NCBI RefSeq assembly: GCF_001422445.1
Contig: NZ_LMNA01000026.1
Span: 1-64,000, forward strand
From: Pseudorhodoferax sp. Leaf274
GTDB taxonomy: Bacteria > Pseudomonadota > Gammaproteobacteria > Burkholderiales > Burkholderiaceae_C
Reading direction: 5' to 3'
DNA length: 64,000 bases
Part shown: positions 1 through 64,000 of the stretch, piece after piece
How the letters are laid out: each line of letters begins with the position of its first letter
Position numbering within the stretch: position 1 is the first letter of the stretch
Position numbers and translations under genes: made by a program
Notes under the pieces: generated by a model
The model's input: the letters and a program-made list of their open reading frames with translations, nothing else
Databases searched by the model: none
What the model was told of the DNA's origin: nothing

Positions 1-95
1 GCACTACAACTTCCATCGGCCGCACTCCGCCGTCTCGCACCAACCTCCCGCCTCCAGACTCGGCTTTGACGGGAACAACGTCCTGAGAAACTACA
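1..95 (+). mobile_element. Right end of an IS481-family insertion sequence
   Basis: Only the last 95 bases of the element lie in the window. The transposase C-terminus is encoded right up to the end, and the terminal bases CTGAGAAACTACA read in reverse as TGTAGTTTCTCAG, the TGT...ACA style of IS481-family ends. The element appears to stop at position 95, directly before a GCTAGC hexamer. The left end, the rest of the transposase and the other target copy are outside the window, so the element boundary is an inference from the end motif plus the target site. Confidence 0.7.
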
Positions 96-100
96 GCTAG
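1..100 (+). CDS. IS481-family transposase, C-terminal fragment (cut by window edge)
   Basis: Reading from base 2, the frame encodes 32 residues beginning HYNFHRPHSAVS and ending NNVLRNYS, then TAG at 98-100. The YN-HRPH-S block followed by P-SRL-G and a short NVLR tail is the usual C-terminus of the DDE-type IS481-family transposases; the catalytic D,D,E residues lie upstream outside the window. The stop codon seems to lie in the flanking target sequence (GCTAGC, 96-101) and not in the element itself. Family assignment is by pattern recognition. Whether the whole gene is intact cannot be judged from here. Confidence 0.72.
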   Translation, partial: HYNFHRPHSAVSHQPPASRLGFDGNNVLRNYS

Positions 101-101
101 C
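96..101. other. Putative IS481 target-site copy GCTAGC
   Basis: The hexamer GCTAGC directly follows the likely IS end (ACA at 93-95). IS481 of Bordetella is known to insert at NCTAGN sites and duplicate them, and this hexamer fits exactly. It also provides the TAG stop of the transposase frame. The matching left copy would have to be found outside the window. Confidence 0.6.
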
Positions 102-177
102 CCTGCCCTGCCCGGCATCGCCGTTGGCTTGAACGGGCCACCGCACCTGGCACGCCGCCACACCGACTCCCCCTGGC

Positions 178-183
178 TATACT
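178..183 (+). promoter_or_regulatory. Candidate -10 element for the hom leader transcript
   Basis: TATACT differs from the sigma-70 consensus TATAAT at one position. I see no convincing -35 hexamer at 16-18 bp upstream, so this is a weak promoter call. A start about 7 bases downstream would be near 190, almost at the first ATG (193) of the leader frame, and upstream of both hairpins that precede hom. Confidence 0.4.
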
Positions 184-192
184 TGCGCGCCC

Positions 193-315
193 ATGCGTCT
201 ACAAGCCCTGCCCCGAGCCCACCACAGCGCCCACCGCGGCCAGCTGCTGGCGGACGCCCGCGGACTGGCCTTGCAGGCTCGCATGATTACCACCATGACC
301 GTCGCGGCCACCTGA
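193..315 (+). CDS. Candidate leader peptide of homoserine dehydrogenase
   Basis: An open frame of 40 codons runs from ATG 193 to TGA 313-315. An internal ATG at 283 would give just ten residues, MITTMTVAAT, and may be the real start. That short end holds four Thr, one Ile and two Met codons, the three amino acids made downstream of homoserine dehydrogenase. The stop codon lies inside the 5' arm of an 11-bp inverted repeat (304-314 with 323-333). This resembles the layout of attenuator leader peptides such as ThrL. There is no strong ribosome-binding site at either ATG, only a weak AGG before 283. The coding call is an inference from position and composition. Confidence 0.45.
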   Translation: MRLQALPRAHHSAHRGQLLADARGLALQARMITTMTVAAT

Positions 316-402
316 GCACGCGCAGGTGGCCGCTCCGGCAGCCACCTGGTGTCCTCGCTCCCGAACCCAACGAGAACCCAGCCCTGGCAGCTGGGTTTTT
401 TT
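304..402 (+). promoter_or_regulatory. Possible transcription attenuator upstream of hom
   Basis: Three arms of one sequence can pair in alternative ways: GCGGCCACCTG (304-314), CAGGTGGCCGC (323-333) and GCCACCTG (341-348). The middle arm is complementary to both others. An intrinsic terminator follows, AACCCAGC (375-382) with GCTGGGTT (390-397) and a run of seven T to 402, ending 19 bases before the hom start codon. A terminator so placed must be conditionally read through for hom to be made from an upstream promoter. I cannot see an arm that directly competes with the terminator stem, so the switching mechanism remains open. Confidence 0.55.
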
Positions 403-421
403 GTTCCGTCTGGAGTTGTCC

Positions 422-1783
422 ATGTACCGCGATCCCTTCCCCGCCCCGCTTCCGCAATCCGCTGCCCCGCCCGCCCAACAGCCGCTGCGCGTCGGCATGA
501 TCGGCATCGGCACCGTGGGCAGCGGCACCTTCCGCGTGCTGGCACGCAACCAGGCGGAGATCGCCGGGCGCGCCGGCCGCGCCATCGCGGTGACCATGGT
601 GGCCGCGCGCGACCTGGCGCGGGCGGCGGGCATCGTCGGCGCGGGAGTCCAGCTGACGCGCGACCCGTTCGAGGTTGCCACGCATCCCGACATCGACGTG
701 GTGGTCGAGGTTGCCGGCGGCACCGGGCCGGCGCTCGACTGGGTGTTGGCCGCCATCGCGCACGGCAAGCACGTGGTCACCGCCAACAAGGCCCTGCTGG
801 CGGTCCATGGCGATGCGGTCTTCGAGGCCGCGCGCCGCCAGGGCGTGGCGGTGGCCTACGAGGGCGCGGTAGCGGTCAGCATCCCCATCGTCAAAGCCTT
901 GCGCGAGGGCCTCACGGCCAACCGCATCGGCTGGGTCGCCGGCATCGTGAACGGCACGACCAACTTCATCCTCAGCAAGATGCGCGACGAGGGCCTGGAC
1001 TTCGGCTCGGCGCTCGCCCAGGCACAGGCGTTGGGCTACGCCGAAGCGGATCCCAGCTTCGACGTCGACGGCATCGACGCGGCGCACAAGATGGCGCTGC
1101 TGGCCGCCAACGCCTTCGGAACGCCAGTGCGTTTTGCCGACGTCCAGGTCCAGGGCATCCGCCACCTGCAGTCGCTGGACATGGACTGCGCCGCCCAACT
1201 GGGGCACCGCATCAAGCTGCTGGGCATCGCCCGGCGCCGGCCCGATGGCCTGGAGGTGCGGGTGCAGCCGGCGCTGGTGCCCGACGCGCAGCTGCTCGCC
1301 CACGTGCACGGCTCCATGAACGGCATCGTGGTCCACGGCGATGCATCGGGCGTGACGATGTACTACGGCGCAGGCGCCGGCTCCGAGCCGACGGCATCGG
1401 CCGTGATCGCCGACCTGGTCGACGTGGCCCGGCTCTCCGGCACGCAGCCTGCGCAACGCGTGCCGCACCGCGGCTTCCATGCCCATGCCATGCGCGCACT
1501 GCCGGTGCTGCCCCACGCCGCAGTGCGCAGCGCGCATTACCTGCGCGTGCCGTTGCGCTGCGCCAGCGATGCAGAACCGCTGCGGTCCTGGCTCGCCGCG
1601 CAAGGCCTCACGCCGCGCAGCGCGGTGCTGGCCGACCTTCCCGCGCACCAGGGCGCGCAGTGGCTGGTGCTGACGGACACCGTGCTGCAGGAGCATGTGG
1701 ACGGCGTGCTGGACAAGCTGCGCACGCACCGGGCCGTGGCGGGCGACGTGACGGCGTTGCATGTGGAGCCGCTCGCAGCCTGA
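422..1783 (+). CDS. hom: Homoserine dehydrogenase
   Basis: This 453-residue protein should reduce aspartate semialdehyde to homoserine with NAD(P)H, the branch point to threonine, methionine and isoleucine. A Rossmann nucleotide site GIGTVG is at residues 28-33, TANK at 120-123, the family signature GIVNGTTNFIL at 174-184, and DVDGIDAAHK at 214-223 carries the substrate-binding acids and the catalytic Lys223. The C-terminal quarter fits an ACT regulatory domain. ATG 422 was chosen because it follows the terminator and removes 32 unrelated residues. The gene is monocistronic here: the next gene is convergent and thrC is not adjacent, although in many relatives hom is followed by thrC. That makes this either a rearranged locus or a second hom copy. 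Confidence 0.93.
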   Translation: MYRDPFPAPLPQSAAPPAQQPLRVGMIGIGTVGSGTFRVLARNQAEIAGRAGRAIAVTMVAARDLARAAGIVGAGVQLTRDPFEVATHPDIDVVVEVAGGTGPALDWVLAAIAHGKHVVTANKALLAVHGDAVFEAARRQGVAVAYEGAVAVSIPIVKALREGLTANRIGWVAGIVNGTTNFILSKMRDEGLDFGSALAQAQALGYAEADPSFDVDGIDAAHKMALLAANAFGTPVRFADVQVQGIRHLQSLDMDCAAQLGHRIKLLGIARRRPDGLEVRVQPALVPDAQLLAHVHGSMNGIVVHGDASGVTMYYGAGAGSEPTASAVIADLVDVARLSGTQPAQRVPHRGFHAHAMRALPVLPHAAVRSAHYLRVPLRCASDAEPLRSWLAAQGLTPRSAVLADLPAHQGAQWLVLTDTVLQEHVDGVLDKLRTHRAVAGDVTALHVEPLAA

Positions 1784-1849
1784 AGCGGCTGCCCGCCAGG
1801 ATGGCGTGCGAAGAAACGTCGGCAGCGCCAGCCCCGGCGCCGGCCGGCC

Positions 1850-2026
1850 TCAGGCGATGCGCTCGAGGATCAGCACGACGAAGAACCCCAGTGCCGCCAG
1901 CACCGTCCACTTGAGCGTGAGCAGGCCCCAGCGCCGGTAGTGCAGCCGGCCAGTGCCGGCGTAGAACGCGAACATCACGCCCGCGGCCAGCAGCAGGAAG
2001 AAGATCGCCCAGCGGAACAGCAGCAT
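1850..2026 (-). CDS. Small membrane protein downstream of lpxC
   Basis: A 58-residue frame starts MLLFRWAIFFLLLAAG and ends VVLILERIA. It has two hydrophobic stretches (about residues 4-22 and 40-54) with a positively charged middle, RLHYRRWG, which fits a two-helix inner-membrane protein. It starts 13 bases after the lpxC stop in the same direction, so it is probably the last cistron of the dcw-lpxC transcript. I do not recognise a named family. Codon use and position argue that it is real; function is unknown. It was missed by simple length cut-offs. Confidence 0.65.
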   Translation of the reverse strand: MLLFRWAIFFLLLAAGVMFAFYAGTGRLHYRRWGLLTLKWTVLAALGFFVVLILERIA

Positions 2027-2039
2027 CGGCCGCAGGGCC

Positions 2040-2984
2040 TCACCAGGCCCGCGCCGGCTGGGCGAAGCCCTTGGGCGCCTTGCGCTCGTCGTCGAAGCTG
2101 ACGATCTCGTAGCACTCGGGATGGGCCAGCAGCTCGCGCAGCAGCTTGTTGTTCATGGCATGGCCCGAACGGAAGGCGCTGTAGGCCGCCAGCAGCGGCT
2201 TGCCGACGATGTAGAGGTCGCCCATGGCGTCCAGGATCTTGTGCTTGACGAACTCGTCGTCGTAGCGCAACCCGTCGCTGTTGAGCACCTTGTAGTCGTC
2301 CATCACGATGGCGTTGTCCAGCCCGCCGCCCAGGGCCAGGCCGTTGGCGCGCATCATCTCCACGTCCTTGGTGAAACCGAAGGTGCGTGCACGCGCGATG
2401 TCGCGCGCGTAGGAGTCGGAAGACATGTCGAACTCCACGCGCTGGCCCGTGGAATCCACGGCCGGGTGGTGGAACTCGATCTCGAAGCTGAGCTTGAAGC
2501 CGTGGTACGGCTCCAGACGCGCCCACTTGAGGTTGGCACCCTCGCCTTCGCGCACTTCCACCGGCTGCGTGACGCGGATGAAGCGGCGCGGCGCGCGCTG
2601 CATCTCGATGCCGGCGCTCTGCAGCAGGAACACGAAGGACGCGGCCGAGCCGTCGAGGATGGGCACCTCTTCGGCGCTGATGTCCACGTACATGTTGTCG
2701 ATGCCCAAGCCGGCGCATGCCGACATGAAGTGCTCGACGGTGTGCACCTTGGCGCTGCCATTGGCGATGGTGGAGGCCAGCCGAGTGTCGCTGACCGATT
2801 GCGCCGTCACCGGGATGTCCACGGGTTCGGGCAGGTCGACACGGCGGAACACGATGCCGGTGTCGGGCTGGGCCGGGCGCAGCGTCAGCTCCACCCGCTG
2901 GCCGCTGTGCAGGCCCACGCCCACGGCCTTGGTGATGGATTTGAGGGTGCGTTGCGCAAGCATGGGCATGATTTTAAAGGGCAT
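2040..2984 (-). CDS. lpxC: UDP-3-O-acyl-N-acetylglucosamine deacetylase
   Basis: LpxC catalyses the committed step of lipid A synthesis, a zinc-dependent deacetylation in the cytoplasm. Zinc-ligand motifs are visible: HTVEHFMSA near residue 81-89, and [10 protein letters not shown] near 244-253 supplying His and Asp; the catalytic-region motif FRSGHAMNN lies near 270. The 314-residue form starts at ATG 2984, preceded by GAAGG at an 8-base spacing. Relatives usually begin at the equivalent of MLAQRTLKS, the ATG at 2963, which has no visible Shine-Dalgarno site, so either start is possible. The gene is 57 bases downstream of ftsZ and closes the dcw cluster, as is common in proteobacteria. Confidence 0.95.
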
Positions 2985-3005
2985 GGTGCTTGCCTTCGCC
3001 CTGCA

Positions 3006-3029
3006 GGGCCATCGCCTTGGCGATGGCCC
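3006..3029. repeat. Perfect inverted repeat between ftsZ and lpxC
   Basis: GGGCCATCGCC and GGCGATGGCCC are separated by only two bases, giving a perfect 11-bp stem in either strand. There is no T tract after it, so it is not a classic intrinsic terminator. Its place in the ftsZ-lpxC gap suggests an mRNA processing or stabilising hairpin, or a partial terminator that lowers lpxC expression relative to ftsZ. Confidence 0.6.
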
Positions 3030-3041
3030 GCATTGCGAAGA

Positions 3042-4259
3042 TCAATCGGCCTGCTTGCGCAGGAACGCGGGGATCTCGTAATCGTCCATGCCGCCGGACG
3101 ACAGCGCGTCCACGCGCGCCGTGGCCTGCGTGCGGTTGGGCGTGCGCCAGACCGCCGGGCCGCGCAGCGACTCGTAGTCGGGCTGCACGCTGCCGTGGCC
3201 GGCCACCGCGCTGGCCATGTTCAGCGTGGGGATCGCAAAGCCCTGGCCGTCGGTGCCGTTGCGTTGCACCACCTGCAGGGGCGGGGCCACGCGGCGCTGG
3301 TTGCGCGCCAGGCCGGTCGCGACCACGGTCACGCGGATCTGGTCGCCGAGGCTTTCGTCGTAGGCCGTGCCGTAGATCACGTGCGCTTCGGCCGAGGCGT
3401 AGGCGCGGATGGTGTTCATGGCCAGGCGCGATTCGGACAGCTTGAGCGAACCCTTGGCCGCCGTGATCAGCACCAGCACGCCCTTGGCGCCGGACAGGTC
3501 GATGCCCTCCAGCAGCGGGCAGGCCACGGCCTGCTCGGCGGCGATGCGCGCGCGGTCCGGGCCGGCGGCCAGGGCCGTGCCCATCATGGCCTTGCCGGGC
3601 TCGCCCATCACCGTGCGCACGTCTTCGAAGTCGACGTTCACATGGCCGGGCACGTTGATGATTTCGGCGATGCCGCCCACGGCGTTCTTGAGCACGTCGT
3701 TGGCATGGGCGAAGGCCTCGTCCTGCGTGGCGTCATCGCCCATCACTTCGAGCAGCTTCTCGTTCAGCACCACGATCAGCGAGTCGACGTTGGCTTCGAG
3801 CTCGGCCAGGCCGGCGTCGGCATTGGACATGCGCTTGGGGCCTTCGAAGTCGAAGGGCTTGGTGATGACGCCCACGGTCAGGATGCCCATCTCCTTGGCC
3901 ACGCGCGCGATCACGGGGGCCGCGCCGGTGCCGGTGCCGCCGCCCATGCCGGCGGTGATGAACAGCATGTGCGCGCCGCTGATGCTCTGGCGGATGTCGT
4001 CGATGGCGGCCTCGGCCGATTCGCGGCCCTTCTCGGGCTTGCTGCCAGCCCCCAGGCCCGTGGTGCCGAGCTGGATGGTCTTGTGCGCCGCGGTGCGCGT
4101 GAGGGCCTGGGCATCGGTGTTGGCGCTGATGAACTCCACGCCTTGCACGCCGCAGCCGATCATGTGCTCCACGGCATTGCCACCGCCGCCGCCGACGCCG
4201 ATGACCTTGATTTGGGTGCCGAGGTTGAACTCTTCGACTTCGATCATTTCGATGGGCAT
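3042..4259 (-). CDS. ftsZ: Cell division protein FtsZ
   Basis: FtsZ is the tubulin-like GTPase that forms the Z ring at mid-cell. The GTP-binding signature GGGTGTG is present in GMGGGTGTGAAPV at about residues 107-119, the N-terminal glycine-rich loop VGVGGGGGNA near 19-28, and the T7-loop region NVDFEDV near 207-213. The C-terminal tail DDYEIPAFLRKQAD is the conserved peptide that binds FtsA and other partners, preceded by a variable linker. ATG 4259 (405 residues) is preceded by GAAGGA; an upstream in-frame TTG is less likely because it overlaps that site. About 190 bases separate it from ftsA, room for its own promoter, though I see no clear one. Confidence 0.97.
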   Translation of the reverse strand: MPIEMIEVEEFNLGTQIKVIGVGGGGGNAVEHMIGCGVQGVEFISANTDAQALTRTAAHKTIQLGTTGLGAGSKPEKGRESAEAAIDDIRQSISGAHMLFITAGMGGGTGTGAAPVIARVAKEMGILTVGVITKPFDFEGPKRMSNADAGLAELEANVDSLIVVLNEKLLEVMGDDATQDEAFAHANDVLKNAVGGIAEIINVPGHVNVDFEDVRTVMGEPGKAMMGTALAAGPDRARIAAEQAVACPLLEGIDLSGAKGVLVLITAAKGSLKLSESRLAMNTIRAYASAEAHVIYGTAYDESLGDQIRVTVVATGLARNQRRVAPPLQVVQRNGTDGQGFAIPTLNMASAVAGHGSVQPDYESLRGPAVWRTPNRTQATARVDALSSGGMDDYEIPAFLRKQAD

Positions 4260-4453
4260 GTTCTTTTCCTTCAATCTTTAAAAAATGTTGCAGTTGCCTG
4301 GGGTGTTCTGACGTTCTAGGTGCTCTTGTGTCTTCGCTGCGGGGGTGGGTGCGGGCTTCGCCATCGCTCGCCAATCCCGGCATGCCAGGGACCGGCGCGG
4401 GCCAGCCGCGCGGGCCAGCGGGGTTGCAGTGAACGGTGCGACATGGCCGGGCC

Positions 4454-5683
4454 TCAGAAGTTTCCGATGAACCAGTCTTTGACACGGCCCATGGCGGTCT
4501 TCATCGAGCCCGCCTTCTGTGCCACCTTGTAGCCGCGCATGCGCGCCACGCGGCCTTCCTCGAGCAGGCCCATGACGGTGGCCGCGCGCGGCTGCGCCAC
4601 CATGTCGGCCAGCGCGCTCGAATACTTGGGCACGCCGCGCCGCACGGGCTTCAAGAAGATGTCCTCGCCGAGCTCGACCATGCCGGGCATGACCACGCTG
4701 CCGCCCGTGAGCACGATGCCGGAGGACAGCACCTCCTCGAAGCCCGACTCGCGGATGACCTGCTGCACGAGCGAGAAGATCTCTTCCACGCGCGGCTCGA
4801 TCACGCCGGCCAGCGCCTGGCGGCTCAGCATGCGCGGGCCGCGGTCGCCCAGTCCGGGCACCTCGACCTGGGTGTCGGGGTCGGCCAGCAGCTGCTTGGC
4901 GCAGCCGTTCTCGACCTTGATGTCCTCGGCGTCCTTGGTCGGCGTGCGCAGCGCCATGGCGATGTCGCTGGTGATCAGGTCGCCGGCGATCGGGATGACG
5001 GCCGTGTGGCGGATCGCGCCGCCCGTGAAGATCGCCACGTCGGTGGTGCCGGCGCCGATGTCCACCAGCGCCACGCCCAGCTCGCGCTCGTCCTCGGTCA
5101 GCACCGACAGGCTGGAGGCCAGCGGGTTCAGCATGAGCTGGTCCACGTCCAGGCCGCAGCGGCGCACGCACTTGATGATGTTTTCCGCGGCGCTCTGCGC
5201 GCCCGTGACGATGTGGATCTTGGCCTCGAGCCGGATGCCGCTCATGCCGATCGGCTCCTTCACGTCCTGGCCGTCGATCACGAACTCCTGCGGTTCCACC
5301 AGCAGCAGGCGCTGGTCGGTGGAGATGTTGATGGCCTTGGCCGTCTCGACCACGCGCGCCACGTCGGCCTGCGTGACCTCGCGGTCCTTCACGGCCACCA
5401 TGCCCGAGGAGTTGATGCCGCGGATGTGGCTGCCCGTGATGCCCGTGTAGACGTGGGCGATCTTGCAGTCGGCCATGAGCTCGGCCTCCTTCAAGGCCTG
5501 CTGGATGCTCTGCACGGTGGCGTCGATGTTCACCACCACGCCGCGCTTCAGGCCATTGCTGGGCGCCACGCCGAAGCCGGCCAGCTTGAGCTCTCCCCCG
5601 GGCATGACCTCGGCCACCACGGCCATTACCTTGGCCGTGCCGATGTCCAGCCCCACCACCAGATCTTTGTATTCCTTCGCCAT
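4454..5683 (-). CDS. ftsA: Cell division protein FtsA
   Basis: FtsA is the actin-like ATPase that anchors FtsZ to the membrane and recruits the late divisome. The actin-fold phosphate loops are visible as VVGLDIGTAKV near residues 9-19 and DIGAGTTDVAIF near 208-219. The last residues VKDWFIGNF form the short amphipathic membrane-targeting helix typical of the family. Length 409 is normal. It lies between ftsQ (21 bases upstream) and ftsZ, the standard dcw order. Confidence 0.97.
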   Translation of the reverse strand: MAKEYKDLVVGLDIGTAKVMAVVAEVMPGGELKLAGFGVAPSNGLKRGVVVNIDATVQSIQQALKEAELMADCKIAHVYTGITGSHIRGINSSGMVAVKDREVTQADVARVVETAKAINISTDQRLLLVEPQEFVIDGQDVKEPIGMSGIRLEAKIHIVTGAQSAAENIIKCVRRCGLDVDQLMLNPLASSLSVLTEDERELGVALVDIGAGTTDVAIFTGGAIRHTAVIPIAGDLITSDIAMALRTPTKDAEDIKVENGCAKQLLADPDTQVEVPGLGDRGPRMLSRQALAGVIEPRVEEIFSLVQQVIRESGFEEVLSSGIVLTGGSVVMPGMVELGEDIFLKPVRRGVPKYSSALADMVAQPRAATVMGLLEEGRVARMRGYKVAQKAGSMKTAMGRVKDWFIGNF

Positions 5684-5704
5684 GTCAGTTCCTGTTGTTT
5701 GGCG

Positions 5705-6493
5705 TCATTTGCGTTTGGGCACCACCGTCGTGACCGTGGTCACGCCGCGCAGCTTGAGGGCATAGCCGGTCGGGTAGCGCAGGTCCGCCGACTCCAGCGC
5801 GTCCGCCTTGCGGCCGTACTGGCCCGCCACCGTGGCCACGGTCTTCGTGAAGCGCGCGATGCGCTCGGTGATCTCCTCGGGCGTGCCGCGCCCCAGTTCG
5901 ACCACCGCGCCCGAATCCAGCAGCGCACGCCAGCTGCCGCGGCCCGTGAGCTCCAGCTGCGTGATCTCGGCATCGAGCGGGTCGAACATTGGCGCCAGCG
6001 TGCGGTACATGCCCAGGATCTGGTCCGACTCGCCGTCCGGCCCCAACAGGCGCGGCAGGTCGCTGCGGTGCACCTCGTCGACATTGGCCTCGAACACCTC
6101 GCCGAAGCTGTTGAGCAGCTGCGAGCCGCTCTCCGGACCCCAGTAGGCAGCCGCCTGGTGTTCCTGCAGCGTCACGCCCAGCCGGTTCGGGAACTCGCGG
6201 CGCACGGTGGCGCGGCGCACCCAGGGCACGGCCTCGAAGGCGCTGCGCGTTTCGTCCAGGTCCACCGTGAAGAAGGTGCCGCGCAGATGCGGCGCCACGT
6301 TGGCCTTGAGCGTGAGGGCGTTGTTGTGCGTGACGTCGCCGCGCACCTCGATGCCGCCCAGCGCGAACACCGGCTGGCGCAGCACCCACAGGCACAGCGC
6401 GCCCAGCGACAGGCCGGCAAAGAGCAGGAACAGCACCGACGCGGTGATGTTCATGAGCTTGACGTCCATCGGCGCTGGCAGCGTGGCGTTCAT
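5705..6493 (-). CDS. ftsQ: Cell division protein FtsQ
   Basis: FtsQ is a bitopic inner-membrane protein that links FtsB/FtsL to the divisome. The 262-residue protein has a short cytoplasmic tail, one transmembrane helix at about residues 15-37 ([17 protein letters not shown]), then a POTRA domain beginning near [16 protein letters not shown] and the FtsQ beta domain. Start ATG 6493 was chosen because it overlaps the ddlB stop as ATGA and gives the family N-terminus; the longer frame upstream is only ddlB in another frame. Confidence 0.95.
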
Positions 6494-7464
6494 GCGGCGG
6501 CGGCTCCCGGGGAATCCAGCGCGGCCAGGGCCAGCACGCGCAGGCACAGGTCGGGGTAGGCGATGCCGCTCGCGCGCGCGGCCATCGGCACCAGCGAGTG
6601 GCCGGTCATGCCGGGCGAGGTGTTCATCTCCAGCAGGAAGGGCTTGCGGTCGCTGGCGCGGATCATGAGGTCGGCGCGGCCCCAGCCGCGGCATCCCAGC
6701 GCGCGGTAGGACGCCAGCACGATGCGCTGGATCTCCTCTTCCTCGGCCGGCGGCAGGCCGCTCGGGCACAGGTAGCGCACCTCGTCGGTGAAGTACTTGT
6801 TCTGGTAGTCGTAGGCGCCCTCGGGCGCCTGGATGCGGATCACGGGCAGCGCCTGGGCGCCGGCACCCGTGCCCAGCACGGCGCAGGTCACTTCCTCGCC
6901 TTCGACGAATTCCTCGCAGAGCACGTCGGGGTCGTATTGGGCCGACAGGCGCACGGCGTCCAGCATCTGCGAGTAGCCCTGCACCTTGGTGACGCCGATG
7001 GACGAGCCCTCGCGCGGCGGCTTCACGATCAGCGGCAGGCCCAGCGCGTCGGGCACCTGCCGCACGTCGGCCAGCGCCTGCTCGCCGGGCTGCAGGACCA
7101 CGTGGCGCGGCGTGGGCAGGCCGCAGGCCTCCCAGATGCGCTTGGTCATGACCTTGTCCATGGCGATGGCGGAGGCCATCACGCCGGAGCCGGTGTAGGG
7201 AATGCCCAGCAGTTCCAGCGCGCCCTGCACTGTGCCGTCTTCGCCGTGGCGGCCGTGCAGCGCGATGAAGCAGCGCGCGAAGCCCGCCGTCTTCAGCTCG
7301 TGCAGGCCGCGCTCGGCCGGATCGAAGGCGTGCGCGTTGACACCGGCCAGGCGCAGCGCGTCCAGCACGCCGTTGCCCGACAGGAACGAGATCTCGCGCT
7401 CGGCCGAACTGCCGCCCATCAGGACCGCGACCTTGCCCATGCTGGCTGCCAAACCCGTGCTCAT
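6490..7464 (-). CDS. ddlB: D-alanine-D-alanine ligase
   Basis: Joins two D-alanines with ATP for the UDP-MurNAc pentapeptide. The 324-residue protein has the ATP-grasp layout: [14 protein letters not shown] near residues 17-30, the substrate-domain [13 protein letters not shown] near 71-83, [10 protein letters not shown] near 190-199 and the metal-binding end [15 protein letters not shown] near 284-298. ATG 7464 overlaps the murC stop (ATGA), which supports it; an alternative ATG lies eight codons further in, at MGKVAV. It is embedded between murC and ftsQ. Confidence 0.95.
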
Positions 7465-8867
7465 GCCGTCACCCCCGCCAACTCCACCACTTTCGCCGGC
7501 ACGCCGCCGATGGACCCGGCTCCCATGCACAGCACCACATCGCCATCGCGCGCATTGCTGCGGATCGCGGCCGGCATCGCGCCGATGTCGTCCACGAACA
7601 CCGGCTCGACCTTGCCGGCCACGCGCAGCGCGCGCGCCAGCGCACGGCCGTCGGCCGCCACGATGGGCGTCTCGCCGGCGGCGTAGACCTCGGCCAGCAG
7701 CACGGCGTCGGCTTCGCCGATGACCTTCACGAAGTCTTCGAAGCAGTCGCGCGTGCGGGTGTAGCGGTGCGGCTGGAAGGCCAGCACCAGGCGCCGGCCC
7801 GGATAGGCGCCGCGCGCGGCGGCCAGCGTCACGGCCATCTCGACCGGGTGGTGGCCGTAGTCCTCGATCACGGTGTAATGGCCGCCGCCCTCGGCCGGCT
7901 GCTCGCCGTAGCTCTGGAAGCGCCGGCCCACGCCGCGGAACTCGGCCAGGGCCTTGAGCAGGGCCGCGTCCGGCACGTTGAGCTCCACCGCCACGGCAAT
8001 CGCCGACAGCGCGTTCAGCACGTTGTGGCGGCCGGCCAGGTTCAGCACCACCTGCAGATCCGGCAGCGTCACGCCGTTGCGGCGCAGCACCGTGAAGTGC
8101 ATCTGCGTGCCGACGGCGCGCACGTCCACGGCGCGCACCTGGGCCTCTTCGCCGAAGCCGTAGCTCGTGATCGGGCAGGTGACCTGGGGCACGATCTCGC
8201 GCACGGCCGCGTCGTCGGTGCACAGGATGGCCGTGCCATAGAACGGCATGCGGTGCAGGAAGTCGACGAAGGCGCCCTTGAGCCGGCCGAAGTCGTGGCC
8301 GTAGGTCTCCATGTGGTCGGCGTCGATGTTGGTCACCACCGCCATCACCGGCAGCAGGTTCAGGAACGAGGCATCGGACTCGTCGGCCTCCACCACGATG
8401 TAGTCGCCGCTGCCCAGCTTGGCATTGGCGCCCGCGCTGTTGAGCTTGCCGCCGATCACGAAGGTCGGGTCCAGCCCGGCCTCGGCCAGCACGCTGGCCA
8501 CCAGGCTGGTGGTGGTGGTCTTGCCGTGCGTGCCGGCGATGGCGATGCCCTGCTTCAGGCGCATCAGTTCGGCCAGCATCAGCGCGCGCGGCACCACCGG
8601 GATGCGCATGGCGCGGGCCTGCTGCACCTCGGGGTTGTCGGCCTGCACGGCGGTCGAGGTGACCACGGCATCGGCGCCGGCCACGTGCGCCGCATCGTGG
8701 CCGGTGAAGGTCTGGATGCCCAGGCCGGCCAGCCGGCGCAGCGTGGCGCTGTCGGACATGTCGGAGCCCGAGATCTGGTAGCCCAGGTTGCGCAGCACCT
8801 CGGCGATGCCGCTCATGCCGGCACCTCCCACGCCTACGAAATGGATATGACGGATGGCGTGCTTCAT
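7461..8867 (-). CDS. murC: UDP-N-acetylmuramate-L-alanine ligase
   Basis: First amino-acid ligase of the Mur series, adding L-Ala to UDP-MurNAc in the cytoplasm. Residues 1-20 ([20 protein letters not shown]) contain the UDP-binding glycine loop, GTHGKTTTT near residues 112-120 is the ATP loop, and EADESDASF near 172-180 is a central-domain motif. Length 468 is usual. Start and stop both overlap neighbours as ATGA (murG upstream, ddlB downstream). Confidence 0.96.
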
Positions 8868-9940
8868 GCGCGGGGAGCCAATGCTTCGATCTGGTCGGCG
8901 ACGCGTGCGGCCGCCTGGGGTTTTGCCAATGCGCGCGCCTGGGCCGCCATGGCCTGCAGTGCGTCGCGCGAGAGCCCTGCCAGCAGCTGCGCCAGCCGGC
9001 CCGGGTTGAGTTCGGCCTGCGGCAGGTGCATGCCGGCGCCATGGCCGGCCAGCCACTGTGCGTTGTCGCGCTGGTGCGAGGTGGTGCTCGCGATGAGCGG
9101 CACCAGCACCGCCGCCACGCCGGCCGCGCACAGTTCGCTCACGGTGATGGCGCCGGCGCGGCAGACCACCACGTCGCATTCGGCCAGGGCCTGGGCCATG
9201 TCCTCGATGAAGGGCACGGCCCGGGCGGTGACGCCGGCCTGTGCATAGGCCTGGGCCACGGCCGCGTCGTTGCCCTGGCCGCACTGGTGCAGCACCTGGG
9301 GCCGCTGGGCAGCGTCCATGGCCGCCAGCGCCTGGGGCAGGCATTCGTTGAGCACGCGCGCGCCCAGGCTGCCGCCGACGACCAGCACGCGCAGCGGGCC
9401 GCTGCGGCCGGCGAAGCGTTCGGCAGGCAGGGGCAAGGCCTCGATCTCGCGGCGCACCGGGTTGCCCGTGACCTGCGATTTCTTCACGCGCGCCACGTCC
9501 GGGCCGTCGAAGCCGAAGGCCACGGCGTCGGCCACCGGCAGCAGCGCCTTGTTGCTCATGAGCAGTGCCGCGTCGGCGTTGACGAGGGCCAGCGGCTTGC
9601 CCAGCGCAGCGGCCATCAGGCCGCCCGGGAAGCAGACATAGCCGCCCATGCCCAGCACCACGTCGGCACGGCGCCGGCGCAGGATCTGCAGGCAGGACCA
9701 GAACGCGCCGAGCATGCGCATGCCGCCGGTCAGCGTGTGCACCAGGCCCTTGCCGCGCAGGCCCGAGAAGCCGATGGTGTCCAGCGCGATGCCCGAGGGC
9801 GGCACGAGGCGGTTCTCCATGCCCGTGCGCGTGCCCAGCCAGCTGACGGTCCAGCCGCGCGATTGCAGCTCGCGCGCCACCGCCAGGCCCGGAATCACGT
9901 GCCCGCCCGTTCCCGCCGCCATGACGACCAGATGGCTCAT
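8864..9940 (-). CDS. murG: Lipid II-forming GlcNAc transferase MurG
   Basis: MurG adds GlcNAc to lipid I on the cytoplasmic membrane face to make lipid II. This is a 358-residue GT-B fold glycosyltransferase. The N-terminal glycine loop [13 protein letters not shown] is at residues 8-20, a second loop [13 protein letters not shown] near 187-199 and the donor-site [13 protein letters not shown] near 260-272. The ATG overlaps the stop of a short bridging frame (9937-10017) as ATGA, and GAAGGG lies seven bases upstream inside that segment. Confidence 0.96.
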
Positions 9941-10017
9941 TGAGGCACCCTTCGACCTGCGGCCTGTCCCGCCAGGCGGGAGCGAGCTTGTTTGGGGCGG
10001 CCCGGCACTGCGCTCAT
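9937..10017 (-). CDS. Bridging micro-ORF in a junction repeat (ftsW-murG)
   Basis: A 26-codon frame, beginning [14 protein letters not shown] and ending GRRVPQ, fills the 73-base gap between ftsW and murG. Its ATG overlaps the ftsW stop (ATGA) and its TGA overlaps the murG start (ATGA). GAAGGG sits just ahead of the murG ATG. The MS-x-PGRP-QAR start recurs at other junctions in this window (42005, 44924, 44989), so the segment is one copy of a dispersed repeat and not an ancestral dcw gene. It is probably translated by coupling; whether the peptide does anything is unknown. Confidence 0.5.
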
Positions 10018-11273
10018 AGTCCTCGCCCCCCGTGCATGAGCTGCCGGCTTTCGTAGTCCACGCGCAGCACCACCGCGATGGCCACCACGTTGAGCAGGAT
10101 GGCCGAGCCGCCGAAGCTCATGAGCGGCAGCGTGAGCCCCTTGGTGGGCAGCGCGCCCAGGTTCACGCCCATGTTGATGAAGGCCTGGAAGCCCATCCAC
10201 ACGCCGATGCCCTGGGCCACGAGGCCGGAGAACACGCGGTCCAGCGCGATGGCCTGGCGGCCGATGTGCATGATGCGGCGGATCAGCCAGTAGAACAGCG
10301 CGATCACGCAGACCACGCCGACCAGGCCGAACTCTTCGCCGATCACCGCCAGCAGGAAGTCGGTGTGCGCCTCGGGCAGCCAGTGCAGCTTCTCCACGCT
10401 GCCGCCCAGGCCGACGCCGAAGATCTCGCCGCGGCCGATGGCGATCAGCGAGTGCGAGAGCTGGTAGCCCTTGCCCAGCGCGTGCTTCTCGTCCCAGGGG
10501 TTGAGGTAGGCGAAGATCCGCTCGCGCCGCCACTCGGACGTCAGGATCATGAGGCTGAAGGCCACCAGCAGCACGGCGGCGATCAGGAAGAACATGCGCG
10601 CGTTGACGCCGCCGAGGAACAGGATGCCCATGGCGACGATGGCGATCACCATGAAGGCGCCCATGTCGGGCTCCAGCAGCAGCAGCACGCCGACCAGCGC
10701 GATCGCCACGCCCATGGGCAGCACGGCGCGCCAGAAGTTTTCCTTCACGTCCATCTTGCGGACCATGTAGGCGGCGGCATAGAACACCACCGCCAGCTTG
10801 GCCAGCTCGGACGGCTGGAAGTTCATGATGCCCACCGAGATCCAGCGGCGCGCACCGTTCACGCCCTTGCCGATGAAGGGCACCAGCACCAGCACCAGCA
10901 GCGCGACCGAGAACACGAACAGCCAGCCGGAGTACTTCTCCCAGGTCTGCATGGGCACCTGGAAGGCCAGCAGCGCGAAGACGAAGGCCACGGCGATGGC
11001 GATGGCGTGGCGGATCAGGAAGTGCGTCTGCGTGTAGTTTTTGAAGCGCGGGTTGTCCGGCATCGCGATGGAGGCCGAATACACCATCACCAGGCCCCAG
11101 GCCAGCAGCGCCACGCAGACCCACAGCAGGGCCTGGTCGAAGCCGAGCACGCGCATGGGCGTGGCACGGGTCTGCGCGTAGCCACCCGTGCCCAGGCGCA
11201 CGGGCAGCGCGTCGGCCGCGGCCTGCGGCAGGCCGCGGAACCAGTTGGGCAGGCGCAGCGACGGCAGATTCAT
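10014..11273 (-). CDS. ftsW: Septal peptidoglycan glycosyltransferase FtsW
   Basis: SEDS-family polytopic membrane protein that polymerises lipid II at the septum with FtsI. The 419-residue protein has about ten hydrophobic helices, starting with [20 protein letters not shown] near residue 49. SEDS hallmarks are visible: GARRWISVG near 139-147, FQPSELAKL near 151-159, and the C-terminal [11 protein letters not shown] near 384-394. A hydrophilic N-terminus of about 45 residues precedes the first helix. Its ATG overlaps the murD stop. Confidence 0.96.
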
Positions 11274-13084
11274 GGCGATCCTTCCATGGCGACGCCCGCG
11301 GCGTCGGCCAGCACGCCCACCGCGGCGCGGAAGACCTCGGCGCGGTGCTCGTAGTTGCGGAACATGTCGAAGCTGGCACAGGCCGGCGACATGAGCACGG
11401 CATCGCCCGGCTGGGCGCGCCCGGCGGCCAGGCGCACGGCCTCGTCCATCGCGCCGGCATCGTGCAGCGCCACGCCGGCGTCGGCCAGGGCGGCGCGGAT
11501 CAGCGGCGCGTCGCGGCCGATCAGCACCACCGCGCGCGCGAAGGCGGCCACGGGCGCGGCCAGCGGCGCGAAGTCCTGGCCCTTGCCCTCGCCGCCCAGG
11601 ATCAGCACCACGCGGCGCTCGGCCCCCAGCCCGTTCAGCGCGGCCACGGTGGCGCCCACGTTGGTGCCCTTGCTGTCGTCGAAGTATTCGACGTCCTCGA
11701 CGATGGCGATGGGCTCCACGCGGTGCGGTTCGCCGCGGTACTCGCGCAGGCCGTAGAGCATGGGCGCCAGCGCGCAGCCCGCGGCATTGGCCAGCGCCAG
11801 CGCGGCCAGCGCGTTGGTGGCGTTGTGGCGGCCGCGGATGCGCAGCGCGTCGGCCGGCATCAGGCGCTGCAGCGTCAGCTCCTCGGGTGCCTCGGAGCGG
11901 CGCCGCTTCAGGCCATCACTCTCGCGCGCACGCACCAGCCAGGCCATGCCGTTGACCACCTCCAGGCCCCAGTCGCCCGGGCGCTGCGGCAGCTCGGCGC
12001 CGAAGCTCTGGTAGTCGCGCGGCACGGGCTTGGCCTTGGAGCCCTTGGCGGCCCGGAGGGCGGCGCCGGGCCGCCCCAAGCCGCCCTGCTCCCCTCGGGA
12101 GACGGACCGGGCGGAGCCCGGGCCTGGGGGCTGAGCGTTCTGCAGCAGGTCCATCACCAGCGCGTCGTCGCGGTTGAGCAGCATCAGCGTGTGCGCGCCG
12201 AAGATGCGCGCCTTGGCCTGCACATAGGCGGCCATGCTGCCGTGCCAGTCCAGGTGGTCCTGCGTGAGGTTGAGCACGGTCGCGGCCGTGGGCTCGAACT
12301 GGCTGGAGGCATCGAGCTGGAAGCTGGACAGTTCCAGCACCCAGACCTGGGGCAGGTCGTCGGCCGCGAGGCGTGCGGCCAGCGTGTCCAGCAGCGTGGG
12401 ACCGATGTTGCCGGCCACGGCCACGCTCTTGCCGGCGCGCTCGACCAGCTGGCCCGTCAGCGAGGTCACGGTGGTCTTGCCGTTGGTGCCGGTGATGGCC
12501 AGCACGGCCGGGCGGTAGCCGGTCTCGACGGGCGGCGGCGCGATGGGCGGCAGGCTGGCGTCGTCGTCGTCGGCCGGCACGGGCGCGGCCGGCGGCGGGG
12601 CCGATTCAGAAGGCGCGGTGTCGTCGGACGGCTCGGCGTGGATGGGGTCCGTTGCCTGCGCGGGCTCGGGCTCCTGCTGCGCCGGAGCCTCTTCGGCCTC
12701 GGCCTCGGTTTCGGCCTGGGCTTCGGCGGGTACGTCTGCGTCGCGCAGGTCCTTGATCGCCTGCGCGAACAGGTCGAGCTCGCCGCCGACGAACAGGCCG
12801 ATGGCGCGCGCGGCGTCCAGCACCGGCGCCAGCTGCGCGGGCGACAGGCCCGGCGAGCGGTAGACGGCGCGCACGTCCTGGCCCTCGACCAGCGCGGCGC
12901 CGAAGGCCCCGGCGACGAAGCGCACCTGCGGCAGCTCGGCCTGCAGCTGGGCCAGCTGCGGCGGCGTTTCGCGCGTGTCGGCCACGGTCACGCGTGCGCC
13001 ATGCGCGGCGCACCAACGCGCCATCGCCAGGCCGGACGCACCCAGGCCCAGGATCAGCACGGAGAGGTCTTGCAGGTGCTTCAT
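11270..13084 (-). CDS. murD: UDP-N-acetylmuramoyl-L-alanine-D-glutamate ligase, enlarged
   Basis: Adds D-glutamate to UDP-MurNAc-L-Ala. The ATP loop GTNGKTT is at residues 199-205, the central motif ELSSFQLD near 251-258, [11 protein letters not shown] near 272-282, and the C-terminal SKGTNVGAT and SPACASFD motifs are intact. At 604 residues it is about 160 longer than E. coli MurD (438). Two insertions explain this: residues about 114-189, an acidic Ala/Glu/Pro-rich stretch between the UDP-binding and ATPase domains, and residues about 318-352, which correspond to a dispersed nucleotide repeat read in frame. All catalytic motifs persist, so the enzyme is probably active. ATGA overlaps join it to mraY and ftsW. 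Confidence 0.94.
12029..12135. repeat. Junction-type repeat inserted in frame inside murD
   Basis: The plus strand here reads GGCGCCGGGCCGCCCCAAGC followed by CCTCGGGAG, matching the core of the repeats at gene junctions elsewhere in the window, in inverted orientation relative to murD. It encodes a Gly/Arg/Ala-rich stretch with no homology to MurD, between the central ATPase domain and the rest of the protein. The boundaries are approximate, taken from where MurD-like sequence stops and resumes. Confidence 0.55.
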
Positions 13085-14259
13085 CGAAGTTTCAGCGTGG
13101 ACAGGCCGATGAGGCACAAGAGCATGGTCACGATCCAGAAGCGCACGACGACCTGCGTCTCCTTCCAGCCGCTCTTCTCGAAGTGGTGGTGCAGCGGCGC
13201 CATCTTGAGGATGCGCCGGCCCTGCCCGTACTTCCTCTTGGTGTACTTGAACCAGCTGACCTGGATGATCACGGACAGCGCCTCGACCACGAAGATGCCG
13301 CCCATGATGGCCAGCACGATCTCCTGGCGCACGATCACCGCGATGGTGCCCAGCGCGCCGCCCAGCGCCAGCGCGCCCACGTCGCCCATGAAGACCTGGG
13401 CCGGGTGCGCGTTGAACCACAGGAAGGCCAGGCCCGCACCGGACATGGCCGCGCAGAAGATCATGAGCTCGCCCGCGCCCGGGATGTTGGGCAGCAGCAG
13501 GTACTTGGCGAACACGGCGTTGCCGGTGACGTAGCAAAAGAGGCCCAGCGCCGCGCCCACCAGGATCACCGGCATGATGGCCAGGCCGTCCAGCCCGTCG
13601 GTCAGGTTCACCGCGTTGGAGGCGCCGACGATGACCAGGTAGGTCAGGACCACGAAGCCCAGCACGCCGAGCGGGTAGCTGACTTCCTTGAAGAACGGCA
13701 CCTGCAGGCCGGCCTTGGGCGGCAGGTTCAGGTCGAAGCCGGACTGCACCCAGGCCGTGAACAGCTCGAACACGCGCTGGTTGGAGCTCTCCGAGATCGA
13801 GAACACCAGGTAGACCGCCGCCACCAGGCCGATCAGCGACTGCCACAGGTACTTCTCGCGCGAGCGCATGCCCTCGGGGTCCTTGCGGACCACCTTGCGC
13901 CAGTCGTCGACCCAGCCGATCGCACCGAAGCCGAAGGTGACCAGCATCACGATCCAGACGAAGCGGTTGGACAGGTCGAACCAGAGCAGCGTGGACAGTG
14001 CGATGGACAGGAGGATCAGCACGCCGCCCATGGTCGGCGTGCCGCTCTTGGCCAGGTGCGCCTCGATGCCGTAGCCGCGGATCGGCTGGCCGATCTTGAG
14101 TTCGCGCAGCTTGCGGATCACGACCGGGCCCATGCCGATGCCGATCACCAGTGCCGTCATGGCGGCCATCACGGCGCGGAAGGTGATGTACTGGAACACG
14201 CGCAGGAAGCTCAGTTCCGGCGACAGCGTCTGCAGCCATTGGGCCAGGCTAAGCAGCAT
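13081..14259 (-). CDS. mraY: Phospho-MurNAc-pentapeptide transferase MraY
   Basis: Polytopic inner-membrane enzyme that transfers phospho-MurNAc-pentapeptide to undecaprenyl phosphate, giving lipid I. The 392-residue protein shows family motifs: KSGTPTMGG near residues 70-78, DDWRK near 117-121 (the aspartate pair), [13 protein letters not shown] near 215-227 and the C-terminal [13 protein letters not shown] near 351-363. Length is normal for betaproteobacteria. It overlaps the murF end by 11 bases and the murD start by ATGA. Confidence 0.97.
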
Positions 14260-15628
14260 GGATGCCCTCCTGCTGCAGTGCCCCGACCACGCGCTCCATC
14301 TTCATGAAGCGCGAACCCTTGACCAGCACGCTGGCCAGCTCAGGCTGCAGCGCACGCGCCGCGCCGATCAGCGACTGCACGTCGTCGAAATGCCGCGCAC
14401 CGGCGCCGAAGGCGGCCACCGCGCCAGCGCTCTGCGCACCCAGCGCGAACAGGTGCTCGATGCCGGCCGCGCGCGCCTGGGCGCCGGCCTCGGCGTGGAA
14501 TTGTGGGCCGGCGTCGCCGACCTCGCCCATGTCGCCCAGCACCAGGAGGCGCGGGCCCGGCAACGCGGCCAGCACGGCGATGGCTGCGGCCACGGAATCG
14601 GGGTTGGCGTTGTAGCTGTCGTCCACCAGCGTGCGGCCTGCGGCCAGCGCGAGCGCACGCGAGCGGCCCTTGACCGGCTCGAACGCGGCCAGCCCGGCGG
14701 CGATGGAGGCGATGGGCACGCCCGCCGCCAGCGCGCAGGCCGTGGCGGCCAGCGCGTTCTGCACGTTGTGCCGGCCTGCGATGCGCAGGCGCAACGCGAA
14801 GCCGCCCTGCGGCGTGTGCACGCGCACCTGCCAGGCGCTGTCGGACCAGCGCGGCTCGTCCGCGCGGACCTGCGCATCCGGGGCCAGCCCGAAGGTGATG
14901 ACGCGGCGCGCGCCGGCCATCTCGCGCCACAGCGGCAGGTAGGTGTCGCCGGCGGGCAGCACGGCGGTGCCGGTGGGCGGCAACGCGGCGATCACGCTGC
15001 CGTTCTCGCGCGCCACGGCCTCGATGGTGGCCATGAACTCCATGTGCTCGCGCTGGGCGTTGTTGACCACGGCCACGGTGGGTTGGGCGATGGCGGCCAG
15101 CTGGGCGATCTCGCCCGGGTGGTTCATGCCGAGCTCGACCACGCCCAGCCGGTGGCCGGCGCGCAGGCGCAGCAGCGTGAGCGGCAGGCCGATGTCGTTG
15201 TTGAGGTTGCCCTGGGTCGCGAAGGCGGCATCGCCGGCGGCCGCGCGCAGGATGGCCGCGACCATCTGCGTCACCGTGGTCTTGCCGTTGCTGCCGGTCA
15301 CGGCCACCAGCGGCAGCATGAACTGGGCGCGCCAGCCGCGCGCCAGCTGGCCCAGCGCGGCGATGGTGTCGTCCACCTCGATGCAGGGCAGGCCATGCGC
15401 CGCGAAGCCGCCGCTGGCGCCGCGCAGGCACAGCGCGGCCGTGGCGCCGCAGGCCCTGGCCTGGGCGAGCATGTCGTTGGCATCGAAACGCTCGCCGCGG
15501 ATGGCGACGAACAGGTCGCCCGCGGCCAGCGTGCGCGTGTCGCTGTGCACGCGGGCGCAGCGCACGGCGCCGTCGCCATGCAGCTGGCCGCCGGGAATCC
15601 AGGCCAGGGCCTGGCGCAGGTTCAGCAT
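14249..15628 (-). CDS. murF: UDP-MurNAc-tripeptide D-alanyl-D-alanine ligase
   Basis: Last cytoplasmic Mur ligase, attaching D-Ala-D-Ala. The 459-residue protein carries the ATP loop [12 protein letters not shown] near residues 111-122, [12 protein letters not shown] near 160-171 and the C-terminal [10 protein letters not shown] near 335-344. ATG 15628 overlaps the murE stop by seven bases, which argues for this start, and the stop lies inside mraY. Confidence 0.96.
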
Positions 15629-17145
15629 GCGGCACCTCCGGCAGCCACCGGGGCGCGGGCCGCCAGCGCGGCCTCGGCCTGCTCGCGGTCGGAGAACGGC
15701 AGCTTGGCGCCGGCGATTTCCTGGGTGGTCTCGTGGCCCTTGCCAGCCAGCAGCACCACGTCGTGGGCGGCGGCCTGGGCCAGGGTCTCGGCGATGGCGC
15801 GCGCGCGGTCGGCCTGCACACGCGCTTCGCGACGGTGGGCCAGGCCCGCAAGGATCTGCTCGATGATGCTCTCCGGGGTTTCCTGCCGGGGGTTGTCGCT
15901 GGTCACGACCACGCAGTCGGCGGCGCGCTCGGCCACGGCGGCCATGAGCGGGCGCTTGCCGGCATCGCGGTTGCCGCCGCAACCGAACACGCACCACAGC
16001 CGGCCGCCTCTGGCCTGGGCCAGCGGGCGCAGGGCGTGCAGCGCCTGTTCGAGTGCGTCGGGCGTGTGGGCGTAGTCGATGGCCACCAGGGGCTGGCCGT
16101 CCGGCGCGATGCGCTCCATGCGGCCCGGCACCGGCAGCAGCGCGGCGCAGGCCGCAACCGCCGCCGGCAGCGCGAAGCCCAGCGCGCGCAGCGCGGCGAT
16201 GACGCCCAGCAGGTTGTTGACGTTGTACTGGCCGATCAGCGGCGTGGCCAGGCGGGCGCTTTCGGCGCCTTCGCGGACCGTGAAGGCCAGGCCGCCGGCC
16301 TCGTAGCCGATGTCGGTGGCGGCCAGGCGCGCGGCGCCCTGCGCCGACACGGTCCACAGGTCCAGCGCGCCGGACGCCAACTGGTCAGCCAGGCCACGGC
16401 CGTAGGGGTCGTCGACGTTGACGACCGCGGCCTGCAGCCCGGGCCAGGCGAACAGCGCGGCCTTGGCCTGCCAGTAGGCGGCCATGCTGCCGTGGTAGTC
16501 CAGGTGGTCCTGGGTGAAGTTCGTGAAGATGGCCAGGCGGATGTGCGTGCCGTCCAGCCGTCGCTCGGCGATGCCGATCGACGAAGCCTCGATGGCGCAG
16601 GCCGACAGGCCCGTGTCCACGAACTGGCGCAGCCGCGCCTGCAGCAGCACCGGGTCGGGCGTGGTCATGCCGGTGGACACCACGGCCGGCGGCACGCCCG
16701 TGCCCAGCGTGCCGACCACGGCGCAGCCGCGCGGCGCGATGCCGGCCGCCTGCTGCGCCTGCGTGAGGGCCTGGGCCAGCCACCAGGCGGTGGAGGTCTT
16801 GCCATTGGTGCCGGTCACGGCCAGCAGGTCGAGCGAGCGCGAAGGCTGTTCGTAGTAGGCCGCGGCGATCGGGCCGGAACCGGCCTTCAGGCCCTCGAAC
16901 GCGGCCACGGCATCGCCGGTGAACCCATAGGCCTCGCTGCCCTCGCGCTCGACCAGGCAGGCCGCCGCGCCCTGGGCCAGGGCCTGCGGCACGAAGCGCC
17001 GGCCGTCCGTGGCGGCGCCCGGCCAGGCGATGAAGCCGTCGCCCGGGCCGACCTGTCGGCTGTCGGTGTGCAGCACGCCCGTGACGCGGCCACGCAGCCA
17101 GGCTGCGCAGTCCTGCACGGTGGCGATGCTGGCCGGCACATGCAT
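15622..17145 (-). CDS. murE: UDP-MurNAc-dipeptide meso-diaminopimelate ligase
   Basis: Adds the third residue of the stem peptide. The ATP loop TGTNGKTST is near residues 111-119, and the DNPRQE motif near 412-417 is the signature of meso-diaminopimelate (not lysine) specificity, which fits with dapF being nearby. The 507-residue length is normal. ATG 17145 overlaps the ftsI stop as TGATG. The first residues MHVPASIATVQD follow directly from that overlap. Confidence 0.96.
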   Translation of the reverse strand: MHVPASIATVQDCAAWLRGRVTGVLHTDSRQVGPGDGFIAWPGAATDGRRFVPQALAQGAAACLVEREGSEAYGFTGDAVAAFEGLKAGSGPIAAAYYEQPSRSLDLLAVTGTNGKTSTAWWLAQALTQAQQAAGIAPRGCAVVGTLGTGVPPAVVSTGMTTPDPVLLQARLRQFVDTGLSACAIEASSIGIAERRLDGTHIRLAIFTNFTQDHLDYHGSMAAYWQAKAALFAWPGLQAAVVNVDDPYGRGLADQLASGALDLWTVSAQGAARLAATDIGYEAGGLAFTVREGAESARLATPLIGQYNVNNLLGVIAALRALGFALPAAVAACAALLPVPGRMERIAPDGQPLVAIDYAHTPDALEQALHALRPLAQARGGRLWCVFGCGGNRDAGKRPLMAAVAERAADCVVVTSDNPRQETPESIIEQILAGLAHRREARVQADRARAIAETLAQAAAHDVVLLAGKGHETTQEIAGAKLPFSDREQAEAALAARAPVAAGGAAC

Positions 17146-18887
17146 CAGAACGACTCCTCCACGGTGGTGGCGACCACCTGGGGCTTGACGGCCATGTCGG
17201 GCTGCACGCCCATCATGCGCAGCGTCTGCTGCACGACTTCGCTGAACACCGGTGCGGCCACGGTGCCGCCGTAGAAGGTGCCGTTGCTGGGCTCGTCCAC
17301 CATCACGCCGACGATGATGCGCGGCTTGTCGATGGGCGCCATGCCGGTGAACCAGGCGCGGTACTTGCCGACCGCATAGCCCTTGCCGGCCTGCTTGCGC
17401 GCCGTGCCCGACTTGCCGCCGACCGAGTAGCCGACGGTCTGCGCCAGCTGGCCCGTGCCGCCGGGGCCGGCCGCCATCTGCAGCATGTGGCGCACGGCAG
17501 CCGCGTTCTTGGCCGAGAACACCTGCGTGCCGACGGCCGGCTCGCTGTGCTTGAGCATGGTGACAGGGATGATGGAGCCGTCGTGCGCGAAGGCCGTGTA
17601 CGACTGCACCATCTGGAACAGCGAGGCCGACAGGCCGTAGCCATAGGCCATGGTGGCCTGCTCCACGGGCTTCCAGCTCTTCCACGGGCGCAGCCGGCCC
17701 GTGACGGCGCCGGGGAACTGCACCTGCGGCTTCTGGCCATAGCCCAGCGCCGTGAAGGTGTCCCACATCTCGTGCGGGCTCATCTTCTGCGCGATCTTGA
17801 GCGCGCCCACGTTGGACGACTTCTGGATCACGCCCTCCACCGTCAGCGTGCCGTAGTTGTGCGTGTCGCTGATCGTGAAGCCGCCGAGCTGGAAACGGCC
17901 CGGGCCGGTCTCGATGGTGGTCTGCGGCGTGACGCGGCCGGCCTCCAGCGCCATCGCCACCGTGATGGGCTTCATGGTCGAGCCGGGCTCGAAGGTGTCG
18001 GTGATGGCGCGGTTGCGCAGCTGCTCGCCGGTCAGGTTGCGGCGCTGGTCGGGCACGTAGCTCGGGTAGTTGGCCAGCGCCAGCACCTCGCCCGTGACGG
18101 CGTCGAGCACCACCACGCTGCCCGCCTTGGCCTTGTGCTGGGCCACGGCGTCGCGCAGCTTCTGGTAGGCGAAGAACTGCACCTTGCTGTCGATGGACAG
18201 CTGGATGTCGCGCCCGTCGGAGGGCGGCACCTCGTCGCCGATGTCCTCCACCACGCGGCCGAGGCGGTCCTTGATCACGCGGCGCGAGCCGGCCTTGCCC
18301 AGCAGCTCGTGCTGGAAGGCCAGCTCCACGCCTTCCTGGCCCTGGTCTTCCACGTTGGTGAAGCCGACCACGTGGGCGGCGGATTCGCCCTCGGGGTAGT
18401 GGCGCTTGTACTCGGGCCGCTCGTGGATGCCCTTGATCTTGAGCGCCATGATCTGCTGGGCGATGGGCGCGTCGACCTGGCGGCGCAGCCAGACGAAGGT
18501 CTTGTCCTCGTCTTCCAGGCGCTTGTTGAGGTCGGCGATCGGCATGTCCAGCAGCTTGGCCAGCTGGCGCAGCCTGGCGGGGTCGCGGTCCACCTCTTCG
18601 GGAATGGCCCAGATGCTGGCGGCGACCACGCTGCCGGCGAGCAGCAGGCCGTTGCGGTCCAGCACGCGGCCGCGGCTGGCCGGCAGTTCCAGCGTGCGCA
18701 TGAAGCGCACCTTGCCCTGGCGCTGGAAGAAATCGTTCTCGATGACCTGGATGTAGGCCGCGCGCGCCGTCAGGCCCAGGAAGCCCAGCGCCAGTGCGGC
18801 GACGACGAACTTGCTGCGCCACACGGGCGTCTTGCCCGCGAGCAGGGGGCTGGAGGTGTAGCGCACGCTACGGCTGTTGCGGCTCAT
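17145..18887 (-). CDS. ftsI: Septal peptidoglycan transpeptidase FtsI (PBP3)
   Basis: Class B penicillin-binding protein that cross-links septal peptidoglycan in the periplasm, partner of FtsW. The 580-residue protein has a short cytoplasmic N-terminus, one membrane helix near residues 27-46 (FVVAALALGFLGLTA), a PBP dimer domain beginning at ASRGRVLDRNG near 69-79, and a transpeptidase domain with STMK (active serine) near 308, SSN near 363 and KSGT near 493. All three motifs are intact. ATGA overlap with ftsL. Confidence 0.97.
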   Translation of the reverse strand: MSRNSRSVRYTSSPLLAGKTPVWRSKFVVAALALGFLGLTARAAYIQVIENDFFQRQGKVRFMRTLELPASRGRVLDRNGLLLAGSVVAASIWAIPEEVDRDPARLRQLAKLLDMPIADLNKRLEDEDKTFVWLRRQVDAPIAQQIMALKIKGIHERPEYKRHYPEGESAAHVVGFTNVEDQGQEGVELAFQHELLGKAGSRRVIKDRLGRVVEDIGDEVPPSDGRDIQLSIDSKVQFFAYQKLRDAVAQHKAKAGSVVVLDAVTGEVLALANYPSYVPDQRRNLTGEQLRNRAITDTFEPGSTMKPITVAMALEAGRVTPQTTIETGPGRFQLGGFTISDTHNYGTLTVEGVIQKSSNVGALKIAQKMSPHEMWDTFTALGYGQKPQVQFPGAVTGRLRPWKSWKPVEQATMAYGYGLSASLFQMVQSYTAFAHDGSIIPVTMLKHSEPAVGTQVFSAKNAAAVRHMLQMAAGPGGTGQLAQTVGYSVGGKSGTARKQAGKGYAVGKYRAWFTGMAPIDKPRIIVGVMVDEPSNGTFYGGTVAAPVFSEVVQQTLRMMGVQPDMAVKPQVVATTVEESF

Positions 18888-19222
18888 CGCCGGACTCCTG
18901 GACGTTGCGGCGCCGATGCCGCCGATGCGGCGGGCGCGGGCAGCGGGATCAGCACGCCGGTGCTGGCGCTGACGTACTGCGTGATGGCCGGCGTGGTGGT
19001 GCGCATCTGCAGCTGCTCCTTGGCCAGCTTTTCCACGCGCAGCGGCGTGGCCTGGCCCCGGCGCTCGACCTGCAGGCGGTCGAACTCCACGTCGAGCCGG
19101 CGCGCGAGCCGGGTCTCGCGGTCCAGCTGCACCGTGAGGTTGCGCGACTCGTACTGCGTGCGCACGAGGTACATGGCGCTGGCCATGACGGCCAGCAGCA
19201 GGACGAGGTTGAGCCGGGTCAT
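18884..19222 (-). CDS. ftsL: Cell division protein FtsL
   Basis: Small bitopic membrane protein that forms a complex with FtsB and FtsQ. The 112-residue frame starts [20 protein letters not shown], a membrane helix, followed by a heptad-like coiled-coil stretch (about residues 28-70) and an Ala/Pro-rich tail. Start ATG 19222 was chosen over the longer frame because it gives the family N-terminus, has GGAGG five bases upstream, and overlaps the stop of the bridging frame 19219-19320. Confidence 0.92.
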   Translation of the reverse strand: MTRLNLVLLLAVMASAMYLVRTQYESRNLTVQLDRETRLARRLDVEFDRLQVERRGQATPLRVEKLAKEQLQMRTTTPAITQYVSASTGVLIPLPAPAASAASAPQRPGVRR

Positions 19223-19320
19223 AGGCCCTCCACGCTTGTCGCTGTGTTCGCTGCGCAGCCGCCCGAGGGGGTCGCGCTCCGCACGGGGGCGGGCCGGCGG
19301 CAGAACTTCGCGCCGCTCAT
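19219..19320 (-). CDS. Bridging micro-ORF in a junction repeat (rsmH-ftsL)
   Basis: A 33-codon frame, [15 protein letters not shown] to SVEGL, fills the 94-base gap between rsmH and ftsL. Its ATG overlaps the rsmH stop (ATGA) and its TGA overlaps the ftsL start (ATGA); GGAGGG just upstream of ftsL is supplied by this segment. Composition and the CCCCCTCGGGCGG block match the dispersed junction repeats, although this copy is diverged. In most bacteria rsmH and ftsL abut directly, so this looks like an insertion. Peptide function, if any, is unknown. Confidence 0.45.
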
Positions 19321-20258
19321 GCCGCCGTCCTCTCGGCCACGCGCATGACTGCGCTGCGCGAACGTGCATTGGCCGCGACCTCGGCGGCCGAGGGCATCAC
19401 CCGGCCCAGCGCCTTGAGCGGCATCGCCGTGCTCTGGCCCAGCATCCAGCCCGGCGAGCGGCGGTCCACCACCTCCTTGGCATGGCGCGCAATGAACTGC
19501 TTGACGATGCGGTCTTCCAGCGAATGAAAGCTGATCACCGCGAGCCGGCCGCCCGGCGCGAGCACGCGCAGCGCCGCGCTCAGCGCCTGTTGCAGCTCTT
19601 CAAGCTCGGCGTTGATGTGAATCCGAAGAGCCTGAAATGTGCGCGTTGCAGGGTCCTTGCCCGGCTCGCGGGTTTTGACCGCGCCAGCCACGAGTTGGGC
19701 CAGCTCGGCGGTGGTTGAAACAGGGCCCCGTTCTTGTCGGCGAGCAACAATCGCCTTTGCAATCGGAACAGCAAACCGTTCTTCGCCATAGTCACGAATC
19801 ACCTCCGCGATGGTTGTGGTGTCGGCCGTGGCAAGCCATTCGGCCACGCTAGCGCCGCGCGTCGTGTCCATGCGCATGTCCAGCGGTCCATCGGCACGGA
19901 AGCTGAAACCCCGCGCCGGGTCGTCGATCTGGGGCGAACTCACGCCCAGGTCCATCAGCACGCCGGCCACGCTGCCCTCGGGCAGCTCGCCCAGGGCATG
20001 GAAGGCCTCGTGCCGGATCGAAAAGCGCGCATCAGCGATCTGCGCGGCCGCCGCGACAGCCTCGGGATCCCGGTCGAACGCGATCAGCCTGTCCTGCGGC
20101 TGAAGCCGCGACAGCAGCAGCTGGCTGTGGCCGCCGCGGCCGAAGGTCGCGTCCACGTAGGTGCGTGCCGCGCCGTCTGCGGGCTGCGCCTGCTTGTTGA
20201 AAAGAGCATCGACGGCTTCGTTCAACAAGACGGTGGTGTGAATCCATGAGGTTTCCAC
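19317..20258 (-). CDS. rsmH: 16S rRNA (cytosine1402-N4)-methyltransferase RsmH
   Basis: Methylates N4 of C1402 in the 16S rRNA decoding region using S-adenosylmethionine. Motifs include [13 protein letters not shown] near residues 34-46 (SAM loop), AFDRDPEAV near 59-67, [11 protein letters not shown] near 101-111 and [14 protein letters not shown] near 244-257. The 313-residue length is normal. It follows mraZ by nine bases and is the second gene of the dcw operon. Confidence 0.96.
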
Positions 20259-20267
20259 CGCCGGCCC

Positions 20268-20702
20268 TTAGAAGGAAATGTCCTTGAATGCCTCGGGCGG
20301 CGGGCCCTCCAGGGCCTTGGCTTCCTTGGCCTGGTAGGTGGCCTTGTCCCACAGCTCCAGGTGGTTGCCCATGCCCAGCAGCATGGTGTCCTTGGTGATG
20401 CCGACCGCCTCGCGCAGTTCGGGCGCGACCAGCACGCGGCCGCTGGCGTCCATGTCGACGTCCATGGCATTGCCCAGGAAGATGCGTTTCCACCAGTGGG
20501 CGTCGGCCGGCAGGACGGCGATGCGCGCGCGGAAGGTCTCCCACTCGGGCCGCGGAAAGACCATCAGGCAGCCGTGCGGATGGCGGGTGATGGTCAGCGC
20601 GCCCTTGCCGCCGGCCTCCGATTCGAGCGCAGGACGATACCGGGTCGGCATGGATAGCCGACCCTTTGCATCGAGACTGAGCGACGAAGGCCCTTGAAAC
20701 AC
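20268..20702 (-). CDS. mraZ: Transcriptional regulator MraZ
   Basis: MraZ is a DNA-binding protein of the SpoVT/AbrB fold that controls the dcw operon by binding repeats in its own promoter region. Two tandem domains are visible, with [15 protein letters not shown] near residues 8-22 and [15 protein letters not shown] near 82-96. GTG 20702 (144 residues, [11 protein letters not shown] start) was chosen because the family begins there and AAGGTGG lies six bases upstream; the longer frame would run back toward the operator. Confidence 0.92.
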
Positions 20703-20747
20703 CGCGCACCACCTTGGGGTTCGTGCGGAGGAAATTGGGCCAAAACA

Positions 20748-20782
20748 GCCCCTTTTCCCCACAAATTTGCACTGATTCCCAC
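20748..20782 (-). promoter_or_regulatory. MraZ operator: four 5-mers at exact 10-bp spacing
   Basis: On the minus strand GTGGG (20782-20778), GTGCA (20772-20768), GTGGG (20762-20758) and GGGGC (20752-20748) recur at exactly 10 bp, upstream of the mraZ start. MraZ proteins are known to bind series of TGGG-type boxes separated by 5 bp. A possible extended -10, TGCTACAGT, lies immediately upstream (about 20784-20792), so MraZ would bind just downstream of or over the start point, consistent with autorepression. Confidence 0.8.
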
Positions 20783-20800
20783 TGTAGCACCAAACGATCA

Positions 20801-20830
20801 GGCCACCCGATGGGTGGCCCGCATTTTTGT
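20801..20830 (+). terminator. Terminator-like hairpin in the hslU-mraZ gap
   Basis: GGCCACCC (20801-20808) and GGGTGGCC (20812-20819) form a perfect 8-bp stem with a three-base loop, and on the plus strand a run of five T follows. On the minus strand, the direction of hslVU, the T tract is weak. It probably separates hslVU transcription from the dcw promoter. The surrounding 20763-20984 stretch is AT-richer than the rest; apart from the operator I see no gene in it. Confidence 0.5.
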
Positions 20831-20984
20831 AATCAAATCAACGACTTAGCTAGCAGAATCGCAGCGCCAGAAAAGAGTAAAAATCGTTAAAAATGAAGCA
20901 CTTAGCACGAATATTCAATGTACGTGTTGAGCTTGCCGATTTCAACCCACTGGCTGCATACACAGGTGCCGCCTGGTACGCGGT

Positions 20985-22343
<1,359 letters not shown>

Positions 22344-22346
22344 GGC

Positions 22347-22892
22347 TTAAAGCACCTCTACCGTGTGGTGCATGTTGGTGTAGATGCAGATCTCGCCCGC
22401 GATGCCGAGCGACTTGCGCACGATGTCCTCGGCCGAGAGCTCGGTGTTCTGCAGCAGCGCGATGGCGGCCGACTGTGCATAGGCCCCGCCCGATCCGATG
22501 GCCACGATGCCGTGCTCGGGCTCCAGCACGTCGCCGTTGCCGGTGATGATGAGCGAGGCCGTGTGGTCGGCCACGGCCAGCATGGCCTCCAGGCGGCGCA
22601 GCACGCGGTCGGTGCGCCAGTCCTTGGTCAGCTCGATGGCGGCGCGGGTCAGTTGCCCCTGGTGTTTCTCCAGCTTGGCCTCGAAGCGCTCGAACAGCGT
22701 GAAGGCGTCGGCAGTGGCACCGGCGAAGCCCGCCAGCACCTTGCCCTGGTGCAGCTTGCGCACCTTGCGGGCCGAGCCCTTGACGACGATGTTGCCCAGC
22801 GTGACCTGGCCGTCGCCGCCGATGGCGACCTGCATGCCCTGCGGCGTCGCGCGGCGCACGCTGACGATGGTGGTTCCGTGAAATTGCTCCAT
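22347..22892 (-). CDS. hslV: Peptidase subunit of the HslVU protease
   Basis: Proteasome-like threonine peptidase. The mature N-terminal Thr follows processing; here [14 protein letters not shown] carries the TTIV sequence with the nucleophile at residue 7 (cleavage after Gly6). GDGQVTLG near residues 26-33 and the catalytic-region IGSGGAYA near 132-139 are intact. Length 181 is normal. It is the first gene of the hslVU pair. Confidence 0.97.
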
Positions 22893-22961
22893 CGTATGGA
22901 CCTGGGGTTGGATGCGTGAAAAACAAGCGGCCCGCGCACGGCGCTGGCCGGCAAAGCCGCT

Positions 22962-24545
22962 TCAGCGGTCGTGCGGCAGGATTTTGGCGTGGTCGGACAG
23001 GCCGATCACGTGCAGGAAGATGGCAACGAGCCGGTGCAACCCGTGGAACTCCAGCTGTTGGCCGGCAGCCTGCTGGGCGGCAGCCCAGTTCAGCACCGAG
23101 CCCGCGGCCGCGAAGTCGATGCGCACCAGCTGCGCGCAATCCACCACCAGCGGCATGCCGCCCGACGGCTGCACGCCGATGGACGCCAGCGCACCGGCGG
23201 CATCGCCGGCCACCACGCCCGCGAGCCGGACGGCAGGCGCCGGCCCGCCAGGCGCGGCGGCCTGGCCGGACGGCGCCCGGCCTGCCTGGGCGCCGGCCGC
23301 ATCGGCGGCGACCCAACTGCAACGCACATCCTCCCAGGGGGGCGGCGCCACTTCGTAGGTGATGCAGTAGTCGAGCGCGACCAGGTCGAACTCTTCCGGC
23401 CGCTGTGTCAGCCGCAACCAGGCCAGGCGCAGGCGCCACCAGGCGGCAGCCTGCGTCCGCTGCCCCGACACGGTGTGGTGGCGCAGCAGCTGGTCCAGCC
23501 GCACGCCGGCCCGCGCCGACACGCGCAGCGGCAGGCTCGCCAGCTGCGACAGCAGGTCGGCCAGGGGGCCGAGCGCCAGCGGCTGCACGGCGTCGAGCGC
23601 GGTCCAGTCCAGTTGCACGGTCTCGCCACGGAACCCGGCGAGCTGCACCGCCAGCGCGCTGACCTGCGCCGCCTCGAGCAGGGCGGGCGACACCCAGGCC
23701 AGTTCGGCGCCGGGGGCGGCCGGGCCGGTGGCAGCGCGGTCCGGCATGCCGATCGGGAACCAGCCGGGCGCCGGGCGGTGGTGGCGCACGCTGAAATCGA
23801 TGGCCATGGCGTCGAAGCGGCCCTGCTGCGCCGTGGCCCGGTACAGGTCGAACAAGGCGGCCCAGGCACGCAGGGCCACCGGCCCCGGCGTCTGCGCCTC
23901 GGCCAGCGCGAGCAGTGCGGCCTCGCAGCCGGCGTCGTCGCCGTTGGCAAAGCGGATCGCGGCCTCCTCCAGCCCGGGATCGGCCATGACGTCGCCGCCC
24001 TGGGCAGACGCACCCAGCGACCAGTCCACGTCGGGCAGCATGTCTTCGGCCGGTGCGTCGGCCAGCATGGCCTCGCGCGGCTGGATGTCGGTGGCCGCAA
24101 AATCGGTGACGCGGTCTTCGGCCGGCTGCGGCGCGGCGTTGACGGTCGGTGAAAACTGGGGTGCGGCGGCGCCATCGCGCGGGTGCTGCCACTGCTGGCG
24201 CGCCATCTGCGCCTCGATCTCGTCGATCTTCTTGAGCGTGCCTTCGCGATGGCCGGCACCGGCCGGCTGGCTGCTGTCGAAGAAGCCGGAGTCGTCGAGC
24301 GCCGCCGGCGCTGGGGGCACGCCCAGGGCGGTGCGCTGGCGCAGCTTGCGCAGCTGGTCGAACTCGCGCTTGCGCACGAAGTCGTTCGCGCGCTTGCGCT
24401 CGATCATCTCCTTCAGTACATGCTTGTTGTACTGGCTGTCACGCTCGTCCAGCTGGTCCAGCTCGGACCAATTGACGGTCGGGTTGCGAACGAACTTGAC
24501 GACCTTGGACAGCAGTCCGCCGGGCGGTGGCGCGTCTTGGGCCAT
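22962..24545 (-). CDS. STAS-domain-containing protein
   Basis: A 527-residue cytoplasmic protein without signal peptide or clear membrane helices. The N-terminus (about residues 1-70) is charged, with LLSKVVKFVRNPTVNWSELD and a Lys/Arg-rich stretch. A low-complexity Ala/Pro region follows (about 75-190), then a helical middle. The last about 100 residues fit a STAS fold, with PLVVDCAQLVRIDFAAAGSV as the core strand-loop-helix. STAS domains often bind nucleotides or act as anti-sigma antagonists, but no partner is visible here. The gene sits between dksA and hslVU. Function unknown; the STAS call is from pattern only. Confidence 0.75.
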   Translation of the reverse strand: MAQDAPPPGGLLSKVVKFVRNPTVNWSELDQLDERDSQYNKHVLKEMIERKRANDFVRKREFDQLRKLRQRTALGVPPAPAALDDSGFFDSSQPAGAGHREGTLKKIDEIEAQMARQQWQHPRDGAAAPQFSPTVNAAPQPAEDRVTDFAATDIQPREAMLADAPAEDMLPDVDWSLGASAQGGDVMADPGLEEAAIRFANGDDAGCEAALLALAEAQTPGPVALRAWAALFDLYRATAQQGRFDAMAIDFSVRHHRPAPGWFPIGMPDRAATGPAAPGAELAWVSPALLEAAQVSALAVQLAGFRGETVQLDWTALDAVQPLALGPLADLLSQLASLPLRVSARAGVRLDQLLRHHTVSGQRTQAAAWWRLRLAWLRLTQRPEEFDLVALDYCITYEVAPPPWEDVRCSWVAADAAGAQAGRAPSGQAAAPGGPAPAVRLAGVVAGDAAGALASIGVQPSGGMPLVVDCAQLVRIDFAAAGSVLNWAAAQQAAGQQLEFHGLHRLVAIFLHVIGLSDHAKILPHDR

Positions 24546-24574
24546 GAACAGGGCGTGCGTCCGGTGCTGCAGCC

Positions 24575-25309
24575 TCAGTCGCCGAACATCTTCTGCTTGA
24601 GCTCGCGGCGCTGCTGTGCCTCCAGCGACAGCGTGGCCGTGGGGCGCGCCAGCAGGCGGCCGACGCCAATGGGCTCGCCGGTCTCGTCGCAGTAGCCGTA
24701 ATCGCCGGCATCGATGCGCACGATGGACTGCTCGATCTTCTTGAGCAGCTTGCGCTCGCGGTCGCGCGTGCGCAGCTCCAGGGCGTGCTCTTCCTCGATG
24801 GTGGCGCGGTCGGCCGGATCGGGCACGACCACGGTGTCCTCGCGCAGGTGCTCGGTGGTCTCACCGGCGTTGTTGAGCATGTCCTGCTTGAGCGCGACGA
24901 GCTTCAGGCGGAAGAAGGCCTGCTGCTTCTCGTTCATGTACTCCGCATCGGGCATGGAGAGCACTTCGGCATCGGTCAATTCCTCGGCCGACTTGGTCTT
25001 CCAGTTGTTGGCCAGCTTGGGGTCCTTCTTGGACACAGCAGCGGAGGGCGGCGGAGCGATCATGGGGGAAGACATCTCTTGCAGAAAACTTGCTTTGGCG
25101 GCGGTCGATGCCACCGCGGGGGCCATGGATGGTACGGTGATTTGCGAGAGCCGCGAAACCCTGCCGGCCCGGGCGGGCATGGGTGCAGCCGTTGGCACCA
25201 CGGCGGGTGCGGGCGCCTTCACGGCCTTCTTGGCAGCGGTGGTTGCGGCCGGTGCAGGCGCCTCCTGCGGCTTGGCCGCAGCCTTGGTCTTTGCGGATGG
25301 TTCTTTCAC
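24575..25309 (-). CDS. dksA: RNA polymerase-binding factor DksA, long form with degenerate zinc finger
   Basis: DksA binds the RNA polymerase secondary channel and works with ppGpp. The coiled-coil tip motif D-P-A-D-R-A at residues 164-169 matches the DxxDxA needed for activity. The usual four zinc cysteines are reduced to one: C207 is kept, while the others are replaced by T210, S228 and A231. An extra N-terminal region of about 90 Ala/Pro/Lys-rich residues makes it 244 residues against 151 in E. coli. GTG 25309 is supported by GGAGG six bases upstream, so the extension is probably real. A TATAAA at about 25398-25403 (minus strand) could be its promoter. Confidence 0.93.
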   Translation of the reverse strand: MKEPSAKTKAAAKPQEAPAPAATTAAKKAVKAPAPAVVPTAAPMPARAGRVSRLSQITVPSMAPAVASTAAKASFLQEMSSPMIAPPPSAAVSKKDPKLANNWKTKSAEELTDAEVLSMPDAEYMNEKQQAFFRLKLVALKQDMLNNAGETTEHLREDTVVVPDPADRATIEEEHALELRTRDRERKLLKKIEQSIVRIDAGDYGYCDETGEPIGVGRLLARPTATLSLEAQQRRELKQKMFGD

Positions 25310-25453
25310 TCGGCGCCTCCATGCAGGTTGGCGGAACCCGGTGCCAGCGATTCCGGCACCAGGCAGGTCCAGCTACCGCCCACAACGTCGGCACGGTTTA
25401 TACCCGCAATAGACCGCTTTTCCGCACTGGCGCGAAACTTTGTCGCGACCGGG

Positions 25454-26509
25454 TCAAACGAGGCACTGCTCCAGGCCCTGCAGGAAGATGTCCTTGGGCA
25501 GGTCGATGCCGATGAACACCATCTTGCTGGTGCGCGCCTCGCCCTCGGCCCAGGCCGGGCCCAGGTCGCTGCCCATGAGCTGGTGCACGCCCTGGAAGAT
25601 GACCTTGCGCTCGCTGCCCTGCATGTGCAGCACGCCCTTGTAGCGCAGCATGCGGGCGCCGTAGATGTTCACCACGGCGCCCAGGAAATCCTCCAGCTTG
25701 GCGGGGTCGAAGGCCCGGTCGGCGCGGAAGACGAAGCTCTTGACGTCGTCGTCCGTGTGGTGGTGGTGGCCATGGCCGTGCTCATGTGCGTGCGAGGGAT
25801 GGTCGCAGTGCTCGCCGTGTTCGTGGTCATGGTGGTCGTGCCCGTGGTCGTCTTCCTTGAGGAAGTCGGGGTCGATGTCCAGCTTGGCGTTGAGGTTGAA
25901 GCCGCGCAGGTCGAACACCTCGCTGAGCGCCACCTCGCCGAAATGCACGGCCTTGTGCGGCGCGCGCGGGTTCATGTGCTTGAGCCGGTGGACCAGCGCA
26001 TCGACTTCGTCCTTGGCCACGAGGTCGGTCTTGCTGATGAAGATCTGGTCGGCAAAGCCCACCTGGCGGCGCGCCTCCTGGCGCTCGTTGAGCTGGGTGG
26101 CGGCGTGCTTGGCGTCGACCAGCGTCAGGATCGAGTCCAGCAGGTAGCTCTCGGCGATCTCGTCGTCCATGAAGAAGGTCTGCGCCACAGGGCCGGGATC
26201 GGCCAGGCCGGTGGTCTCGATGACGACGCGCTCGAAGTCGAGCTCGCCCTTGCGCTTCTTCTCGGCCAGCATGGCCAGCGTGGAACGCAGGTCCTCGCGG
26301 ATCGAGCAGCACACGCAGCCGTTGTTGAGCTGGATGATCTGCTCGCCCGGCTCGGAGACCAGGATCTCGTTGTCGATGTTCTCTTCGCCGAACTCGTTCT
26401 CGACGACGGCGATCTTCTGGCCGTGGGCCTCGGTCAGCACGCGCTTGAGCAGCGTGGTCTTTCCGGAGCCGAGGAAACCGGTCAGGATGGTGGCGGGAAT
26501 GAGGGCCAT
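25454..26509 (-). CDS. CobW/COG0523-family metallochaperone GTPase
   Basis: G3E-family GTPase thought to deliver metal ions, often zinc, to client proteins. GFLGSGKTT at residues 11-19 is the P-loop, CVCC at 65-68 is the metal-binding CxCC motif, ETTGLADP near 98-105 is the switch region and SKTD near 158-161 the base-specificity motif. A histidine-rich loop of about 45 residues (around 210-255), with runs such as HGHGHHHH, fits a metal-storage or sensing loop. The 351-residue protein lies upstream of dksA in the same direction with a 144-bp gap. No Zur box was recognised, so zinc regulation is an inference. Confidence 0.92.
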   Translation of the reverse strand: MALIPATILTGFLGSGKTTLLKRVLTEAHGQKIAVVENEFGEENIDNEILVSEPGEQIIQLNNGCVCCSIREDLRSTLAMLAEKKRKGELDFERVVIETTGLADPGPVAQTFFMDDEIAESYLLDSILTLVDAKHAATQLNERQEARRQVGFADQIFISKTDLVAKDEVDALVHRLKHMNPRAPHKAVHFGEVALSEVFDLRGFNLNAKLDIDPDFLKEDDHGHDHHDHEHGEHCDHPSHAHEHGHGHHHHTDDDVKSFVFRADRAFDPAKLEDFLGAVVNIYGARMLRYKGVLHMQGSERKVIFQGVHQLMGSDLGPAWAEGEARTSKMVFIGIDLPKDIFLQGLEQCLV

Positions 26510-26566
26510 GGGGAATCTCGCTAACGACGAAAGGCGGGAAGTTTAAAGAGCTTGCGATGCCCTTGT

Positions 26567-27763
26567 TCAGCGCCGCATCACCACCAGGCCCTTGAGGTAC
26601 TCGCCTTCGGGGAAATGGATGGTCATGGGGTGGTCGGGCGCGCCGCCCATGCGCTGGGTGATGTAGCCGTCCACGCCCGCGTCGATGCCGGCGCCGGCCA
26701 CGATCTTGTGGAACAGGTCGGCCGGGATGCCGCCCGAGCAGGAGTACGTGAACAGCACGCCGCCCGGCTCCAGCAGGGCCAGCGCGAGCCGGTTGATGTC
26801 CTTGTAGGCCCGCGCGGCGCGCTCGGCGTGGGCGGCGGTGGGCGCGAACTTGGGCGGGTCCAGCACGATGGCGTCGAAGCGCCGACCCTCGGCCCCGAAA
26901 CGGCGCAACGAGGCGTTGACATCCGCATCCAGGCAGTCGGACTGGTCGGCCGCGAAGCCGTTCAGCGCCACATGCGCTTGCACGCGCGCCAGCGCCGGGC
27001 CGGACGAATCGATGGAGGTCACATGCCCGGCCACGCCCGCCGCGCGCATGCCGGCCAGCGCCGCCACGGTGAAGCCGCCGGTGTAGCAATAGCAATTCAG
27101 TACGCGCTGGCTGCCCAGACGCGCCACGGTGTCGGCGAACAGCTTGCGGCTGTCGCGCTGGTCCAGATAGAAGCCGGTCTTGTGGCCGGTGGCGATGTCC
27201 AGCGTCAGGCGCCAGTCGTGCTCGGCGATCGTCCGTTCGGTGGCGCCCTCGCCACGCAGCCATCCGGTGGCCTCGGGCAGGCCTTCGAGGCCGCGCACGC
27301 TGGCGTCCGAGCGTTCGTACAGGCGCGACAGGCCGGTCAGGTCGCACAGCGCATCGGCCAGCGGCTGCTTCCAGCGCTCGGCACCGGCCGCCCCGAACTG
27401 CGCCACCAGCGTGTCGCCATAGCGGTCGACCACGAGGCCCGGCAGGCCATCGGATTCGCCGTGCACCAGGCGCACGCCGTCGCTGCGGATGTCGAAGCGC
27501 TGGCGCGCGGCGATGGCCTGGGCCAGCCGTTCGCGCAGGAAGGCCGCGTCGATGCGCTGGCCCTCGTCGAAGCTCCAGGCCCGGGCGCGGATGCGCGAGG
27601 CCGGGCTGAACGCGGCCCACGCCAGGAAGCGGCCGTCCGCTGCCTCCACGCGCACGGTTTCGCCGGCATCGGCACCGCCACGCGCGATCGCGGACTCGAA
27701 GACCCAGGGATGTTTGCGCAGCAAGGACTTGTCCTTGCCCTCGCGCAGGCGGATGGTTTTCAT
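26567..27763 (-). CDS. rlmI: RlmI-type 23S rRNA (cytosine-C5)-methyltransferase
   Basis: A 398-residue class I SAM-dependent methyltransferase with an N-terminal PUA domain (about residues 1-75, LREGKDKSLLRKHPWVF start). The Rossmann part has LNCYCYTGGFTVAALAG near 225-241 (SAM loop), VTSIDSS near 252-258, the NPP-like LDPPKF near 303-308 and YSCSGG near 349-354. This architecture is that of RlmI (m5C1962 of 23S rRNA) and close paralogues, so the family is firm and the exact target is inferred. Confidence 0.88.
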   Translation of the reverse strand: MKTIRLREGKDKSLLRKHPWVFESAIARGGADAGETVRVEAADGRFLAWAAFSPASRIRARAWSFDEGQRIDAAFLRERLAQAIAARQRFDIRSDGVRLVHGESDGLPGLVVDRYGDTLVAQFGAAGAERWKQPLADALCDLTGLSRLYERSDASVRGLEGLPEATGWLRGEGATERTIAEHDWRLTLDIATGHKTGFYLDQRDSRKLFADTVARLGSQRVLNCYCYTGGFTVAALAGMRAAGVAGHVTSIDSSGPALARVQAHVALNGFAADQSDCLDADVNASLRRFGAEGRRFDAIVLDPPKFAPTAAHAERAARAYKDINRLALALLEPGGVLFTYSCSGGIPADLFHKIVAGAGIDAGVDGYITQRMGGAPDHPMTIHFPEGEYLKGLVVMRR

Positions 27764-27813
27764 TGGGGCGGATTGTCGCCGTTGGCCTGCCCCTGCGGAC
27801 CGATACTGCGGGC

Positions 27814-28347
27814 ATGACCACCATCCAATCCCGGCGCCGGCTGATCGTGATCCTGCTGCTGTGCACGGCCGCCATCGCCGCCCTGGTCCGGCACCGGGCC
27901 GCGCCCGGCTCCACCGTGCACGATGTCAGCACCGTCATGATGCTGCTGTGGCTGCCCGTGATCGGCAGCATCATCGGCTGGGGCTACGGCAAGCTGCTGC
28001 GCAAGCCGCCGCCTGCGCCCGAGGGCTTCGCCGCCGACCAGGCCTTCCAGCCCCAGGCGCTGGTCGAATTCACGCTGCGCCCGGCCTCGATCCCTGCCGA
28101 AGACGGCCCGGTGAAAGCCGGCGAGCACCGCTGCGTCCTGGTGGTGGGCAACCAGGGCTTTCAGATGCGCTGGCTGATGCCGCAAGGCGAGACCTTCCGC
28201 CGGGGCGAGAAGCGCGCGGCGGCCGTCGAATTCCTGGCGCCGCACAAGGCGCTGCCGCTGCTGCCGCCGGGCACGCCCTTTCGCATGATGGTGGGCGACG
28301 CCTTCGTGGGCGATGGCCGGGTGCTGCAGCCGCCCCCCGGCGCCTGA
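27814..28347 (+). CDS. Predicted membrane protein, unknown function
   Basis: A 177-residue protein with two N-terminal hydrophobic helices (about residues 12-26 and 43-60), followed by a soluble domain of about 100 residues rich in beta-type sequence (CVLVVGNQGF, FRMMVGDAFVGDG). ATG 27814 follows a short gap divergent from rlmI; there is no clear Shine-Dalgarno site and a possible GATACT lies ten bases upstream. I do not recognise the family. It is convergent with xerC, 15 bases apart. Confidence 0.7.
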   Translation: MTTIQSRRRLIVILLLCTAAIAALVRHRAAPGSTVHDVSTVMMLLWLPVIGSIIGWGYGKLLRKPPPAPEGFAADQAFQPQALVEFTLRPASIPAEDGPVKAGEHRCVLVVGNQGFQMRWLMPQGETFRRGEKRAAAVEFLAPHKALPLLPPGTPFRMMVGDAFVGDGRVLQPPPGA

Positions 28348-28362
28348 GAGGGTGGGGCCGCG

Positions 28363-29289
28363 TCAGCCGCCCGGCTTGCGCCGCGCCCGCGGGTGGGCCG
28401 CATCGTAGGCCCTGGCCAGGTGCTGGAAATCCAGCCGCGTGTAGACCTGGGTGGTGCTGATGTTGGCGTGGCCCAGCAGCTCCTGCACGGCGCGCAGGTC
28501 GCCGCTGGACTGCAGCACATGGCTGGCGAACGAGTGCCGCAGCATGTGCGGATGCACGGGCGTGGCCAGGCCGGCGAGCTGGCTGCGCCGGCGCAGGCGC
28601 TGCCACATCGACTGCGCGGTCAGCCGCGTGCCATGGCGGCCGACGAACAGGGCCGGGTTCAGCGCGGCGCCATCGCCGCGCAGCGCGAGCCAGGCCCGCA
28701 GCGCACTCGCCGCCGAGGCGCCGATCGGCACGCTGCGCCGCTTGCTGCCCTTGCCCAGCACGTGGGCCTCGCCGGCGTCCAGGTCGATCCAGCCGCGCGC
28801 CTGCGGGCCGGCCCGCACGTCCAGCCCGGTCAGTTCGGCCACGCGCAGGCCCGCGCCGTAGAGCAGCTCGACCATGGCCGCGTCGCGCGCTTCCAGCCAG
28901 GGGTCGTCGGCCTCGCTGCTGAACTCGGCCAGCTGCACCGCCTCGTCCACGCCCAGGGCCTTGGGCAGCGGCTTGCCGGACCTGGGTGCGCGCACATCCT
29001 GCACCGGGTTGGCGGCGACCAGGCTCTCGCGGCCCAGCCAGGCGTAAAAGCCGCGCCAGCCCGACAGGATCAGCGCGATGCCGCGCCCGCTGCGGCCGCC
29101 ACTGTGCATCTGGGCCACCCAGCGGCGGATGTGGGCGTTGTGCACGGCCAGCAGGCCCAGCCTGGCCGCATCGGCGTGGGCGCGCAGCTTGGCCAGGTCG
29201 GCCTGGTACAGCGCCAGCGTGCGCGCGGCCAGGCGGCGCTCCACGCGCTGGTAGGCGAGGTAGCGCTCGACCAGCGCGGCATCGTCCAT
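28363..29289 (-). CDS. xerC: Tyrosine recombinase XerC
   Basis: Site-specific recombinase that resolves chromosome dimers at dif with XerD. The 308-residue protein has a SAM-like N-terminal DNA-binding domain and a catalytic domain with Arg149 (GLRVAEL), Lys180 (GKGSKRR), His248 and Arg251 (HPHMLRHSFA), His274 (GHANIS) and the nucleophile Tyr283 (QVYTR). All catalytic residues are present. Location next to DUF484 and dapF is the usual proteobacterial dapF-DUF484-xerC order, so this is the housekeeping XerC and not an integrase of a mobile element. Confidence 0.95.
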   Translation of the reverse strand: MDDAALVERYLAYQRVERRLAARTLALYQADLAKLRAHADAARLGLLAVHNAHIRRWVAQMHSGGRSGRGIALILSGWRGFYAWLGRESLVAANPVQDVRAPRSGKPLPKALGVDEAVQLAEFSSEADDPWLEARDAAMVELLYGAGLRVAELTGLDVRAGPQARGWIDLDAGEAHVLGKGSKRRSVPIGASAASALRAWLALRGDGAALNPALFVGRHGTRLTAQSMWQRLRRRSQLAGLATPVHPHMLRHSFASHVLQSSGDLRAVQELLGHANISTTQVYTRLDFQHLARAYDAAHPRARRKPGG

Positions 29290-29380
29290 GTCAGGGGCGC
29301 CCGGCCGCCCGAAGCCTCCGGCGCGCGCCCTCGGTGGGCAGCGCACCTCGTGCAGCGGGGAAGCGTGGGGCTGGTTGCAT
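29286..29380 (+). repeat. Junction repeat copy between DUF484 and xerC (inverted)
   Basis: Read on the plus strand the segment encodes [15 protein letters not shown]..., the same start as the other junction repeats, so this copy is inverted relative to the genes around it. On the gene strand it still leaves an open frame of 29 codons (29291-29380, MQPAPRF... to ...RAAGRP) that ends one base before the xerC ATG. In many proteobacteria DUF484 and xerC abut, so this 97-bp gap looks like an insertion. Confidence 0.5.
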
Positions 29381-29386
29381 CGCGCG

Positions 29387-30079
29387 CTACTGCAGCCGCG
29401 ACAGCGCGGCGCTCGCGAGTTCGGCGATGCGCTCCAGGAAGTCCGTGCCCATGCCGGACTCGAAGCGCTGCGGATCGGGCGAGGCCAGCACCAGCATGCC
29501 GAACGCCGGCTCGGTGCTGTTGAGCTCGCCCACGCGCAGCGGCATCAGCACCACCGACATGGCCTGGGCCGGCTCGGGCAGCCATTGCACGGCGTCGAAA
29601 CCGGGGTTGACGCCGCAGAACGGCGCCGTCAGCGACGAGGCGAAGCTCATGGCGTCGTCGCTGACACCCTGGGCGAAGCCGTGGCCGGCGTAGTCGCCAG
29701 AGACGCCCCAGACCTTGAGCGCGGCCTGCGGCACGCCGAACTGGCTCTGCACCTCGGCCACGATGCGCTGAGGCAACTCGGCCGGCGCCCGGGTGCGCAG
29801 CAGGCTGCGCGCCCAGCGCTGCAGCTTGTCGGCGATCAGCACGTTCTCGTTGCCGTGGCGCACCATGTCCATGATGCGGTGCTCCAGGCCCTTGATCTTC
29901 TCGCGCAGCATCTCGGCCTGGCGTTCCTGCAGGCTCACGGCGCGGTTGCCGTGCGGGCTGGTCATCTGCACGGCCGTCAGCACCTCGGCATGGCGCTCGA
30001 AGAAGGCCGGCGTGTGGATCAGGAAGTTGGCGATGTCGTCTTCGGTGATCGGGTTGTTGGCGTTCATGGTGTGGTTCAT
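29387..30079 (-). CDS. DUF484 family protein
   Basis: A 230-residue cytoplasmic protein of the DUF484 family, conserved between dapF and xerC in proteobacteria. It starts with a helical region (residues about 10-75, including [15 protein letters not shown] and a coiled stretch), followed by a GAF-like domain to the C-terminus. ATG 30079 overlaps the dapF stop as ATGA; a second ATG four codons further in is possible. The molecular function is not established. Confidence 0.9.
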
Positions 30080-30945
30080 TGCGGAATGTCGATCTCGCCT
30101 TCGAAGACGGTCTGGGCCGGGCCGGTCATGCGCACCGCGGTGCCCACGCCGTCCCATGCGATGGTCAGCACGCCGCCGCGCGTGTGCACGTCCACCGGGC
30201 TGTCGAGCCAGCCCTGCTGGATGCCCGCCACCACGGCCGCACAGGCGCCGGTGCCGCAGGCCAGCGTCTCGCCGGCACCGCGCTCGTACACGCGCAGCTT
30301 GACCTTGCGCCGGTCCAGCACCTGCAGGAAGCCGGCGTTCACGCGGTTGGCAAAGCGCGGGTGGTGCTCGACCAGCGGGCCCTGCACGGCCACGGGCGCG
30401 CTGTCCACGTCGTCCACGCGCTGCACCGCGTGCGGGTTGCCCATGGACAGCACGGCCAGTTCCACCGTGGGGCTGTCGGCCTCGGTGCCCAGTGCCAGCT
30501 TCCAGGGGCCGACCGGGCTCGCGCCCTGCGGCGACAGGCCGGCCGCATCGAAGGGCACGCGGGCCGCCTCGAACACGGGCGGGCCCATGTCCACGGTGAC
30601 GCGGCCGTCGAGCCCCATGGACGGGGCGATCACGCCGGCGGCGGTCTGCACGCGCAGTGCGTCGCGGTCGGTCAGGCCGTGCTCGCGCACGTACTGGAAG
30701 AAGCAGCGCGCGCCGTTGCCGCACTGCTCCACCTCGCCGCCATCGGCGTTGTGGATCACGTACTCGAAATCGACGCCGGGGCCGGTCGACGGCCGCACGG
30801 TCAGGATCTGGTCGGCGCCCACGCCGAAATGCCGGTCGGCGAGAAAACGGTACTGGTCCTCGCGCAGGCCGAGCCGGCCGCGCGTCTCGTCCAGCACCAC
30901 GAAGTCGTTGCCGGCCCCGTGCATCTTGGTGAATCGGATTCGCAT
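30076..30945 (-). CDS. dapF: Diaminopimelate epimerase
   Basis: Converts LL- to meso-diaminopimelate, the substrate of MurE and the precursor of lysine. The catalytic cysteine pair is visible: C75 in EQCGNGARC and C230 in [10 protein letters not shown]-terminal [15 protein letters not shown] and GNPHAV near residues 169-174 are further family motifs. Length 289 is normal. It heads the dapF-DUF484-xerC set. Confidence 0.97.
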
Positions 30946-31036
30946 GGGCGCGGATTATCGCGGGCGTGCGGTGGCCTTGTAGCCTGCGGGACAGTCCCGC
31001 GAGCACCAATCCGAGGCAGCCGGCAGAATCCGCGCC

Positions 31037-32680
31037 ATGCCACGCTCCAGCCAACTGCTCCACCCGCAGCGCGACCCGGTCGTGCCGCGCCCCGCCGCCA
31101 CCGTGCTGCTGCTGCGCGACACGCCGGACGGCATCGAGGTGCTGATGACGCGGCGCGCGCTGACGGCCAGCTTCGCGCCGGGCGCCTTCGTGTTCCCGGG
31201 CGGCGCCGTCGACGCGGCCGACCACGCGGCCCACGCCCAGGCCAGCCGGCGGCCCGGGCAGGACGACGCGCGGCTCACGCAGGCGATCGCCGCCGTGCGC
31301 GAGAGCTTCGAGGAACTGGGCGTGCTGCTGGCGCGCCGTGCCGACGGCCAATGGGCCGGCGCCGAGGACGCCGCCCGTCTCGACCGCCACGCGCCGCTGC
31401 TGCCGCAGTGCGCCGCCCAGGGCCTGCTGCTCGCGGCCGACCAGGTCTTCGTGCTGGCGCACTGGACCACCGACCGCGACCTGCCCAAGCGCTTCGACGT
31501 GCCTTTCCTCGTCGCGCGCATGCCCGAAGGCCAGGAGCCGGTGGCGGACGAGGCAGAGCAGTTCGAGCCCTGCTGGGTGCGCCCGGCCGACGCGCTGGCA
31601 CGGCACGCGGCCGGCCAGTTCGAGATCATCTTCCCGACCATCCGCACGCTGCAGCGGCTGCAGGCCTACGCCACGGTCGACGCCGTGCTCGCCGCCTGTG
31701 CCGGCGAGAAGCCGCTGTGGACCTCGTGCCCGCGCGCAGGCTGGCTGAACGGCGCCGAAGCCCGCTACATGGAGCACGAGACGGCCTTCGGCGAACTGGC
31801 CATGGTGTGCCCCGATGGCCAACTGCTCCACGCGCTCGACTGGCAGCACGACCGCCCCACCGCCCTGCTGCGCAACGTGCAGCGCCTGACCTGTGGCAAC
31901 CCGGGCGTGATGACCGGCCCCGGCACCAACAGCTACCTGGTCGGCGACGCCGCCAGCGGCTACATCGCCATCGACCCGGGCCCGCTGGACGAAGCCCACC
32001 TGGACAGGCTGTGCGCGGCGGCGGGCGGCGACATCCGCACCATCGTCTGCACGCATTCGCACGCCGACCATTCGCCCGGCGCGCAGCCGCTGGCCGACCG
32101 CGTGGAACGCGCAGGCCGGCCGCGCCCGCCCGTGCTGGGCCTGGCCTCGCGGCCCACCGCACGCCCGGCCAGCCGGTTCACGCCCGACCGCGAGATGGTC
32201 GATGGCGAGCGGCTGGTGCTGCAGGGCGACGGCGTCACCCACACGCTCCAGGCCGTCTTCACGCCCGGCCACGCCGCCAACCATGTCTGTTTGGTGCTGG
32301 AGGAAGACGCCCTGCTGTTCAGCGGTGACCACGTGCTGAACGGCAGCACCACCGTGGTGGACCCGCCGGATGGCGACATGGGGCACTACCTGGCATCGCT
32401 CGACAGGCTGGCCGCCGCCTGCTCAGCCCACGGCATCGACTTCATCCTGCCCGCCCACGGCTACGTGCTGGGCGACGCGCCGGGCGCCATTGCCAAGCTG
32501 AAGGCGCACCGGCTGGCGCGCGAGGCCAAGGTGCTCAAGGCCATGCGCGCCGTTCCAGCCGGCAGCATGCGCGACTGGGTGGCGATGGCCTACGACGACG
32601 TGCCTTCGGCGATGTGGCCGGTGGCCGAGCGGTCCATGCTTGCGCATGTGGAACATATCCGCGCCACCCAGGCACTTTGA
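31037..32680 (+). CDS. Nudix hydrolase/metallo-beta-lactamase fusion protein
   Basis: A 547-residue two-domain hydrolase. The N-terminal half (about residues 15-240) is a Nudix domain of the NUDT19 type: GGAVDAAD at 55-62 and AVRESFEELGVLL at 86-98 form a Nudix box split by an insertion of about 20 residues. The C-terminal half (about 275-547) is an LACTB2/glyoxalase-II-like domain with HSHADH at 340-345, TPGHAANH near 403-410, SGDHVLNG near 422-429 and a C-terminal winged-helix part. Metal-binding residues are intact in both. A CoA-derivative or nucleotide substrate for the first and a thioester, RNA or lactone for the second are possible; none can be proved here. It is divergent from dapF. 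Confidence 0.9.
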   Translation: MPRSSQLLHPQRDPVVPRPAATVLLLRDTPDGIEVLMTRRALTASFAPGAFVFPGGAVDAADHAAHAQASRRPGQDDARLTQAIAAVRESFEELGVLLARRADGQWAGAEDAARLDRHAPLLPQCAAQGLLLAADQVFVLAHWTTDRDLPKRFDVPFLVARMPEGQEPVADEAEQFEPCWVRPADALARHAAGQFEIIFPTIRTLQRLQAYATVDAVLAACAGEKPLWTSCPRAGWLNGAEARYMEHETAFGELAMVCPDGQLLHALDWQHDRPTALLRNVQRLTCGNPGVMTGPGTNSYLVGDAASGYIAIDPGPLDEAHLDRLCAAAGGDIRTIVCTHSHADHSPGAQPLADRVERAGRPRPPVLGLASRPTARPASRFTPDREMVDGERLVLQGDGVTHTLQAVFTPGHAANHVCLVLEEDALLFSGDHVLNGSTTVVDPPDGDMGHYLASLDRLAAACSAHGIDFILPAHGYVLGDAPGAIAKLKAHRLAREAKVLKAMRAVPAGSMRDWVAMAYDDVPSAMWPVAERSMLAHVEHIRATQAL

Positions 32681-32683
32681 CGC

Positions 32684-35155
32684 TCACTCCCCCAGATACG
32701 CCCGCATCAGTGCCCCGTCGGCCAGCAACTCGGCCGCACTCCCCTGGGCCACGATGCGCCCCGACTCCAGCACATAGGCGTGGTCGGCCAGTGACAGCGC
32801 CAGCCCCGCCATCTGGTCCACCAGCAGCAGGGTCATGCGCTCGTCACGCAGGCGCGAGAGCACGGCGAACAGGTCCTCGATGACCTTGGGCGCCAAGCCG
32901 AGCGAGGGCTCGTCCAGCAGCAGCACCTGGGGCTGGGCCATGAGGCCGCGCGCGATGGCCAGCATCTGCTGCTCCCCGCCCGACAGCAGGCCCGCGCGCT
33001 GGTGCAGGCGCTCGCGCAGGCGCGGGAAGCGCTGCAGCATGTCTTCCACACGCGCTTCGCACGCTGCGGGCTTCAGGAAGGCGCCCAGGCGCAGGTTGTC
33101 CAGTACGCTGAGTTCGGGGAACACCTGGCGCCCCTCCGGCACCAGCACCAGGCCCAGCGCAGCGATCTGTTCGGCGCCGAGCCCGGCCAGTTCGCGGCCG
33201 TTCAGGTGGATGCCGCCCGCCACCGGCCGGTGCAGCCCGGCCAGCGAGCGCATCAGCGTGGACTTGCCGGCCCCATTGGCGCCCAGCAGCGCCGCCATCT
33301 GGCCCGCGCGCACGGACAGTGCCACGCCGTGCAGCACGGGCTCGGCACCGTAGCCCGCCTGCAGCGCGCCGATGCCCAGCACCTCTTCGCTCGCGGGCGG
33401 CGCAGGCCGCGCCGCCACGGCGCCCTGCAGGCCCGCCTCGCCCAGGTAGGCGCGCCGCACGGCCGGGTCGGCCCGCACCATGGCCGGCGTGCCGTCGGCC
33501 AGGCGCTGGCCGGCGTCGAGCACGACGATGCGGTCCGACAGGTCCATCACGAGCGCCATGTCGTGCTCCACGATCACCACGCCGATGCCGCTGTCGGCGA
33601 TCGCGCGCAGCAGCGCGGCCAGGCGCGTCTTGTCCTCGCGCGAGAGGCCGGCGGCCGGCTCGTCGAGTAGCAGCACCTGCGGGTCGGTGGCGAGCGCGCG
33701 GGCGATCTCCACGAGGCGCTTGTCCACGTGCGCGAGGTCGGCGGCGGGCGCGCCCGGTGCGCCGGCGTAGCCGCACTGCGCCAGCAGCGCGCGGGCGCGC
33801 AGGCGCAACGCCGGCGCATGGAAGCGCCGCGCCGCCAGCGGCGAGCCCAGGCGGCCACGGCACAGGCCCAGCGCCACGTTGTCCTCCACGCTGAGGCTGC
33901 CGAACAGCTGCGAGGTCTGGTAGCTGCGCGCGATGCCGGCCCGCGCGAGTTGGTGCGCCGGGCGGCCCTGCAGGTCCTTGCCGTGCAGGCTGAAGCTGCC
34001 GGCGCTGGGCTTGTAGAAGCCGCTCAGCATGTTCAGCACCGTCGTCTTGCCGGCGCCGTTGGGGCCGATCAGGCTGGTCACGCCGCCGCCGACGGTTTCG
34101 AAGCCCAGGTCGTGCACGGCCCGCACCCCGCCGAACTGCCGGCCCAGGCCCTGCACGCGCAGCACACCGCGCGCAGGCCCGCGCGGCAGCGGCTGCGCCG
34201 CGACGGGCGCTGCCGCCGTGGCCGGCTTGCGCCGCCAACCCGCGAACAGCCCGGCCACGCCCAGCGGCGCAGCCCACAGCACCACCAGCAACAGCGCGCC
34301 GAAGAAGAGCAGCCGCCAGTCCTCCATGCCGGCCAGCAGTTCCGGCAGCAGGCCCACGACCAGCGCGCCGATCAGCGGCCCGGCCACCGCGCCGGCGCCG
34401 CCCACCATGACCACCAGCACGAACAGGATGGACTGCAGCATGCCGAAGGTCTGTGGCGTGACGAAGCCCGACAGCGGCGCGAACAACCCGCCCGCCAGCC
34501 CCGCCAGCGCGGCCGACAGCGCGAACGCCACGGCCTTCACGCGCACCGGCGCGATGGCGATGGATTCGCTGGCCACCTCGCTGTCGCGCACCGCGCGCAG
34601 CGCCGCGCCCCAGGCGCTGCGGTCCAGCCAGGCGTAGAGCAGCACCAGCACGGCGCAGGCCAGCACCGCCAGCGCAGCCACGGCACGCTCGCCCGCCAGG
34701 CCGAACAGGGCAGGCGCGGCAATGCCCATGATGCCGTTCTGCCCACCCGTGAGCCCGCGCCATTCCACGGCACCATGCTCGACGATGAAACCGAAGGCAA
34801 TCGTGACCATGGCCAGGTACGGCCCCTTCACGCGCAGCGCCGGCACCGCCAGCAGCAGGCCGACCGCGCCGGCCAGCAGCACACCGATGGGCCAGGCCAG
34901 CCAGAACGACAGCCCGGCCTTGGTCGTGAGCACCGCCACCGCGTAAGCGCCCAGCGCATAGAACCCCACATGGCCGAACGACACCTGGCCCGCCAGGCCC
35001 AACAGCACGTTCATGCCGATGCCCACGATGGCCAGCAGCGCCACGTTGGCCAGCACGTAGACGTAGTACCCGTTGAGCGTGGCGGCCAGCGCCAGCGCGC
35101 CCGCCAGCAACAGCACCCACGCGGCCCAGCCCGTGGGTGAGACGACAGACTTCAT
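32684..35155 (-). CDS. Branched-chain amino acid-type ABC transporter, LivM-LivG-LivF triple fusion
   Basis: One uninterrupted frame of 823 residues joins a permease and two ATPases normally made separately. Residues 1-310 are LivM-like, with about nine membrane helices and GQVSFGHVGFYALGAYA at 56-72. Residues 332-575 are LivG-like, with Walker A GPNGAGKTT at 364-372 and Walker B VLLLDEPAAG near 494-503; its signature is degenerate, LAHVDKR in place of LSYGxQR. Residues 592-823 are LivF-like, with GANGAGKST at 625-633, LSGGEQQM at 724-731 and VLLLDEPSLG at 744-753. Short Ala/Pro-rich linkers join the parts. ATG 35155 overlaps the livH stop (ATGA). Substrate may be a branched-chain amino acid, amide or aromatic compound. 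Confidence 0.93.
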   Translation of the reverse strand: MKSVVSPTGWAAWVLLLAGALALAATLNGYYVYVLANVALLAIVGIGMNVLLGLAGQVSFGHVGFYALGAYAVAVLTTKAGLSFWLAWPIGVLLAGAVGLLLAVPALRVKGPYLAMVTIAFGFIVEHGAVEWRGLTGGQNGIMGIAAPALFGLAGERAVAALAVLACAVLVLLYAWLDRSAWGAALRAVRDSEVASESIAIAPVRVKAVAFALSAALAGLAGGLFAPLSGFVTPQTFGMLQSILFVLVVMVGGAGAVAGPLIGALVVGLLPELLAGMEDWRLLFFGALLLVVLWAAPLGVAGLFAGWRRKPATAAAPVAAQPLPRGPARGVLRVQGLGRQFGGVRAVHDLGFETVGGGVTSLIGPNGAGKTTVLNMLSGFYKPSAGSFSLHGKDLQGRPAHQLARAGIARSYQTSQLFGSLSVEDNVALGLCRGRLGSPLAARRFHAPALRLRARALLAQCGYAGAPGAPAADLAHVDKRLVEIARALATDPQVLLLDEPAAGLSREDKTRLAALLRAIADSGIGVVIVEHDMALVMDLSDRIVVLDAGQRLADGTPAMVRADPAVRRAYLGEAGLQGAVAARPAPPASEEVLGIGALQAGYGAEPVLHGVALSVRAGQMAALLGANGAGKSTLMRSLAGLHRPVAGGIHLNGRELAGLGAEQIAALGLVLVPEGRQVFPELSVLDNLRLGAFLKPAACEARVEDMLQRFPRLRERLHQRAGLLSGGEQQMLAIARGLMAQPQVLLLDEPSLGLAPKVIEDLFAVLSRLRDERMTLLLVDQMAGLALSLADHAYVLESGRIVAQGSAAELLADGALMRAYLGE

Positions 35156-36030
35156 ACCTTCTTCACCTCGGCGCGGCCGAACAGACCATCGGGCCGCAGC
35201 GCCAGCGCCACGATCACCAGCGAGAACATCATGATCTGGGTGTAGCCCGAGCCCAGCGTCGCCGTGACCAGCGCCTCGCCGGCGCCGAACACCAGCCCGG
35301 CCAGCATCACCCCCCAGGCGCTGCCGATGCCGCCCAGGATGGCCACCGCGAAGGCCTTGAGCCCGAACAGCGTGCCCATGTCGGCATGCACGTTGAACAG
35401 CGGCGCCACCAACGCGCCGGCCACCCCGGCCAGCAGGGTCGACAGCGCGAAGGCCAGCAGCACCACGTGCTTGACGGGGATGCCCATGAGCCGCGCCGCA
35501 TCGCGGTTCTGCTGCACGGCCAGCACGGCCACGCCCCAGCGCGTGCGGCGCGCCACGCAATGCAGGCCGGCCGCCAGCGCCAGGCCCACCACCGGGATCA
35601 GCAGCTGCAGCGGGTACACGCCCAGCGCCGCATCGCCCAGCGTGATCGGCGCCTGCGCCCAGGGCGAAGGCAGGCTGCGCGGCTCCTTGCCGAAGCCGTG
35701 CATGACCAGGTTGTCCAGCACGATGCCCAGCGCCACGGTGGACATCAGCCAGGCATTGGAGCCGCGCCGCACGAACGGCCGCACGGCCACGAACTCCACC
35801 AGCATGCCGTAGACCGCGCAGGCCGCCAGCGCCACGGCCAGCGCCAGCGGCATGGGCCAGCCCATGGACTGCGAGAACACCCAGGTCAGCACCGCGCCCA
35901 GCATCATCGAACTGCCCTGCGCGAAGTTGACCGTGCCCGACACCGCGTAGGTGATGTGAAAGCCCAGCGCGATCAGCCCGTACATGGCGCCCAGCCCCAG
36001 GCCGCTGACCAGGGCGGAGATCAGCAGCAT
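35152..36030 (-). CDS. livH: Branched-chain amino acid-type ABC permease LivH
   Basis: A 292-residue inner-membrane permease with about eight helices. The N-terminal GLGLGAMYGLIALG and VNFAQGSSMMLGA (near residues 34-46), and the C-terminal FAVAILGGIGSAWG near 225-238, are LivH family motifs. It pairs with the LivM part of the fusion gene immediately downstream. Its start is overlapped by ten bases by the bridging frame 36021-36224, replacing direct contact with the binding-protein gene. Confidence 0.92.
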   Translation of the reverse strand: MLLISALVSGLGLGAMYGLIALGFHITYAVSGTVNFAQGSSMMLGAVLTWVFSQSMGWPMPLALAVALAACAVYGMLVEFVAVRPFVRRGSNAWLMSTVALGIVLDNLVMHGFGKEPRSLPSPWAQAPITLGDAALGVYPLQLLIPVVGLALAAGLHCVARRTRWGVAVLAVQQNRDAARLMGIPVKHVVLLAFALSTLLAGVAGALVAPLFNVHADMGTLFGLKAFAVAILGGIGSAWGVMLAGLVFGAGEALVTATLGSGYTQIMMFSLVIVALALRPDGLFGRAEVKKV

Positions 36031-36224
36031 GGCGCGCGCCCCACAACACCCTGCGCCGCCAGCACCGGATCCGGCGACCTGCGCCAGCAGCGAGCCCGAA
36101 GGCCGCGGAGCAGGCCATGCCAGCAGACGCGGCGGAACTGGCTCTGCCAGGCCGCTCGCGGCGCTCCCTTGAGGGGGTATGGGACTTCTACACGCAGTGA
36201 GAAGTCCAAACGGGGGTGGGTCAT
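36021..36224 (-). CDS. Bridging ORF in a second type of junction repeat (livK-livH)
   Basis: A 67-codon frame begins MTHPRLDFSLRVEVPYP and ends GVVGRAPCC. Its ATG overlaps the livK stop (ATGA) and its stop lies ten bases inside livH. The DNA contains a short stem GACTTCT...AGAAGTC (about 36184-36209). Its Arg/Trp-rich middle (GAPRAAWQSQFRR) and CCCCCTCAAGGGAGCG-like core resemble, from memory, repeats seen in many Comamonadaceae genomes, so I read it as a repeat insert that happens to be open and not as a transport gene. Confidence 0.45.
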   Translation of the reverse strand: MTHPRLDFSLRVEVPYPLKGAPRAAWQSQFRRVCWHGLLRGLRARCWRRSPDPVLAAQGVVGRAPCC

Positions 36225-37402
36225 TGCACAGGCAGGATCTTGTTGTCGATGAACTGCGCCCAGACGTAGTCGTTCTCGCTCACCGCGTCGTGCACCTCGG
36301 CCGTGAACGGCTTGTCGTAGGTCTTGATCAAGCCCTCGTAGCGCCCGATCTTGTAGAAGCCCTGGCGCACGGCATCGCCCTGCGTGCTGCCGGCCTGGGC
36401 GATGGCCAGCGCGCTGAGCTGCACCGCGTCATAGGCATTGGCCACGCCGACGGCGGGCGTCACGTCGTCCGGGCCCTTGATGTCCGGGTACTTGGCCTTC
36501 AGCGCCGCCAGCACCTTCTCGCCCACCGGCGTCTGCTTGCCGAAGAAGCTGTACGTCTGCACGAAGTGCACGCTCTTGGCGTTCGGGCCGGCCAGCTCGG
36601 TGAAGCGGCCGCCCGCGGGGCCCCAGTGCGAGACCACCGGCACCTTCCAGCCCATGCGGTCCAGCGACTTGACCACCTGGGCCGAGGGGCCCACGTTGCC
36701 GACCAGGAACAGCGTGTCGGCGCCGGCGGCCTTGAGCTTGGCCAGCTGCGGCACCACGTCCACCGCGTTGCCGTCGAACTTCTCGATGCCCGCGGCCTTC
36801 ATGTTCTTGGCCGCCAGCGCGGCCACCAGGCCCTTCTCGTTCGACTCGCCCCAGGGGTTGTCGACCAGGATCATGGCGGGCTTGGCCGACTGGAAGGTCT
36901 TCTGCGCGTACTGCAGCATGGCCTTGTTGACGATCTCGTCCACCGCCGACACGCGGAACGCGAAGTTGGGGTTGGCGCCGTTCTTGGTGATCGGCGTGCC
37001 GGCCGCCCAGGGGCCCATGAAGGGCACCTTCTCCTGGTTGGCGATCGGCACGATGGCCATGGACACCGGCGTGTCGAGCCCGCCGAACAACACGGCCACC
37101 TTCTCCTTGTAGATCAGCTCGCGCGCGGCCACCACGCCCTTGGCCGGGTTGCCTTCGTCGTCACGGCGCACCAGTTCGAGCTTGCGGCCGCCTAGCAGGC
37201 CGCCCTTGGCGTTGATCTCGTCGATGGCCACGGCCATGCCGCGCGTGATGGCCTCGCCGGCGCGCGCCGACTGGCCCGACAGCGCGGTCACCAGGCCGAT
37301 CTTGATGGTCTCCTGGGCGAAGGCCTGGGAACTGGACAGCGCGGCCAGCGCCGTCAGGGAAGTCGCGGCCAGCGAGAGCAGGGAGCGGCGAAGCAGGGGC
37401 AT
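36221..37402 (-). CDS. livK: Branched-chain amino acid-type periplasmic binding protein
   Basis: The 393-residue protein starts with a signal peptide (LRRSLLSLAATSLTAL, cleavage about AFA-QE after residue 29) followed by the type I periplasmic-binding fold: KIGLVTALSGQSARAGEAI near residues 34-52 is the ligand-loop start of LivK-like proteins. ATG 37402 was chosen because it gives this signal peptide; upstream in-frame starts extend into the operator. It is the first gene of the livK-livH-livMGF operon. The ligand is not evident from sequence; the divergent amidase-like genes hint at a nitrogen compound. Confidence 0.93.
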   Translation of the reverse strand: MPLLRRSLLSLAATSLTALAALSSSQAFAQETIKIGLVTALSGQSARAGEAITRGMAVAIDEINAKGGLLGGRKLELVRRDDEGNPAKGVVAARELIYKEKVAVLFGGLDTPVSMAIVPIANQEKVPFMGPWAAGTPITKNGANPNFAFRVSAVDEIVNKAMLQYAQKTFQSAKPAMILVDNPWGESNEKGLVAALAAKNMKAAGIEKFDGNAVDVVPQLAKLKAAGADTLFLVGNVGPSAQVVKSLDRMGWKVPVVSHWGPAGGRFTELAGPNAKSVHFVQTYSFFGKQTPVGEKVLAALKAKYPDIKGPDDVTPAVGVANAYDAVQLSALAIAQAGSTQGDAVRQGFYKIGRYEGLIKTYDKPFTAEVHDAVSENDYVWAQFIDNKILPVQ

Positions 37403-37500
37403 GGGTTTCTCCGTCAGATGAACAAGGACGGACGCCTTTTGCAAGCTCCATGCCACGTCTGGCAGCAAAGCCATCGGCACATTGACACCAAAGACAAAAC

Positions 37501-37518
37501 TGGATTGTCGACAATCCA
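37501..37518. promoter_or_regulatory. Perfect 18-bp palindrome, probable GntR operator
   Basis: TGGATTGTCGACAATCCA is a complete palindrome in the divergent gap between livK and the deacetylase gene. GntR regulators of the FCD class bind palindromes of the TTGT-n-ACAA type, and a GntR gene of this class is encoded just downstream (38521-39252). A CATAAT at 37535-37540 may be the -10 of the plus-strand operon. The site could control both directions. Confidence 0.75.
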
Positions 37519-37580
37519 AGGCACAGATAGGCACCATAATTGCTCGGCCTTGCCAGGCGCAACAGAGCGCGCCACGCACC

Positions 37581-38534
37581 ATGCCCTTGCACCAAACCCG
37601 ATCCTTTTCGCACCTCGACAGTGCAGGCCCGCTGGCCGAGCGCGCCCTGCCCCACCATGGGCTGTTCGGCTACACGGCCATCACCCGGCGCGCCGACTTC
37701 CACTGGCCCGGCGGCCAGCGCCTGGCGGTCTACATCGGCTTCAACCTGGAGCACTTCGCGTTCGGCGACGGCCTGGGCGCGTGCCTGGGGCCCGTGGCGC
37801 CGCACCCCGACGTGCTCAACTACGCCTGGCGCGAATATGGCAACCGTGTGGGTGCCTGGCGCTGCCTGGAGCTGTTCGACCGGCTGGGCCTGTCCACCGG
37901 CGCCATCCTCAACACCGCGCTGTACGACCACTGCCCCGAGCTCGTGGCGGCCTGCGCCGCGCGCGGCGACGAACTCATCGCCCATGGCCACACCAATGCC
38001 GAGCAGCAGGCCGCCATGGACCCGGCTGCCGAACGCCGGCTGCTGGCCGACTGCCGCGCCCGCATCGCGCGCGAGAGCGGCGTGGCGCCGCAGGGCTGGC
38101 TGTCGCCCTGGATCTCCGAGAGCCCGGCCACGCCGCACCTGCTGGCCGCCACCGGCTACGGCTACACGCTGAACTGGTGCCACGACGACCAGCCCGTGCG
38201 CATGGCCACGCAGGACGGCCCGTTGTGGTCCGTGCCCTACCCGCAGGAGCTCAACGACATTCCGATGATCATGGCGCGGCAGATGGACGCGAAGGACTTC
38301 GCGCAGATGGTCATCGACAACTTCGACGAGATGCTGGCGCAGTCGCGCGCGCAGCCGCTGGTGATGGGCATCGCGCTGCACCCCTACATCGTCGGCCAGC
38401 CCTACCGGCTGCGCCATCTGCGCCGCGCGCTGGAGCACATCGCGCGGGCACGTGACGCCGGCGGCATCTGGTGGACCACGCCCGGCGCCATCGCCGCCCA
38501 CATGCAGGAGCTCGACCCGCATGGCCACGCGTAG
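37581..38534 (+). CDS. Polysaccharide deacetylase/PuuE-like hydrolase
   Basis: A 317-residue cytoplasmic protein of the carbohydrate-esterase-4 fold, in the branch that includes allantoinase PuuE and related C-N hydrolases. The core is visible from LAVYIGFNLEHFAFG near residues 47-61, GAILNTALYDHCPE near 109-122, the His motif IAHGHTNAEQ near 136-145, and ALHPYIVGQPYRL near 273-285. No signal peptide argues against a cell-wall substrate. Gene context (ABC importer, flavin reductase, GntR) suggests a ring-opening or amide hydrolysis step in degradation of a nitrogen-containing compound. Start ATG 37581 follows the family; the stop overlaps the GntR start by 14 bases. Confidence 0.82.
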   Translation: MPLHQTRSFSHLDSAGPLAERALPHHGLFGYTAITRRADFHWPGGQRLAVYIGFNLEHFAFGDGLGACLGPVAPHPDVLNYAWREYGNRVGAWRCLELFDRLGLSTGAILNTALYDHCPELVAACAARGDELIAHGHTNAEQQAAMDPAAERRLLADCRARIARESGVAPQGWLSPWISESPATPHLLAATGYGYTLNWCHDDQPVRMATQDGPLWSVPYPQELNDIPMIMARQMDAKDFAQMVIDNFDEMLAQSRAQPLVMGIALHPYIVGQPYRLRHLRRALEHIARARDAGGIWWTTPGAIAAHMQELDPHGHA

Positions 38535-39252
38535 CCGCGGCACGGCGGCCGCCGCGCCGGCCGCGCCAGCGCCCGTCACCGGCCTCAACGAGGCCGAGGG
38601 CCGCATCTACCACGCGGTGTTCGAGAGCGTCATGAGCCAGCGGCTCACGCCAGGGACCAAGCTGCCCGAGCAGGGCCTGTCGGACCTGTTCGGCGTGCAC
38701 CGCGCCGTGGTGCGCAAGGTGCTGCAACGCCTCGCGCACGACCGCATCGTCGACCTGCGGCCCAACCGCGGCGCCGTGGTGGCCGAACCCACGGTGCAGG
38801 AGACGCGCCAGATCTTCGAGGCGCGCCGGCTGCTGGAGGCCGCCATCCTGCCGCTGGCCGCAGCCCGCATCACCAAGGCCGAGCTGGCCGGCCTGCGCCG
38901 CCAGCTGCGCGAGGAGCACGCCACGCTGCACCAGCAGAACCAGCCGGCGTGGGCGCGGCTGGCCAGCGCCTTCCATATGCGGCTGGCCGAGGTCGCCGGC
39001 AACGAGGTGCTGCAGCGCTACCTGCACGAGCTGATCTCGCGCTGCTCGCTGATCGTGGCGCTGTACGAGCCGCCCGGCAACGCCGCCTGCGAGCACGACG
39101 AGCACGCGCGCATCGTCGACCACATCGAGAAGGGCGAGGTCGCCAAGGCGATCAAGCTCATGAACGAGCACCTGCTCGACCTGGAACAGCGGCTGCACCT
39201 GGACCGCCCGCAGTCCGAGAAATCACTGGGCCAGATGCTGGGCCTGGGCTAG
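38521..39252 (+). CDS. GntR-family transcriptional regulator, FCD domain
   Basis: The 243-residue protein has an N-terminal winged helix-turn-helix (about residues 27-90, with KLPEQGLSDLFGVHRAVVRKVLQRLA) and a helical FCD effector domain (about 95-225) including FEARRLLEAAILPLAAARI and HMRLAEVAGN. FCD regulators bind small carboxylates, often via a metal. It lies in the operon with the deacetylase and flavin reductase, and most likely binds the palindrome at 37501-37518 as a local repressor. Confidence 0.9.
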   Translation: MATRSRGTAAAAPAAPAPVTGLNEAEGRIYHAVFESVMSQRLTPGTKLPEQGLSDLFGVHRAVVRKVLQRLAHDRIVDLRPNRGAVVAEPTVQETRQIFEARRLLEAAILPLAAARITKAELAGLRRQLREEHATLHQQNQPAWARLASAFHMRLAEVAGNEVLQRYLHELISRCSLIVALYEPPGNAACEHDEHARIVDHIEKGEVAKAIKLMNEHLLDLEQRLHLDRPQSEKSLGQMLGLG

Positions 39253-39259
39253 GAACACC

Positions 39260-39895
39260 ATGGACATCGATTTTTCCGCCATCACCGAATACCAGCGCTA
39301 CAAGCTCATGGCCAGCCTGATCGTGCCGCGGCCGATCGCGCTGATCACCACCGTGAACGCCGACGGCGTGGTCAACGCCGCGCCGTTCAGCATGTTCAAC
39401 ATGCTGGGCGAGGAGCCGCCCATCGTGATGGTCAGCATCAACCGGCTGCAGGACGGTGCGCTCAAGCACACGGCGCAGAACATCGTCGCCAGCAAGGAGT
39501 TCGTGGTGCACATCAGCGACGAGGCGATGGCCCGGCAGATGCACCGCTGCGGCGAGAACTTCGCGGCCGAGGTGAGCGAGCTGGCGGCCGTGGGGCTGAC
39601 GACCGCGCCCTGCAAGGTGGTGCAGCCGCCGCGCATCGTCGAGGCGCCCGTGGCCTTCGAGTGCACGCTGCACGAGCTGCTGGAAACCACCAGCCGGCAG
39701 ATCTTCATCGGCCAGGTGCGCTGGCTGCATGCGCGCGAGGGCTTGATCGACACCGACACCTGGCGCGTACGATTGCAGGATTACTTCCCGGTCGCGCGCT
39801 TCGGTGCCAGCTTCTACGTGAACACGCGCGAGCGCTTCTCGCTGGAGGGCAGTGCCAGCGCGCCGGCCACGACCACACCCATCGATGAAATCTGA
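39260..39895 (+). CDS. Flavin reductase-like protein (split-barrel FMN binding)
   Basis: A 211-residue protein of the flavin reductase/DIM6 family: IVPRPIALITTVNADGVVNA and PFSMFN (about residues 20-47) form the FMN-binding split barrel. Members reduce flavins for a monooxygenase or act as FMN enzymes themselves. No monooxygenase is present nearby. It follows the GntR gene by seven bases. A second paralogue is at 46077-46694. Confidence 0.85.
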   Translation: MDIDFSAITEYQRYKLMASLIVPRPIALITTVNADGVVNAAPFSMFNMLGEEPPIVMVSINRLQDGALKHTAQNIVASKEFVVHISDEAMARQMHRCGENFAAEVSELAAVGLTTAPCKVVQPPRIVEAPVAFECTLHELLETTSRQIFIGQVRWLHAREGLIDTDTWRVRLQDYFPVARFGASFYVNTRERFSLEGSASAPATTTPIDEI

Positions 39896-40604
39896 ATCCG
39901 ATCTTCCCGACGACGACACCCAGGGCGTGCGCCTGGCCAAGCGCGTGGCCGCCCAGGGCGGCTGGTCGCGCCGCGACGCCGAACTGCTGATCGACAACGG
40001 CGTGGTGCGCGTCGACGGCACGGTCGCGCTGTCGCCCCAGCTGCGGGTGCTGCCGGCGCAGCGCGTGGAGATCGAGAAGAACGCCACGCCGCAGCCGGTG
40101 CCCCCGGTCACCGTGGTGCTGCACAAGCCAGCCGGCATGGACATCGACCCCGCCGCGCCGCTGGCCGGCGCACGCCGCAGCGACACCGACCGCTCGGGCC
40201 TGCGGCCGCTGCCCCGGCATCTGCTGGACCAGCACTGCGTGGCCCCGCTCGGCACACGGGACAGCGGCCTGGTGGTGTTCACGCAGGTGCACGGCATCGA
40301 GCGCAAGCTGGTCGAGGACGCCGGCATCCTGGAGCACGAGCTGCAGGTCGAGGTGCAGGGCGAGGTCACGCCCGAGGCGCTGCAGGGCATGCGCCCCGCG
40401 CGCGTGAGCGTCGGCTCGCAGCGCGAAGGTCGCACGGTGCTGCGCTTCGCCATCAAGGGCCCCCAACCGGGCCAGGTCAGCGCCATGTGCGCGCGCGCCG
40501 GGCTGCAGGTCATGGGTGTGCGCCGCATCCGCCTGGGCCGGGTGCCGCTGGCCGGCATGGCGCCGGGCGAATGGCGCTATCTGCTGCCCGAAGAGCGCTT
40601 CTGA
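39885..40604 (+). CDS. RsuA/RluB-type pseudouridine synthase-like protein lacking the catalytic Asp
   Basis: A 239-residue protein with an N-terminal S4 RNA-binding domain (about residues 14-63) and an RsuA-like fold: VVLHKPAGMDID near 78-89, LGTRDSGLVVFTQ near 122-134, and the C-terminal RIRLGRVPLAGMAPGEWR. The segment that should hold the catalytic GRLD aspartate reads PLGTRDSG, where Gly or Thr aligns with the Asp depending on the gap. From memory, homologous proteins in Burkholderiales show the same loss, so this may be a conserved RNA-binding pseudoenzyme. ATG 39885 overlaps the flavin reductase end by 11 bases. Confidence 0.8.
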   Translation: MKSESDLPDDDTQGVRLAKRVAAQGGWSRRDAELLIDNGVVRVDGTVALSPQLRVLPAQRVEIEKNATPQPVPPVTVVLHKPAGMDIDPAAPLAGARRSDTDRSGLRPLPRHLLDQHCVAPLGTRDSGLVVFTQVHGIERKLVEDAGILEHELQVEVQGEVTPEALQGMRPARVSVGSQREGRTVLRFAIKGPQPGQVSAMCARAGLQVMGVRRIRLGRVPLAGMAPGEWRYLLPEERF

Positions 40605-40637
40605 ACCGTCGCCCTCGGGGGCGCGGCCATGTTCGAA

Positions 40638-41031
40638 AAGTGTGAAGCCCGCCGATACGCCGGATTCTGTGCACCGGGGTCGCCCCCGGTGTGACCGCCA
40701 TTCCTCTGGGCCGTCTGTCGCCAGACGGCTCGGTGCTACCTACCCGCCAGCTCTCCTTGCGGAGCCACAAGGTCGCAAGAGGTTGCCCTGCTTGCGTGGC
40801 TGGCCTATTTGGTATTGCTGCGCGTAGAGATTGCCCGTTTCACCCCCGGTGGTCTACCTTGCGGCACTCCCCCGGGACTCGTCTCTGTTGCTCTGATCCT
40901 CACCTCGCGGTGGAGAGCCGTTAGCTCCTACGCTGCCCTGTGCAGTCCGGACGTTCCTCCAGTGCGGCCTTTCGGCCCGACGCAAGCGTCGTCTTTTCAG
41001 ATTGCACCAGCGGCGGCCTGGCGGGCTTCAC
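40638..41031 (-). ncRNA. rnpB: RNase P RNA (class A)
   Basis: The minus strand holds the diagnostic conserved regions. GGAGGAACGTCCGGACT (about 40942-40958) is CR-I, with ACAGAATCCGGCGTAT (about 40655-40670) near the 3' end. AGGGCAACCTC and GGTGAAACGGGCAA also match class A RNase P RNA. The ends pair as the P1 helix: GTGAAGCCCGCC at the 5' end (41031 down) with GGCGGGCTTCAC at the 3' end. The RNA cleaves 5' leaders from tRNA precursors with RnpA. It is encoded opposite to the flanking cysK and pseudouridine-synthase-like genes. Ends are accurate to a few bases. Confidence 0.96.
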
Positions 41032-41038
41032 GGCGGGC

Positions 41039-41044
41039 ATTATC
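41039..41044 (-). promoter_or_regulatory. Probable -10 element of rnpB
   Basis: GATAAT on the minus strand lies seven bases before the predicted RNase P RNA 5' end at about 41031, the correct spacing for a sigma-70 promoter. A good -35 hexamer is not apparent at 16-18 bp upstream. Confidence 0.6.
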
Positions 41045-41090
41045 GCAGTGCGCCAGAATGCCCTTTTTTGCCCAACCCAAGGGAGACGCC

Positions 41091-42008
41091 ATGAAAGCCG
41101 ACAACGTCCTGCAAACCATCGGCAACACGCCGCACATCCGCATCAACCGCCTGTTCGGCGGCCAGGCCCAGGTCTGGGTCAAGTCCGAGCGCAGCAACCC
41201 GGGCGGCTCGATCAAGGACCGCATCGCACTCGCCATGGTCGAGGATGCCGAGAAATCCGGCCAGCTGCAGCCCGGCGGCACCATCGTCGAGCCGACCTCG
41301 GGCAACACCGGCGTGGGCCTGGCCATGGTGGCAGCCGTCAAGGGCTACAAGCTGGTGCTGGTGATGCCCGACTCGATGTCGGTCGAGCGCCGTCGGCTGA
41401 TGCTGGCCTACGGCGCCAGCTTCGAGCTGACCCCGCGCGAGAAGGGCATGAAGGGCTCCATCGCGCGCGCCCAGGAGATCGTGGCCAGCACGCCCGGCGC
41501 CTGGATGCCGCAACAGTTCGAGAACCCGGCCAACGTGGACGTGCACGTGCGCACCACGGCCCAGGAGATCCTGGCCGACTTTCCGGACGGCCTGGACGTG
41601 CTGATCACGGGCGTGGGCACGGGCGGCCACCTGTCGGGCTGCGCGCGCGTGCTCAAGGCCCAATGGCCGCAACTCAAGGTCTTCGCCGTCGAGCCCGTGG
41701 CCTCGCCGGTGATTTCGGGCGGCGCACCCTCGCCGCACCCGATCCAGGGCATCGGTGCCGGCTTCATCCCGAAGAACCTGGACACCAGCCTGCTGGACGG
41801 CGTGATCCAGGTCGACGCAGAGCCCGCGCGCGAGATGGCGCGCCGCTGCGCGCGCGAGGAGGGCCTGCTGGTGGGCATCTCGTCCGGCGCCACGCTGGCG
41901 GCCATCGCGCAGAAGCTGCCCGAACTGCCGGCCGGCAGCCGCGTGCTGGGCTTCAACTACGACACGGGCGAGCGCTACCTGTCGATCGAGGGCTTCCTGC
42001 CCGCATGA
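41091..42008 (+). CDS. cysK: Cysteine synthase (O-acetylserine sulfhydrylase)
   Basis: PLP enzyme that makes cysteine from O-acetylserine and sulfide. The PLP lysine motif NPGGSIKDR is near residues 36-44 (Lys42), the substrate loop PTSGNTG near 67-73 and the phosphate loop [10 protein letters not shown] near 179-188. The 305-residue length and N-terminus [17 protein letters not shown] fit the CysK type; a CysM-like substrate range cannot be ruled out. GGGAG lies six bases upstream of ATG 41091. Its stop overlaps the bridging frame 42005-42091. Confidence 0.92.
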
Positions 42009-42091
42009 GCAACGCGCCGGGCCGCACTGAGCAAGCTCGTCCGCAGGCGCAGCAGCGCGCGGACGATCTGCTGGGCCTGTTCGGGCATTGA
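42005..42091 (+). CDS. Bridging micro-ORF in a junction repeat (cysK downstream)
   Basis: A 28-codon frame, [14 protein letters not shown] to GLFGH, starts in the cysK stop codon (ATGA) and ends three bases before the GTG of the J-domain gene. It shares the MS-x-PGR-QAR start and GCGCCGGGCCGC DNA core with the other junction repeats. The C-terminal half ([10 protein letters not shown]) is unrelated to the others, so the repeat core is only about 50 bases here. Unlike other copies, it does not overlap the next start. Confidence 0.45.
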
Positions 42092-42094
42092 GCC

Positions 42095-43129
42095 GTGGCT
42101 GACCTCGTCACCACCGCCGACCGCGGCCAGCCACCGCAGCTGCTCGAGTTCCACCGCCTGACCGACGCCATCGCCGCGCAGCGCGCGCTGCTGCAGCGCT
42201 GGCAACAGGCCAGCCGTGACTTCCACCAGCAGCAGGCCCAGGCGCTCGCGCCGCTGCTGACCAGCCAGCGCGCCATCGACCTGGACCTGCTGCGGTTCCT
42301 GGACCAGGCGGCCCACGCCGGCGAGCTGGGCCGCACCGATCTGCAGATCCTGCATGCGCTGGTGCGCGACCTGGCGGCCAGCCTGCTGCGCCAGGGCGAC
42401 GAGCCGGAGTTGCGCGCCATCCATGCCCGGCACCAGGACGCCGAAGATGCCGAAGACGCGGACACCGCGGACGACGACCAGGCCGATGCGCCACCGGCCA
42501 CCACCGCGGCGCCCGCGCCCGCCGGCGACGAAGACTGGATGGCGCAGTGGGAGCGCATGGAAGCCGCCCAATCCGACACCGCCCGACAGCGCGAACGCCA
42601 GCGCGCGCAGCACAAGGCCGCCAGCCGGCGCCAGCGCATGACGGCCGCGCCGCAAGCCGAGGACGCGAGCCAGACCGTCCGCGCCGTCTACCGCAAGCTG
42701 GCCAGCGCGCTGCACCCCGACCGCGAGCCCGACGACGCCCAGCGCGCGCGCAAGACCGCACTGATGCAGCGTGTGAACGTGGCCTACGGCGCCGGCAACC
42801 TGCTCGACCTGCTGCAGCTGCAGCTGGAGATCGAGCAGATCGACACGCGCAGCATCGCCGCCATGGGAGAGGTCGCGCTGCGCCGCTACAACGCGGTGCT
42901 GGCCGAGCAGCTGGACGAGCTGCGCCAGGAGACCGCCGACACCGAGCGCGGCTTTCGCACGCAGCTGGGCCTGGGCCACGGCGCCGAGCCGACCGCCACG
43001 CGCATGGCGCGCGCCATCCGCGAGCAGGCGCGCGCGCTGCAGCAGAACATCGCCTACTACCAGTGGGAGCGGGCCGAGCTGGAAGACCCGCGATTCTTCA
43101 AGCAGTGGCTGCGCGAGCAGCGCGGCTGA
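42095..43129 (+). CDS. J-domain-containing protein
   Basis: A 344-residue protein. A C-terminal J-domain-like segment (about residues 193-240) contains YRKLASALHPDRE with the HPD motif at 207-209 that stimulates DnaK. Residues 1-110 are helical and may form coiled coils; residues about 113-145 are acidic and low complexity. No zinc-finger or Gly/Phe region, so not DnaJ itself. GTG 42095 is the only plausible start near the cysK operon end. It probably acts as a specialised Hsp40 co-chaperone; the client is unknown. Confidence 0.78.
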   Translation: MADLVTTADRGQPPQLLEFHRLTDAIAAQRALLQRWQQASRDFHQQQAQALAPLLTSQRAIDLDLLRFLDQAAHAGELGRTDLQILHALVRDLAASLLRQGDEPELRAIHARHQDAEDAEDADTADDDQADAPPATTAAPAPAGDEDWMAQWERMEAAQSDTARQRERQRAQHKAASRRQRMTAAPQAEDASQTVRAVYRKLASALHPDREPDDAQRARKTALMQRVNVAYGAGNLLDLLQLQLEIEQIDTRSIAAMGEVALRRYNAVLAEQLDELRQETADTERGFRTQLGLGHGAEPTATRMARAIREQARALQQNIAYYQWERAELEDPRFFKQWLREQRG

Positions 43130-43244
43130 ACCGGCGCGGCGCCAAACGTACCCGCACGTCGCACGCGCATCGCACAGCGGGGCCGGCCCCGTATCATCGA
43201 CCGCCTCCCCTGCTCCGCCCGATCACCACGGGCCGTGCCACACC

Positions 43245-44927
43245 ATGATCCGCCTCTCCGAAATCAAGCTGCCGCTGGACCATGCCGCGGACGCCCTGCC
43301 CGCTGCCATCGCCGCCAAGCTCGGCCTGCCGCCCGGCGCCATCGCCAGCCACACCGTCTTCAAGCGCAGCTTCGACGCGCGCAAGGCCGAGCTGCTGCGC
43401 GTCTACATCGTCGATGCCGCGCTGGCCGAAGGTCAGGACGAGGCCGCCGTGCTGGCCCGCCTGCAGGGCGACCCGCATGTGTCGGCCACGCCCGACATGG
43501 CCTGGCAGCCGCCCGTGCGGCTCGCGCAGCCGCCCGCGCTGCGCCCCGTGGTCGTGGGCTTTGGCCCGTGCGGCATCTTCGTGGCGCTGGCGCTGGCGCA
43601 GATGGGCCTGAACCCCATCGTGCTGGAGCGCGGCAAGGCCGTGCGCGAGCGCACGCAGGACACCTGGGACCTGTGGCGCAAACGCGAGCTGCATCCAGAA
43701 TCCAACGTGCAGTTCGGCGAGGGCGGCGCCGGCACCTTCTCCGACGGCAAGCTCTACAGCCAGATCAAGGACCCGCGCTTCCTGGGCCGCAAGGTGCTGG
43801 AGGAATTCGTCAAGGCCGGCGCGCCCGAAGAAATCCTGTGGGAGGCGCACCCGCACATCGGCACCTTCCGGCTCGTGAAGATGGTGGAGAGCATGCGCGC
43901 CGACATCATCGCGCTGGGCGGCGAGATCCGCTTCCAGCACAAGGTGGTCGACCTCACGGTGCAGGACGGCCCCGACGGCCGCCAGGTGCGCGGACTCGTG
44001 GTGCTGAACCAGGCCAGCGGTGCCACGTCGGAGCTGCGCGCCGACCACGTGGTCATGGCGCTGGGCCACAGCGCGCGGGACAGCTTCGAGATGCTGCATG
44101 CGCGCGGTGCGCCCATGGAGGCCAAGCCCTTCTCGATCGGCTTTCGCGCCGAGCACCCGCAGAGCCTGGTCGACCGTGCGCGCTGGGGCCGCCACGCCGG
44201 CCACCCGGACCTGGGCGCGGCCGAGTACCGGCTGGTGCACCACGCCAGCAACGGCCGATCGGTCTACAGCTTCTGCATGTGCCCGGGCGGCACCGTGGTC
44301 GCGGCCACGAGCGAACCCGGCCGCGTGGTCACCAACGGCATGAGCCAGTACTCGCGCGCCGAGCGCAACGCCAATTCGGGCATCGTGGTGGGCATCACGC
44401 CGGCGGATTTCCCCACGGAGTACCAGCACATCGACGTTCCCGCATCGGCCCAGGGCCAGCCGCACCCGCTGGCCGGCATCGAGCTGCAACGCCGGCTGGA
44501 ATCGGCGGCCTTCGTGCTGGGCGGCAGCGACTACAGCGCGCCAGGCCAGTTGCTGGGCGACTTCCTCGCCGGCAGGCCGTCCACCCGGTTCGGCGAGGTG
44601 CAGCCCAGCTACAAGCCTGGCGTGCACCTGACCGACCTCGGCGGCGTGCTGCCCGACTACGCCATCGTCGCCATGCGCGAGGCCTTTCCCGCCTTCGCGC
44701 GCAAGATCCCGGGCTACGACCTGGCCGACGCCGTGCTGACCGGCGTGGAGACACGCACCTCGGCGCCCGTGCGCATCGAACGCGACCCCGCCACGCTGCA
44801 ATGCGTGGGCCTGTCCGGCCTGTACCCGGCCGGCGAAGGCGCGGGCTACGCGGGCGGCATCCTGTCGGCCGGCGTGGACGGGCTCAAGGTGGCCGAGGCC
44901 GTGGCCCGCGCACTGGCACCCGCATGA
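43245..44927 (+). CDS. FAD-dependent oxidoreductase, COG2509-like
   Basis: A 560-residue flavoprotein with an N-terminal domain of about 90 residues and an FAD-binding Rossmann motif VVVGFGPCGIFVALALA near 102-118. VLERG near 126-130 binds the FAD ribose and GEGGAGTFSDGKL near 154-166 is a family block. The end, GLYPAGEGAGYAGGI near 524-538, is the conserved FAD C-terminal motif. The family is widespread, described as uncharacterised FAD dehydrogenases; substrate unknown. It is preceded by a 115-bp gap and its stop overlaps a bridging frame. Confidence 0.9.
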   Translation: MIRLSEIKLPLDHAADALPAAIAAKLGLPPGAIASHTVFKRSFDARKAELLRVYIVDAALAEGQDEAAVLARLQGDPHVSATPDMAWQPPVRLAQPPALRPVVVGFGPCGIFVALALAQMGLNPIVLERGKAVRERTQDTWDLWRKRELHPESNVQFGEGGAGTFSDGKLYSQIKDPRFLGRKVLEEFVKAGAPEEILWEAHPHIGTFRLVKMVESMRADIIALGGEIRFQHKVVDLTVQDGPDGRQVRGLVVLNQASGATSELRADHVVMALGHSARDSFEMLHARGAPMEAKPFSIGFRAEHPQSLVDRARWGRHAGHPDLGAAEYRLVHHASNGRSVYSFCMCPGGTVVAATSEPGRVVTNGMSQYSRAERNANSGIVVGITPADFPTEYQHIDVPASAQGQPHPLAGIELQRRLESAAFVLGGSDYSAPGQLLGDFLAGRPSTRFGEVQPSYKPGVHLTDLGGVLPDYAIVAMREAFPAFARKIPGYDLADAVLTGVETRTSAPVRIERDPATLQCVGLSGLYPAGEGAGYAGGILSAGVDGLKVAEAVARALAPA

Positions 44928-44992
44928 GCACCGCCGGGCCGCCCCAAGGTGCTCGGGGCACCGCAGCGCGCAGCGCGAAGCAACTCCAATGA
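44924..44992 (+). CDS. Bridging micro-ORF in a junction repeat (flavoprotein-hydrolase)
   Basis: A 22-codon frame, MSTAGPPQGARGTAARS to KQLQ, begins in the upstream stop codon (ATGA) and ends in the start codon of the next gene (ATGA). It shares GCCGGGCCGCCCCAAG and the ending CGCGAAGCA...CCAATGAG with the ftsW-murG copy. It is directly followed by a second, in-frame copy that forms the N-terminus of the hydrolase at 44989, a tandem pair. Confidence 0.5.
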   Translation: MSTAGPPQGARGTAARSAKQLQ

Positions 44993-46080
44993 GCGCCGCG
45001 CCGGGCCGCCCCGGGCAGGCGCGCGCCGCAGGCGAAGCCGACGGTACGCCAGTGCGCCTGGGCGCGCCGCGCGGCACCGACGGCCGTTTTCGCAACACCG
45101 AGCCGTTCGAGCCGCGCGGCCTGGCCGACGTGCTGCGCTGGCAGTGGCAGGCCCGGCGCGAACAGCAGGCCGCCGCGCAGCCCACGCCCACCCAGCCCGC
45201 CGACCTCGACTTCATCGCGCGCAACCGCGGCGGTGCACTCGCGCCGGCCGCGACCTGGCTGGGCCACGCCACCGTGCTCGCCCAGTTCGGCGGCGTGAAC
45301 CTGCTGACCGACCCGCACTGCAGCCACCGCGCCTCGCCGTTCACGTTCAGCGGGCCGCAGCGCGCGCAGCCGCCGGCCATCGCGCCGCAGGACATGCCGC
45401 CCATCGACCTGGTGCTGGTCTCGCACAACCACTACGACCACCTCGACGTTGCCACCGTGCAGGCGCTCGCGCGCCAGGCCGGCGGCCCGCCGCTGTTCGT
45501 GGTGCCGCTGGGCCTGAAGGCCTGGTTCGCGCGCCGCGGCATCGCCGACGTGGTGGAGCTGGACTGGTGGCAGACCGCGCAGCTGCGCGGCGTGGAGGTC
45601 ACGCTGACGCCCGTGCGCCACTGGTCCTCGCGCACGCTGGGCGACCGCATGGCCTCGCTGTGGGGCGGCTTCGCGGTGCTGGCGCCCGACCTGCACCTGT
45701 ACTTCGGTGGCGACACGGGCTACTCGCCGAACAACTTCATCGACACGCGCGCGCATTTCGCCGAACGCCAGAGCACGGCGAGCGGCGGTGGTTTCGACCT
45801 CGCGCTGCTGCCCATCGGCGCCTACGAGCCGCGCTGGTTCATGGCGCCGCAGCACGTGAACCCCGAGGAGTCGGTGCGCATCCACCAGGAACTCGGGGCC
45901 AAGCGCTCGCTGGGCATCCACTGGGGCACCTTCAAGCTGACCAACGAGCCGCTGGACGAACCGCCGCGCAAGCTGGCCGAGATGCTGCAGGCCGCGGGCC
46001 TGACGCCGCAGGACTTCTGCGTCACCGCCATCGGCGAAACCCTGCGGCTGCCGCCGCGCATTCCCAAGGCCATCCCATGA
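44989..46080 (+). CDS. Metallo-beta-lactamase-fold hydrolase, NAPE-PLD/UlaG-like
   Basis: A 363-residue cytoplasmic protein with the metal motif HNHYDHLD at residues 146-153, DPHCSHRASPF near 108-118, FGGDTGYSP near 239-247 and GIHWGTF near 305-311, the arrangement seen in N-acyl-phosphatidylethanolamine phospholipase D-like and UlaG-like proteins. The substrate is unknown. The first about 25 residues (MSAAPGRPGQARAAGE...) are not family sequence; they match the junction repeat frame and appear to have been fused by repeat insertion. The family-like sequence starts near RLGAPRGTDGRFRN. ATG 44989 is ATGA-coupled to the bridging frame; the stop is ATGA-coupled to the next gene. Confidence 0.88.
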   Translation: MSAAPGRPGQARAAGEADGTPVRLGAPRGTDGRFRNTEPFEPRGLADVLRWQWQARREQQAAAQPTPTQPADLDFIARNRGGALAPAATWLGHATVLAQFGGVNLLTDPHCSHRASPFTFSGPQRAQPPAIAPQDMPPIDLVLVSHNHYDHLDVATVQALARQAGGPPLFVVPLGLKAWFARRGIADVVELDWWQTAQLRGVEVTLTPVRHWSSRTLGDRMASLWGGFAVLAPDLHLYFGGDTGYSPNNFIDTRAHFAERQSTASGGGFDLALLPIGAYEPRWFMAPQHVNPEESVRIHQELGAKRSLGIHWGTFKLTNEPLDEPPRKLAEMLQAAGLTPQDFCVTAIGETLRLPPRIPKAIP

Positions 46081-46694
46081 TCCACGACGACCTGCACTCC
46101 TACGAACCGCGGCTGGGCCACGGCCTGCCGCACGACCCGTTCAACGCCATCGTCGGGCCGCGGCCCATCGGCTGGGTGTCCACGCGCAGCAAGGCGGGCC
46201 TGGTGAACCTGGCGCCCTACAGCTTCTTCAACGCCTTCAACTACGTGCCGCCCATCGTGGGCTTCGCCAGCATCGGCCGCAAGGACTCGCTGGCGCATGT
46301 GGAGGAAACCGGCGAGTTCGTCTGGAACCTGGCCACGCGCCCGCTGGCCGAGCAGATGAACGCCAGTTGCGCCGCCGTGCCACCCGACGTGAACGAGTTC
46401 GAACTGGCTGGATTGACGCCCGTCGCCTCGCAACGCGTGGCACCGCCGCGCGTGGGCGAGAGCCCCGTGGCCTTCGAGTGCAAGCTGTCGCAGCTGGTGC
46501 AGCTGCAAGGCGCCGACGGCCGTGCCGTGGAGACCTGGCTGGTGCTGGGCGAGGTGGTGCAGGTGCACATCGCGCGGGCGCTGCTCAAGGACGGCATCTA
46601 CGACACGGCCGCCGGCCAGCCCATCCTGCGCGGCGGCGGCCCGGCCGATTACTTCGGGCTGGGCGAGAAGTTCCTGATGCGCAGGCCGCGCTGA
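46077..46694 (+). CDS. Flavin reductase-like protein (second paralogue)
   Basis: A 205-residue FMN-binding split-barrel protein with IVGPRPIGWVSTRSKAG near residues 24-40 and APYSFFNAFNYVPP near 45-58. It resembles the 39260-39895 gene in layout but not closely in sequence. ATG 46077 overlaps the hydrolase stop (ATGA), so the two are co-translated. Possible flavin reductase or FMN-dependent enzyme acting with the hydrolase. Confidence 0.85.
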   Translation: MIHDDLHSYEPRLGHGLPHDPFNAIVGPRPIGWVSTRSKAGLVNLAPYSFFNAFNYVPPIVGFASIGRKDSLAHVEETGEFVWNLATRPLAEQMNASCAAVPPDVNEFELAGLTPVASQRVAPPRVGESPVAFECKLSQLVQLQGADGRAVETWLVLGEVVQVHIARALLKDGIYDTAAGQPILRGGGPADYFGLGEKFLMRRPR

Positions 46695-46712
46695 TCCAGG
46701 GCCCACAACGAC

Positions 46713-46737
46713 AAGAGCCGCCCGAGGGCGGCTCTTT
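46713..46737 (+). terminator. Bidirectional intrinsic terminator
   Basis: AAGAGCCGCCC (46713-46723) and GGGCGGCTCTT (46726-46736) form an 11-bp stem with a two-base spacer, with TTT on the plus strand. On the minus strand the mirror image ends in GGGCGGCTCTTG. It lies between the convergent flavin reductase (+) and DUF4148 (-) genes and can serve both. Confidence 0.85.
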
Positions 46738-46755
46738 GCATGGGAAAGACGAAGC

Positions 46756-47067
46756 TCAGACTTCGCCGCCCAGTTGCTGGCCGTGGCGCACGGCATAGAC
46801 AGCTTCGGCGCGCACAGCGTCGCGGGTCAGGTTGCTCTTGGCGGTGGCCACGGCACCGATGTCGGCGCCTTCGCCCACTTCAGGCAGCGTGCCGTTGCGT
46901 TCGGCCTGCAGGTATTCGGCACGCACGGCTTCGCGGGTCAGGCTGCTCTTGGCGCTGCTCACTTGCGGCACGTAACCGACTTCACCGCTGATGTTGTCGC
47001 CAGCGAAGCTGGGGGCGGCGGCGAACGTTGCGGCGGCGATCAGGGCGGAGGCGATGAACTTGTTCAT
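46756..47067 (-). CDS. DUF4148-family exported protein with two internal repeats
   Basis: A 103-residue protein with a signal peptide (MNKFIASALIAAATFAAAPS, cleavage near AFA-GD after residue 22). The mature part holds two repeats: AKSSLTREAVRAEYLQA near residues 39-55 and AKSNLTRDAVRAEAVYA near 76-92. Proteins of this family are small, periplasmic and often multi-copy in Burkholderiales; the function is not established. AAAGGA lies seven bases upstream of ATG 47067. No partner genes are linked. Confidence 0.85.
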   Translation of the reverse strand: MNKFIASALIAAATFAAAPSFAGDNISGEVGYVPQVSSAKSSLTREAVRAEYLQAERNGTLPEVGEGADIGAVATAKSNLTRDAVRAEAVYAVRHGQQLGGEV

Positions 47068-47255
47068 GATGGATTCCTTTCAGGCGATGGATGCAATGGC
47101 TCATTCGGCGGAGCCGGACCCCATGTCCGTCTTCGTCTCGATGAGTCGTCTTGTGTGCGTCTCATCGATGGGTTGAATTGTGGAAGTGGGAGGCCGAAAG
47201 AAAAACCGGGCGCCAGGCAATGGATCGTTTCCGCATCAGAAACAAAGCGCCCATG

Positions 47256-47279
47256 AAAAGAGCCGCCCGAAGGCGGCTC
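47256..47279 (-). terminator. Intrinsic terminator of htpX
   Basis: On the minus strand GAGCCGCC, TTCG tetraloop and GGCGGCTC (47279-47260) form an 8-bp stem followed by TTTTC. It lies about 22 bases after the htpX stop. A UUCG tetraloop gives exceptional hairpin stability. Confidence 0.88.
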
Positions 47280-47301
47280 GCATGCCGGCGCGACGCCGGG
47301 T

Positions 47302-48174
47302 TTACTGCGCGTTCTGCAGCGCGGCGATGCGCTGTTCGATCGGCGGGTGGGTCGAGAACAGCTGGCCGATGCCACCGGCGATGCCGAAGGCCGCCACGCT
47401 CTTGGGCAGCTCGCCCGTGTGCACGCCGCCCAGGCGGGCCAGTGCGTTGATCATGGGCTGCTTGCGGCCCATGAGTTGCGCGGCACCGGCGTCGGCACGG
47501 AACTCGCGCTGGCGCGAGAACCAGGCCACGACGATGGCGGCGGCAAAGCCGAGCACGATGTCCAGCACGATGGTGGTGACCCAGTAGCCGATGCCGGGGC
47601 CGGAGTTCTCGCTGTCGCCCTTGCGCAGGAAGCTGTCCACCGCGTAACCGATCACGCGCGACAGGAACACCACGAAGGTGTTCATCACGCCCTGGATCAG
47701 CGTCATGGTGACCATGTCGCCGTTGGCGATGTGCGCGACCTCGTGGCCGATCACGGCCTCGACCTCTTCACGCGTCATGTTCTGCAGGAGGCCAGTGGAC
47801 ACCGCGACCAGGGCCGAGTTCTTGAAGGCGCCGGTGGCAAACGCGTTCGGATCGCCCTCGAAGATGCCGACCTCGGGCATGCCGATGCCGGCCTTGTCGG
47901 CAAAGCGGCGCACGGTCTCGACGATCCAGCGCTCGTCGGCCGAACCCGTGCCGTCGATGACCTGCACTTTCGATGCCCACTTGGCCATGGGCTTGCTGAT
48001 CAGCAGCGAGATGATGGCGCCGCCGAAGCCCATGATCAGCGCGAAGCCGAGCAGCGAGCCCAGGTTCAGCCCGTTGGGCGTGAGGAAGCGGTTGACGCCG
48101 AGCAGGCTGGCGACAACGCCCAGCACCACCACGACGGCGAGGTTGGTGAGGACAAACAAGGCAATGCGTTTCAT
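47302..48174 (-). CDS. htpX: Membrane protease HtpX
   Basis: Inner-membrane zinc protease of the M48 family, part of membrane protein quality control. The 290-residue protein has two N-terminal helices (about residues 5-28 and 34-55), the zinc motif [12 protein letters not shown] near 141-152 and the third ligand in [15 protein letters not shown] near 220-234, with helices between. ATG 48174 has GGAGA upstream. Not linked to a heat-shock box that I can see. Confidence 0.95.
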
Positions 48175-48246
48175 GGGTTCTCCGGGGGCGCCCTTCAACA
48201 ATCAAAGTGGGTGACGGCTGCACACATGGGGGCAGTGTGCACAACC

Positions 48247-49013
48247 TCAAGCCGCGCCTGGCAATGTCCTTTGTTCTCGTACGTCTGAACCTGGGGCGGG
48301 GCGAAAAACAAGCGGGTCATCATAGAAGGATTCGTGTGCGTTCCCTGCGCACCAGAGCGGTACGCCGAGCACCGGCAGCGGAGCGAAAGGCTTCTCCGCC
48401 CAGGCCGGGCCGTCGATGGCAGCGGCCAGCCAGCGGTCGATGTCCGCTATCGATTCAAGAGCTTGGGGAGCCGCCAGCACATGGGCGGTGAGCGGCTTGC
48501 GCGGTGTTTGCAGCTGCTCCAGCAGGCCATGGCCGAAGACCAGCAGCCGGGCCTTGCGCCACTGGCCGCGGCGCGTGACGAACAGGCCGCGCCAGTCGCG
48601 CGCACGCAGCGCATCCCACATGCCATGTGGGGCCAACAGCAGCGCGCCGTTCTCGTCCAACAGCGTCATCGCGTCGCGCAACGGGCCGCGCCGCGGACCC
48701 TGGCCCCGCCGGGCGATCTCGGCGGCGTGCAGCGCGTTGAGCCGCCACTTGGTGCGCGGAAAGTGCAGCCAGGCCAGGCCGTTGAACAGGTCGTGCAGGT
48801 TCTCGCGCGTGGGGCATTCGCGCTGCGCGTGCAGCAAGGCCTCGTAGCCTGGCCCGGCGGCAGCGACTGCTGCGGCACGAACCGCGGTTGCGCCGGGCCG
48901 GCGACGGCGTTGAGCGCCGCGTACAGAGGCAAGCCCTGGCGCATGGCCTGCGCCAGCTGGCGGCCCTGGGCGGCATAGGGCTGCAGCCAGGGCCGGGACC
49001 AGTCGGGGATCAC
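48247..49013 (-). pseudogene. DUF3025 gene with a single-base frameshift
   Basis: GTG 49013 overlaps the NYN stop (GTGA) and opens [17 protein letters not shown], the usual DUF3025 start. The frame runs to FVPQQSLPPGQ near 48850 and then changes to unrelated residues, while another frame (48247-48837, ending at TGA 48247) continues with YEALLHAQRECPTRENLH. One extra G at GGCCAGGCTACG (plus strand about 48847-48852) would join the two as GQGYEALLH. The total span is 767 bases, one short of a multiple of three. This is either a recent inactivating deletion or a sequencing error in a G run. Function of DUF3025 is unknown. Confidence 0.8.
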
Positions 49014-49948
49014 GCCGGGCCGGGTGCCCAGCGCAGCTTGCGCGGCTGCGCCTGCGGCGTCAGTTCCACGCCCGGCACATGCTTCTTGAGGAACTTGGAC
49101 ATCACGGCCTGGCGGCCCAATAGCTTGGCTTCGCGCAGCCGCTTGGCGACTTCGCCGAAGTCGACCTCGTGGCCTTCGGTGACGCCCGGCATCTCGCGCA
49201 GCAGGGCCTGCACGCGTTCGCTGAGCTCGGCCTCCTTGGCGGCCGCGGCCGCCGCGCGCGCCGAGACCGGTGCGGGCTCGGGCGCCGGTGCCGGCGCCGG
49301 CGATGCAGGCACAGGCGCCGGTGCAGGCGACGGCGGCGGTGCGGGCACGCGAGCCGGGGCAGGCGCGGGCGCCGCCTCGGCCACGGACTTGGCCGCCGTC
49401 TTGCGCGCCGGCGTCTTCCGGGCGGCGGTCTTGCGGGCCGGAGCGGGCGCCGCGGCCGGCGCAGCGACCGGCAGCACGCTGGCCACCACGCTGGCCGCGG
49501 CACTGCGCCGCGCACCGAGCAGCACGACCTCGTCGTAGAAGCCGTGCACCTCGGGCGACATCTTGTTGGCCTGCGAGAAGCACACCGTGCGCACGCCGCG
49601 CTCGCGCAGCCGCAGCACCAGCGGCGCGAAGTCGGCGTCGCCCGTGCCGATGGCCAGCACGCCGGGCGCATACCGGGCGCACAGGTCCATGGCGTCCACG
49701 GCCAGCGCCATGTCGGTGGTGTTCTTGGCCAGCGGCAGGTTCACGCACAGGTGGAACGCGAATTCGCGCAGCACGCCGGACAATCCCTTGAGGTTCTCGG
49801 CGCTGCCGTAGGCGCGGCGGATGCCGACGGGGCCGGCCAGCTGCGTCAGGTGCCGCAGTGCCTGGGCCACCATCTCCGGTGCCGACAGGTTGTCGGCGTC
49901 GATCAGCAGGGCCACCGGGCCGGACGGGACCACCGTGCCCGCGCTCAT
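49010..49948 (-). CDS. NYN/LabA-like PIN-fold ribonuclease-type protein
   Basis: A 312-residue protein. The N-terminal about 140 residues form a NYN domain with the acidic active-site set D17 and D19 in LLIDADN, an Asp pair near 79-85 (TTDMALAVD) and D104/D106 in GTGDADF. An Ala/Pro/Lys-rich linker (about 146-240, with [15 protein letters not shown]) follows. The C-terminal about 70 residues, beginning [15 protein letters not shown], resemble an OST-HTH/LOTUS-type RNA-binding domain. A role in RNA cleavage or processing is likely by family. ATG 49948 overlaps pyrC's stop (ATGA). Confidence 0.85.
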
Positions 49949-50988
49949 GCGACAACCTTCCACGGCAGCGTCTCACCGGCGCGCAACGGCTTGAGGTTGG
50001 CCTCGCCATAGACATAGCTGTCGGGCACGGTCCATTCCTCGCGCTGGAGCGTCACCGTGCCCTGGTTGCGCGGCAGGCCGTAGAAGTCCGCGCCATGCAG
50101 GCTCATGAAGCCTTCGAGCTTGTCGAGCGCGCCGGCCTTGTCGAAGGCCTCGGCGTACATCTCCAGCGCGGCGTGCGCGGTGTAGCAACCGGCGCAACCC
50201 GTGGCGTGCTCCTTGAGGTGGGACGCGTGCGGCGCGCTGTCGGTGCCGGCGAAGAACTTGGGGCTGCCGCTGGTGGCCGCCTCGACCAGCGCCACGCGGT
50301 GTGTCTCGCGCTTGAGCACGGGCAGGCAGTAGTAGTGCGGCCGGATGCCACCCGTGAAGATGGCGTTGCGGTTGTAGAGCAGGTGGTGCGCCGTGATGGT
50401 GGCGGCCGTGTGCGCGTCGGCGCTGCCCACGTACTGGGCGGCCTCGCGCGTGGTGATGTGCTCCATCACGATCTTCAGTTCGGGGAAGTCGCGGCGCAGC
50501 GGGATCAGCTGCTGGTCGATGAAGGCGGCCTCGCGGTCGAACAGGTCCACCGTCTGGTCGGTCACCTCGCCGTGCACCAGCAGCAGCATGCCCTCGCGCT
50601 GCATGGCTTGCAGCACCGGGTAGACCGTGCGCAGGCCGGTGACGCCGGAATCGCTGTTGGTGGTGGCGCCGGCCGGGTAGAGCTTGGCGGCCACCACGCC
50701 GGCCGCGCGCGCGCGGCGGATCTCCTCGGGCGCGATCTGGTCGGTGAGGTACAGCGTCATGAGCGGCTCGAACGCCGCGCCTTCGGGCACGGCCGCCAGG
50801 ATGCGGCCGCGGTAGGCCAGCGCCTGCTCGGCCGTGGTGACGGGCGGGCGCAGGTTGGGCATGACGATGGCGCGTGCGAACTGCGCCGCGCTGTGCGGCA
50901 CCAGCGTGCGCAGCACCTCGCCATCGCGCAGATGCAGGTGCCAGTCGTCGGGGCGGGTCAGCGTGAGGGTGTCGGTGGTTGCGTGCAT
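49945..50988 (-). CDS. pyrC: Dihydroorotase
   Basis: Third step of pyrimidine synthesis, cyclising carbamoyl aspartate. The 347-residue protein has the class II dihydroorotase layout: [10 protein letters not shown] near residues 14-23 holds two zinc histidines, KLYPAGAT near 102-109 the carbamylated Lys102, EHITT near 177-181, and GTDSAPH near 249-255 the catalytic Asp. ATG 50988 matches E. coli PyrC in length and has GGGAGA upstream. It is first in a pyrC-NYN-DUF3025 operon. Confidence 0.96.
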
Positions 50989-51037
50989 GGGGGCGGATTC
51001 TCCCATCGCGGCGGGCACCGGATGCCTTGCATCCATA

Positions 51038-51056
51038 GAATCGATCATCGATATTC
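51038..51056. promoter_or_regulatory. Imperfect palindrome in the pyrC-iclR gap
   Basis: GAATCGATCATCGATATTC has matching ends (GAAT/ATTC) and two ATCGAT hexamers. It lies in the divergent gap between pyrC and the IclR regulator gene, about 70-85 bases before the regulator start. IclR proteins often bind AT-rich palindromes near their own gene. Assignment to this regulator is a guess from position. Confidence 0.4.
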
Positions 51057-51123
51057 ACAACAGCTTGAACGCATGCACCAAGTCGGAACATCGATGCGAC
51101 CTGGCGGTGCGGGCACAGAACCG

Positions 51124-51945
51124 ATGGCAACACGCAAGCAACCCGCCCCCACACCTGCCCCCGAGCCGGACGAGGCCAGGCCGGCCGACCCCCTGTTCAA
51201 CCAATCGCTCGAAAAAGGCCTGGCCGTGCTGCGCGCGTTCGACGCCTCGCACCGCACGCTGACGCTGGCCGAACTGGCCGAACTCACGGGCATGACCAAG
51301 GGCTCGGCCCAGCGCACCGTGCACACGCTGCAGGTGCTGGGCTATGTGGGCAAGCACCCGCGCACGCGGCGCTTCCAGCTGCTGCCGCGCGCCATGGAGA
51401 TCGGCGCCAACTACCTGGTGGGCCACCCGCTCGTGCAGGTCTCGCACCCCTACCTGGCCCAGCTGACCCACGCCAGCGGCGAGACCGCCAACGTGACCGA
51501 GCCCGTGGGCCAGGACATGCTGTACCTCGCGCAGCTGACCACCTCCAAGCACATCCCGGTGTTCACGCCCGTGGGCATGCGCATCCCGATGTATTGCAGC
51601 AGCTGCGGGCGGGCCTGGCTCAGCACCTTGCCGGACGAGCAGGTGCGCCAGATCCTGGAGGCCTCGCAGCGCGCCGCGCGCACGCAGTACACGCTGACCG
51701 ACGTGGATGCCATCGTCGAGCAGGTGCGCCAGTGCCGCCAGGTCGGCTACGCGACCAACTGCGAAGAGCTGTTCCTGGGCGACATGGGCCTGGCCGCGCC
51801 GCTGGTGGACCGCCAGGGCCTGCCGGTCGGCGCGCTGCACCTGTCGCCCCCGACCAGCCGCTGGACCATGGAGGACGCGCGCAAGAAGCTAGCGCCGATG
51901 CTGATCGAGTGCGCCCGCGCGATCTCCAGCACGATTGCGTTCTGA
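51124..51945 (+). CDS. IclR-family transcriptional regulator
   Basis: A 273-residue regulator. The winged helix-turn-helix is at about residues 25-80 (LTLAELAELTGMTKGSAQRTVHTLQ), and the C-terminal effector domain at about 95-270 has IPMYCSSCGRAWLSTLP and LFLGDMGLAAPLVDRQG. ATG 51124 (MATRKQ) was chosen as the most family-like; in-frame ATGs at 51094 and 51073 are also possible and no Shine-Dalgarno site settles it. The convergent amidase and the nearby TTT receptor are likely targets, as IclR proteins usually regulate neighbouring catabolic genes. Confidence 0.88.
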   Translation: MATRKQPAPTPAPEPDEARPADPLFNQSLEKGLAVLRAFDASHRTLTLAELAELTGMTKGSAQRTVHTLQVLGYVGKHPRTRRFQLLPRAMEIGANYLVGHPLVQVSHPYLAQLTHASGETANVTEPVGQDMLYLAQLTTSKHIPVFTPVGMRIPMYCSSCGRAWLSTLPDEQVRQILEASQRAARTQYTLTDVDAIVEQVRQCRQVGYATNCEELFLGDMGLAAPLVDRQGLPVGALHLSPPTSRWTMEDARKKLAPMLIECARAISSTIAF

Positions 51946-51962
51946 CGGCGTCCTGACGGCCT

Positions 51963-53483
51963 TCAGACGACCGAGGCCGCCCCTGCCGTGCTGGGCCGGT
52001 GCGCGCAGCGGTCGTCCGGCGGCGCGGTCACGATGGAGTCCAGCGCCGGCTCGGCCGGGCGCAGCCGCGCAATGTCCGGCCGCGGGCGGCGCAGCGTGGG
52101 CCGGCTGGCGAACGCGCCTTCCATCGCCTGCGCGGCCGACAGCAGACGCAGGTCGCCGCGGAACGCGCCCACCACCTGCAAGCCGAATGGCATGCCCCGC
52201 TCGTCCACGCCGCAGGGCAGCGTGATGGACGGGTGCGTGGTCAGCGTGGTGACGTAGGTCAGCGCCAGCCAGCGGTAGTAGTTCTCCTGCGGCCGGCCGT
52301 CGATCTCGGCCGCGTAGGGCTGCGTCCATGGGAAGGGCGAGACCGGCGTGGTCGGCGCCAGCACCAGGTCGTAGTCCTGGTAGATGCGCTGGAACCGCTG
52401 GATGATGCGCGTCTGCTCGGTCTGCGCCCAGGCGGCGTCCAGCAGGCTCATGCGCACGCCCATCTCGTAGTTGGCGCGCGGGTTGGGCCCCAGGCTGGCC
52501 GGGTCGCGCTCATAGGTCTCGCGCATGCCGGCGACGAAGGCCTCGGCGCGCAGCACGTCGAAGCAGCGGTGCACGTCGCCCAGGTCGTCGAAACGCACCG
52601 CGTCGCAGGCGGCGAACAGGCCGCGCATCTCTGCCATGCGCGCGCGCATGGCGCGGCGCACCACGGGGTCGACATCGCAGCTGCCGAAGTCCTCCGTCCA
52701 GGCCACGCGCAGGCGCGACAGGTCCAGCGGCGCCGGCTGCAGGAAGGCCAGCGGGTCCAGCGGGTAGCTCAGCGGGTCGCCGGCATGCGGCCCGGCCGAT
52801 GCGGCCAGCTGCAGGCAGGCGTCGCCCACGTCGCGGCCCATCGGGCCGACCACCGAGATCGGCGAGAAGCCCAGCGGCTTGCGCACGCTGGGCACCACGC
52901 CTGGCGAGGGCCGGAACCCCACCACGCCGCACTTGGCCGCGGGGATGCGCAGCGAGCCGCCGGTGTCCGAGCCCGTGCACACGGGCAGCAGGTCCAGCGC
53001 CAGCGCGGCGGCCGAGCCGCCCGACGAACCGCCGGCGTTGAGGTTCGGGTCGAACGGGTTGCCGGTGGCCCCCCAGACCGGGTTGCGGCTGTTGGCGCCC
53101 GCGCCCATCTCGGGCACGTTGGTCTTGCCGACCACGATGGCGCCGGCCGCGCGCAGCCGGCGCACCAGCTCGATGTCGGCCGCCGGCACGTGGTTGCGCA
53201 GGCTGGGCGTGCCGGCGGTCGACAACAGCCCCTCCGTGGGCTCCAGGTCCTTCACGCCCAGCGGCAGTCCGTGCAGCAGGCCCAGCGGCTCGCCGCGCAG
53301 CACGGCCTGCTCGGCGGCGCGCGCCTCGGCGCGTGCACGTTCGTAGGAGGTGGCCGTGACGGCGTTGACGAAGGGGTTCAACTGCTCGATGCGCGCGATG
53401 CAGGCCTCCAGCAGCTCGACGGGCGAGAGCTGGCGGGCACCGATCAGGCGGCGCAGTTCGACGGCGGAGGTTTCGACGAGCAT
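51963..53483 (-). CDS. Amidase signature family amidohydrolase
   Basis: A 506-residue amidase. The Lys-cisSer-Ser triad is visible: K78 in GVKDLEP, S153 in GGSSGGS and S177 in GSDTGGSLR; the 24-residue spacing between the serines is standard. No signal peptide. The signature alone cannot tell between allophanate hydrolase, aryl amidase and glutamyl-type enzymes. It lies four bases downstream of a Bug/TTT binding-protein gene, so an imported amide may be its substrate. Confidence 0.92.
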   Translation of the reverse strand: MLVETSAVELRRLIGARQLSPVELLEACIARIEQLNPFVNAVTATSYERARAEARAAEQAVLRGEPLGLLHGLPLGVKDLEPTEGLLSTAGTPSLRNHVPAADIELVRRLRAAGAIVVGKTNVPEMGAGANSRNPVWGATGNPFDPNLNAGGSSGGSAAALALDLLPVCTGSDTGGSLRIPAAKCGVVGFRPSPGVVPSVRKPLGFSPISVVGPMGRDVGDACLQLAASAGPHAGDPLSYPLDPLAFLQPAPLDLSRLRVAWTEDFGSCDVDPVVRRAMRARMAEMRGLFAACDAVRFDDLGDVHRCFDVLRAEAFVAGMRETYERDPASLGPNPRANYEMGVRMSLLDAAWAQTEQTRIIQRFQRIYQDYDLVLAPTTPVSPFPWTQPYAAEIDGRPQENYYRWLALTYVTTLTTHPSITLPCGVDERGMPFGLQVVGAFRGDLRLLSAAQAMEGAFASRPTLRRPRPDIARLRPAEPALDSIVTAPPDDRCAHRPSTAGAASVV

Positions 53484-53487
53484 GGTG

Positions 53488-54477
53488 TCAATCCGGGCGG
53501 ATGTCGGCACGTTGAGCAATCGCACGCATCAGCGGCAGCTCCTTCTCGATCAGTGTGGCAGACGCTGCGGAACCCGAGAACAGCGGCTCGGCCCCGTTGG
53601 CGCGCAACTGGGCTGCGACCGCCGGCATGGCCACGATGCGGGCCAGCGTGCTCTCCAGCTTCTGGCGCACGGGCGCGGGCGTGCCCTTGGGCGCGACGAC
53701 CATGATCCAGGTGTCGGCATCGATCTCGGGGTAGCCGGCCTCGGCGAAGGTGGGCACATCGGGCAACTGCGAGGAACGCTTGGCCGTGGTCACGCCGATG
53801 GCCTTGACCTTGCCAGCCTTGAGCTGCGGCAGCGCGGCCGTCACGGTGTCCACCGAGAACGTCACCTGGCCACCGATCAGGTCGGTCATGGCCGGCGCGC
53901 TGCCCTTGTAGGGCACGTGCAGGATCTTGGCGCCGACCGCGCGCAGCACGATCTCGCCCGTGAAGTGCGCCGTCGAGCCCGAGCCGAACGAGGCGTAGGC
54001 GTACTTGTCGGGCGTGGCGCGCAGCGCCGCCACGAACTCCTTGACGTTGTTGACCGGCACGCCGGTGTTGGCCAGCACGATGAGCGGAATGCGCGCGACC
54101 ACGGCGATGGGGTCGAAGCTCTTGACCGCGTCGTACGGCAGGTTGGTGCGGATCGCCGGGTTGGCCGTGAAGGTGGAGCCCGAGCTGATCAGCAGCGTGT
54201 GGCCATCGGCCGGCGCCTTGGCCACCAGGCCGGCGGCGATGGCCGTGCCAGCGCCGGGCCGGTTGTCGATGATGACGGGCTGGCCGAGCGCCTCGGACAA
54301 CTGCTGGCCCATGAGCCGGCCCACGGTGTCGGCGCTGCCGCCAGGCGGGAACGGCACGACCAGCGTGATGGGTTTGCTGGGATAGACGCTCTCGGCCAGC
54401 GCCGGCAGCGCGGCCAGCACGGTGGACAGGCCGGCCACGGCCAGTGCCGCACGGCGGGAGAAGGAGGCGAGGGACAT
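53488..54477 (-). CDS. Bug/TTT-family periplasmic binding protein
   Basis: A 329-residue exported binding protein. The signal peptide is ALAVAGLSTVLAALPALA with cleavage about residue 28. The mature part has YPSKPITLVVPFPPGGSADT, DNRPGAG near residues 73-79 and VPYKGSAPAMTDLIGGQ near 166-182, hallmarks of the very expanded Bug receptor family in Burkholderiales. No tripartite transporter membrane genes are adjacent, so it may be an orphan receptor. ATG 54477 has AAGG upstream; an ATG at 54513 would extend it by 12 residues. Confidence 0.9.
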   Translation of the reverse strand: MSLASFSRRAALAVAGLSTVLAALPALAESVYPSKPITLVVPFPPGGSADTVGRLMGQQLSEALGQPVIIDNRPGAGTAIAAGLVAKAPADGHTLLISSGSTFTANPAIRTNLPYDAVKSFDPIAVVARIPLIVLANTGVPVNNVKEFVAALRATPDKYAYASFGSGSTAHFTGEIVLRAVGAKILHVPYKGSAPAMTDLIGGQVTFSVDTVTAALPQLKAGKVKAIGVTTAKRSSQLPDVPTFAEAGYPEIDADTWIMVVAPKGTPAPVRQKLESTLARIVAMPAVAAQLRANGAEPLFSGSAASATLIEKELPLMRAIAQRADIRPD

Positions 54478-54551
54478 GGGGCGAAACCTTGGTTTGCGGA
54501 GGGATGGCTGCATCGTAGAAACGCCGTAGCCGTGCAGCAAGCACAATGATG

Positions 54552-54562
54552 TGAAACCTTCA
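54552..54562. promoter_or_regulatory. Candidate LysR-type box
   Basis: TGAAACCTTCA is a TGAA-n3-TTCA inverted repeat in the divergent gap between the LysR gene and the TTT receptor gene, 36 bases before the regulator start. A second repeat, AAACC-TT-GGTTT, lies at 54484-54495. LysR regulators typically bind such interrupted palindromes between divergent genes. No experimental support. Confidence 0.4.
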
Positions 54563-54597
54563 TTGCCCATGTCGCAACGCAAGCAAAGGCCAGTGCC

Positions 54598-55551
54598 ATG
54601 CCCTCGTCCACCACCCGCCGCCCGCGCGCACGCCGCGGCCTGAACCAGCGCGTGCTGCAGGAGGTGGCGCTGCGCCACTTCCTGGAGGTCGCGCGGGCCG
54701 GCTCGGTCACCGAGGCCGCGGCGCGGCTGGAGGTGGCGCCCTCGGCCGTCAGCCGCCAGATCGGCCGGCTCGAGCAGGAGCTGGACACGCTGCTGTTCGA
54801 ACGCCGCGCGCGCGGCATGGTGCTCAACAGCGCCGGCGAACTGCTGGCGGCACACGCGCGCCGGTCCTGGCTGGACATCGAGCGCGTGGCCGACGACATC
54901 CTGGGCCTGCGCGGACTGCGCCAGGGCGAGGTGCGCATCGTGGCCACCGAGGGCTTCGCCTACGAGTTCCTGCCGCGGCTGGTGGCCGAGTTCCAGCAGC
55001 GCAACCCGGGCATCCGCTTCACGCTGGACATGTCGGTGCAGAGCGAGGTGAGCCGGCGCGTGCGCGAGGGCCTGGCGGACCTGGGCGTGACGGTGTCGCT
55101 GCGCTCGGAACGCGGCATCGACGTGGTGCTGCGGCACCCGGCACCCATCCTGGCCATCGTCGGCGCCGGGCATCCCCTGGCGGCGCGCAGCCAGCTGGCC
55201 CTGTCGCAGCTGGTGGCCTACCCGTTGGCGCTGCCCGCGGCCAGTTCCACGCTGCGCCAGCTGCTGGACATCAGCGCCAGCCGCCAGGGCCTGGCGCTGG
55301 ACGCGACCATCACCAGCGACCACCTGTACCCGCTGATCCAGTACGTGGCCCACACCCAGGCCGTGACGTTCTGCGGCGAACTCGCACTGCGCCAACAGTT
55401 GCACAGCGGCATCGTCGCCGCCGTGCCGCTCCGTGACCGCGAGATGAACGAGCGCCACTTCGAAGTGCAGGCCATGGCCGGGCGGCACCTGCCGGATGCC
55501 GCACGGGCCTTCGTCGACCACCTGCGCGAAGCCCTGGACGTCGCGCGCTGA
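54598..55551 (+). CDS. LysR-family transcriptional regulator
   Basis: A 317-residue regulator. The N-terminal helix-turn-helix (about residues 24-80, with FLEVARAGSVTEAAARLEVAPSA) is typical and the C-terminal 230 residues form a two-lobe effector domain, LRQGEVRIVATEGFAYEF onward. It is divergent from the Bug receptor-amidase pair (120-bp gap), so it probably controls that operon. Confidence 0.92.
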   Translation: MPSSTTRRPRARRGLNQRVLQEVALRHFLEVARAGSVTEAAARLEVAPSAVSRQIGRLEQELDTLLFERRARGMVLNSAGELLAAHARRSWLDIERVADDILGLRGLRQGEVRIVATEGFAYEFLPRLVAEFQQRNPGIRFTLDMSVQSEVSRRVREGLADLGVTVSLRSERGIDVVLRHPAPILAIVGAGHPLAARSQLALSQLVAYPLALPAASSTLRQLLDISASRQGLALDATITSDHLYPLIQYVAHTQAVTFCGELALRQQLHSGIVAAVPLRDREMNERHFEVQAMAGRHLPDAARAFVDHLREALDVAR

Positions 55552-55665
55552 CCGCCACAGCGTTGCGCCGATGGCAACGCAGGCTTGCCCGTTGCAGCAT
55601 TGGTGCGCGCCGCGCCCGGCGACACAATCGGTCCGGCCTTTCCGCAACCCCGAAACGCAGAACCG

Positions 55666-56019
55666 ATGTCCACGCCTCCTGCCCTGCCCTTCTCGAAAAC
55701 CCGCCGCAGCCACGGGCTGCTGTTCCTCTCCGGTGAGCTGCCGCTGTCGCCCGATGGCAGCGTGCCCGAAGGCATCGCCGCGCAGACCGCGCTGACGCTG
55801 GCCCGGATCGAAGCCACGCTCCAGGGCGAGGGCCTGGGCCTGGCCGACGTGGTGTCGATCACGGCCTACCTGGTCGACGCCACCGACTTCGCCGAGTTCA
55901 ACCGCGTCTACGCCGCGGCCTTCGGCGAGCCCCGCCCGGTACGCACCACCGTGCGCGCCGACCTCGTGCTGCCGGGCGCCCGCCTCGAGCTGACCGCCAT
56001 CGCGGCGCTGCCGTCGTGA
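55666..56019 (+). CDS. RidA/YjgF family enamine deaminase
   Basis: A 117-residue Rid protein. LFLSGELPLSPDG near residues 18-30 and the catalytic-site Arg in PVRTTVRADL near 94-103 are visible. RidA-type proteins hydrolyse reactive imines formed by amino acid oxidases or PLP enzymes. The next gene, a D-amino-acid dehydrogenase-like oxidase, starts in its stop codon (GTGA), so an imine produced by the oxidase is the obvious substrate. Confidence 0.9.
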   Translation: MSTPPALPFSKTRRSHGLLFLSGELPLSPDGSVPEGIAAQTALTLARIEATLQGEGLGLADVVSITAYLVDATDFAEFNRVYAAAFGEPRPVRTTVRADLVLPGARLELTAIAALPS

Positions 56020-57296
56020 CGAACGCCCGGCCGCCCGCACGCGCTTCAGCGCGCAGCAGCGTGCTGGTCCTGGGCGCCGGCATGGTCGGCACCTGCACCG
56101 CCATCCACCTGGCCCTGCGCGGCCACGCCGTCGTGCTGGCCGACCGGCGCGCGCCGGGCGAGGAAACCTCGTACGGCAACGCCGGCCTGATCCAGCAGGA
56201 GGCCGTGGAGCCCTACGCCTTTCCGCGCGACGCGGGCAAGCTGCTGCGCGTGGCCTTCAAGCGGGGCATCGACGTCAACTACCACGCCGCGGCCATGCCC
56301 CGCCTCGCCGGCCCGCTGGCGCGCTACTGGCAGGCATCCGGGCCGGCGCACTACCCGGCCATCGCGCAGGCGTACGCCCGGCTGATCGCGCACGCCACGC
56401 CCGAACACGCGCCGCTGATCGCCGCCGCCGGTGCGGAAGACCTGGTGCTGCGCACGGGCTACCGCTGGGTGTTCCGCACGGCCGCCACCATGGACGAAGC
56501 GCTGGCCCGCGCCGAGCGGTTGCGCGGCGCGTATGGCGTGCAGCACACCGCGCTGGACGCCGGCGCACTGGCGGCGGCCGAACCGGCGCTCAAGGCGCGG
56601 CTGGTGGGCGCCATCCATTGGCCCCAGCCCTGGGCCGTGCGCGACCCGGGCGCGCTGGTCGCGCGCTACGCCGCCCACTTCACGCAGCTGGGCGGGCGCA
56701 TCGTGCAGGCCGATGCCGGCAGCCTGCGCCAGAACGGCAACGGCGCCGGCTGGTCGCTGCAGACCGCCGACGGCCCGCTCGATGCCGAGCACGCGGTGGT
56801 CGCGCTGGGCCCCTGGGCCGACAACCTGCTGCGCCCGCTGGGCTACCGCCTGCCGCTGTTCGTCAAGCGCGGCTACCACCGCCACTACACGGGCGGCCCC
56901 GTGCCCAGCATGCCCTGGCTGGATGCAGACCGCGGCCTGGTCGTCGCGCCCATGCAGCGCGGTGTGCGCGTCACCACCGGCGCCGAGTTCGCGCCGCGCG
57001 ATGCCGCCGCCACGCCCTGGCAGATGGCCGGGGCCGAGGCCGCCGCGCGCGAGCTGCTGGACCTGCCGCAGCCGGTGGAGGCCACGCCCTGGCGCGGCGC
57101 GCGCCCTTGCACGGCGGACATGCTGCCCGTCGTCGGCGCAGCGCCGCGCCACCGCGGCCTGTGGTTCAACTTCGGCCACGCGCACCAGGGCTTCACGCTG
57201 GGGCCGGCGAGCGGCCGGCTGCTGGCCGAGCTGATCGATGGCGTCGCGCCGCTGGTCGATCCGGCGCCCTATGCGCCGGCGCGATTCGGTGCTTAG
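56016..57296 (+). CDS. DadA-like D-amino acid dehydrogenase/FAD oxidoreductase
   Basis: A 426-residue FAD enzyme with the Rossmann motif SVLVLGAGMVGTCTAIHLA near residues 15-33. ETSYGNAGLIQQEAVEPYAFP near 49-69 is the DadA-family flavin region, and the C-terminal GLWFNFGHAHQGFTLGP near 385-401 the substrate-side block. It should oxidise an amino or imino acid. GTG start overlaps the RidA stop. Its stop TAG and the stop TAA of the convergent hydrolase share bases 57293-57296. Confidence 0.88.
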   Translation: MTNARPPARASARSSVLVLGAGMVGTCTAIHLALRGHAVVLADRRAPGEETSYGNAGLIQQEAVEPYAFPRDAGKLLRVAFKRGIDVNYHAAAMPRLAGPLARYWQASGPAHYPAIAQAYARLIAHATPEHAPLIAAAGAEDLVLRTGYRWVFRTAATMDEALARAERLRGAYGVQHTALDAGALAAAEPALKARLVGAIHWPQPWAVRDPGALVARYAAHFTQLGGRIVQADAGSLRQNGNGAGWSLQTADGPLDAEHAVVALGPWADNLLRPLGYRLPLFVKRGYHRHYTGGPVPSMPWLDADRGLVVAPMQRGVRVTTGAEFAPRDAAATPWQMAGAEAAARELLDLPQPVEATPWRGARPCTADMLPVVGAAPRHRGLWFNFGHAHQGFTLGPASGRLLAELIDGVAPLVDPAPYAPARFGA

Positions 57297-58582
57297 CCCG
57301 CCCGCTCCAGCATCGCCAGCAGCAGCACATTCGCGCCGGCCTCGATGTGCTCGGGCAGCGCGTCCTCGATCTCGTTGTGGCTGATGCCGTCCTTGCACGG
57401 CACGAAGATCATGCCGGTGGGCGCGACCTGCGCCACGTAGACGGCGTCGTGCCCAGCGCCGCTGACCACGTCCATGTGCGCCAGGCCCAGCTGCCCGGCG
57501 GCGTTGCGCACGCTGGCCACGCAGGCCGCGTCGAAATGGCAGGCGTCGAACTGCACCACCTGGCGCAGGTCCACGGCAACGCGCGTGTCGCCGGCGATCT
57601 CGACCAGCCGCGTGCGCAGCGCAGCCTCCATGCGGTCCAGGCCGTCGTCCGTCAGGTTGCGCAGGTCGACCGAGAACTGCACCTGGCCCGGGATCACGTT
57701 GCGTGAGTTCGGCAGCACCTGCATGTGGCCCACCGTGCCGCGGCCGTGGGGGGCCTCGTCCAGCGCGATGCGGTTCACGGCCTCGACCATGCGCGCCGCG
57801 CCCAGCATGGCGTCGCGCCGCAGCGCCATGGGCGTGGGGCCGGCATGCGCGTCCATGCCGGTCACGGTCACGTCGAACCAGCGCTGGCCCAGCGCACCGC
57901 TGACCACGCCGATCGGCAGGCCGGCATCTTCGAGCACCGGGCCCTGCTCGATGTGGGCCTCGAAGTACGCGGCATAGCCGCCACCGGGCACCTCGCCGCA
58001 GGGCTGCGGGCCCAGGTAGCCGATGCGGCGCAGTTCGCCGCCGACCGACAGGCCCGCACCATCGACCTGCGCACGCACGAAATCGGGCAGGAACACGCCC
58101 GCGAATGCACCGGAACCCATCATGACCGGCGTGAAGCGCGTGCCCTCCTCGTTGGTCCAGACCACCACCTCCAGCGGCGCGCGCGTGGCGATGCCGCGGT
58201 CGTTCAACGTGCGCATGACCTCCAGCCCGGCCAGCACGCCGAAGTTGCCGTCGAACTTGCCGCCCGAGGGCTGGGTGTCGATGTGGCTGCCCGTGGCCAC
58301 GGCGCGGGCCTGCGGATCGGTGCCTGCGCGGCGCGCGAACATGTTGCCGACCTCGTCCACACGCACATCCAGGCCGGCGGCGCGGCACCAGTCGGCGACT
58401 TGGTCGCGGCCCAGGCGGTCGTCATCGGTCAGCGCGATGCGGCACACGCCGCCCTTGGGCGTGGCGCCGATGCGGGCCAGGTCCATCAGCGAGCGCCACA
58501 GGCGCGCACCGTCGATGCGCAGACCGTCGGTGGCCACGGTGCCGACGTGCGCGGCGGAAGGGGTGAGAACGGACGAATCCAT
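57293..58582 (-). CDS. M20-family amidohydrolase (allantoate/N-carbamoyl amino acid type)
   Basis: A 429-residue zinc hydrolase of the AllC/HyuC/AmaB type. Metal-binding motifs: GSHIDTQPSGGKFDG at residues 98-112 (H100, D111), TNEEGTRF at 143-150, EAHIEQGP near 220-227 and SGAGHDA near 386-392 (last His). Such enzymes cleave N-carbamoyl amino acids, allantoate, ureidoglycine or formyl/acyl amides; the exact substrate is open. ATG 58582 opens MDSSVL; the longer frame enters the promoter region. It is divergent from the oligopeptide transporter genes. Confidence 0.9.
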   Translation of the reverse strand: MDSSVLTPSAAHVGTVATDGLRIDGARLWRSLMDLARIGATPKGGVCRIALTDDDRLGRDQVADWCRAAGLDVRVDEVGNMFARRAGTDPQARAVATGSHIDTQPSGGKFDGNFGVLAGLEVMRTLNDRGIATRAPLEVVVWTNEEGTRFTPVMMGSGAFAGVFLPDFVRAQVDGAGLSVGGELRRIGYLGPQPCGEVPGGGYAAYFEAHIEQGPVLEDAGLPIGVVSGALGQRWFDVTVTGMDAHAGPTPMALRRDAMLGAARMVEAVNRIALDEAPHGRGTVGHMQVLPNSRNVIPGQVQFSVDLRNLTDDGLDRMEAALRTRLVEIAGDTRVAVDLRQVVQFDACHFDAACVASVRNAAGQLGLAHMDVVSGAGHDAVYVAQVAPTGMIFVPCKDGISHNEIEDALPEHIEAGANVLLLAMLERAG

Positions 58583-58678
58583 GCTGCGTGCTCCAAAGTG
58601 GGGAATGAACGCCAGGGGGAAAGCGCGAATTGGCAGACCGGCCTGTCGAAGCAATAAACGGACCGGACATCGATGCAA

Positions 58679-58746
58679 TCAATATTAATTGACTGACTTT
58701 CGATGCACAACAATTCAATTCATCAACAACAAAATCGATTGTCGAT
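58679..58746. promoter_or_regulatory. AT-rich control region with two repeat motifs
   Basis: The divergent gap 58583-58836 is clearly AT-richer than its surroundings. TCAAT-ATTA-ATTGA (58679-58692) is an inverted repeat. ATCGATTGTCGAT (58734-58746) contains the nonamer GATTGTCGA, which is half of the perfect palindrome at 37501-37518. The amidohydrolase and transporter operons are likely controlled here, possibly by a GntR-type protein. I see no clear promoter hexamers. Confidence 0.4.
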
Positions 58747-58836
58747 ACCTTGCAGCACACCTGGCACACCGTTTGCTAAACCGATCCGGACTGTCATCCC
58801 TTCATCCACCGCCCCACCCTCCCCAGGAGATCCCAC

Positions 58837-60501
58837 GTGAACCTTGCCTCCCCTTCCTTCGCGCTGAAGTCCGTGGCCGCCGGCGCCGCACTGTGCCTGC
58901 TGTCGCTGGCCGGCACCGCCCAGGCGCAGGAGAAGACGCTGCGCATCGCCATGACCGCGGCCGACATCCCGCGCACGCTGGGCCAGCCCGACCAGGGGTT
59001 CGAAGGCAACCGCTTCACCGGCATCCCGATGTACGACGCGCTGACGCACTGGGACCTGTCCAAGGCCGACGCGCCCAGCGTGCTGATCCCTGGCCTGGCC
59101 ACCAGCTGGGCCGTGGACGCCAAGGACAAGACCAAGTGGACCTTCAAGCTGCGCCCCGGCGTGAAGTTCCATGACGGCTCGGCCTTCAACGCCGACGCCG
59201 TGGTCTGGAACGTGCGCAAGGTGCTCGACAAGGCCGCCCCGCATTTCGACGCCAGCCAGGTCGGCGTGACGGCTTCGCGCATGCCCACGCTGGTCTCGGC
59301 CCGCAAGATCGACGACATGACGGTGGAGCTGACGACGAGCGAGCCCGACTCCTTCCTGCCGCTGAACCTGACCAACCTGTTCATGGCCTCGCCCGCGCAC
59401 TGGGACGCCAAGCTCAAGGCCGTGCCGGCCAGCGTGGCCGACCCGGCCGAGCGCGCCAAGCAGGCCTGGACCGCGTTCGCCTCCGATGCCTCAGGCACGG
59501 GCCCGTTCAAGATGACGCGCTTCGTGGCGCGCGAGCGCCTGGAGGTGGCCGCCAACAAGGCCTACTGGGACCCCAAGCGCACGCCCAAGATCGACAAGGT
59601 GGTGATGCTGCCCATGCCCGAAGCCAACGCGCGCACGGCCGCGCTGCTGGGCAACCAGGTCGACTGGATCGAGGCGCCCTCGCCCGACGCCATGCCGCAG
59701 ATCACGCAGCGCGGCTACAAGATCTATTCCAACGCCCAGCCCCACGTGTGGCCCTGGCAGCTGTCGTTCGCCGAAGGCTCGCCCTGGTTGGACAAGCGCG
59801 TGCGCCAGGCCGCCAACCTGTGCGTGGACCGCGCGGGCCTCAAGCAGTTCCTGGGCGGCATGATGGCCGAGCCCAAGGGCACGGTGCCGCCCGGCCACCC
59901 GTGGTGGGGCAACCCCAAGTTCGACATTAAGTACGACGTGAAGGCGGCCCAGGCGCTCATGGCGCAGGCCGGCCACACGGCGGCCAAGCCGCTCAAGGTG
60001 AAGGTGCAGATCTCGGCCTCGGGCTCGGGCCAGATGCAGCCGCTGCCGATGAACGAGTTCGTGCAGCAGTCGCTCAAGCAATGCTTCTTCGACGTGCAGT
60101 TCGACGTGATCGAGTGGAACACGCTGTTCACGAACTGGCGCCGCGGCGTGAAGGACGCGACCGCCAACGGCAGCAACGCGATCAACGTGAGCTTCGCGGC
60201 CATGGACCCGTTCTTCGCCATGGTGCGCTTCTCCTCGACCAAGACCTTCCCGCCGGTCTCCAACAACTGGGGCTACTACGGCAACGCCGAGGTCGACAAG
60301 CTGATCGCCGACGCGCGCACCACGTTCGAGGACACCGGCCGCGACGCCGCTCTGGCCAAGCTGCACGCCCACCTGGTCGACGACGCGGCCTTCATCTGGA
60401 TCGCGCACGACGTGGGCCCGCGCGCCATGTCGGCCAAGGTCAAGAACGTGGTGCAGCCCAAGAGCTGGTTCATCGACATCGCCACGATGACGATGGATTG
60501 A
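58837..60501 (+). CDS. Dipeptide/oligopeptide-type ABC binding protein
   Basis: A 554-residue SBP family 5 protein. Signal peptide with hydrophobic SVAAGAALCLLSLAG and cleavage about AQA-QE after residue 30. The mature part has WTFKLRPGVKFHDGSAFNADAV, a hallmark block near residues 101-122. GTG 58837 has GGAGA six bases upstream. It heads an operon with two permeases and two ATPases. The ligand could be a peptide or other amide substrate of the neighbouring hydrolase. Confidence 0.93.
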   Translation: MNLASPSFALKSVAAGAALCLLSLAGTAQAQEKTLRIAMTAADIPRTLGQPDQGFEGNRFTGIPMYDALTHWDLSKADAPSVLIPGLATSWAVDAKDKTKWTFKLRPGVKFHDGSAFNADAVVWNVRKVLDKAAPHFDASQVGVTASRMPTLVSARKIDDMTVELTTSEPDSFLPLNLTNLFMASPAHWDAKLKAVPASVADPAERAKQAWTAFASDASGTGPFKMTRFVARERLEVAANKAYWDPKRTPKIDKVVMLPMPEANARTAALLGNQVDWIEAPSPDAMPQITQRGYKIYSNAQPHVWPWQLSFAEGSPWLDKRVRQAANLCVDRAGLKQFLGGMMAEPKGTVPPGHPWWGNPKFDIKYDVKAAQALMAQAGHTAAKPLKVKVQISASGSGQMQPLPMNEFVQQSLKQCFFDVQFDVIEWNTLFTNWRRGVKDATANGSNAINVSFAAMDPFFAMVRFSSTKTFPPVSNNWGYYGNAEVDKLIADARTTFEDTGRDAALAKLHAHLVDDAAFIWIAHDVGPRAMSAKVKNVVQPKSWFIDIATMTMD

Positions 60502-60565
60502 GTCCGCCCGCCCGGCCCGTGAGGGGTCGGGCGCTTCCTCGCCAGCCTCCCAGCCAGCCACGCCC

Positions 60566-61519
60566 ATGCTTGCCTACATCCTGCGCCGCATCGTCTACGC
60601 CATTCCCATCATGCTGGGGGTGGCCCTGGTGTGTTTCGCGCTGGTGCATCTCGCGCCGGGCGATCCGCTCGTCTCCATCCTGCCGCCGGACGCCTCGGCC
60701 GATCTGCAGGCCCAGCTGCGTGAGCTGTACGGCTTCAACCGCAGCCTGCCCGAGCAGTTCGCCAGCTGGGTCTGGCGCGCGCTGCAGGGCGACCTGGGCA
60801 CGTCCATCGCCACCAGCCGCCCCGTCGCGGGCGAGGTGATCAAGGCCGTCGGCAACACGCTGCGCCTGGCCGTGGTGGCCACCGCCATCGGCTTCGTCTT
60901 CGGCTGCCTGTTCGGCTTCGTGGCGGGCTACTTCCGTGGCTCGTGGATCGACCGCGCGGCCTCGGTCATCTCGGTGCTGGGCGTGTCGGTGCCGCACTAC
61001 TGGCTGGGCATGGTCATGGTGATCGTGTTCTCGTCCATCCTGGGCTGGCTGCCGGCCACCGGCGCGGGGCCGACCGGATCGGGCGACTGGACATGGAACT
61101 GGGAGCAGCTGCAGTTCCTGGTGCTGCCGGCCATCACCATGTCGGTGATCCCCATGGGCATCATCGCGCGCACGGTGCGCGCGCTGGTGGCCGACATCCT
61201 CGAGCAGGAGTTCGTGCTGGGCCTGCGCGCCAAGGGGCTCACGCACTTCGGCGTGTTCTGCCACATCGTCAAGAACACCGCGCCGACCGCGCTCGCAGTC
61301 ATGGGCCTGCAGTTGGGCTACCTGCTGGGCGGCTCTATCCTGATCGAGACCGTGTTCTCCTGGCCCGGCACCGGCTTCCTGCTGAACTCGGCCATCTTCC
61401 AGCGCGACCTGCCGCTGCTGCAGGGCTCCATCCTGGTGCTGGCCATGTTCTTCGTGGTGCTCAACCTCATCGTGGACATCGTGCAGACGCTGCTCGATCC
61501 GCGCATCGCCCGCGGCTGA
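60566..61519 (+). CDS. DppB/OppB-type ABC permease
   Basis: A 317-residue inner-membrane permease with six helices. N-terminal YILRRIVYAIPIMLGVALV and LAPGDPLVSI near residues 29-38 are DppB marks, and the EAA-type loop (QEFVLGLRAKGLTH near 214-227) contacts the ATPase. It lies 64 bases after the binding-protein gene. Confidence 0.93.
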   Translation: MLAYILRRIVYAIPIMLGVALVCFALVHLAPGDPLVSILPPDASADLQAQLRELYGFNRSLPEQFASWVWRALQGDLGTSIATSRPVAGEVIKAVGNTLRLAVVATAIGFVFGCLFGFVAGYFRGSWIDRAASVISVLGVSVPHYWLGMVMVIVFSSILGWLPATGAGPTGSGDWTWNWEQLQFLVLPAITMSVIPMGIIARTVRALVADILEQEFVLGLRAKGLTHFGVFCHIVKNTAPTALAVMGLQLGYLLGGSILIETVFSWPGTGFLLNSAIFQRDLPLLQGSILVLAMFFVVLNLIVDIVQTLLDPRIARG

Positions 61520-61533
61520 AACGGAGAAGAACC

Positions 61534-62430
61534 ATGTCCGCCGTCCTCTCCCCCTCCATTGCGACCGTCGAGCCCTTGCCGGCCCAGCGCTCGCGCGGCT
61601 ACTGGGCCTCGGTCTGGCTGCGCTTCCGGCGCGACCCGGTGGCCGTGGGCGCCGCCTGCGTGGTGCTGCTGTTGATCGCCGTCGGCGTGTTCGGCCCCTG
61701 GGTCGCGCCGGCCGACCCCTACCAGGCCTCGATGCTGAACCGGCTCAAGCCCATCGGCACCAGCGGGTACCCGCTGGGCAGCGACGAGCTGGGCCGCGAC
61801 ATGCTCTCGCGCCTGATCGTGGGTGCGCGGCTGTCGCTCTTCATCGGCATCACGCCGGTGCTGTTCGCCTTCGTGTTCGGCGCCATCATCGGCATCGTGG
61901 CCGGCTATGCGGGCGGCGCCGTCAACAGCGTGATCATGCGCACCATCGACGTGTTCTACGCCTTCCCCTCGGTGCTGCTGGCGATTGCGCTGTCGGGCGC
62001 GCTGGGGGCGGGCATCCTGAACTCGCTGATCTCGCTGACCATCGTGTTCATCCCGCAGATCGCGCGCGTGGCCGAGGCCGTGACCACGCAGGTGCGCGGG
62101 CGCGACTACGTGGAAGCCGCGCGCGCCTCGGGCGCCAACGCCTTCACCATCGTGCGCGTGCACGTGCTGGGCAACGTGCTGGGGCCGATCTTCGTGTACG
62201 CCACCAGCCTGATCGCGGTGTCGATGATCCTGGCCTCGGGCCTGTCGTTCCTGGGCCTGGGCGTGAAGCCGCCCGAGCCCGAGTGGGGCCTGATGCTCAA
62301 CACGCTGCGCACCGCCATCTACGTGCAGCCATGGATCGCCGCGCTGCCAGGCGTGATGATCTTCATCACCTCGATCTCGTTCAACCTGCTCTCGGACGGG
62401 TTGCGCACGGCCATGGACAACAAGGGGTGA
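61534..62430 (+). CDS. DppC/OppC-type ABC permease
   Basis: A 298-residue permease with six helices; [20 protein letters not shown] near residues 78-97 is the DppC N-domain motif and [16 protein letters not shown] near 189-204 the EAA loop. GGAGAAG lies eight bases upstream of ATG 61534, and the gene is 14 bases after the DppB-type gene. Confidence 0.93.
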
Positions 62431-62435
62431 ACGCG

Positions 62436-63494
62436 ATGACGACCGAACTGCAAGCCGCCGCCGCGACGCTGGAGCATGCCGACGAGATCGGCGGCCCGGC
62501 CCAGCCGCTGCTGACGATCCGCGGCCTCACGAAACACTTCGCGCTCAAGGGCGGCGCACTGCCCGGCGCGCCACGCAAGGTGGTGCGCGCCGTGGACGGC
62601 GTGGACTTCGAGGTCCTGAAGGGCGAGACGCTGGGCGTGGTCGGCGAGTCCGGCTGCGGCAAGTCGACCACCGCGCGGCTGCTCATGCAGCTGATCGCCC
62701 CGAGCGCGGGCGAGGTGGTGTTCGACGGGCGCACGGTGGGCAGCCGCGAGCTGCCGCTCAAGGAGTTCCGGCGCCAGGTGCAGATGGTGTTCCAGGACAG
62801 CTATGCCTCGCTGAACCCGCGCCTGACGATCGAGGACTCCATCGCCTTCGGCCCGCAGGTGCACGGCGTGTCCACGCGCGAGTCGGTGGCGCGTGCGCGC
62901 GACCTGCTGGCCCGCGTGGGCCTGGAGCCGGGCCGCTTCGCCGAGCGCTACCCGCATGAGCTGTCGGGCGGCCAGCGCCAGCGCGTGAACATCGCGCGCG
63001 CGCTGGCCTTGCAGCCGCGCATGGTGATCCTGGACGAGGCCGTCTCGGCGCTCGACAAGTCGGTCGAGGCGCAGGTGCTGAACCTGCTCATGGACCTGAA
63101 GGCCGAGTTCGGCCTGACCTATGTGTTCATCAGCCACGACCTCAACGTGGTGCGCTTCATCAGCGACCGCGTGATGGTGATGTACCTGGGCAAGGTGGCC
63201 GAGGTCGGCCCGTCGGAAGCGCTGTTCGACGACCCTGCCCATCCCTACACGCGCGCGCTGCTGTCGTCCATGCCGTCGATGGACCCGGACAACCGCACCA
63301 TGGAAGTGCCGCTGGCCGGCGACCCGCCCAACCCGATCGATCCACCGAGTGGCTGCCGCTTCCACCCGCGCTGCCCGCAGGCGGCGGCGGTCTGCTCGCG
63401 CACCGAACCGCAGCGTGTGGCGCGCGCGGAGCAGTCGGTGGCGTGCCTGATCCATCAACGCGGCAGCGGGCATCCACTGGCGCAGCTGGCATGA
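62436..63494 (+). CDS. DppF/OppF-type ABC ATPase
   Basis: A 352-residue ATPase with Walker [10 protein letters not shown] at residues 70-78, signature ELSGGQRQR near 178-186, Walker [13 protein letters not shown] near 198-209 and the C-terminal [14 protein letters not shown] cysteine-rich region typical of oligopeptide ATPases. ATG 62436 is six bases after the DppC-type stop. In most operons DppD precedes DppF; here the partner ATPase begins after a 455-base insert. Confidence 0.93.
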
Positions 63495-63949
63495 GCCTCC
63501 CTCTTTGGCATGGCGCCCAGGCGGCGGCAGCGTGCCTGCGTTCTACGGCCCACGCTCGCGGAAACCGGCAGTGGCCTGCGGGACACACGCGCTTGAACAC
63601 CGGCGGCGCGCCAGAAGCGCGCATCGCCGTCGCGGATGGGGCCTGCGCCCGCAGGCCCACCGTCACCGCCCGACACGACGGTGACGCACGAGCGCGGACG
63701 CGCCGGTCGTGCGCCTTCGCACAAGCCCGACGTCAGGCAGGCGGTGCTGACATGCGGGCGCAGGGGCCATTCGCGGCCCAGAGATGGCCCGCAAGCCGCG
63801 CCATCGGCGGGCGAGCCCGCCCTTCTTCAGCCGCCCACAGCGCGCGCGAGCGTGCCCCGGAGAACGCGTGTCTGCGCCGCCTGCCATTGGGGCCGCCACC
63901 CTCGCGCGTCACGCAAAAAAACGACGACAGCAGAAAGACAGCCGCATGA
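63491..63949 (+). CDS. Bridging ORF between the two transporter ATPase genes, unknown
   Basis: A 152-codon frame, [16 protein letters not shown] to RKTAA, starts in the upstream stop (ATGA) and ends in the start codon of the next ATPase (ATGA). It is Arg/Ala-rich and low in hydrophobic residues, so it may not be a folded protein. The DNA has two perfect hairpins: GGGCCTGC-gccc-GCAGGCCC (63639-63658) and CGTCACCG...CGGTGACG (63661-63686). I read the segment as an inserted element that preserves coupling. Not recognised as any known family. Confidence 0.35.
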   Translation: MSLPLWHGAQAAAACLRSTAHARGNRQWPAGHTRLNTGGAPEARIAVADGACARRPTVTARHDGDARARTRRSCAFAQARRQAGGADMRAQGPFAAQRWPASRAIGGRARPSSAAHSARERAPENACLRRLPLGPPPSRVTQKNDDSRKTAA

Positions 63950-64000
63950 ACACCACCGCAGAACCCTTCGTCCGCCTGCGCGACCTGCACGTCACCTTCA
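63946..64000 (+). CDS. Second oligopeptide-type ABC ATPase, N-terminus (cut by window edge)
   Basis: Only 18 codons are visible, MNTTAEPFVRLRDLHVTF, matching the start of DppD/OppD ATPases where the first strand precedes Walker A. Its ATG overlaps the stop of the bridging frame (ATGA). With the DppF-type gene it would complete the transporter, in the order F then D, the reverse of most operons. Confidence 0.7.
   Translation, partial: MNTTAEPFVRLRDLHVTF

Follow-up and report, generated by a model that had tools for sequence, protein, structure and literature searches.

Unit A, a dispersed repeat at gene start codons within operons of Pseudorhodoferax sp. Leaf274 and relatives, and its continuous reading frames

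Unit A copies in the window

The stretch of DNA analysed here (the window) comprises positions 1 to 64,000 of the forward strand of contig NZ_LMNA01000026.1 of Pseudorhodoferax sp. Leaf274 (GCF_001422445.1). Short open frames lie at several of its gene junctions, including ftsW-murG and rsmH-ftsL, and an initial annotation had taken five such segments for copies of one repeat that leaves translational coupling intact. The segments, together with two further features (d, distance between start boxes), are as follows:

9937 to 10017, minus strand: forward unit A, found by the covariance model, with ftsW (10014-11273) and murG (8864-9940), each with Pfam matches, as its neighbours; mini-ORF from ATGA to ATGA, d = 77, 26 aa
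12053 to 12140, plus strand: antisense copy of unit A within murD that, compared with the nearest relatives, L031 and L032, adds 26 codons in frame
19219 to 19320, minus strand: decayed forward unit A at the rsmH-ftsL junction, with a 33-aa mini-ORF and d = 98
29291 to 29380, minus strand: mini-ORF of 29 aa in a reverse unit A, with TGA, then C, then the ATG of a xerC-like gene
42005 to 42091, plus strand: open mini-ORF of 28 aa, with its end 3 nt short of the next GTG
44924 to 44992, plus strand: short forward unit A; mini-ORF of 22 aa, d = 65
44989 to 45030 (right edge approximate), plus strand: second, partial unit A core, with the core at 45000-45012

The reverse copy (29286-29380) separates a DUF484 gene (29387-30079) from the xerC-like gene (28363-29289), and the short forward copy separates a gene for a FAD-dependent protein (43245-44927) from a metallo-beta-lactamase-fold gene (44989-46080), whose first codons, as an N-terminal extension, the partial core probably supplies. 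The mini-ORF at 42005-42091 follows a PALP-family gene (41091-42008) and precedes a gene at 42095-43129 with a DnaJ-domain match below the cut-off.

Much of the initial description was borne out. The three segments 9937-10017, 19219-19320 and 44924-44992 are open frames between two ATGA boxes at distances that all leave a remainder of 2 on division by 3, GAAGGG or GGAGGG stands before the next ATG in the first two, and 29286-29380 is indeed an inverted copy, itself with an open mini-ORF. The assignment of all five segments to one repeat stood for four of them: the covariance model found these four and the murD copy, which had not been named (E 6.5e-8 to 0.035), and 42005-42091, matched by neither unit A model, may be a decayed copy. 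The weakest match in the window, at 19217-19310 (E 0.035), has a clear counterpart at the same junction in L032 (Pseudorhodoferax Leaf265; E 6e-12); the ftsW-murG unit is absent from both L031 and L032. A 13-nt core was found 68 times in the whole genome, against once for a reversed control, and, when one mismatch is allowed, 7 times in the window against 2.2 expected. At the gathering threshold, RNase P was the only Rfam family matched in the window.

Unit A is a GC-rich dispersed repeat of approximately 60-100 nt that occurs in single and tandem copies. Genome-wide, the covariance model gave 102 matches forming 84 arrays, a count that may lack some copies as 150 first-look candidates were scored. 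The unit carries a hairpin with a constant loop and variable but complementary arms, both near one end; the mean stem is 4.7 against 2.65 in shuffled pairs (95 copies), and 91.9% of cells are paired against 56.5% (26 chosen copies), whereas folding of six whole units as RNA was no stronger than that of shuffles (lowest z-score -0.65). Inspection by eye of one alignment (A1) revealed no terminal inverted repeat between the conserved left part (GCCGGGCCGCCCC) and the right end (GCGTGGGGGCC) and no constant GTAG or CGTC tag at the hairpin foot, with GTGG present near the right end only. Forward copies encode peptides in common and reverse copies encode peptides unrelated to these; single-unit mini-ORFs are about 21-33 codons long. 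Each copy had been proposed to bring its own start, stop and ribosome-binding site, but a Shine-Dalgarno-like end is found in forward copies only, and the start may be a box of the host gene. A two-unit array matched none of the phage records searched and 6 of 72,556 plasmid records, from Variovorax, Rhodoferax, Acidovorax and Diaphorobacter, genera of the Comamonadaceae.

Frame closure at co-directional junctions

Of the 84 arrays, 71 lie between co-directional genes (38 forward and 33 reverse, orientations that are thus about equal), 3 in convergent or divergent spaces, and 10 inside called ORFs; three of these last are weak matches (E 0.01 to 0.3), and the murD copy is the only one compared with an unfilled relative. 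Continuous translation would be possible, judging from the nucleotide sequence, through 68 of the 71 co-directional arrays, with three failures. Fifty-three of the 68 form a coupled mini-ORF, defined as one that starts near the upstream stop and ends beside the downstream start, 14 can be read in frame into the downstream gene, and one is a chain.

Frame closure in this genome is shown by several comparisons. Adding 1 or 2 nt in silico reduced the coupled mini-ORFs from 53 to 7 or 10 (means of four random insertions), and similar gaps that lack the unit contain a coupled mini-ORF in 18 of 94 cases (Fisher p 6.5e-13 against the arrays). A frame-agnostic test found 43 of 55 testable arrays in frame (p 1.2e-11), or 36 of 47 when only distinct geometries are counted (p 1.6e-9). 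Furthermore, box distance tracks box type, with values such as 62, 65, 77, 83 and 86 for ATGA and of 91, seen in four arrays, for TGACATG; 30 of 35 such pairs close the frame. An earlier stop interrupts 5 of the 43 in-frame pairs and 2 of the 30 box-distance pairs. Read-through in itself is easily obtained in GC-rich DNA, as 37 of the 71 arrays allow it after a +1 shift.

Tabulated across the genome, the copies therefore show the excess expected under a coupling-preserving rule, although the rule is one of frame closure and not of a fixed remainder. Closure needs a remainder of 2 for ATGA boxes, of 1 for TGACATG boxes and of 0 for fusions, and the remainder of 2 is a special case of it.

The pattern is less uniform in other genomes. 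In another genus (G010), 14 of 17 arrays are continuous and 12 are coupled, a number that shifts lower to 1 and 3; in a third (G008), 4 of 10 co-directional arrays are continuous and 8 of 19 arrays are called inside ORFs. Across 80 dcw loci with genes from our own gene caller, 16 of 30 arrays were continuous; coupling was found in 12, and in about 8 and 9 once shifts were applied. With genes placed by homology, 14 of 16 forward copies were continuous, as were 5 of 10 reverse copies, the latter with no excess over shifted sequences. All five reverse failures are at the murF-mraY site of five Polaromonas loci.

A different repeat at ftsW-murG in Acidovorax-type loci, family B (TTTGTTTCRCCAAAACAA), was considered as a second dispersed family and rejected: its exact pattern was absent from 60 genomes that represent one genus each of the window's family, with the own genome among them, a sample from which carrier genera may be missing. 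A looser form was found in 4 of the 80 loci and only just behind ftsW, the 3' end of which is repeated in the units, and we treat family B as a local tandem element.

Insertion sites and their empty counterparts

For 26 insertions, drawn at random from 56 eligible arrays, orthologous junctions were compared in sister species, and 23 (16 of 16 reverse, 7 of 10 forward) were empty in at least one of them. The expectation that relatives usually have overlapping genes at these junctions was right for ftsW-murG and rsmH-ftsL, where 44 of 76 loci and 48 of 62, respectively, are tight, and not for the site at 29286, where five empty relatives have a gap of about 5-16 nt. By our reading, the start codon of the downstream gene is where the unit begins in 22 of the 23 comparisons. 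A start codon stands on both sides of the unit in 18 of the 23, a repeated ATG that could come either from target-site duplication or from an ATG borne on the unit; the mini-ORF start is likewise one or the other, the two being inseparable in these sequences. The other four of the 22 (L114, L119, L166 and L179) are of the read-through class. At mraY-murD in L031 the blastn alignment breaks exactly at the doubled ATGA. Permutation gave box similarity modestly beyond chance for reverse copies (5.58 against 4.72, reached in 0 of 300 shuffles) and none beyond chance for forward copies. TGAN directly precedes the start codon in 13 of the 33 reverse copies. The probable target is the downstream start codon, including junctions where stop and start lie some nucleotides apart, and the ATGA overlap is a sub-case.

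The initial annotation had suggested an element selected for tolerance inside operons, and the copies do appear to keep termination-reinitiation possible. However, convergent and divergent spaces, which make up 17,989 of the 42,279 unit-free noncoding bases sampled and should tolerate insertion best, hold 3 of the 84 arrays, so tolerance alone fails to explain where the units lie. Tight gaps account for 648 of the same bases; by a rough estimate, a gap of 20 nt or less would remain at 63 of the 71 co-directional arrays without the unit.

Candidate explanations and comparison with known systems

The explanation that we consider probable is that copies of unit A arrive at start codons and persist where the translational link is kept, either as a mini-ORF or as a fusion. 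Unit A would be a small GC-rich Comamonadaceae repeat, probably mobile without an enzyme of its own, that arrives in either orientation at start codons, mostly of genes close behind another in an operon. After its arrival the unit would usually be flanked by two start codons. Having ended the upstream gene, a ribosome would restart at the first start box and translate the unit as a mini-ORF some 20-35 codons long, which would open the hairpin. The stop of this mini-ORF touches the second box, where the ribosome would restart on the downstream gene; alternatively, the unit would be read in frame as an N-terminal extension of that gene. Movement, aiming and the use of the mini-ORFs by ribosomes are what we infer from the arrangement of sequences.

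It is possible, with less probability, that nothing is aimed: any DNA would land anywhere, purifying selection would spare the copies that keep coupling, and the units would not be special. At eight dcw junctions that normally overlap, 52 of 54 inserts of any kind (45-300 nt, unit A included) are continuous, a count that has no shift control, and many of them are unmatched by the unit A model; selection acting on whatever is inserted at these junctions thus accounts for part of the effect. Some excess of coupling is also present in the own genome's gaps that lack the unit, where 18 of 94 are coupled, compared with 6 and 9 once shifted. Against this stand the scarcity of arrays in convergent and divergent spaces, where insertion should be harmless, and the beginning of the unit at the start codon.

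Rather unlikely, in our view, is a useful regulatory element, such as a hairpin attenuator or a REP-like mRNA stabiliser, for which frame closure would be a by-product of compact operons. The variable arms do keep their complementarity, and a position between co-directional genes is typical of REPs in the part of PMC3733652 that treats them, but both orientations occur, whole units fold no better than shuffles, and frame closure across box types is not predicted. With so many sampled sites empty in a sister species, moreover, the regulation would be recent.

A more specific form of start-codon aiming, in which the inner hairpin arm would base-pair with the start region of the target gene or be a copy of it, is doubtful. 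Target choice, the repeated start box and frame closure would then, again doubtfully, be built into the insertion reaction itself. The inner arm of several reverse copies (L116, L129 and L187) is complementary into or past the host start codon. The arms of the TGAC-ended copies compared are absent from the empty site, which argues against pairing or copying as the only route, and with the same absence at L031 we reject a target-derived inverted arm as a general rule.

It is improbable that unit A is a REP sequence moved by the family's RAYT (Y1_Tnp). Each of 12 searched genomes of the window's family has one PF01797 match, and in two, the own genome and G004, the gene has a unit next to it; however, the gene is apparently in the same order in six genomes of the genus, the adjoining junction being tight and unit-free in G001, G002, G003 and G005, and PF01797 also occurs in 4 of 8 searched genomes of other families. 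A unit lies on one side only in 2 of 15 PF01797 neighbourhoods scanned, with none flanked on both sides, a weak case for this mobiliser; no mobilising enzyme for unit A was found. The repeated ATG or ATGA also fits poorly with a transposase family that, in a passage of PMC2817692, is said not to make larger target duplications. Selection on the peptides themselves, with the mini-ORFs as genuine small genes, is highly improbable: the frames are open and forward copies have peptides in common, but forward and reverse peptides are unrelated, single units range in length between about 21 and 33 codons, and many sites have empty counterparts.

If copies of unit A do arrive at start codons and persist where coupling is kept, they do so where tight operons would be expected to tolerate insertions badly, and insertion at a coupled start would be the rule for a whole repeat family. 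The sister species offer natural before-and-after pairs, on which one could readily test how far operons rely on termination-reinitiation and whether start codons can be the target of a mobile element. Unit A may also be the source of some of the N-terminal extensions and small ORFs annotated in the family.

No published description of unit A was found by a search of titles and the openings of abstracts (preprints being outside its scope), and six taxon names gave no match in PMC6006769. Closest in kind are the REP and MITE repeats and the Rickettsia palindromic elements. Like REPs, BIMEs and REPINs, unit A is short, hairpin-forming and dispersed, single or in tandem between co-directional genes, and each searched genome of the family has one Y1_Tnp gene; it differs in its length of 60-100 nt, its start-codon location, its frame closure and its lack of a constant GTAG or CGTC tag, and, unlike a two-sided REPtron, lies on both sides of the PF01797 gene in none of the neighbourhoods scanned. 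The REP text of PMC3733652 describes termini that can supply stop codons and inserts at ORF N-termini; neither start-codon aiming nor mini-ORF closure was found in that text. MITEs such as ERIC/RU, BOX, RUP and Nezha are, according to PMC2759123 and PMC3049150, short repeats that lack an enzyme and of which some contain ORFs or form in-frame fusions, whereas unit A is GC-rich, has no terminal inverted repeats that we could see, and has the start codon itself as its repeated box. The Rickettsia elements, compared here by description, are small palindromic repeats that genes can retain because the frame stays open (PMC10969869 and PMC3733652), to which the 10 arrays inside called ORFs, with the in-frame murD insert, bear a likeness; most unit A copies differ in lying at start codons between genes as separate mini-ORFs, with the stop touching the next start. 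Lastly, coupling by termination-reinitiation uses ATGA or TGATG stop-start overlaps, as set out in PMC6728339, and unit A junctions use the same boxes, with the difference that the insertion splits one box into two and places a mini-ORF between them.

Copies of unit A and their position among genes

The window opens a 342-kb contig in a 6.74-Mb genome and encodes an FtsW with 97% identity to those of Pseudorhodoferax sp. Leaf265 and of DE0202, filed as Variovorax boronicumulans; judged by these named FtsW relatives, the family is taken to be Comamonadaceae. The 13-nt core of unit A, a dispersed repeat of about 60-100 nt found singly or as tandem copies (repeating at steps of, for example, 84, 77 or 60), occurs 68 times in this genome versus once for the reversed control. 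A model built from 27 copies gave 108 matches at E <= 0.1 among the 150 candidates scored, possibly a lower bound. Of 29 relatives searched, 17 belong to the same genus or family, and 16 of these contain the exact core, the remaining genome being 65% complete. The core also occurs, with 1 to 4 copies each, in 5 of the 12 relatives from other families; in some of these, the reversed control is equally frequent. Features of the window that bear on the following are:

in window: murG, ftsW, ftsL and rsmH
around 29290: xerC-like and DUF484 genes, flanking
12053-12140: unit A inside murD, in-frame, 26 extra codons relative to L031 and L032 (the Leaf265 locus)

A profile search of the window and 84 stretches taken around model and core matches returned 102 matches, merged into 84 arrays. 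A simple codon-usage gene caller places 71 arrays between co-directional genes (38 in forward and 33 in reverse orientation) and 10 inside an ORF, with 2 at convergent and 1 at a divergent junction. In 63 of the 71, the junction would shrink to 20 nt or less if the unit were removed, whereas gaps this tight account for 648 of 42,279 noncoding bases at unit-free junctions in those stretches; the ratio is rough because copies lie at the middle of the stretches and unit ends are approximate.

Reading frame across the units

The initial annotation had proposed that junction repeats with ATGA at both ends and lengths of remainder 2 on division by 3 preserve translational coupling. In this genome the phenomenon is real and stronger than stated. 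Of 35 arrays flanked by a matching stop/start box at each end, 30 close the frame (2 of the 30 contain an earlier stop), and box-to-box distance tracks box type, for instance 62, 65, 77, 83 or 86 for ATGA and 91 for TGACATG. When the start nearest the upstream stop and the stop nearest the downstream start are picked irrespective of frame, the two share a frame in 43 of 55 arrays (26/32 reverse, 17/23 forward; p = 1.2e-11 against 1/3), 5 of these with an earlier stop, and counting each distinct geometry once gives 36 of 47 (p = 1.6e-9).

Allowing for chains and fusions, 68 of the 71 co-directional arrays are continuous, comprising 53 coupled mini-ORFs, 14 read-through into the downstream gene and 1 chain, with 3 showing none. 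Insertion of one base in silico (means of four random insertions, n = 71) changes this to 7 coupled, 37 read-through and 27 none, and of two bases to 10, 15 and 46. Because read-through is common after the +1 shift, it is coupling that carries the information. Gaps without a unit (40-130 nt, n = 94) include 18 coupled (6 or 9 after shifts), 15 read-through and 61 none (Fisher p = 6.5e-13 for coupling and 3.4e-17 for continuity). The box-distance, frame-agnostic and continuity tests agree on frame closure, although the starts assigned by the gene caller introduce error and related copies do not count as independent. At the recreated start of reverse copies (n = 33) the bases are TGANATG in 13, ATGA in 10, TGATG in 5 and other in 5, and the stop is often supplied by the unit.

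The units carry a loop, GCCsGGCCGCCCsAA, between arms that vary among copies yet are complementary. The mean longest stem is 4.72 versus 2.65 for shuffled pairs (in the 95 of 102 matches with a recognisable core), and in 26 hand-picked copies, one row of which was mis-copied, 91.9% of cells are paired versus 56.5% when shuffled and 26-47% in slid versions. In the same 26 copies, pairs changed on both sides and further pair types, two of five measures, were not clearly above shuffles, and folding of whole units was no better than shuffles. The inner arm of some reverse copies has complementarity that reaches into or past the host start codon, which may reflect target pairing, copying or later selection.

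Empty sites in sister species

A random sample of 16 reverse and 10 forward sites was taken from the 56 eligible arrays, and their joined flanks were searched for in five genus relatives. All 16 reverse sites and 7 of the 10 forward ones had an empty orthologue; the other three forward sites had no orthologue among the loci inspected. In our reading, 22 of the 23 units begin at the start codon, with L118, L127 and L135 less clean and L162 the exception, its unit lying after the stop codon and upstream of the start. Of these 22 units, 18 have a start codon at either end (GTG versus ATG in L116 and L164); in L114, L119, L166 and L179, all of the read-through class, the far box is missing or changed. 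At L133 the empty site reads TAAACTGCCGGCATGcaac and the filled site TAAACTGCCGGCATG-unit-ATGcaac; at L178, gaaATGACCCAG and gaaATGA-unit-ATGACCCAG. At mraY-murD, L031 carries a unit, and its blastn alignment with the window breaks exactly at a doubled ATGA (distance 89, remainder 2); the site is empty in the window and L032. Insertions at L112, L116, L127, L133 and L162 are common to other species, and others are confined to this genome among those compared.

At the junction of one L192 unit in this genome, L263 (G001:C24) holds a different insert of 188 nt. A single-copy Y1_Tnp (PF01797) gene lies at 2812-3501 of L126, adjoined by unit A in this genome and in the relative G004, with a conserved-looking gene order around it in genus genomes. 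Each of the 12 family genomes searched has one PF01797 match, but the gene's connection with the units is weak.

Other taxa and dcw junctions

Beyond the genus the pattern is only partly confirmed. In G010, of another genus, 17 of 24 arrays are co-directional and 14 of these continuous, 12 being coupled versus 1 and 3 after shifts, whereas in G008 only 4 of 10 co-directional arrays (19 in all) are continuous, 3 coupled versus 2 and 1. In 80 dcw (cell-division gene) loci, 16 of 30 are continuous by the codon-usage gene caller; with gene positions based on homology, 14 of 16 forward copies are continuous (9 coupled versus 2 and 6 after shifts), but 5 of 10 reverse copies, which show no excess of coupling (5 versus 6 and 2). 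Among dcw inserts unmatched by the model, 63 of 160 are coupled versus 35 and 54 after shifts. At eight normally tight junctions, 54 inserts of any kind (45-300 nt) comprise 42 coupled, 9 read-through, 1 chain and 2 none, as unshifted counts. Failures are common at other dcw junctions (none in 36 of 64 at ftsA-ftsZ and 8 of 8 at murF-mraY), which in our reading is as expected if the constraint acts on normally coupled junctions alone.

Five Polaromonas loci (L061, L065, L067, L084, L085) carry at murF-mraY a reverse unit that does not close the frame, near 5.2 kb in L084 and near 6.8 kb in the other four. AGGAGG precedes the mraY start in these loci, as though its initiation were independent. 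A second, unrelated insert occupies ftsW-murG in 13 loci (L035, L036, L038, L049, L057, L058, L071, L072, L077, L087, L089, L094, L096), with 84-91 nt units of the TGTTTCGCCAAAA type, single or tandem, each of which ends by repeating the local ftsW 3' end, followed by ATGA; 12 are coupled and 1 is read-through.

Location at the start codon together with frame closure in both orientations has no counterpart in those portions of published descriptions available to us; known kinds have single features in common with unit A.
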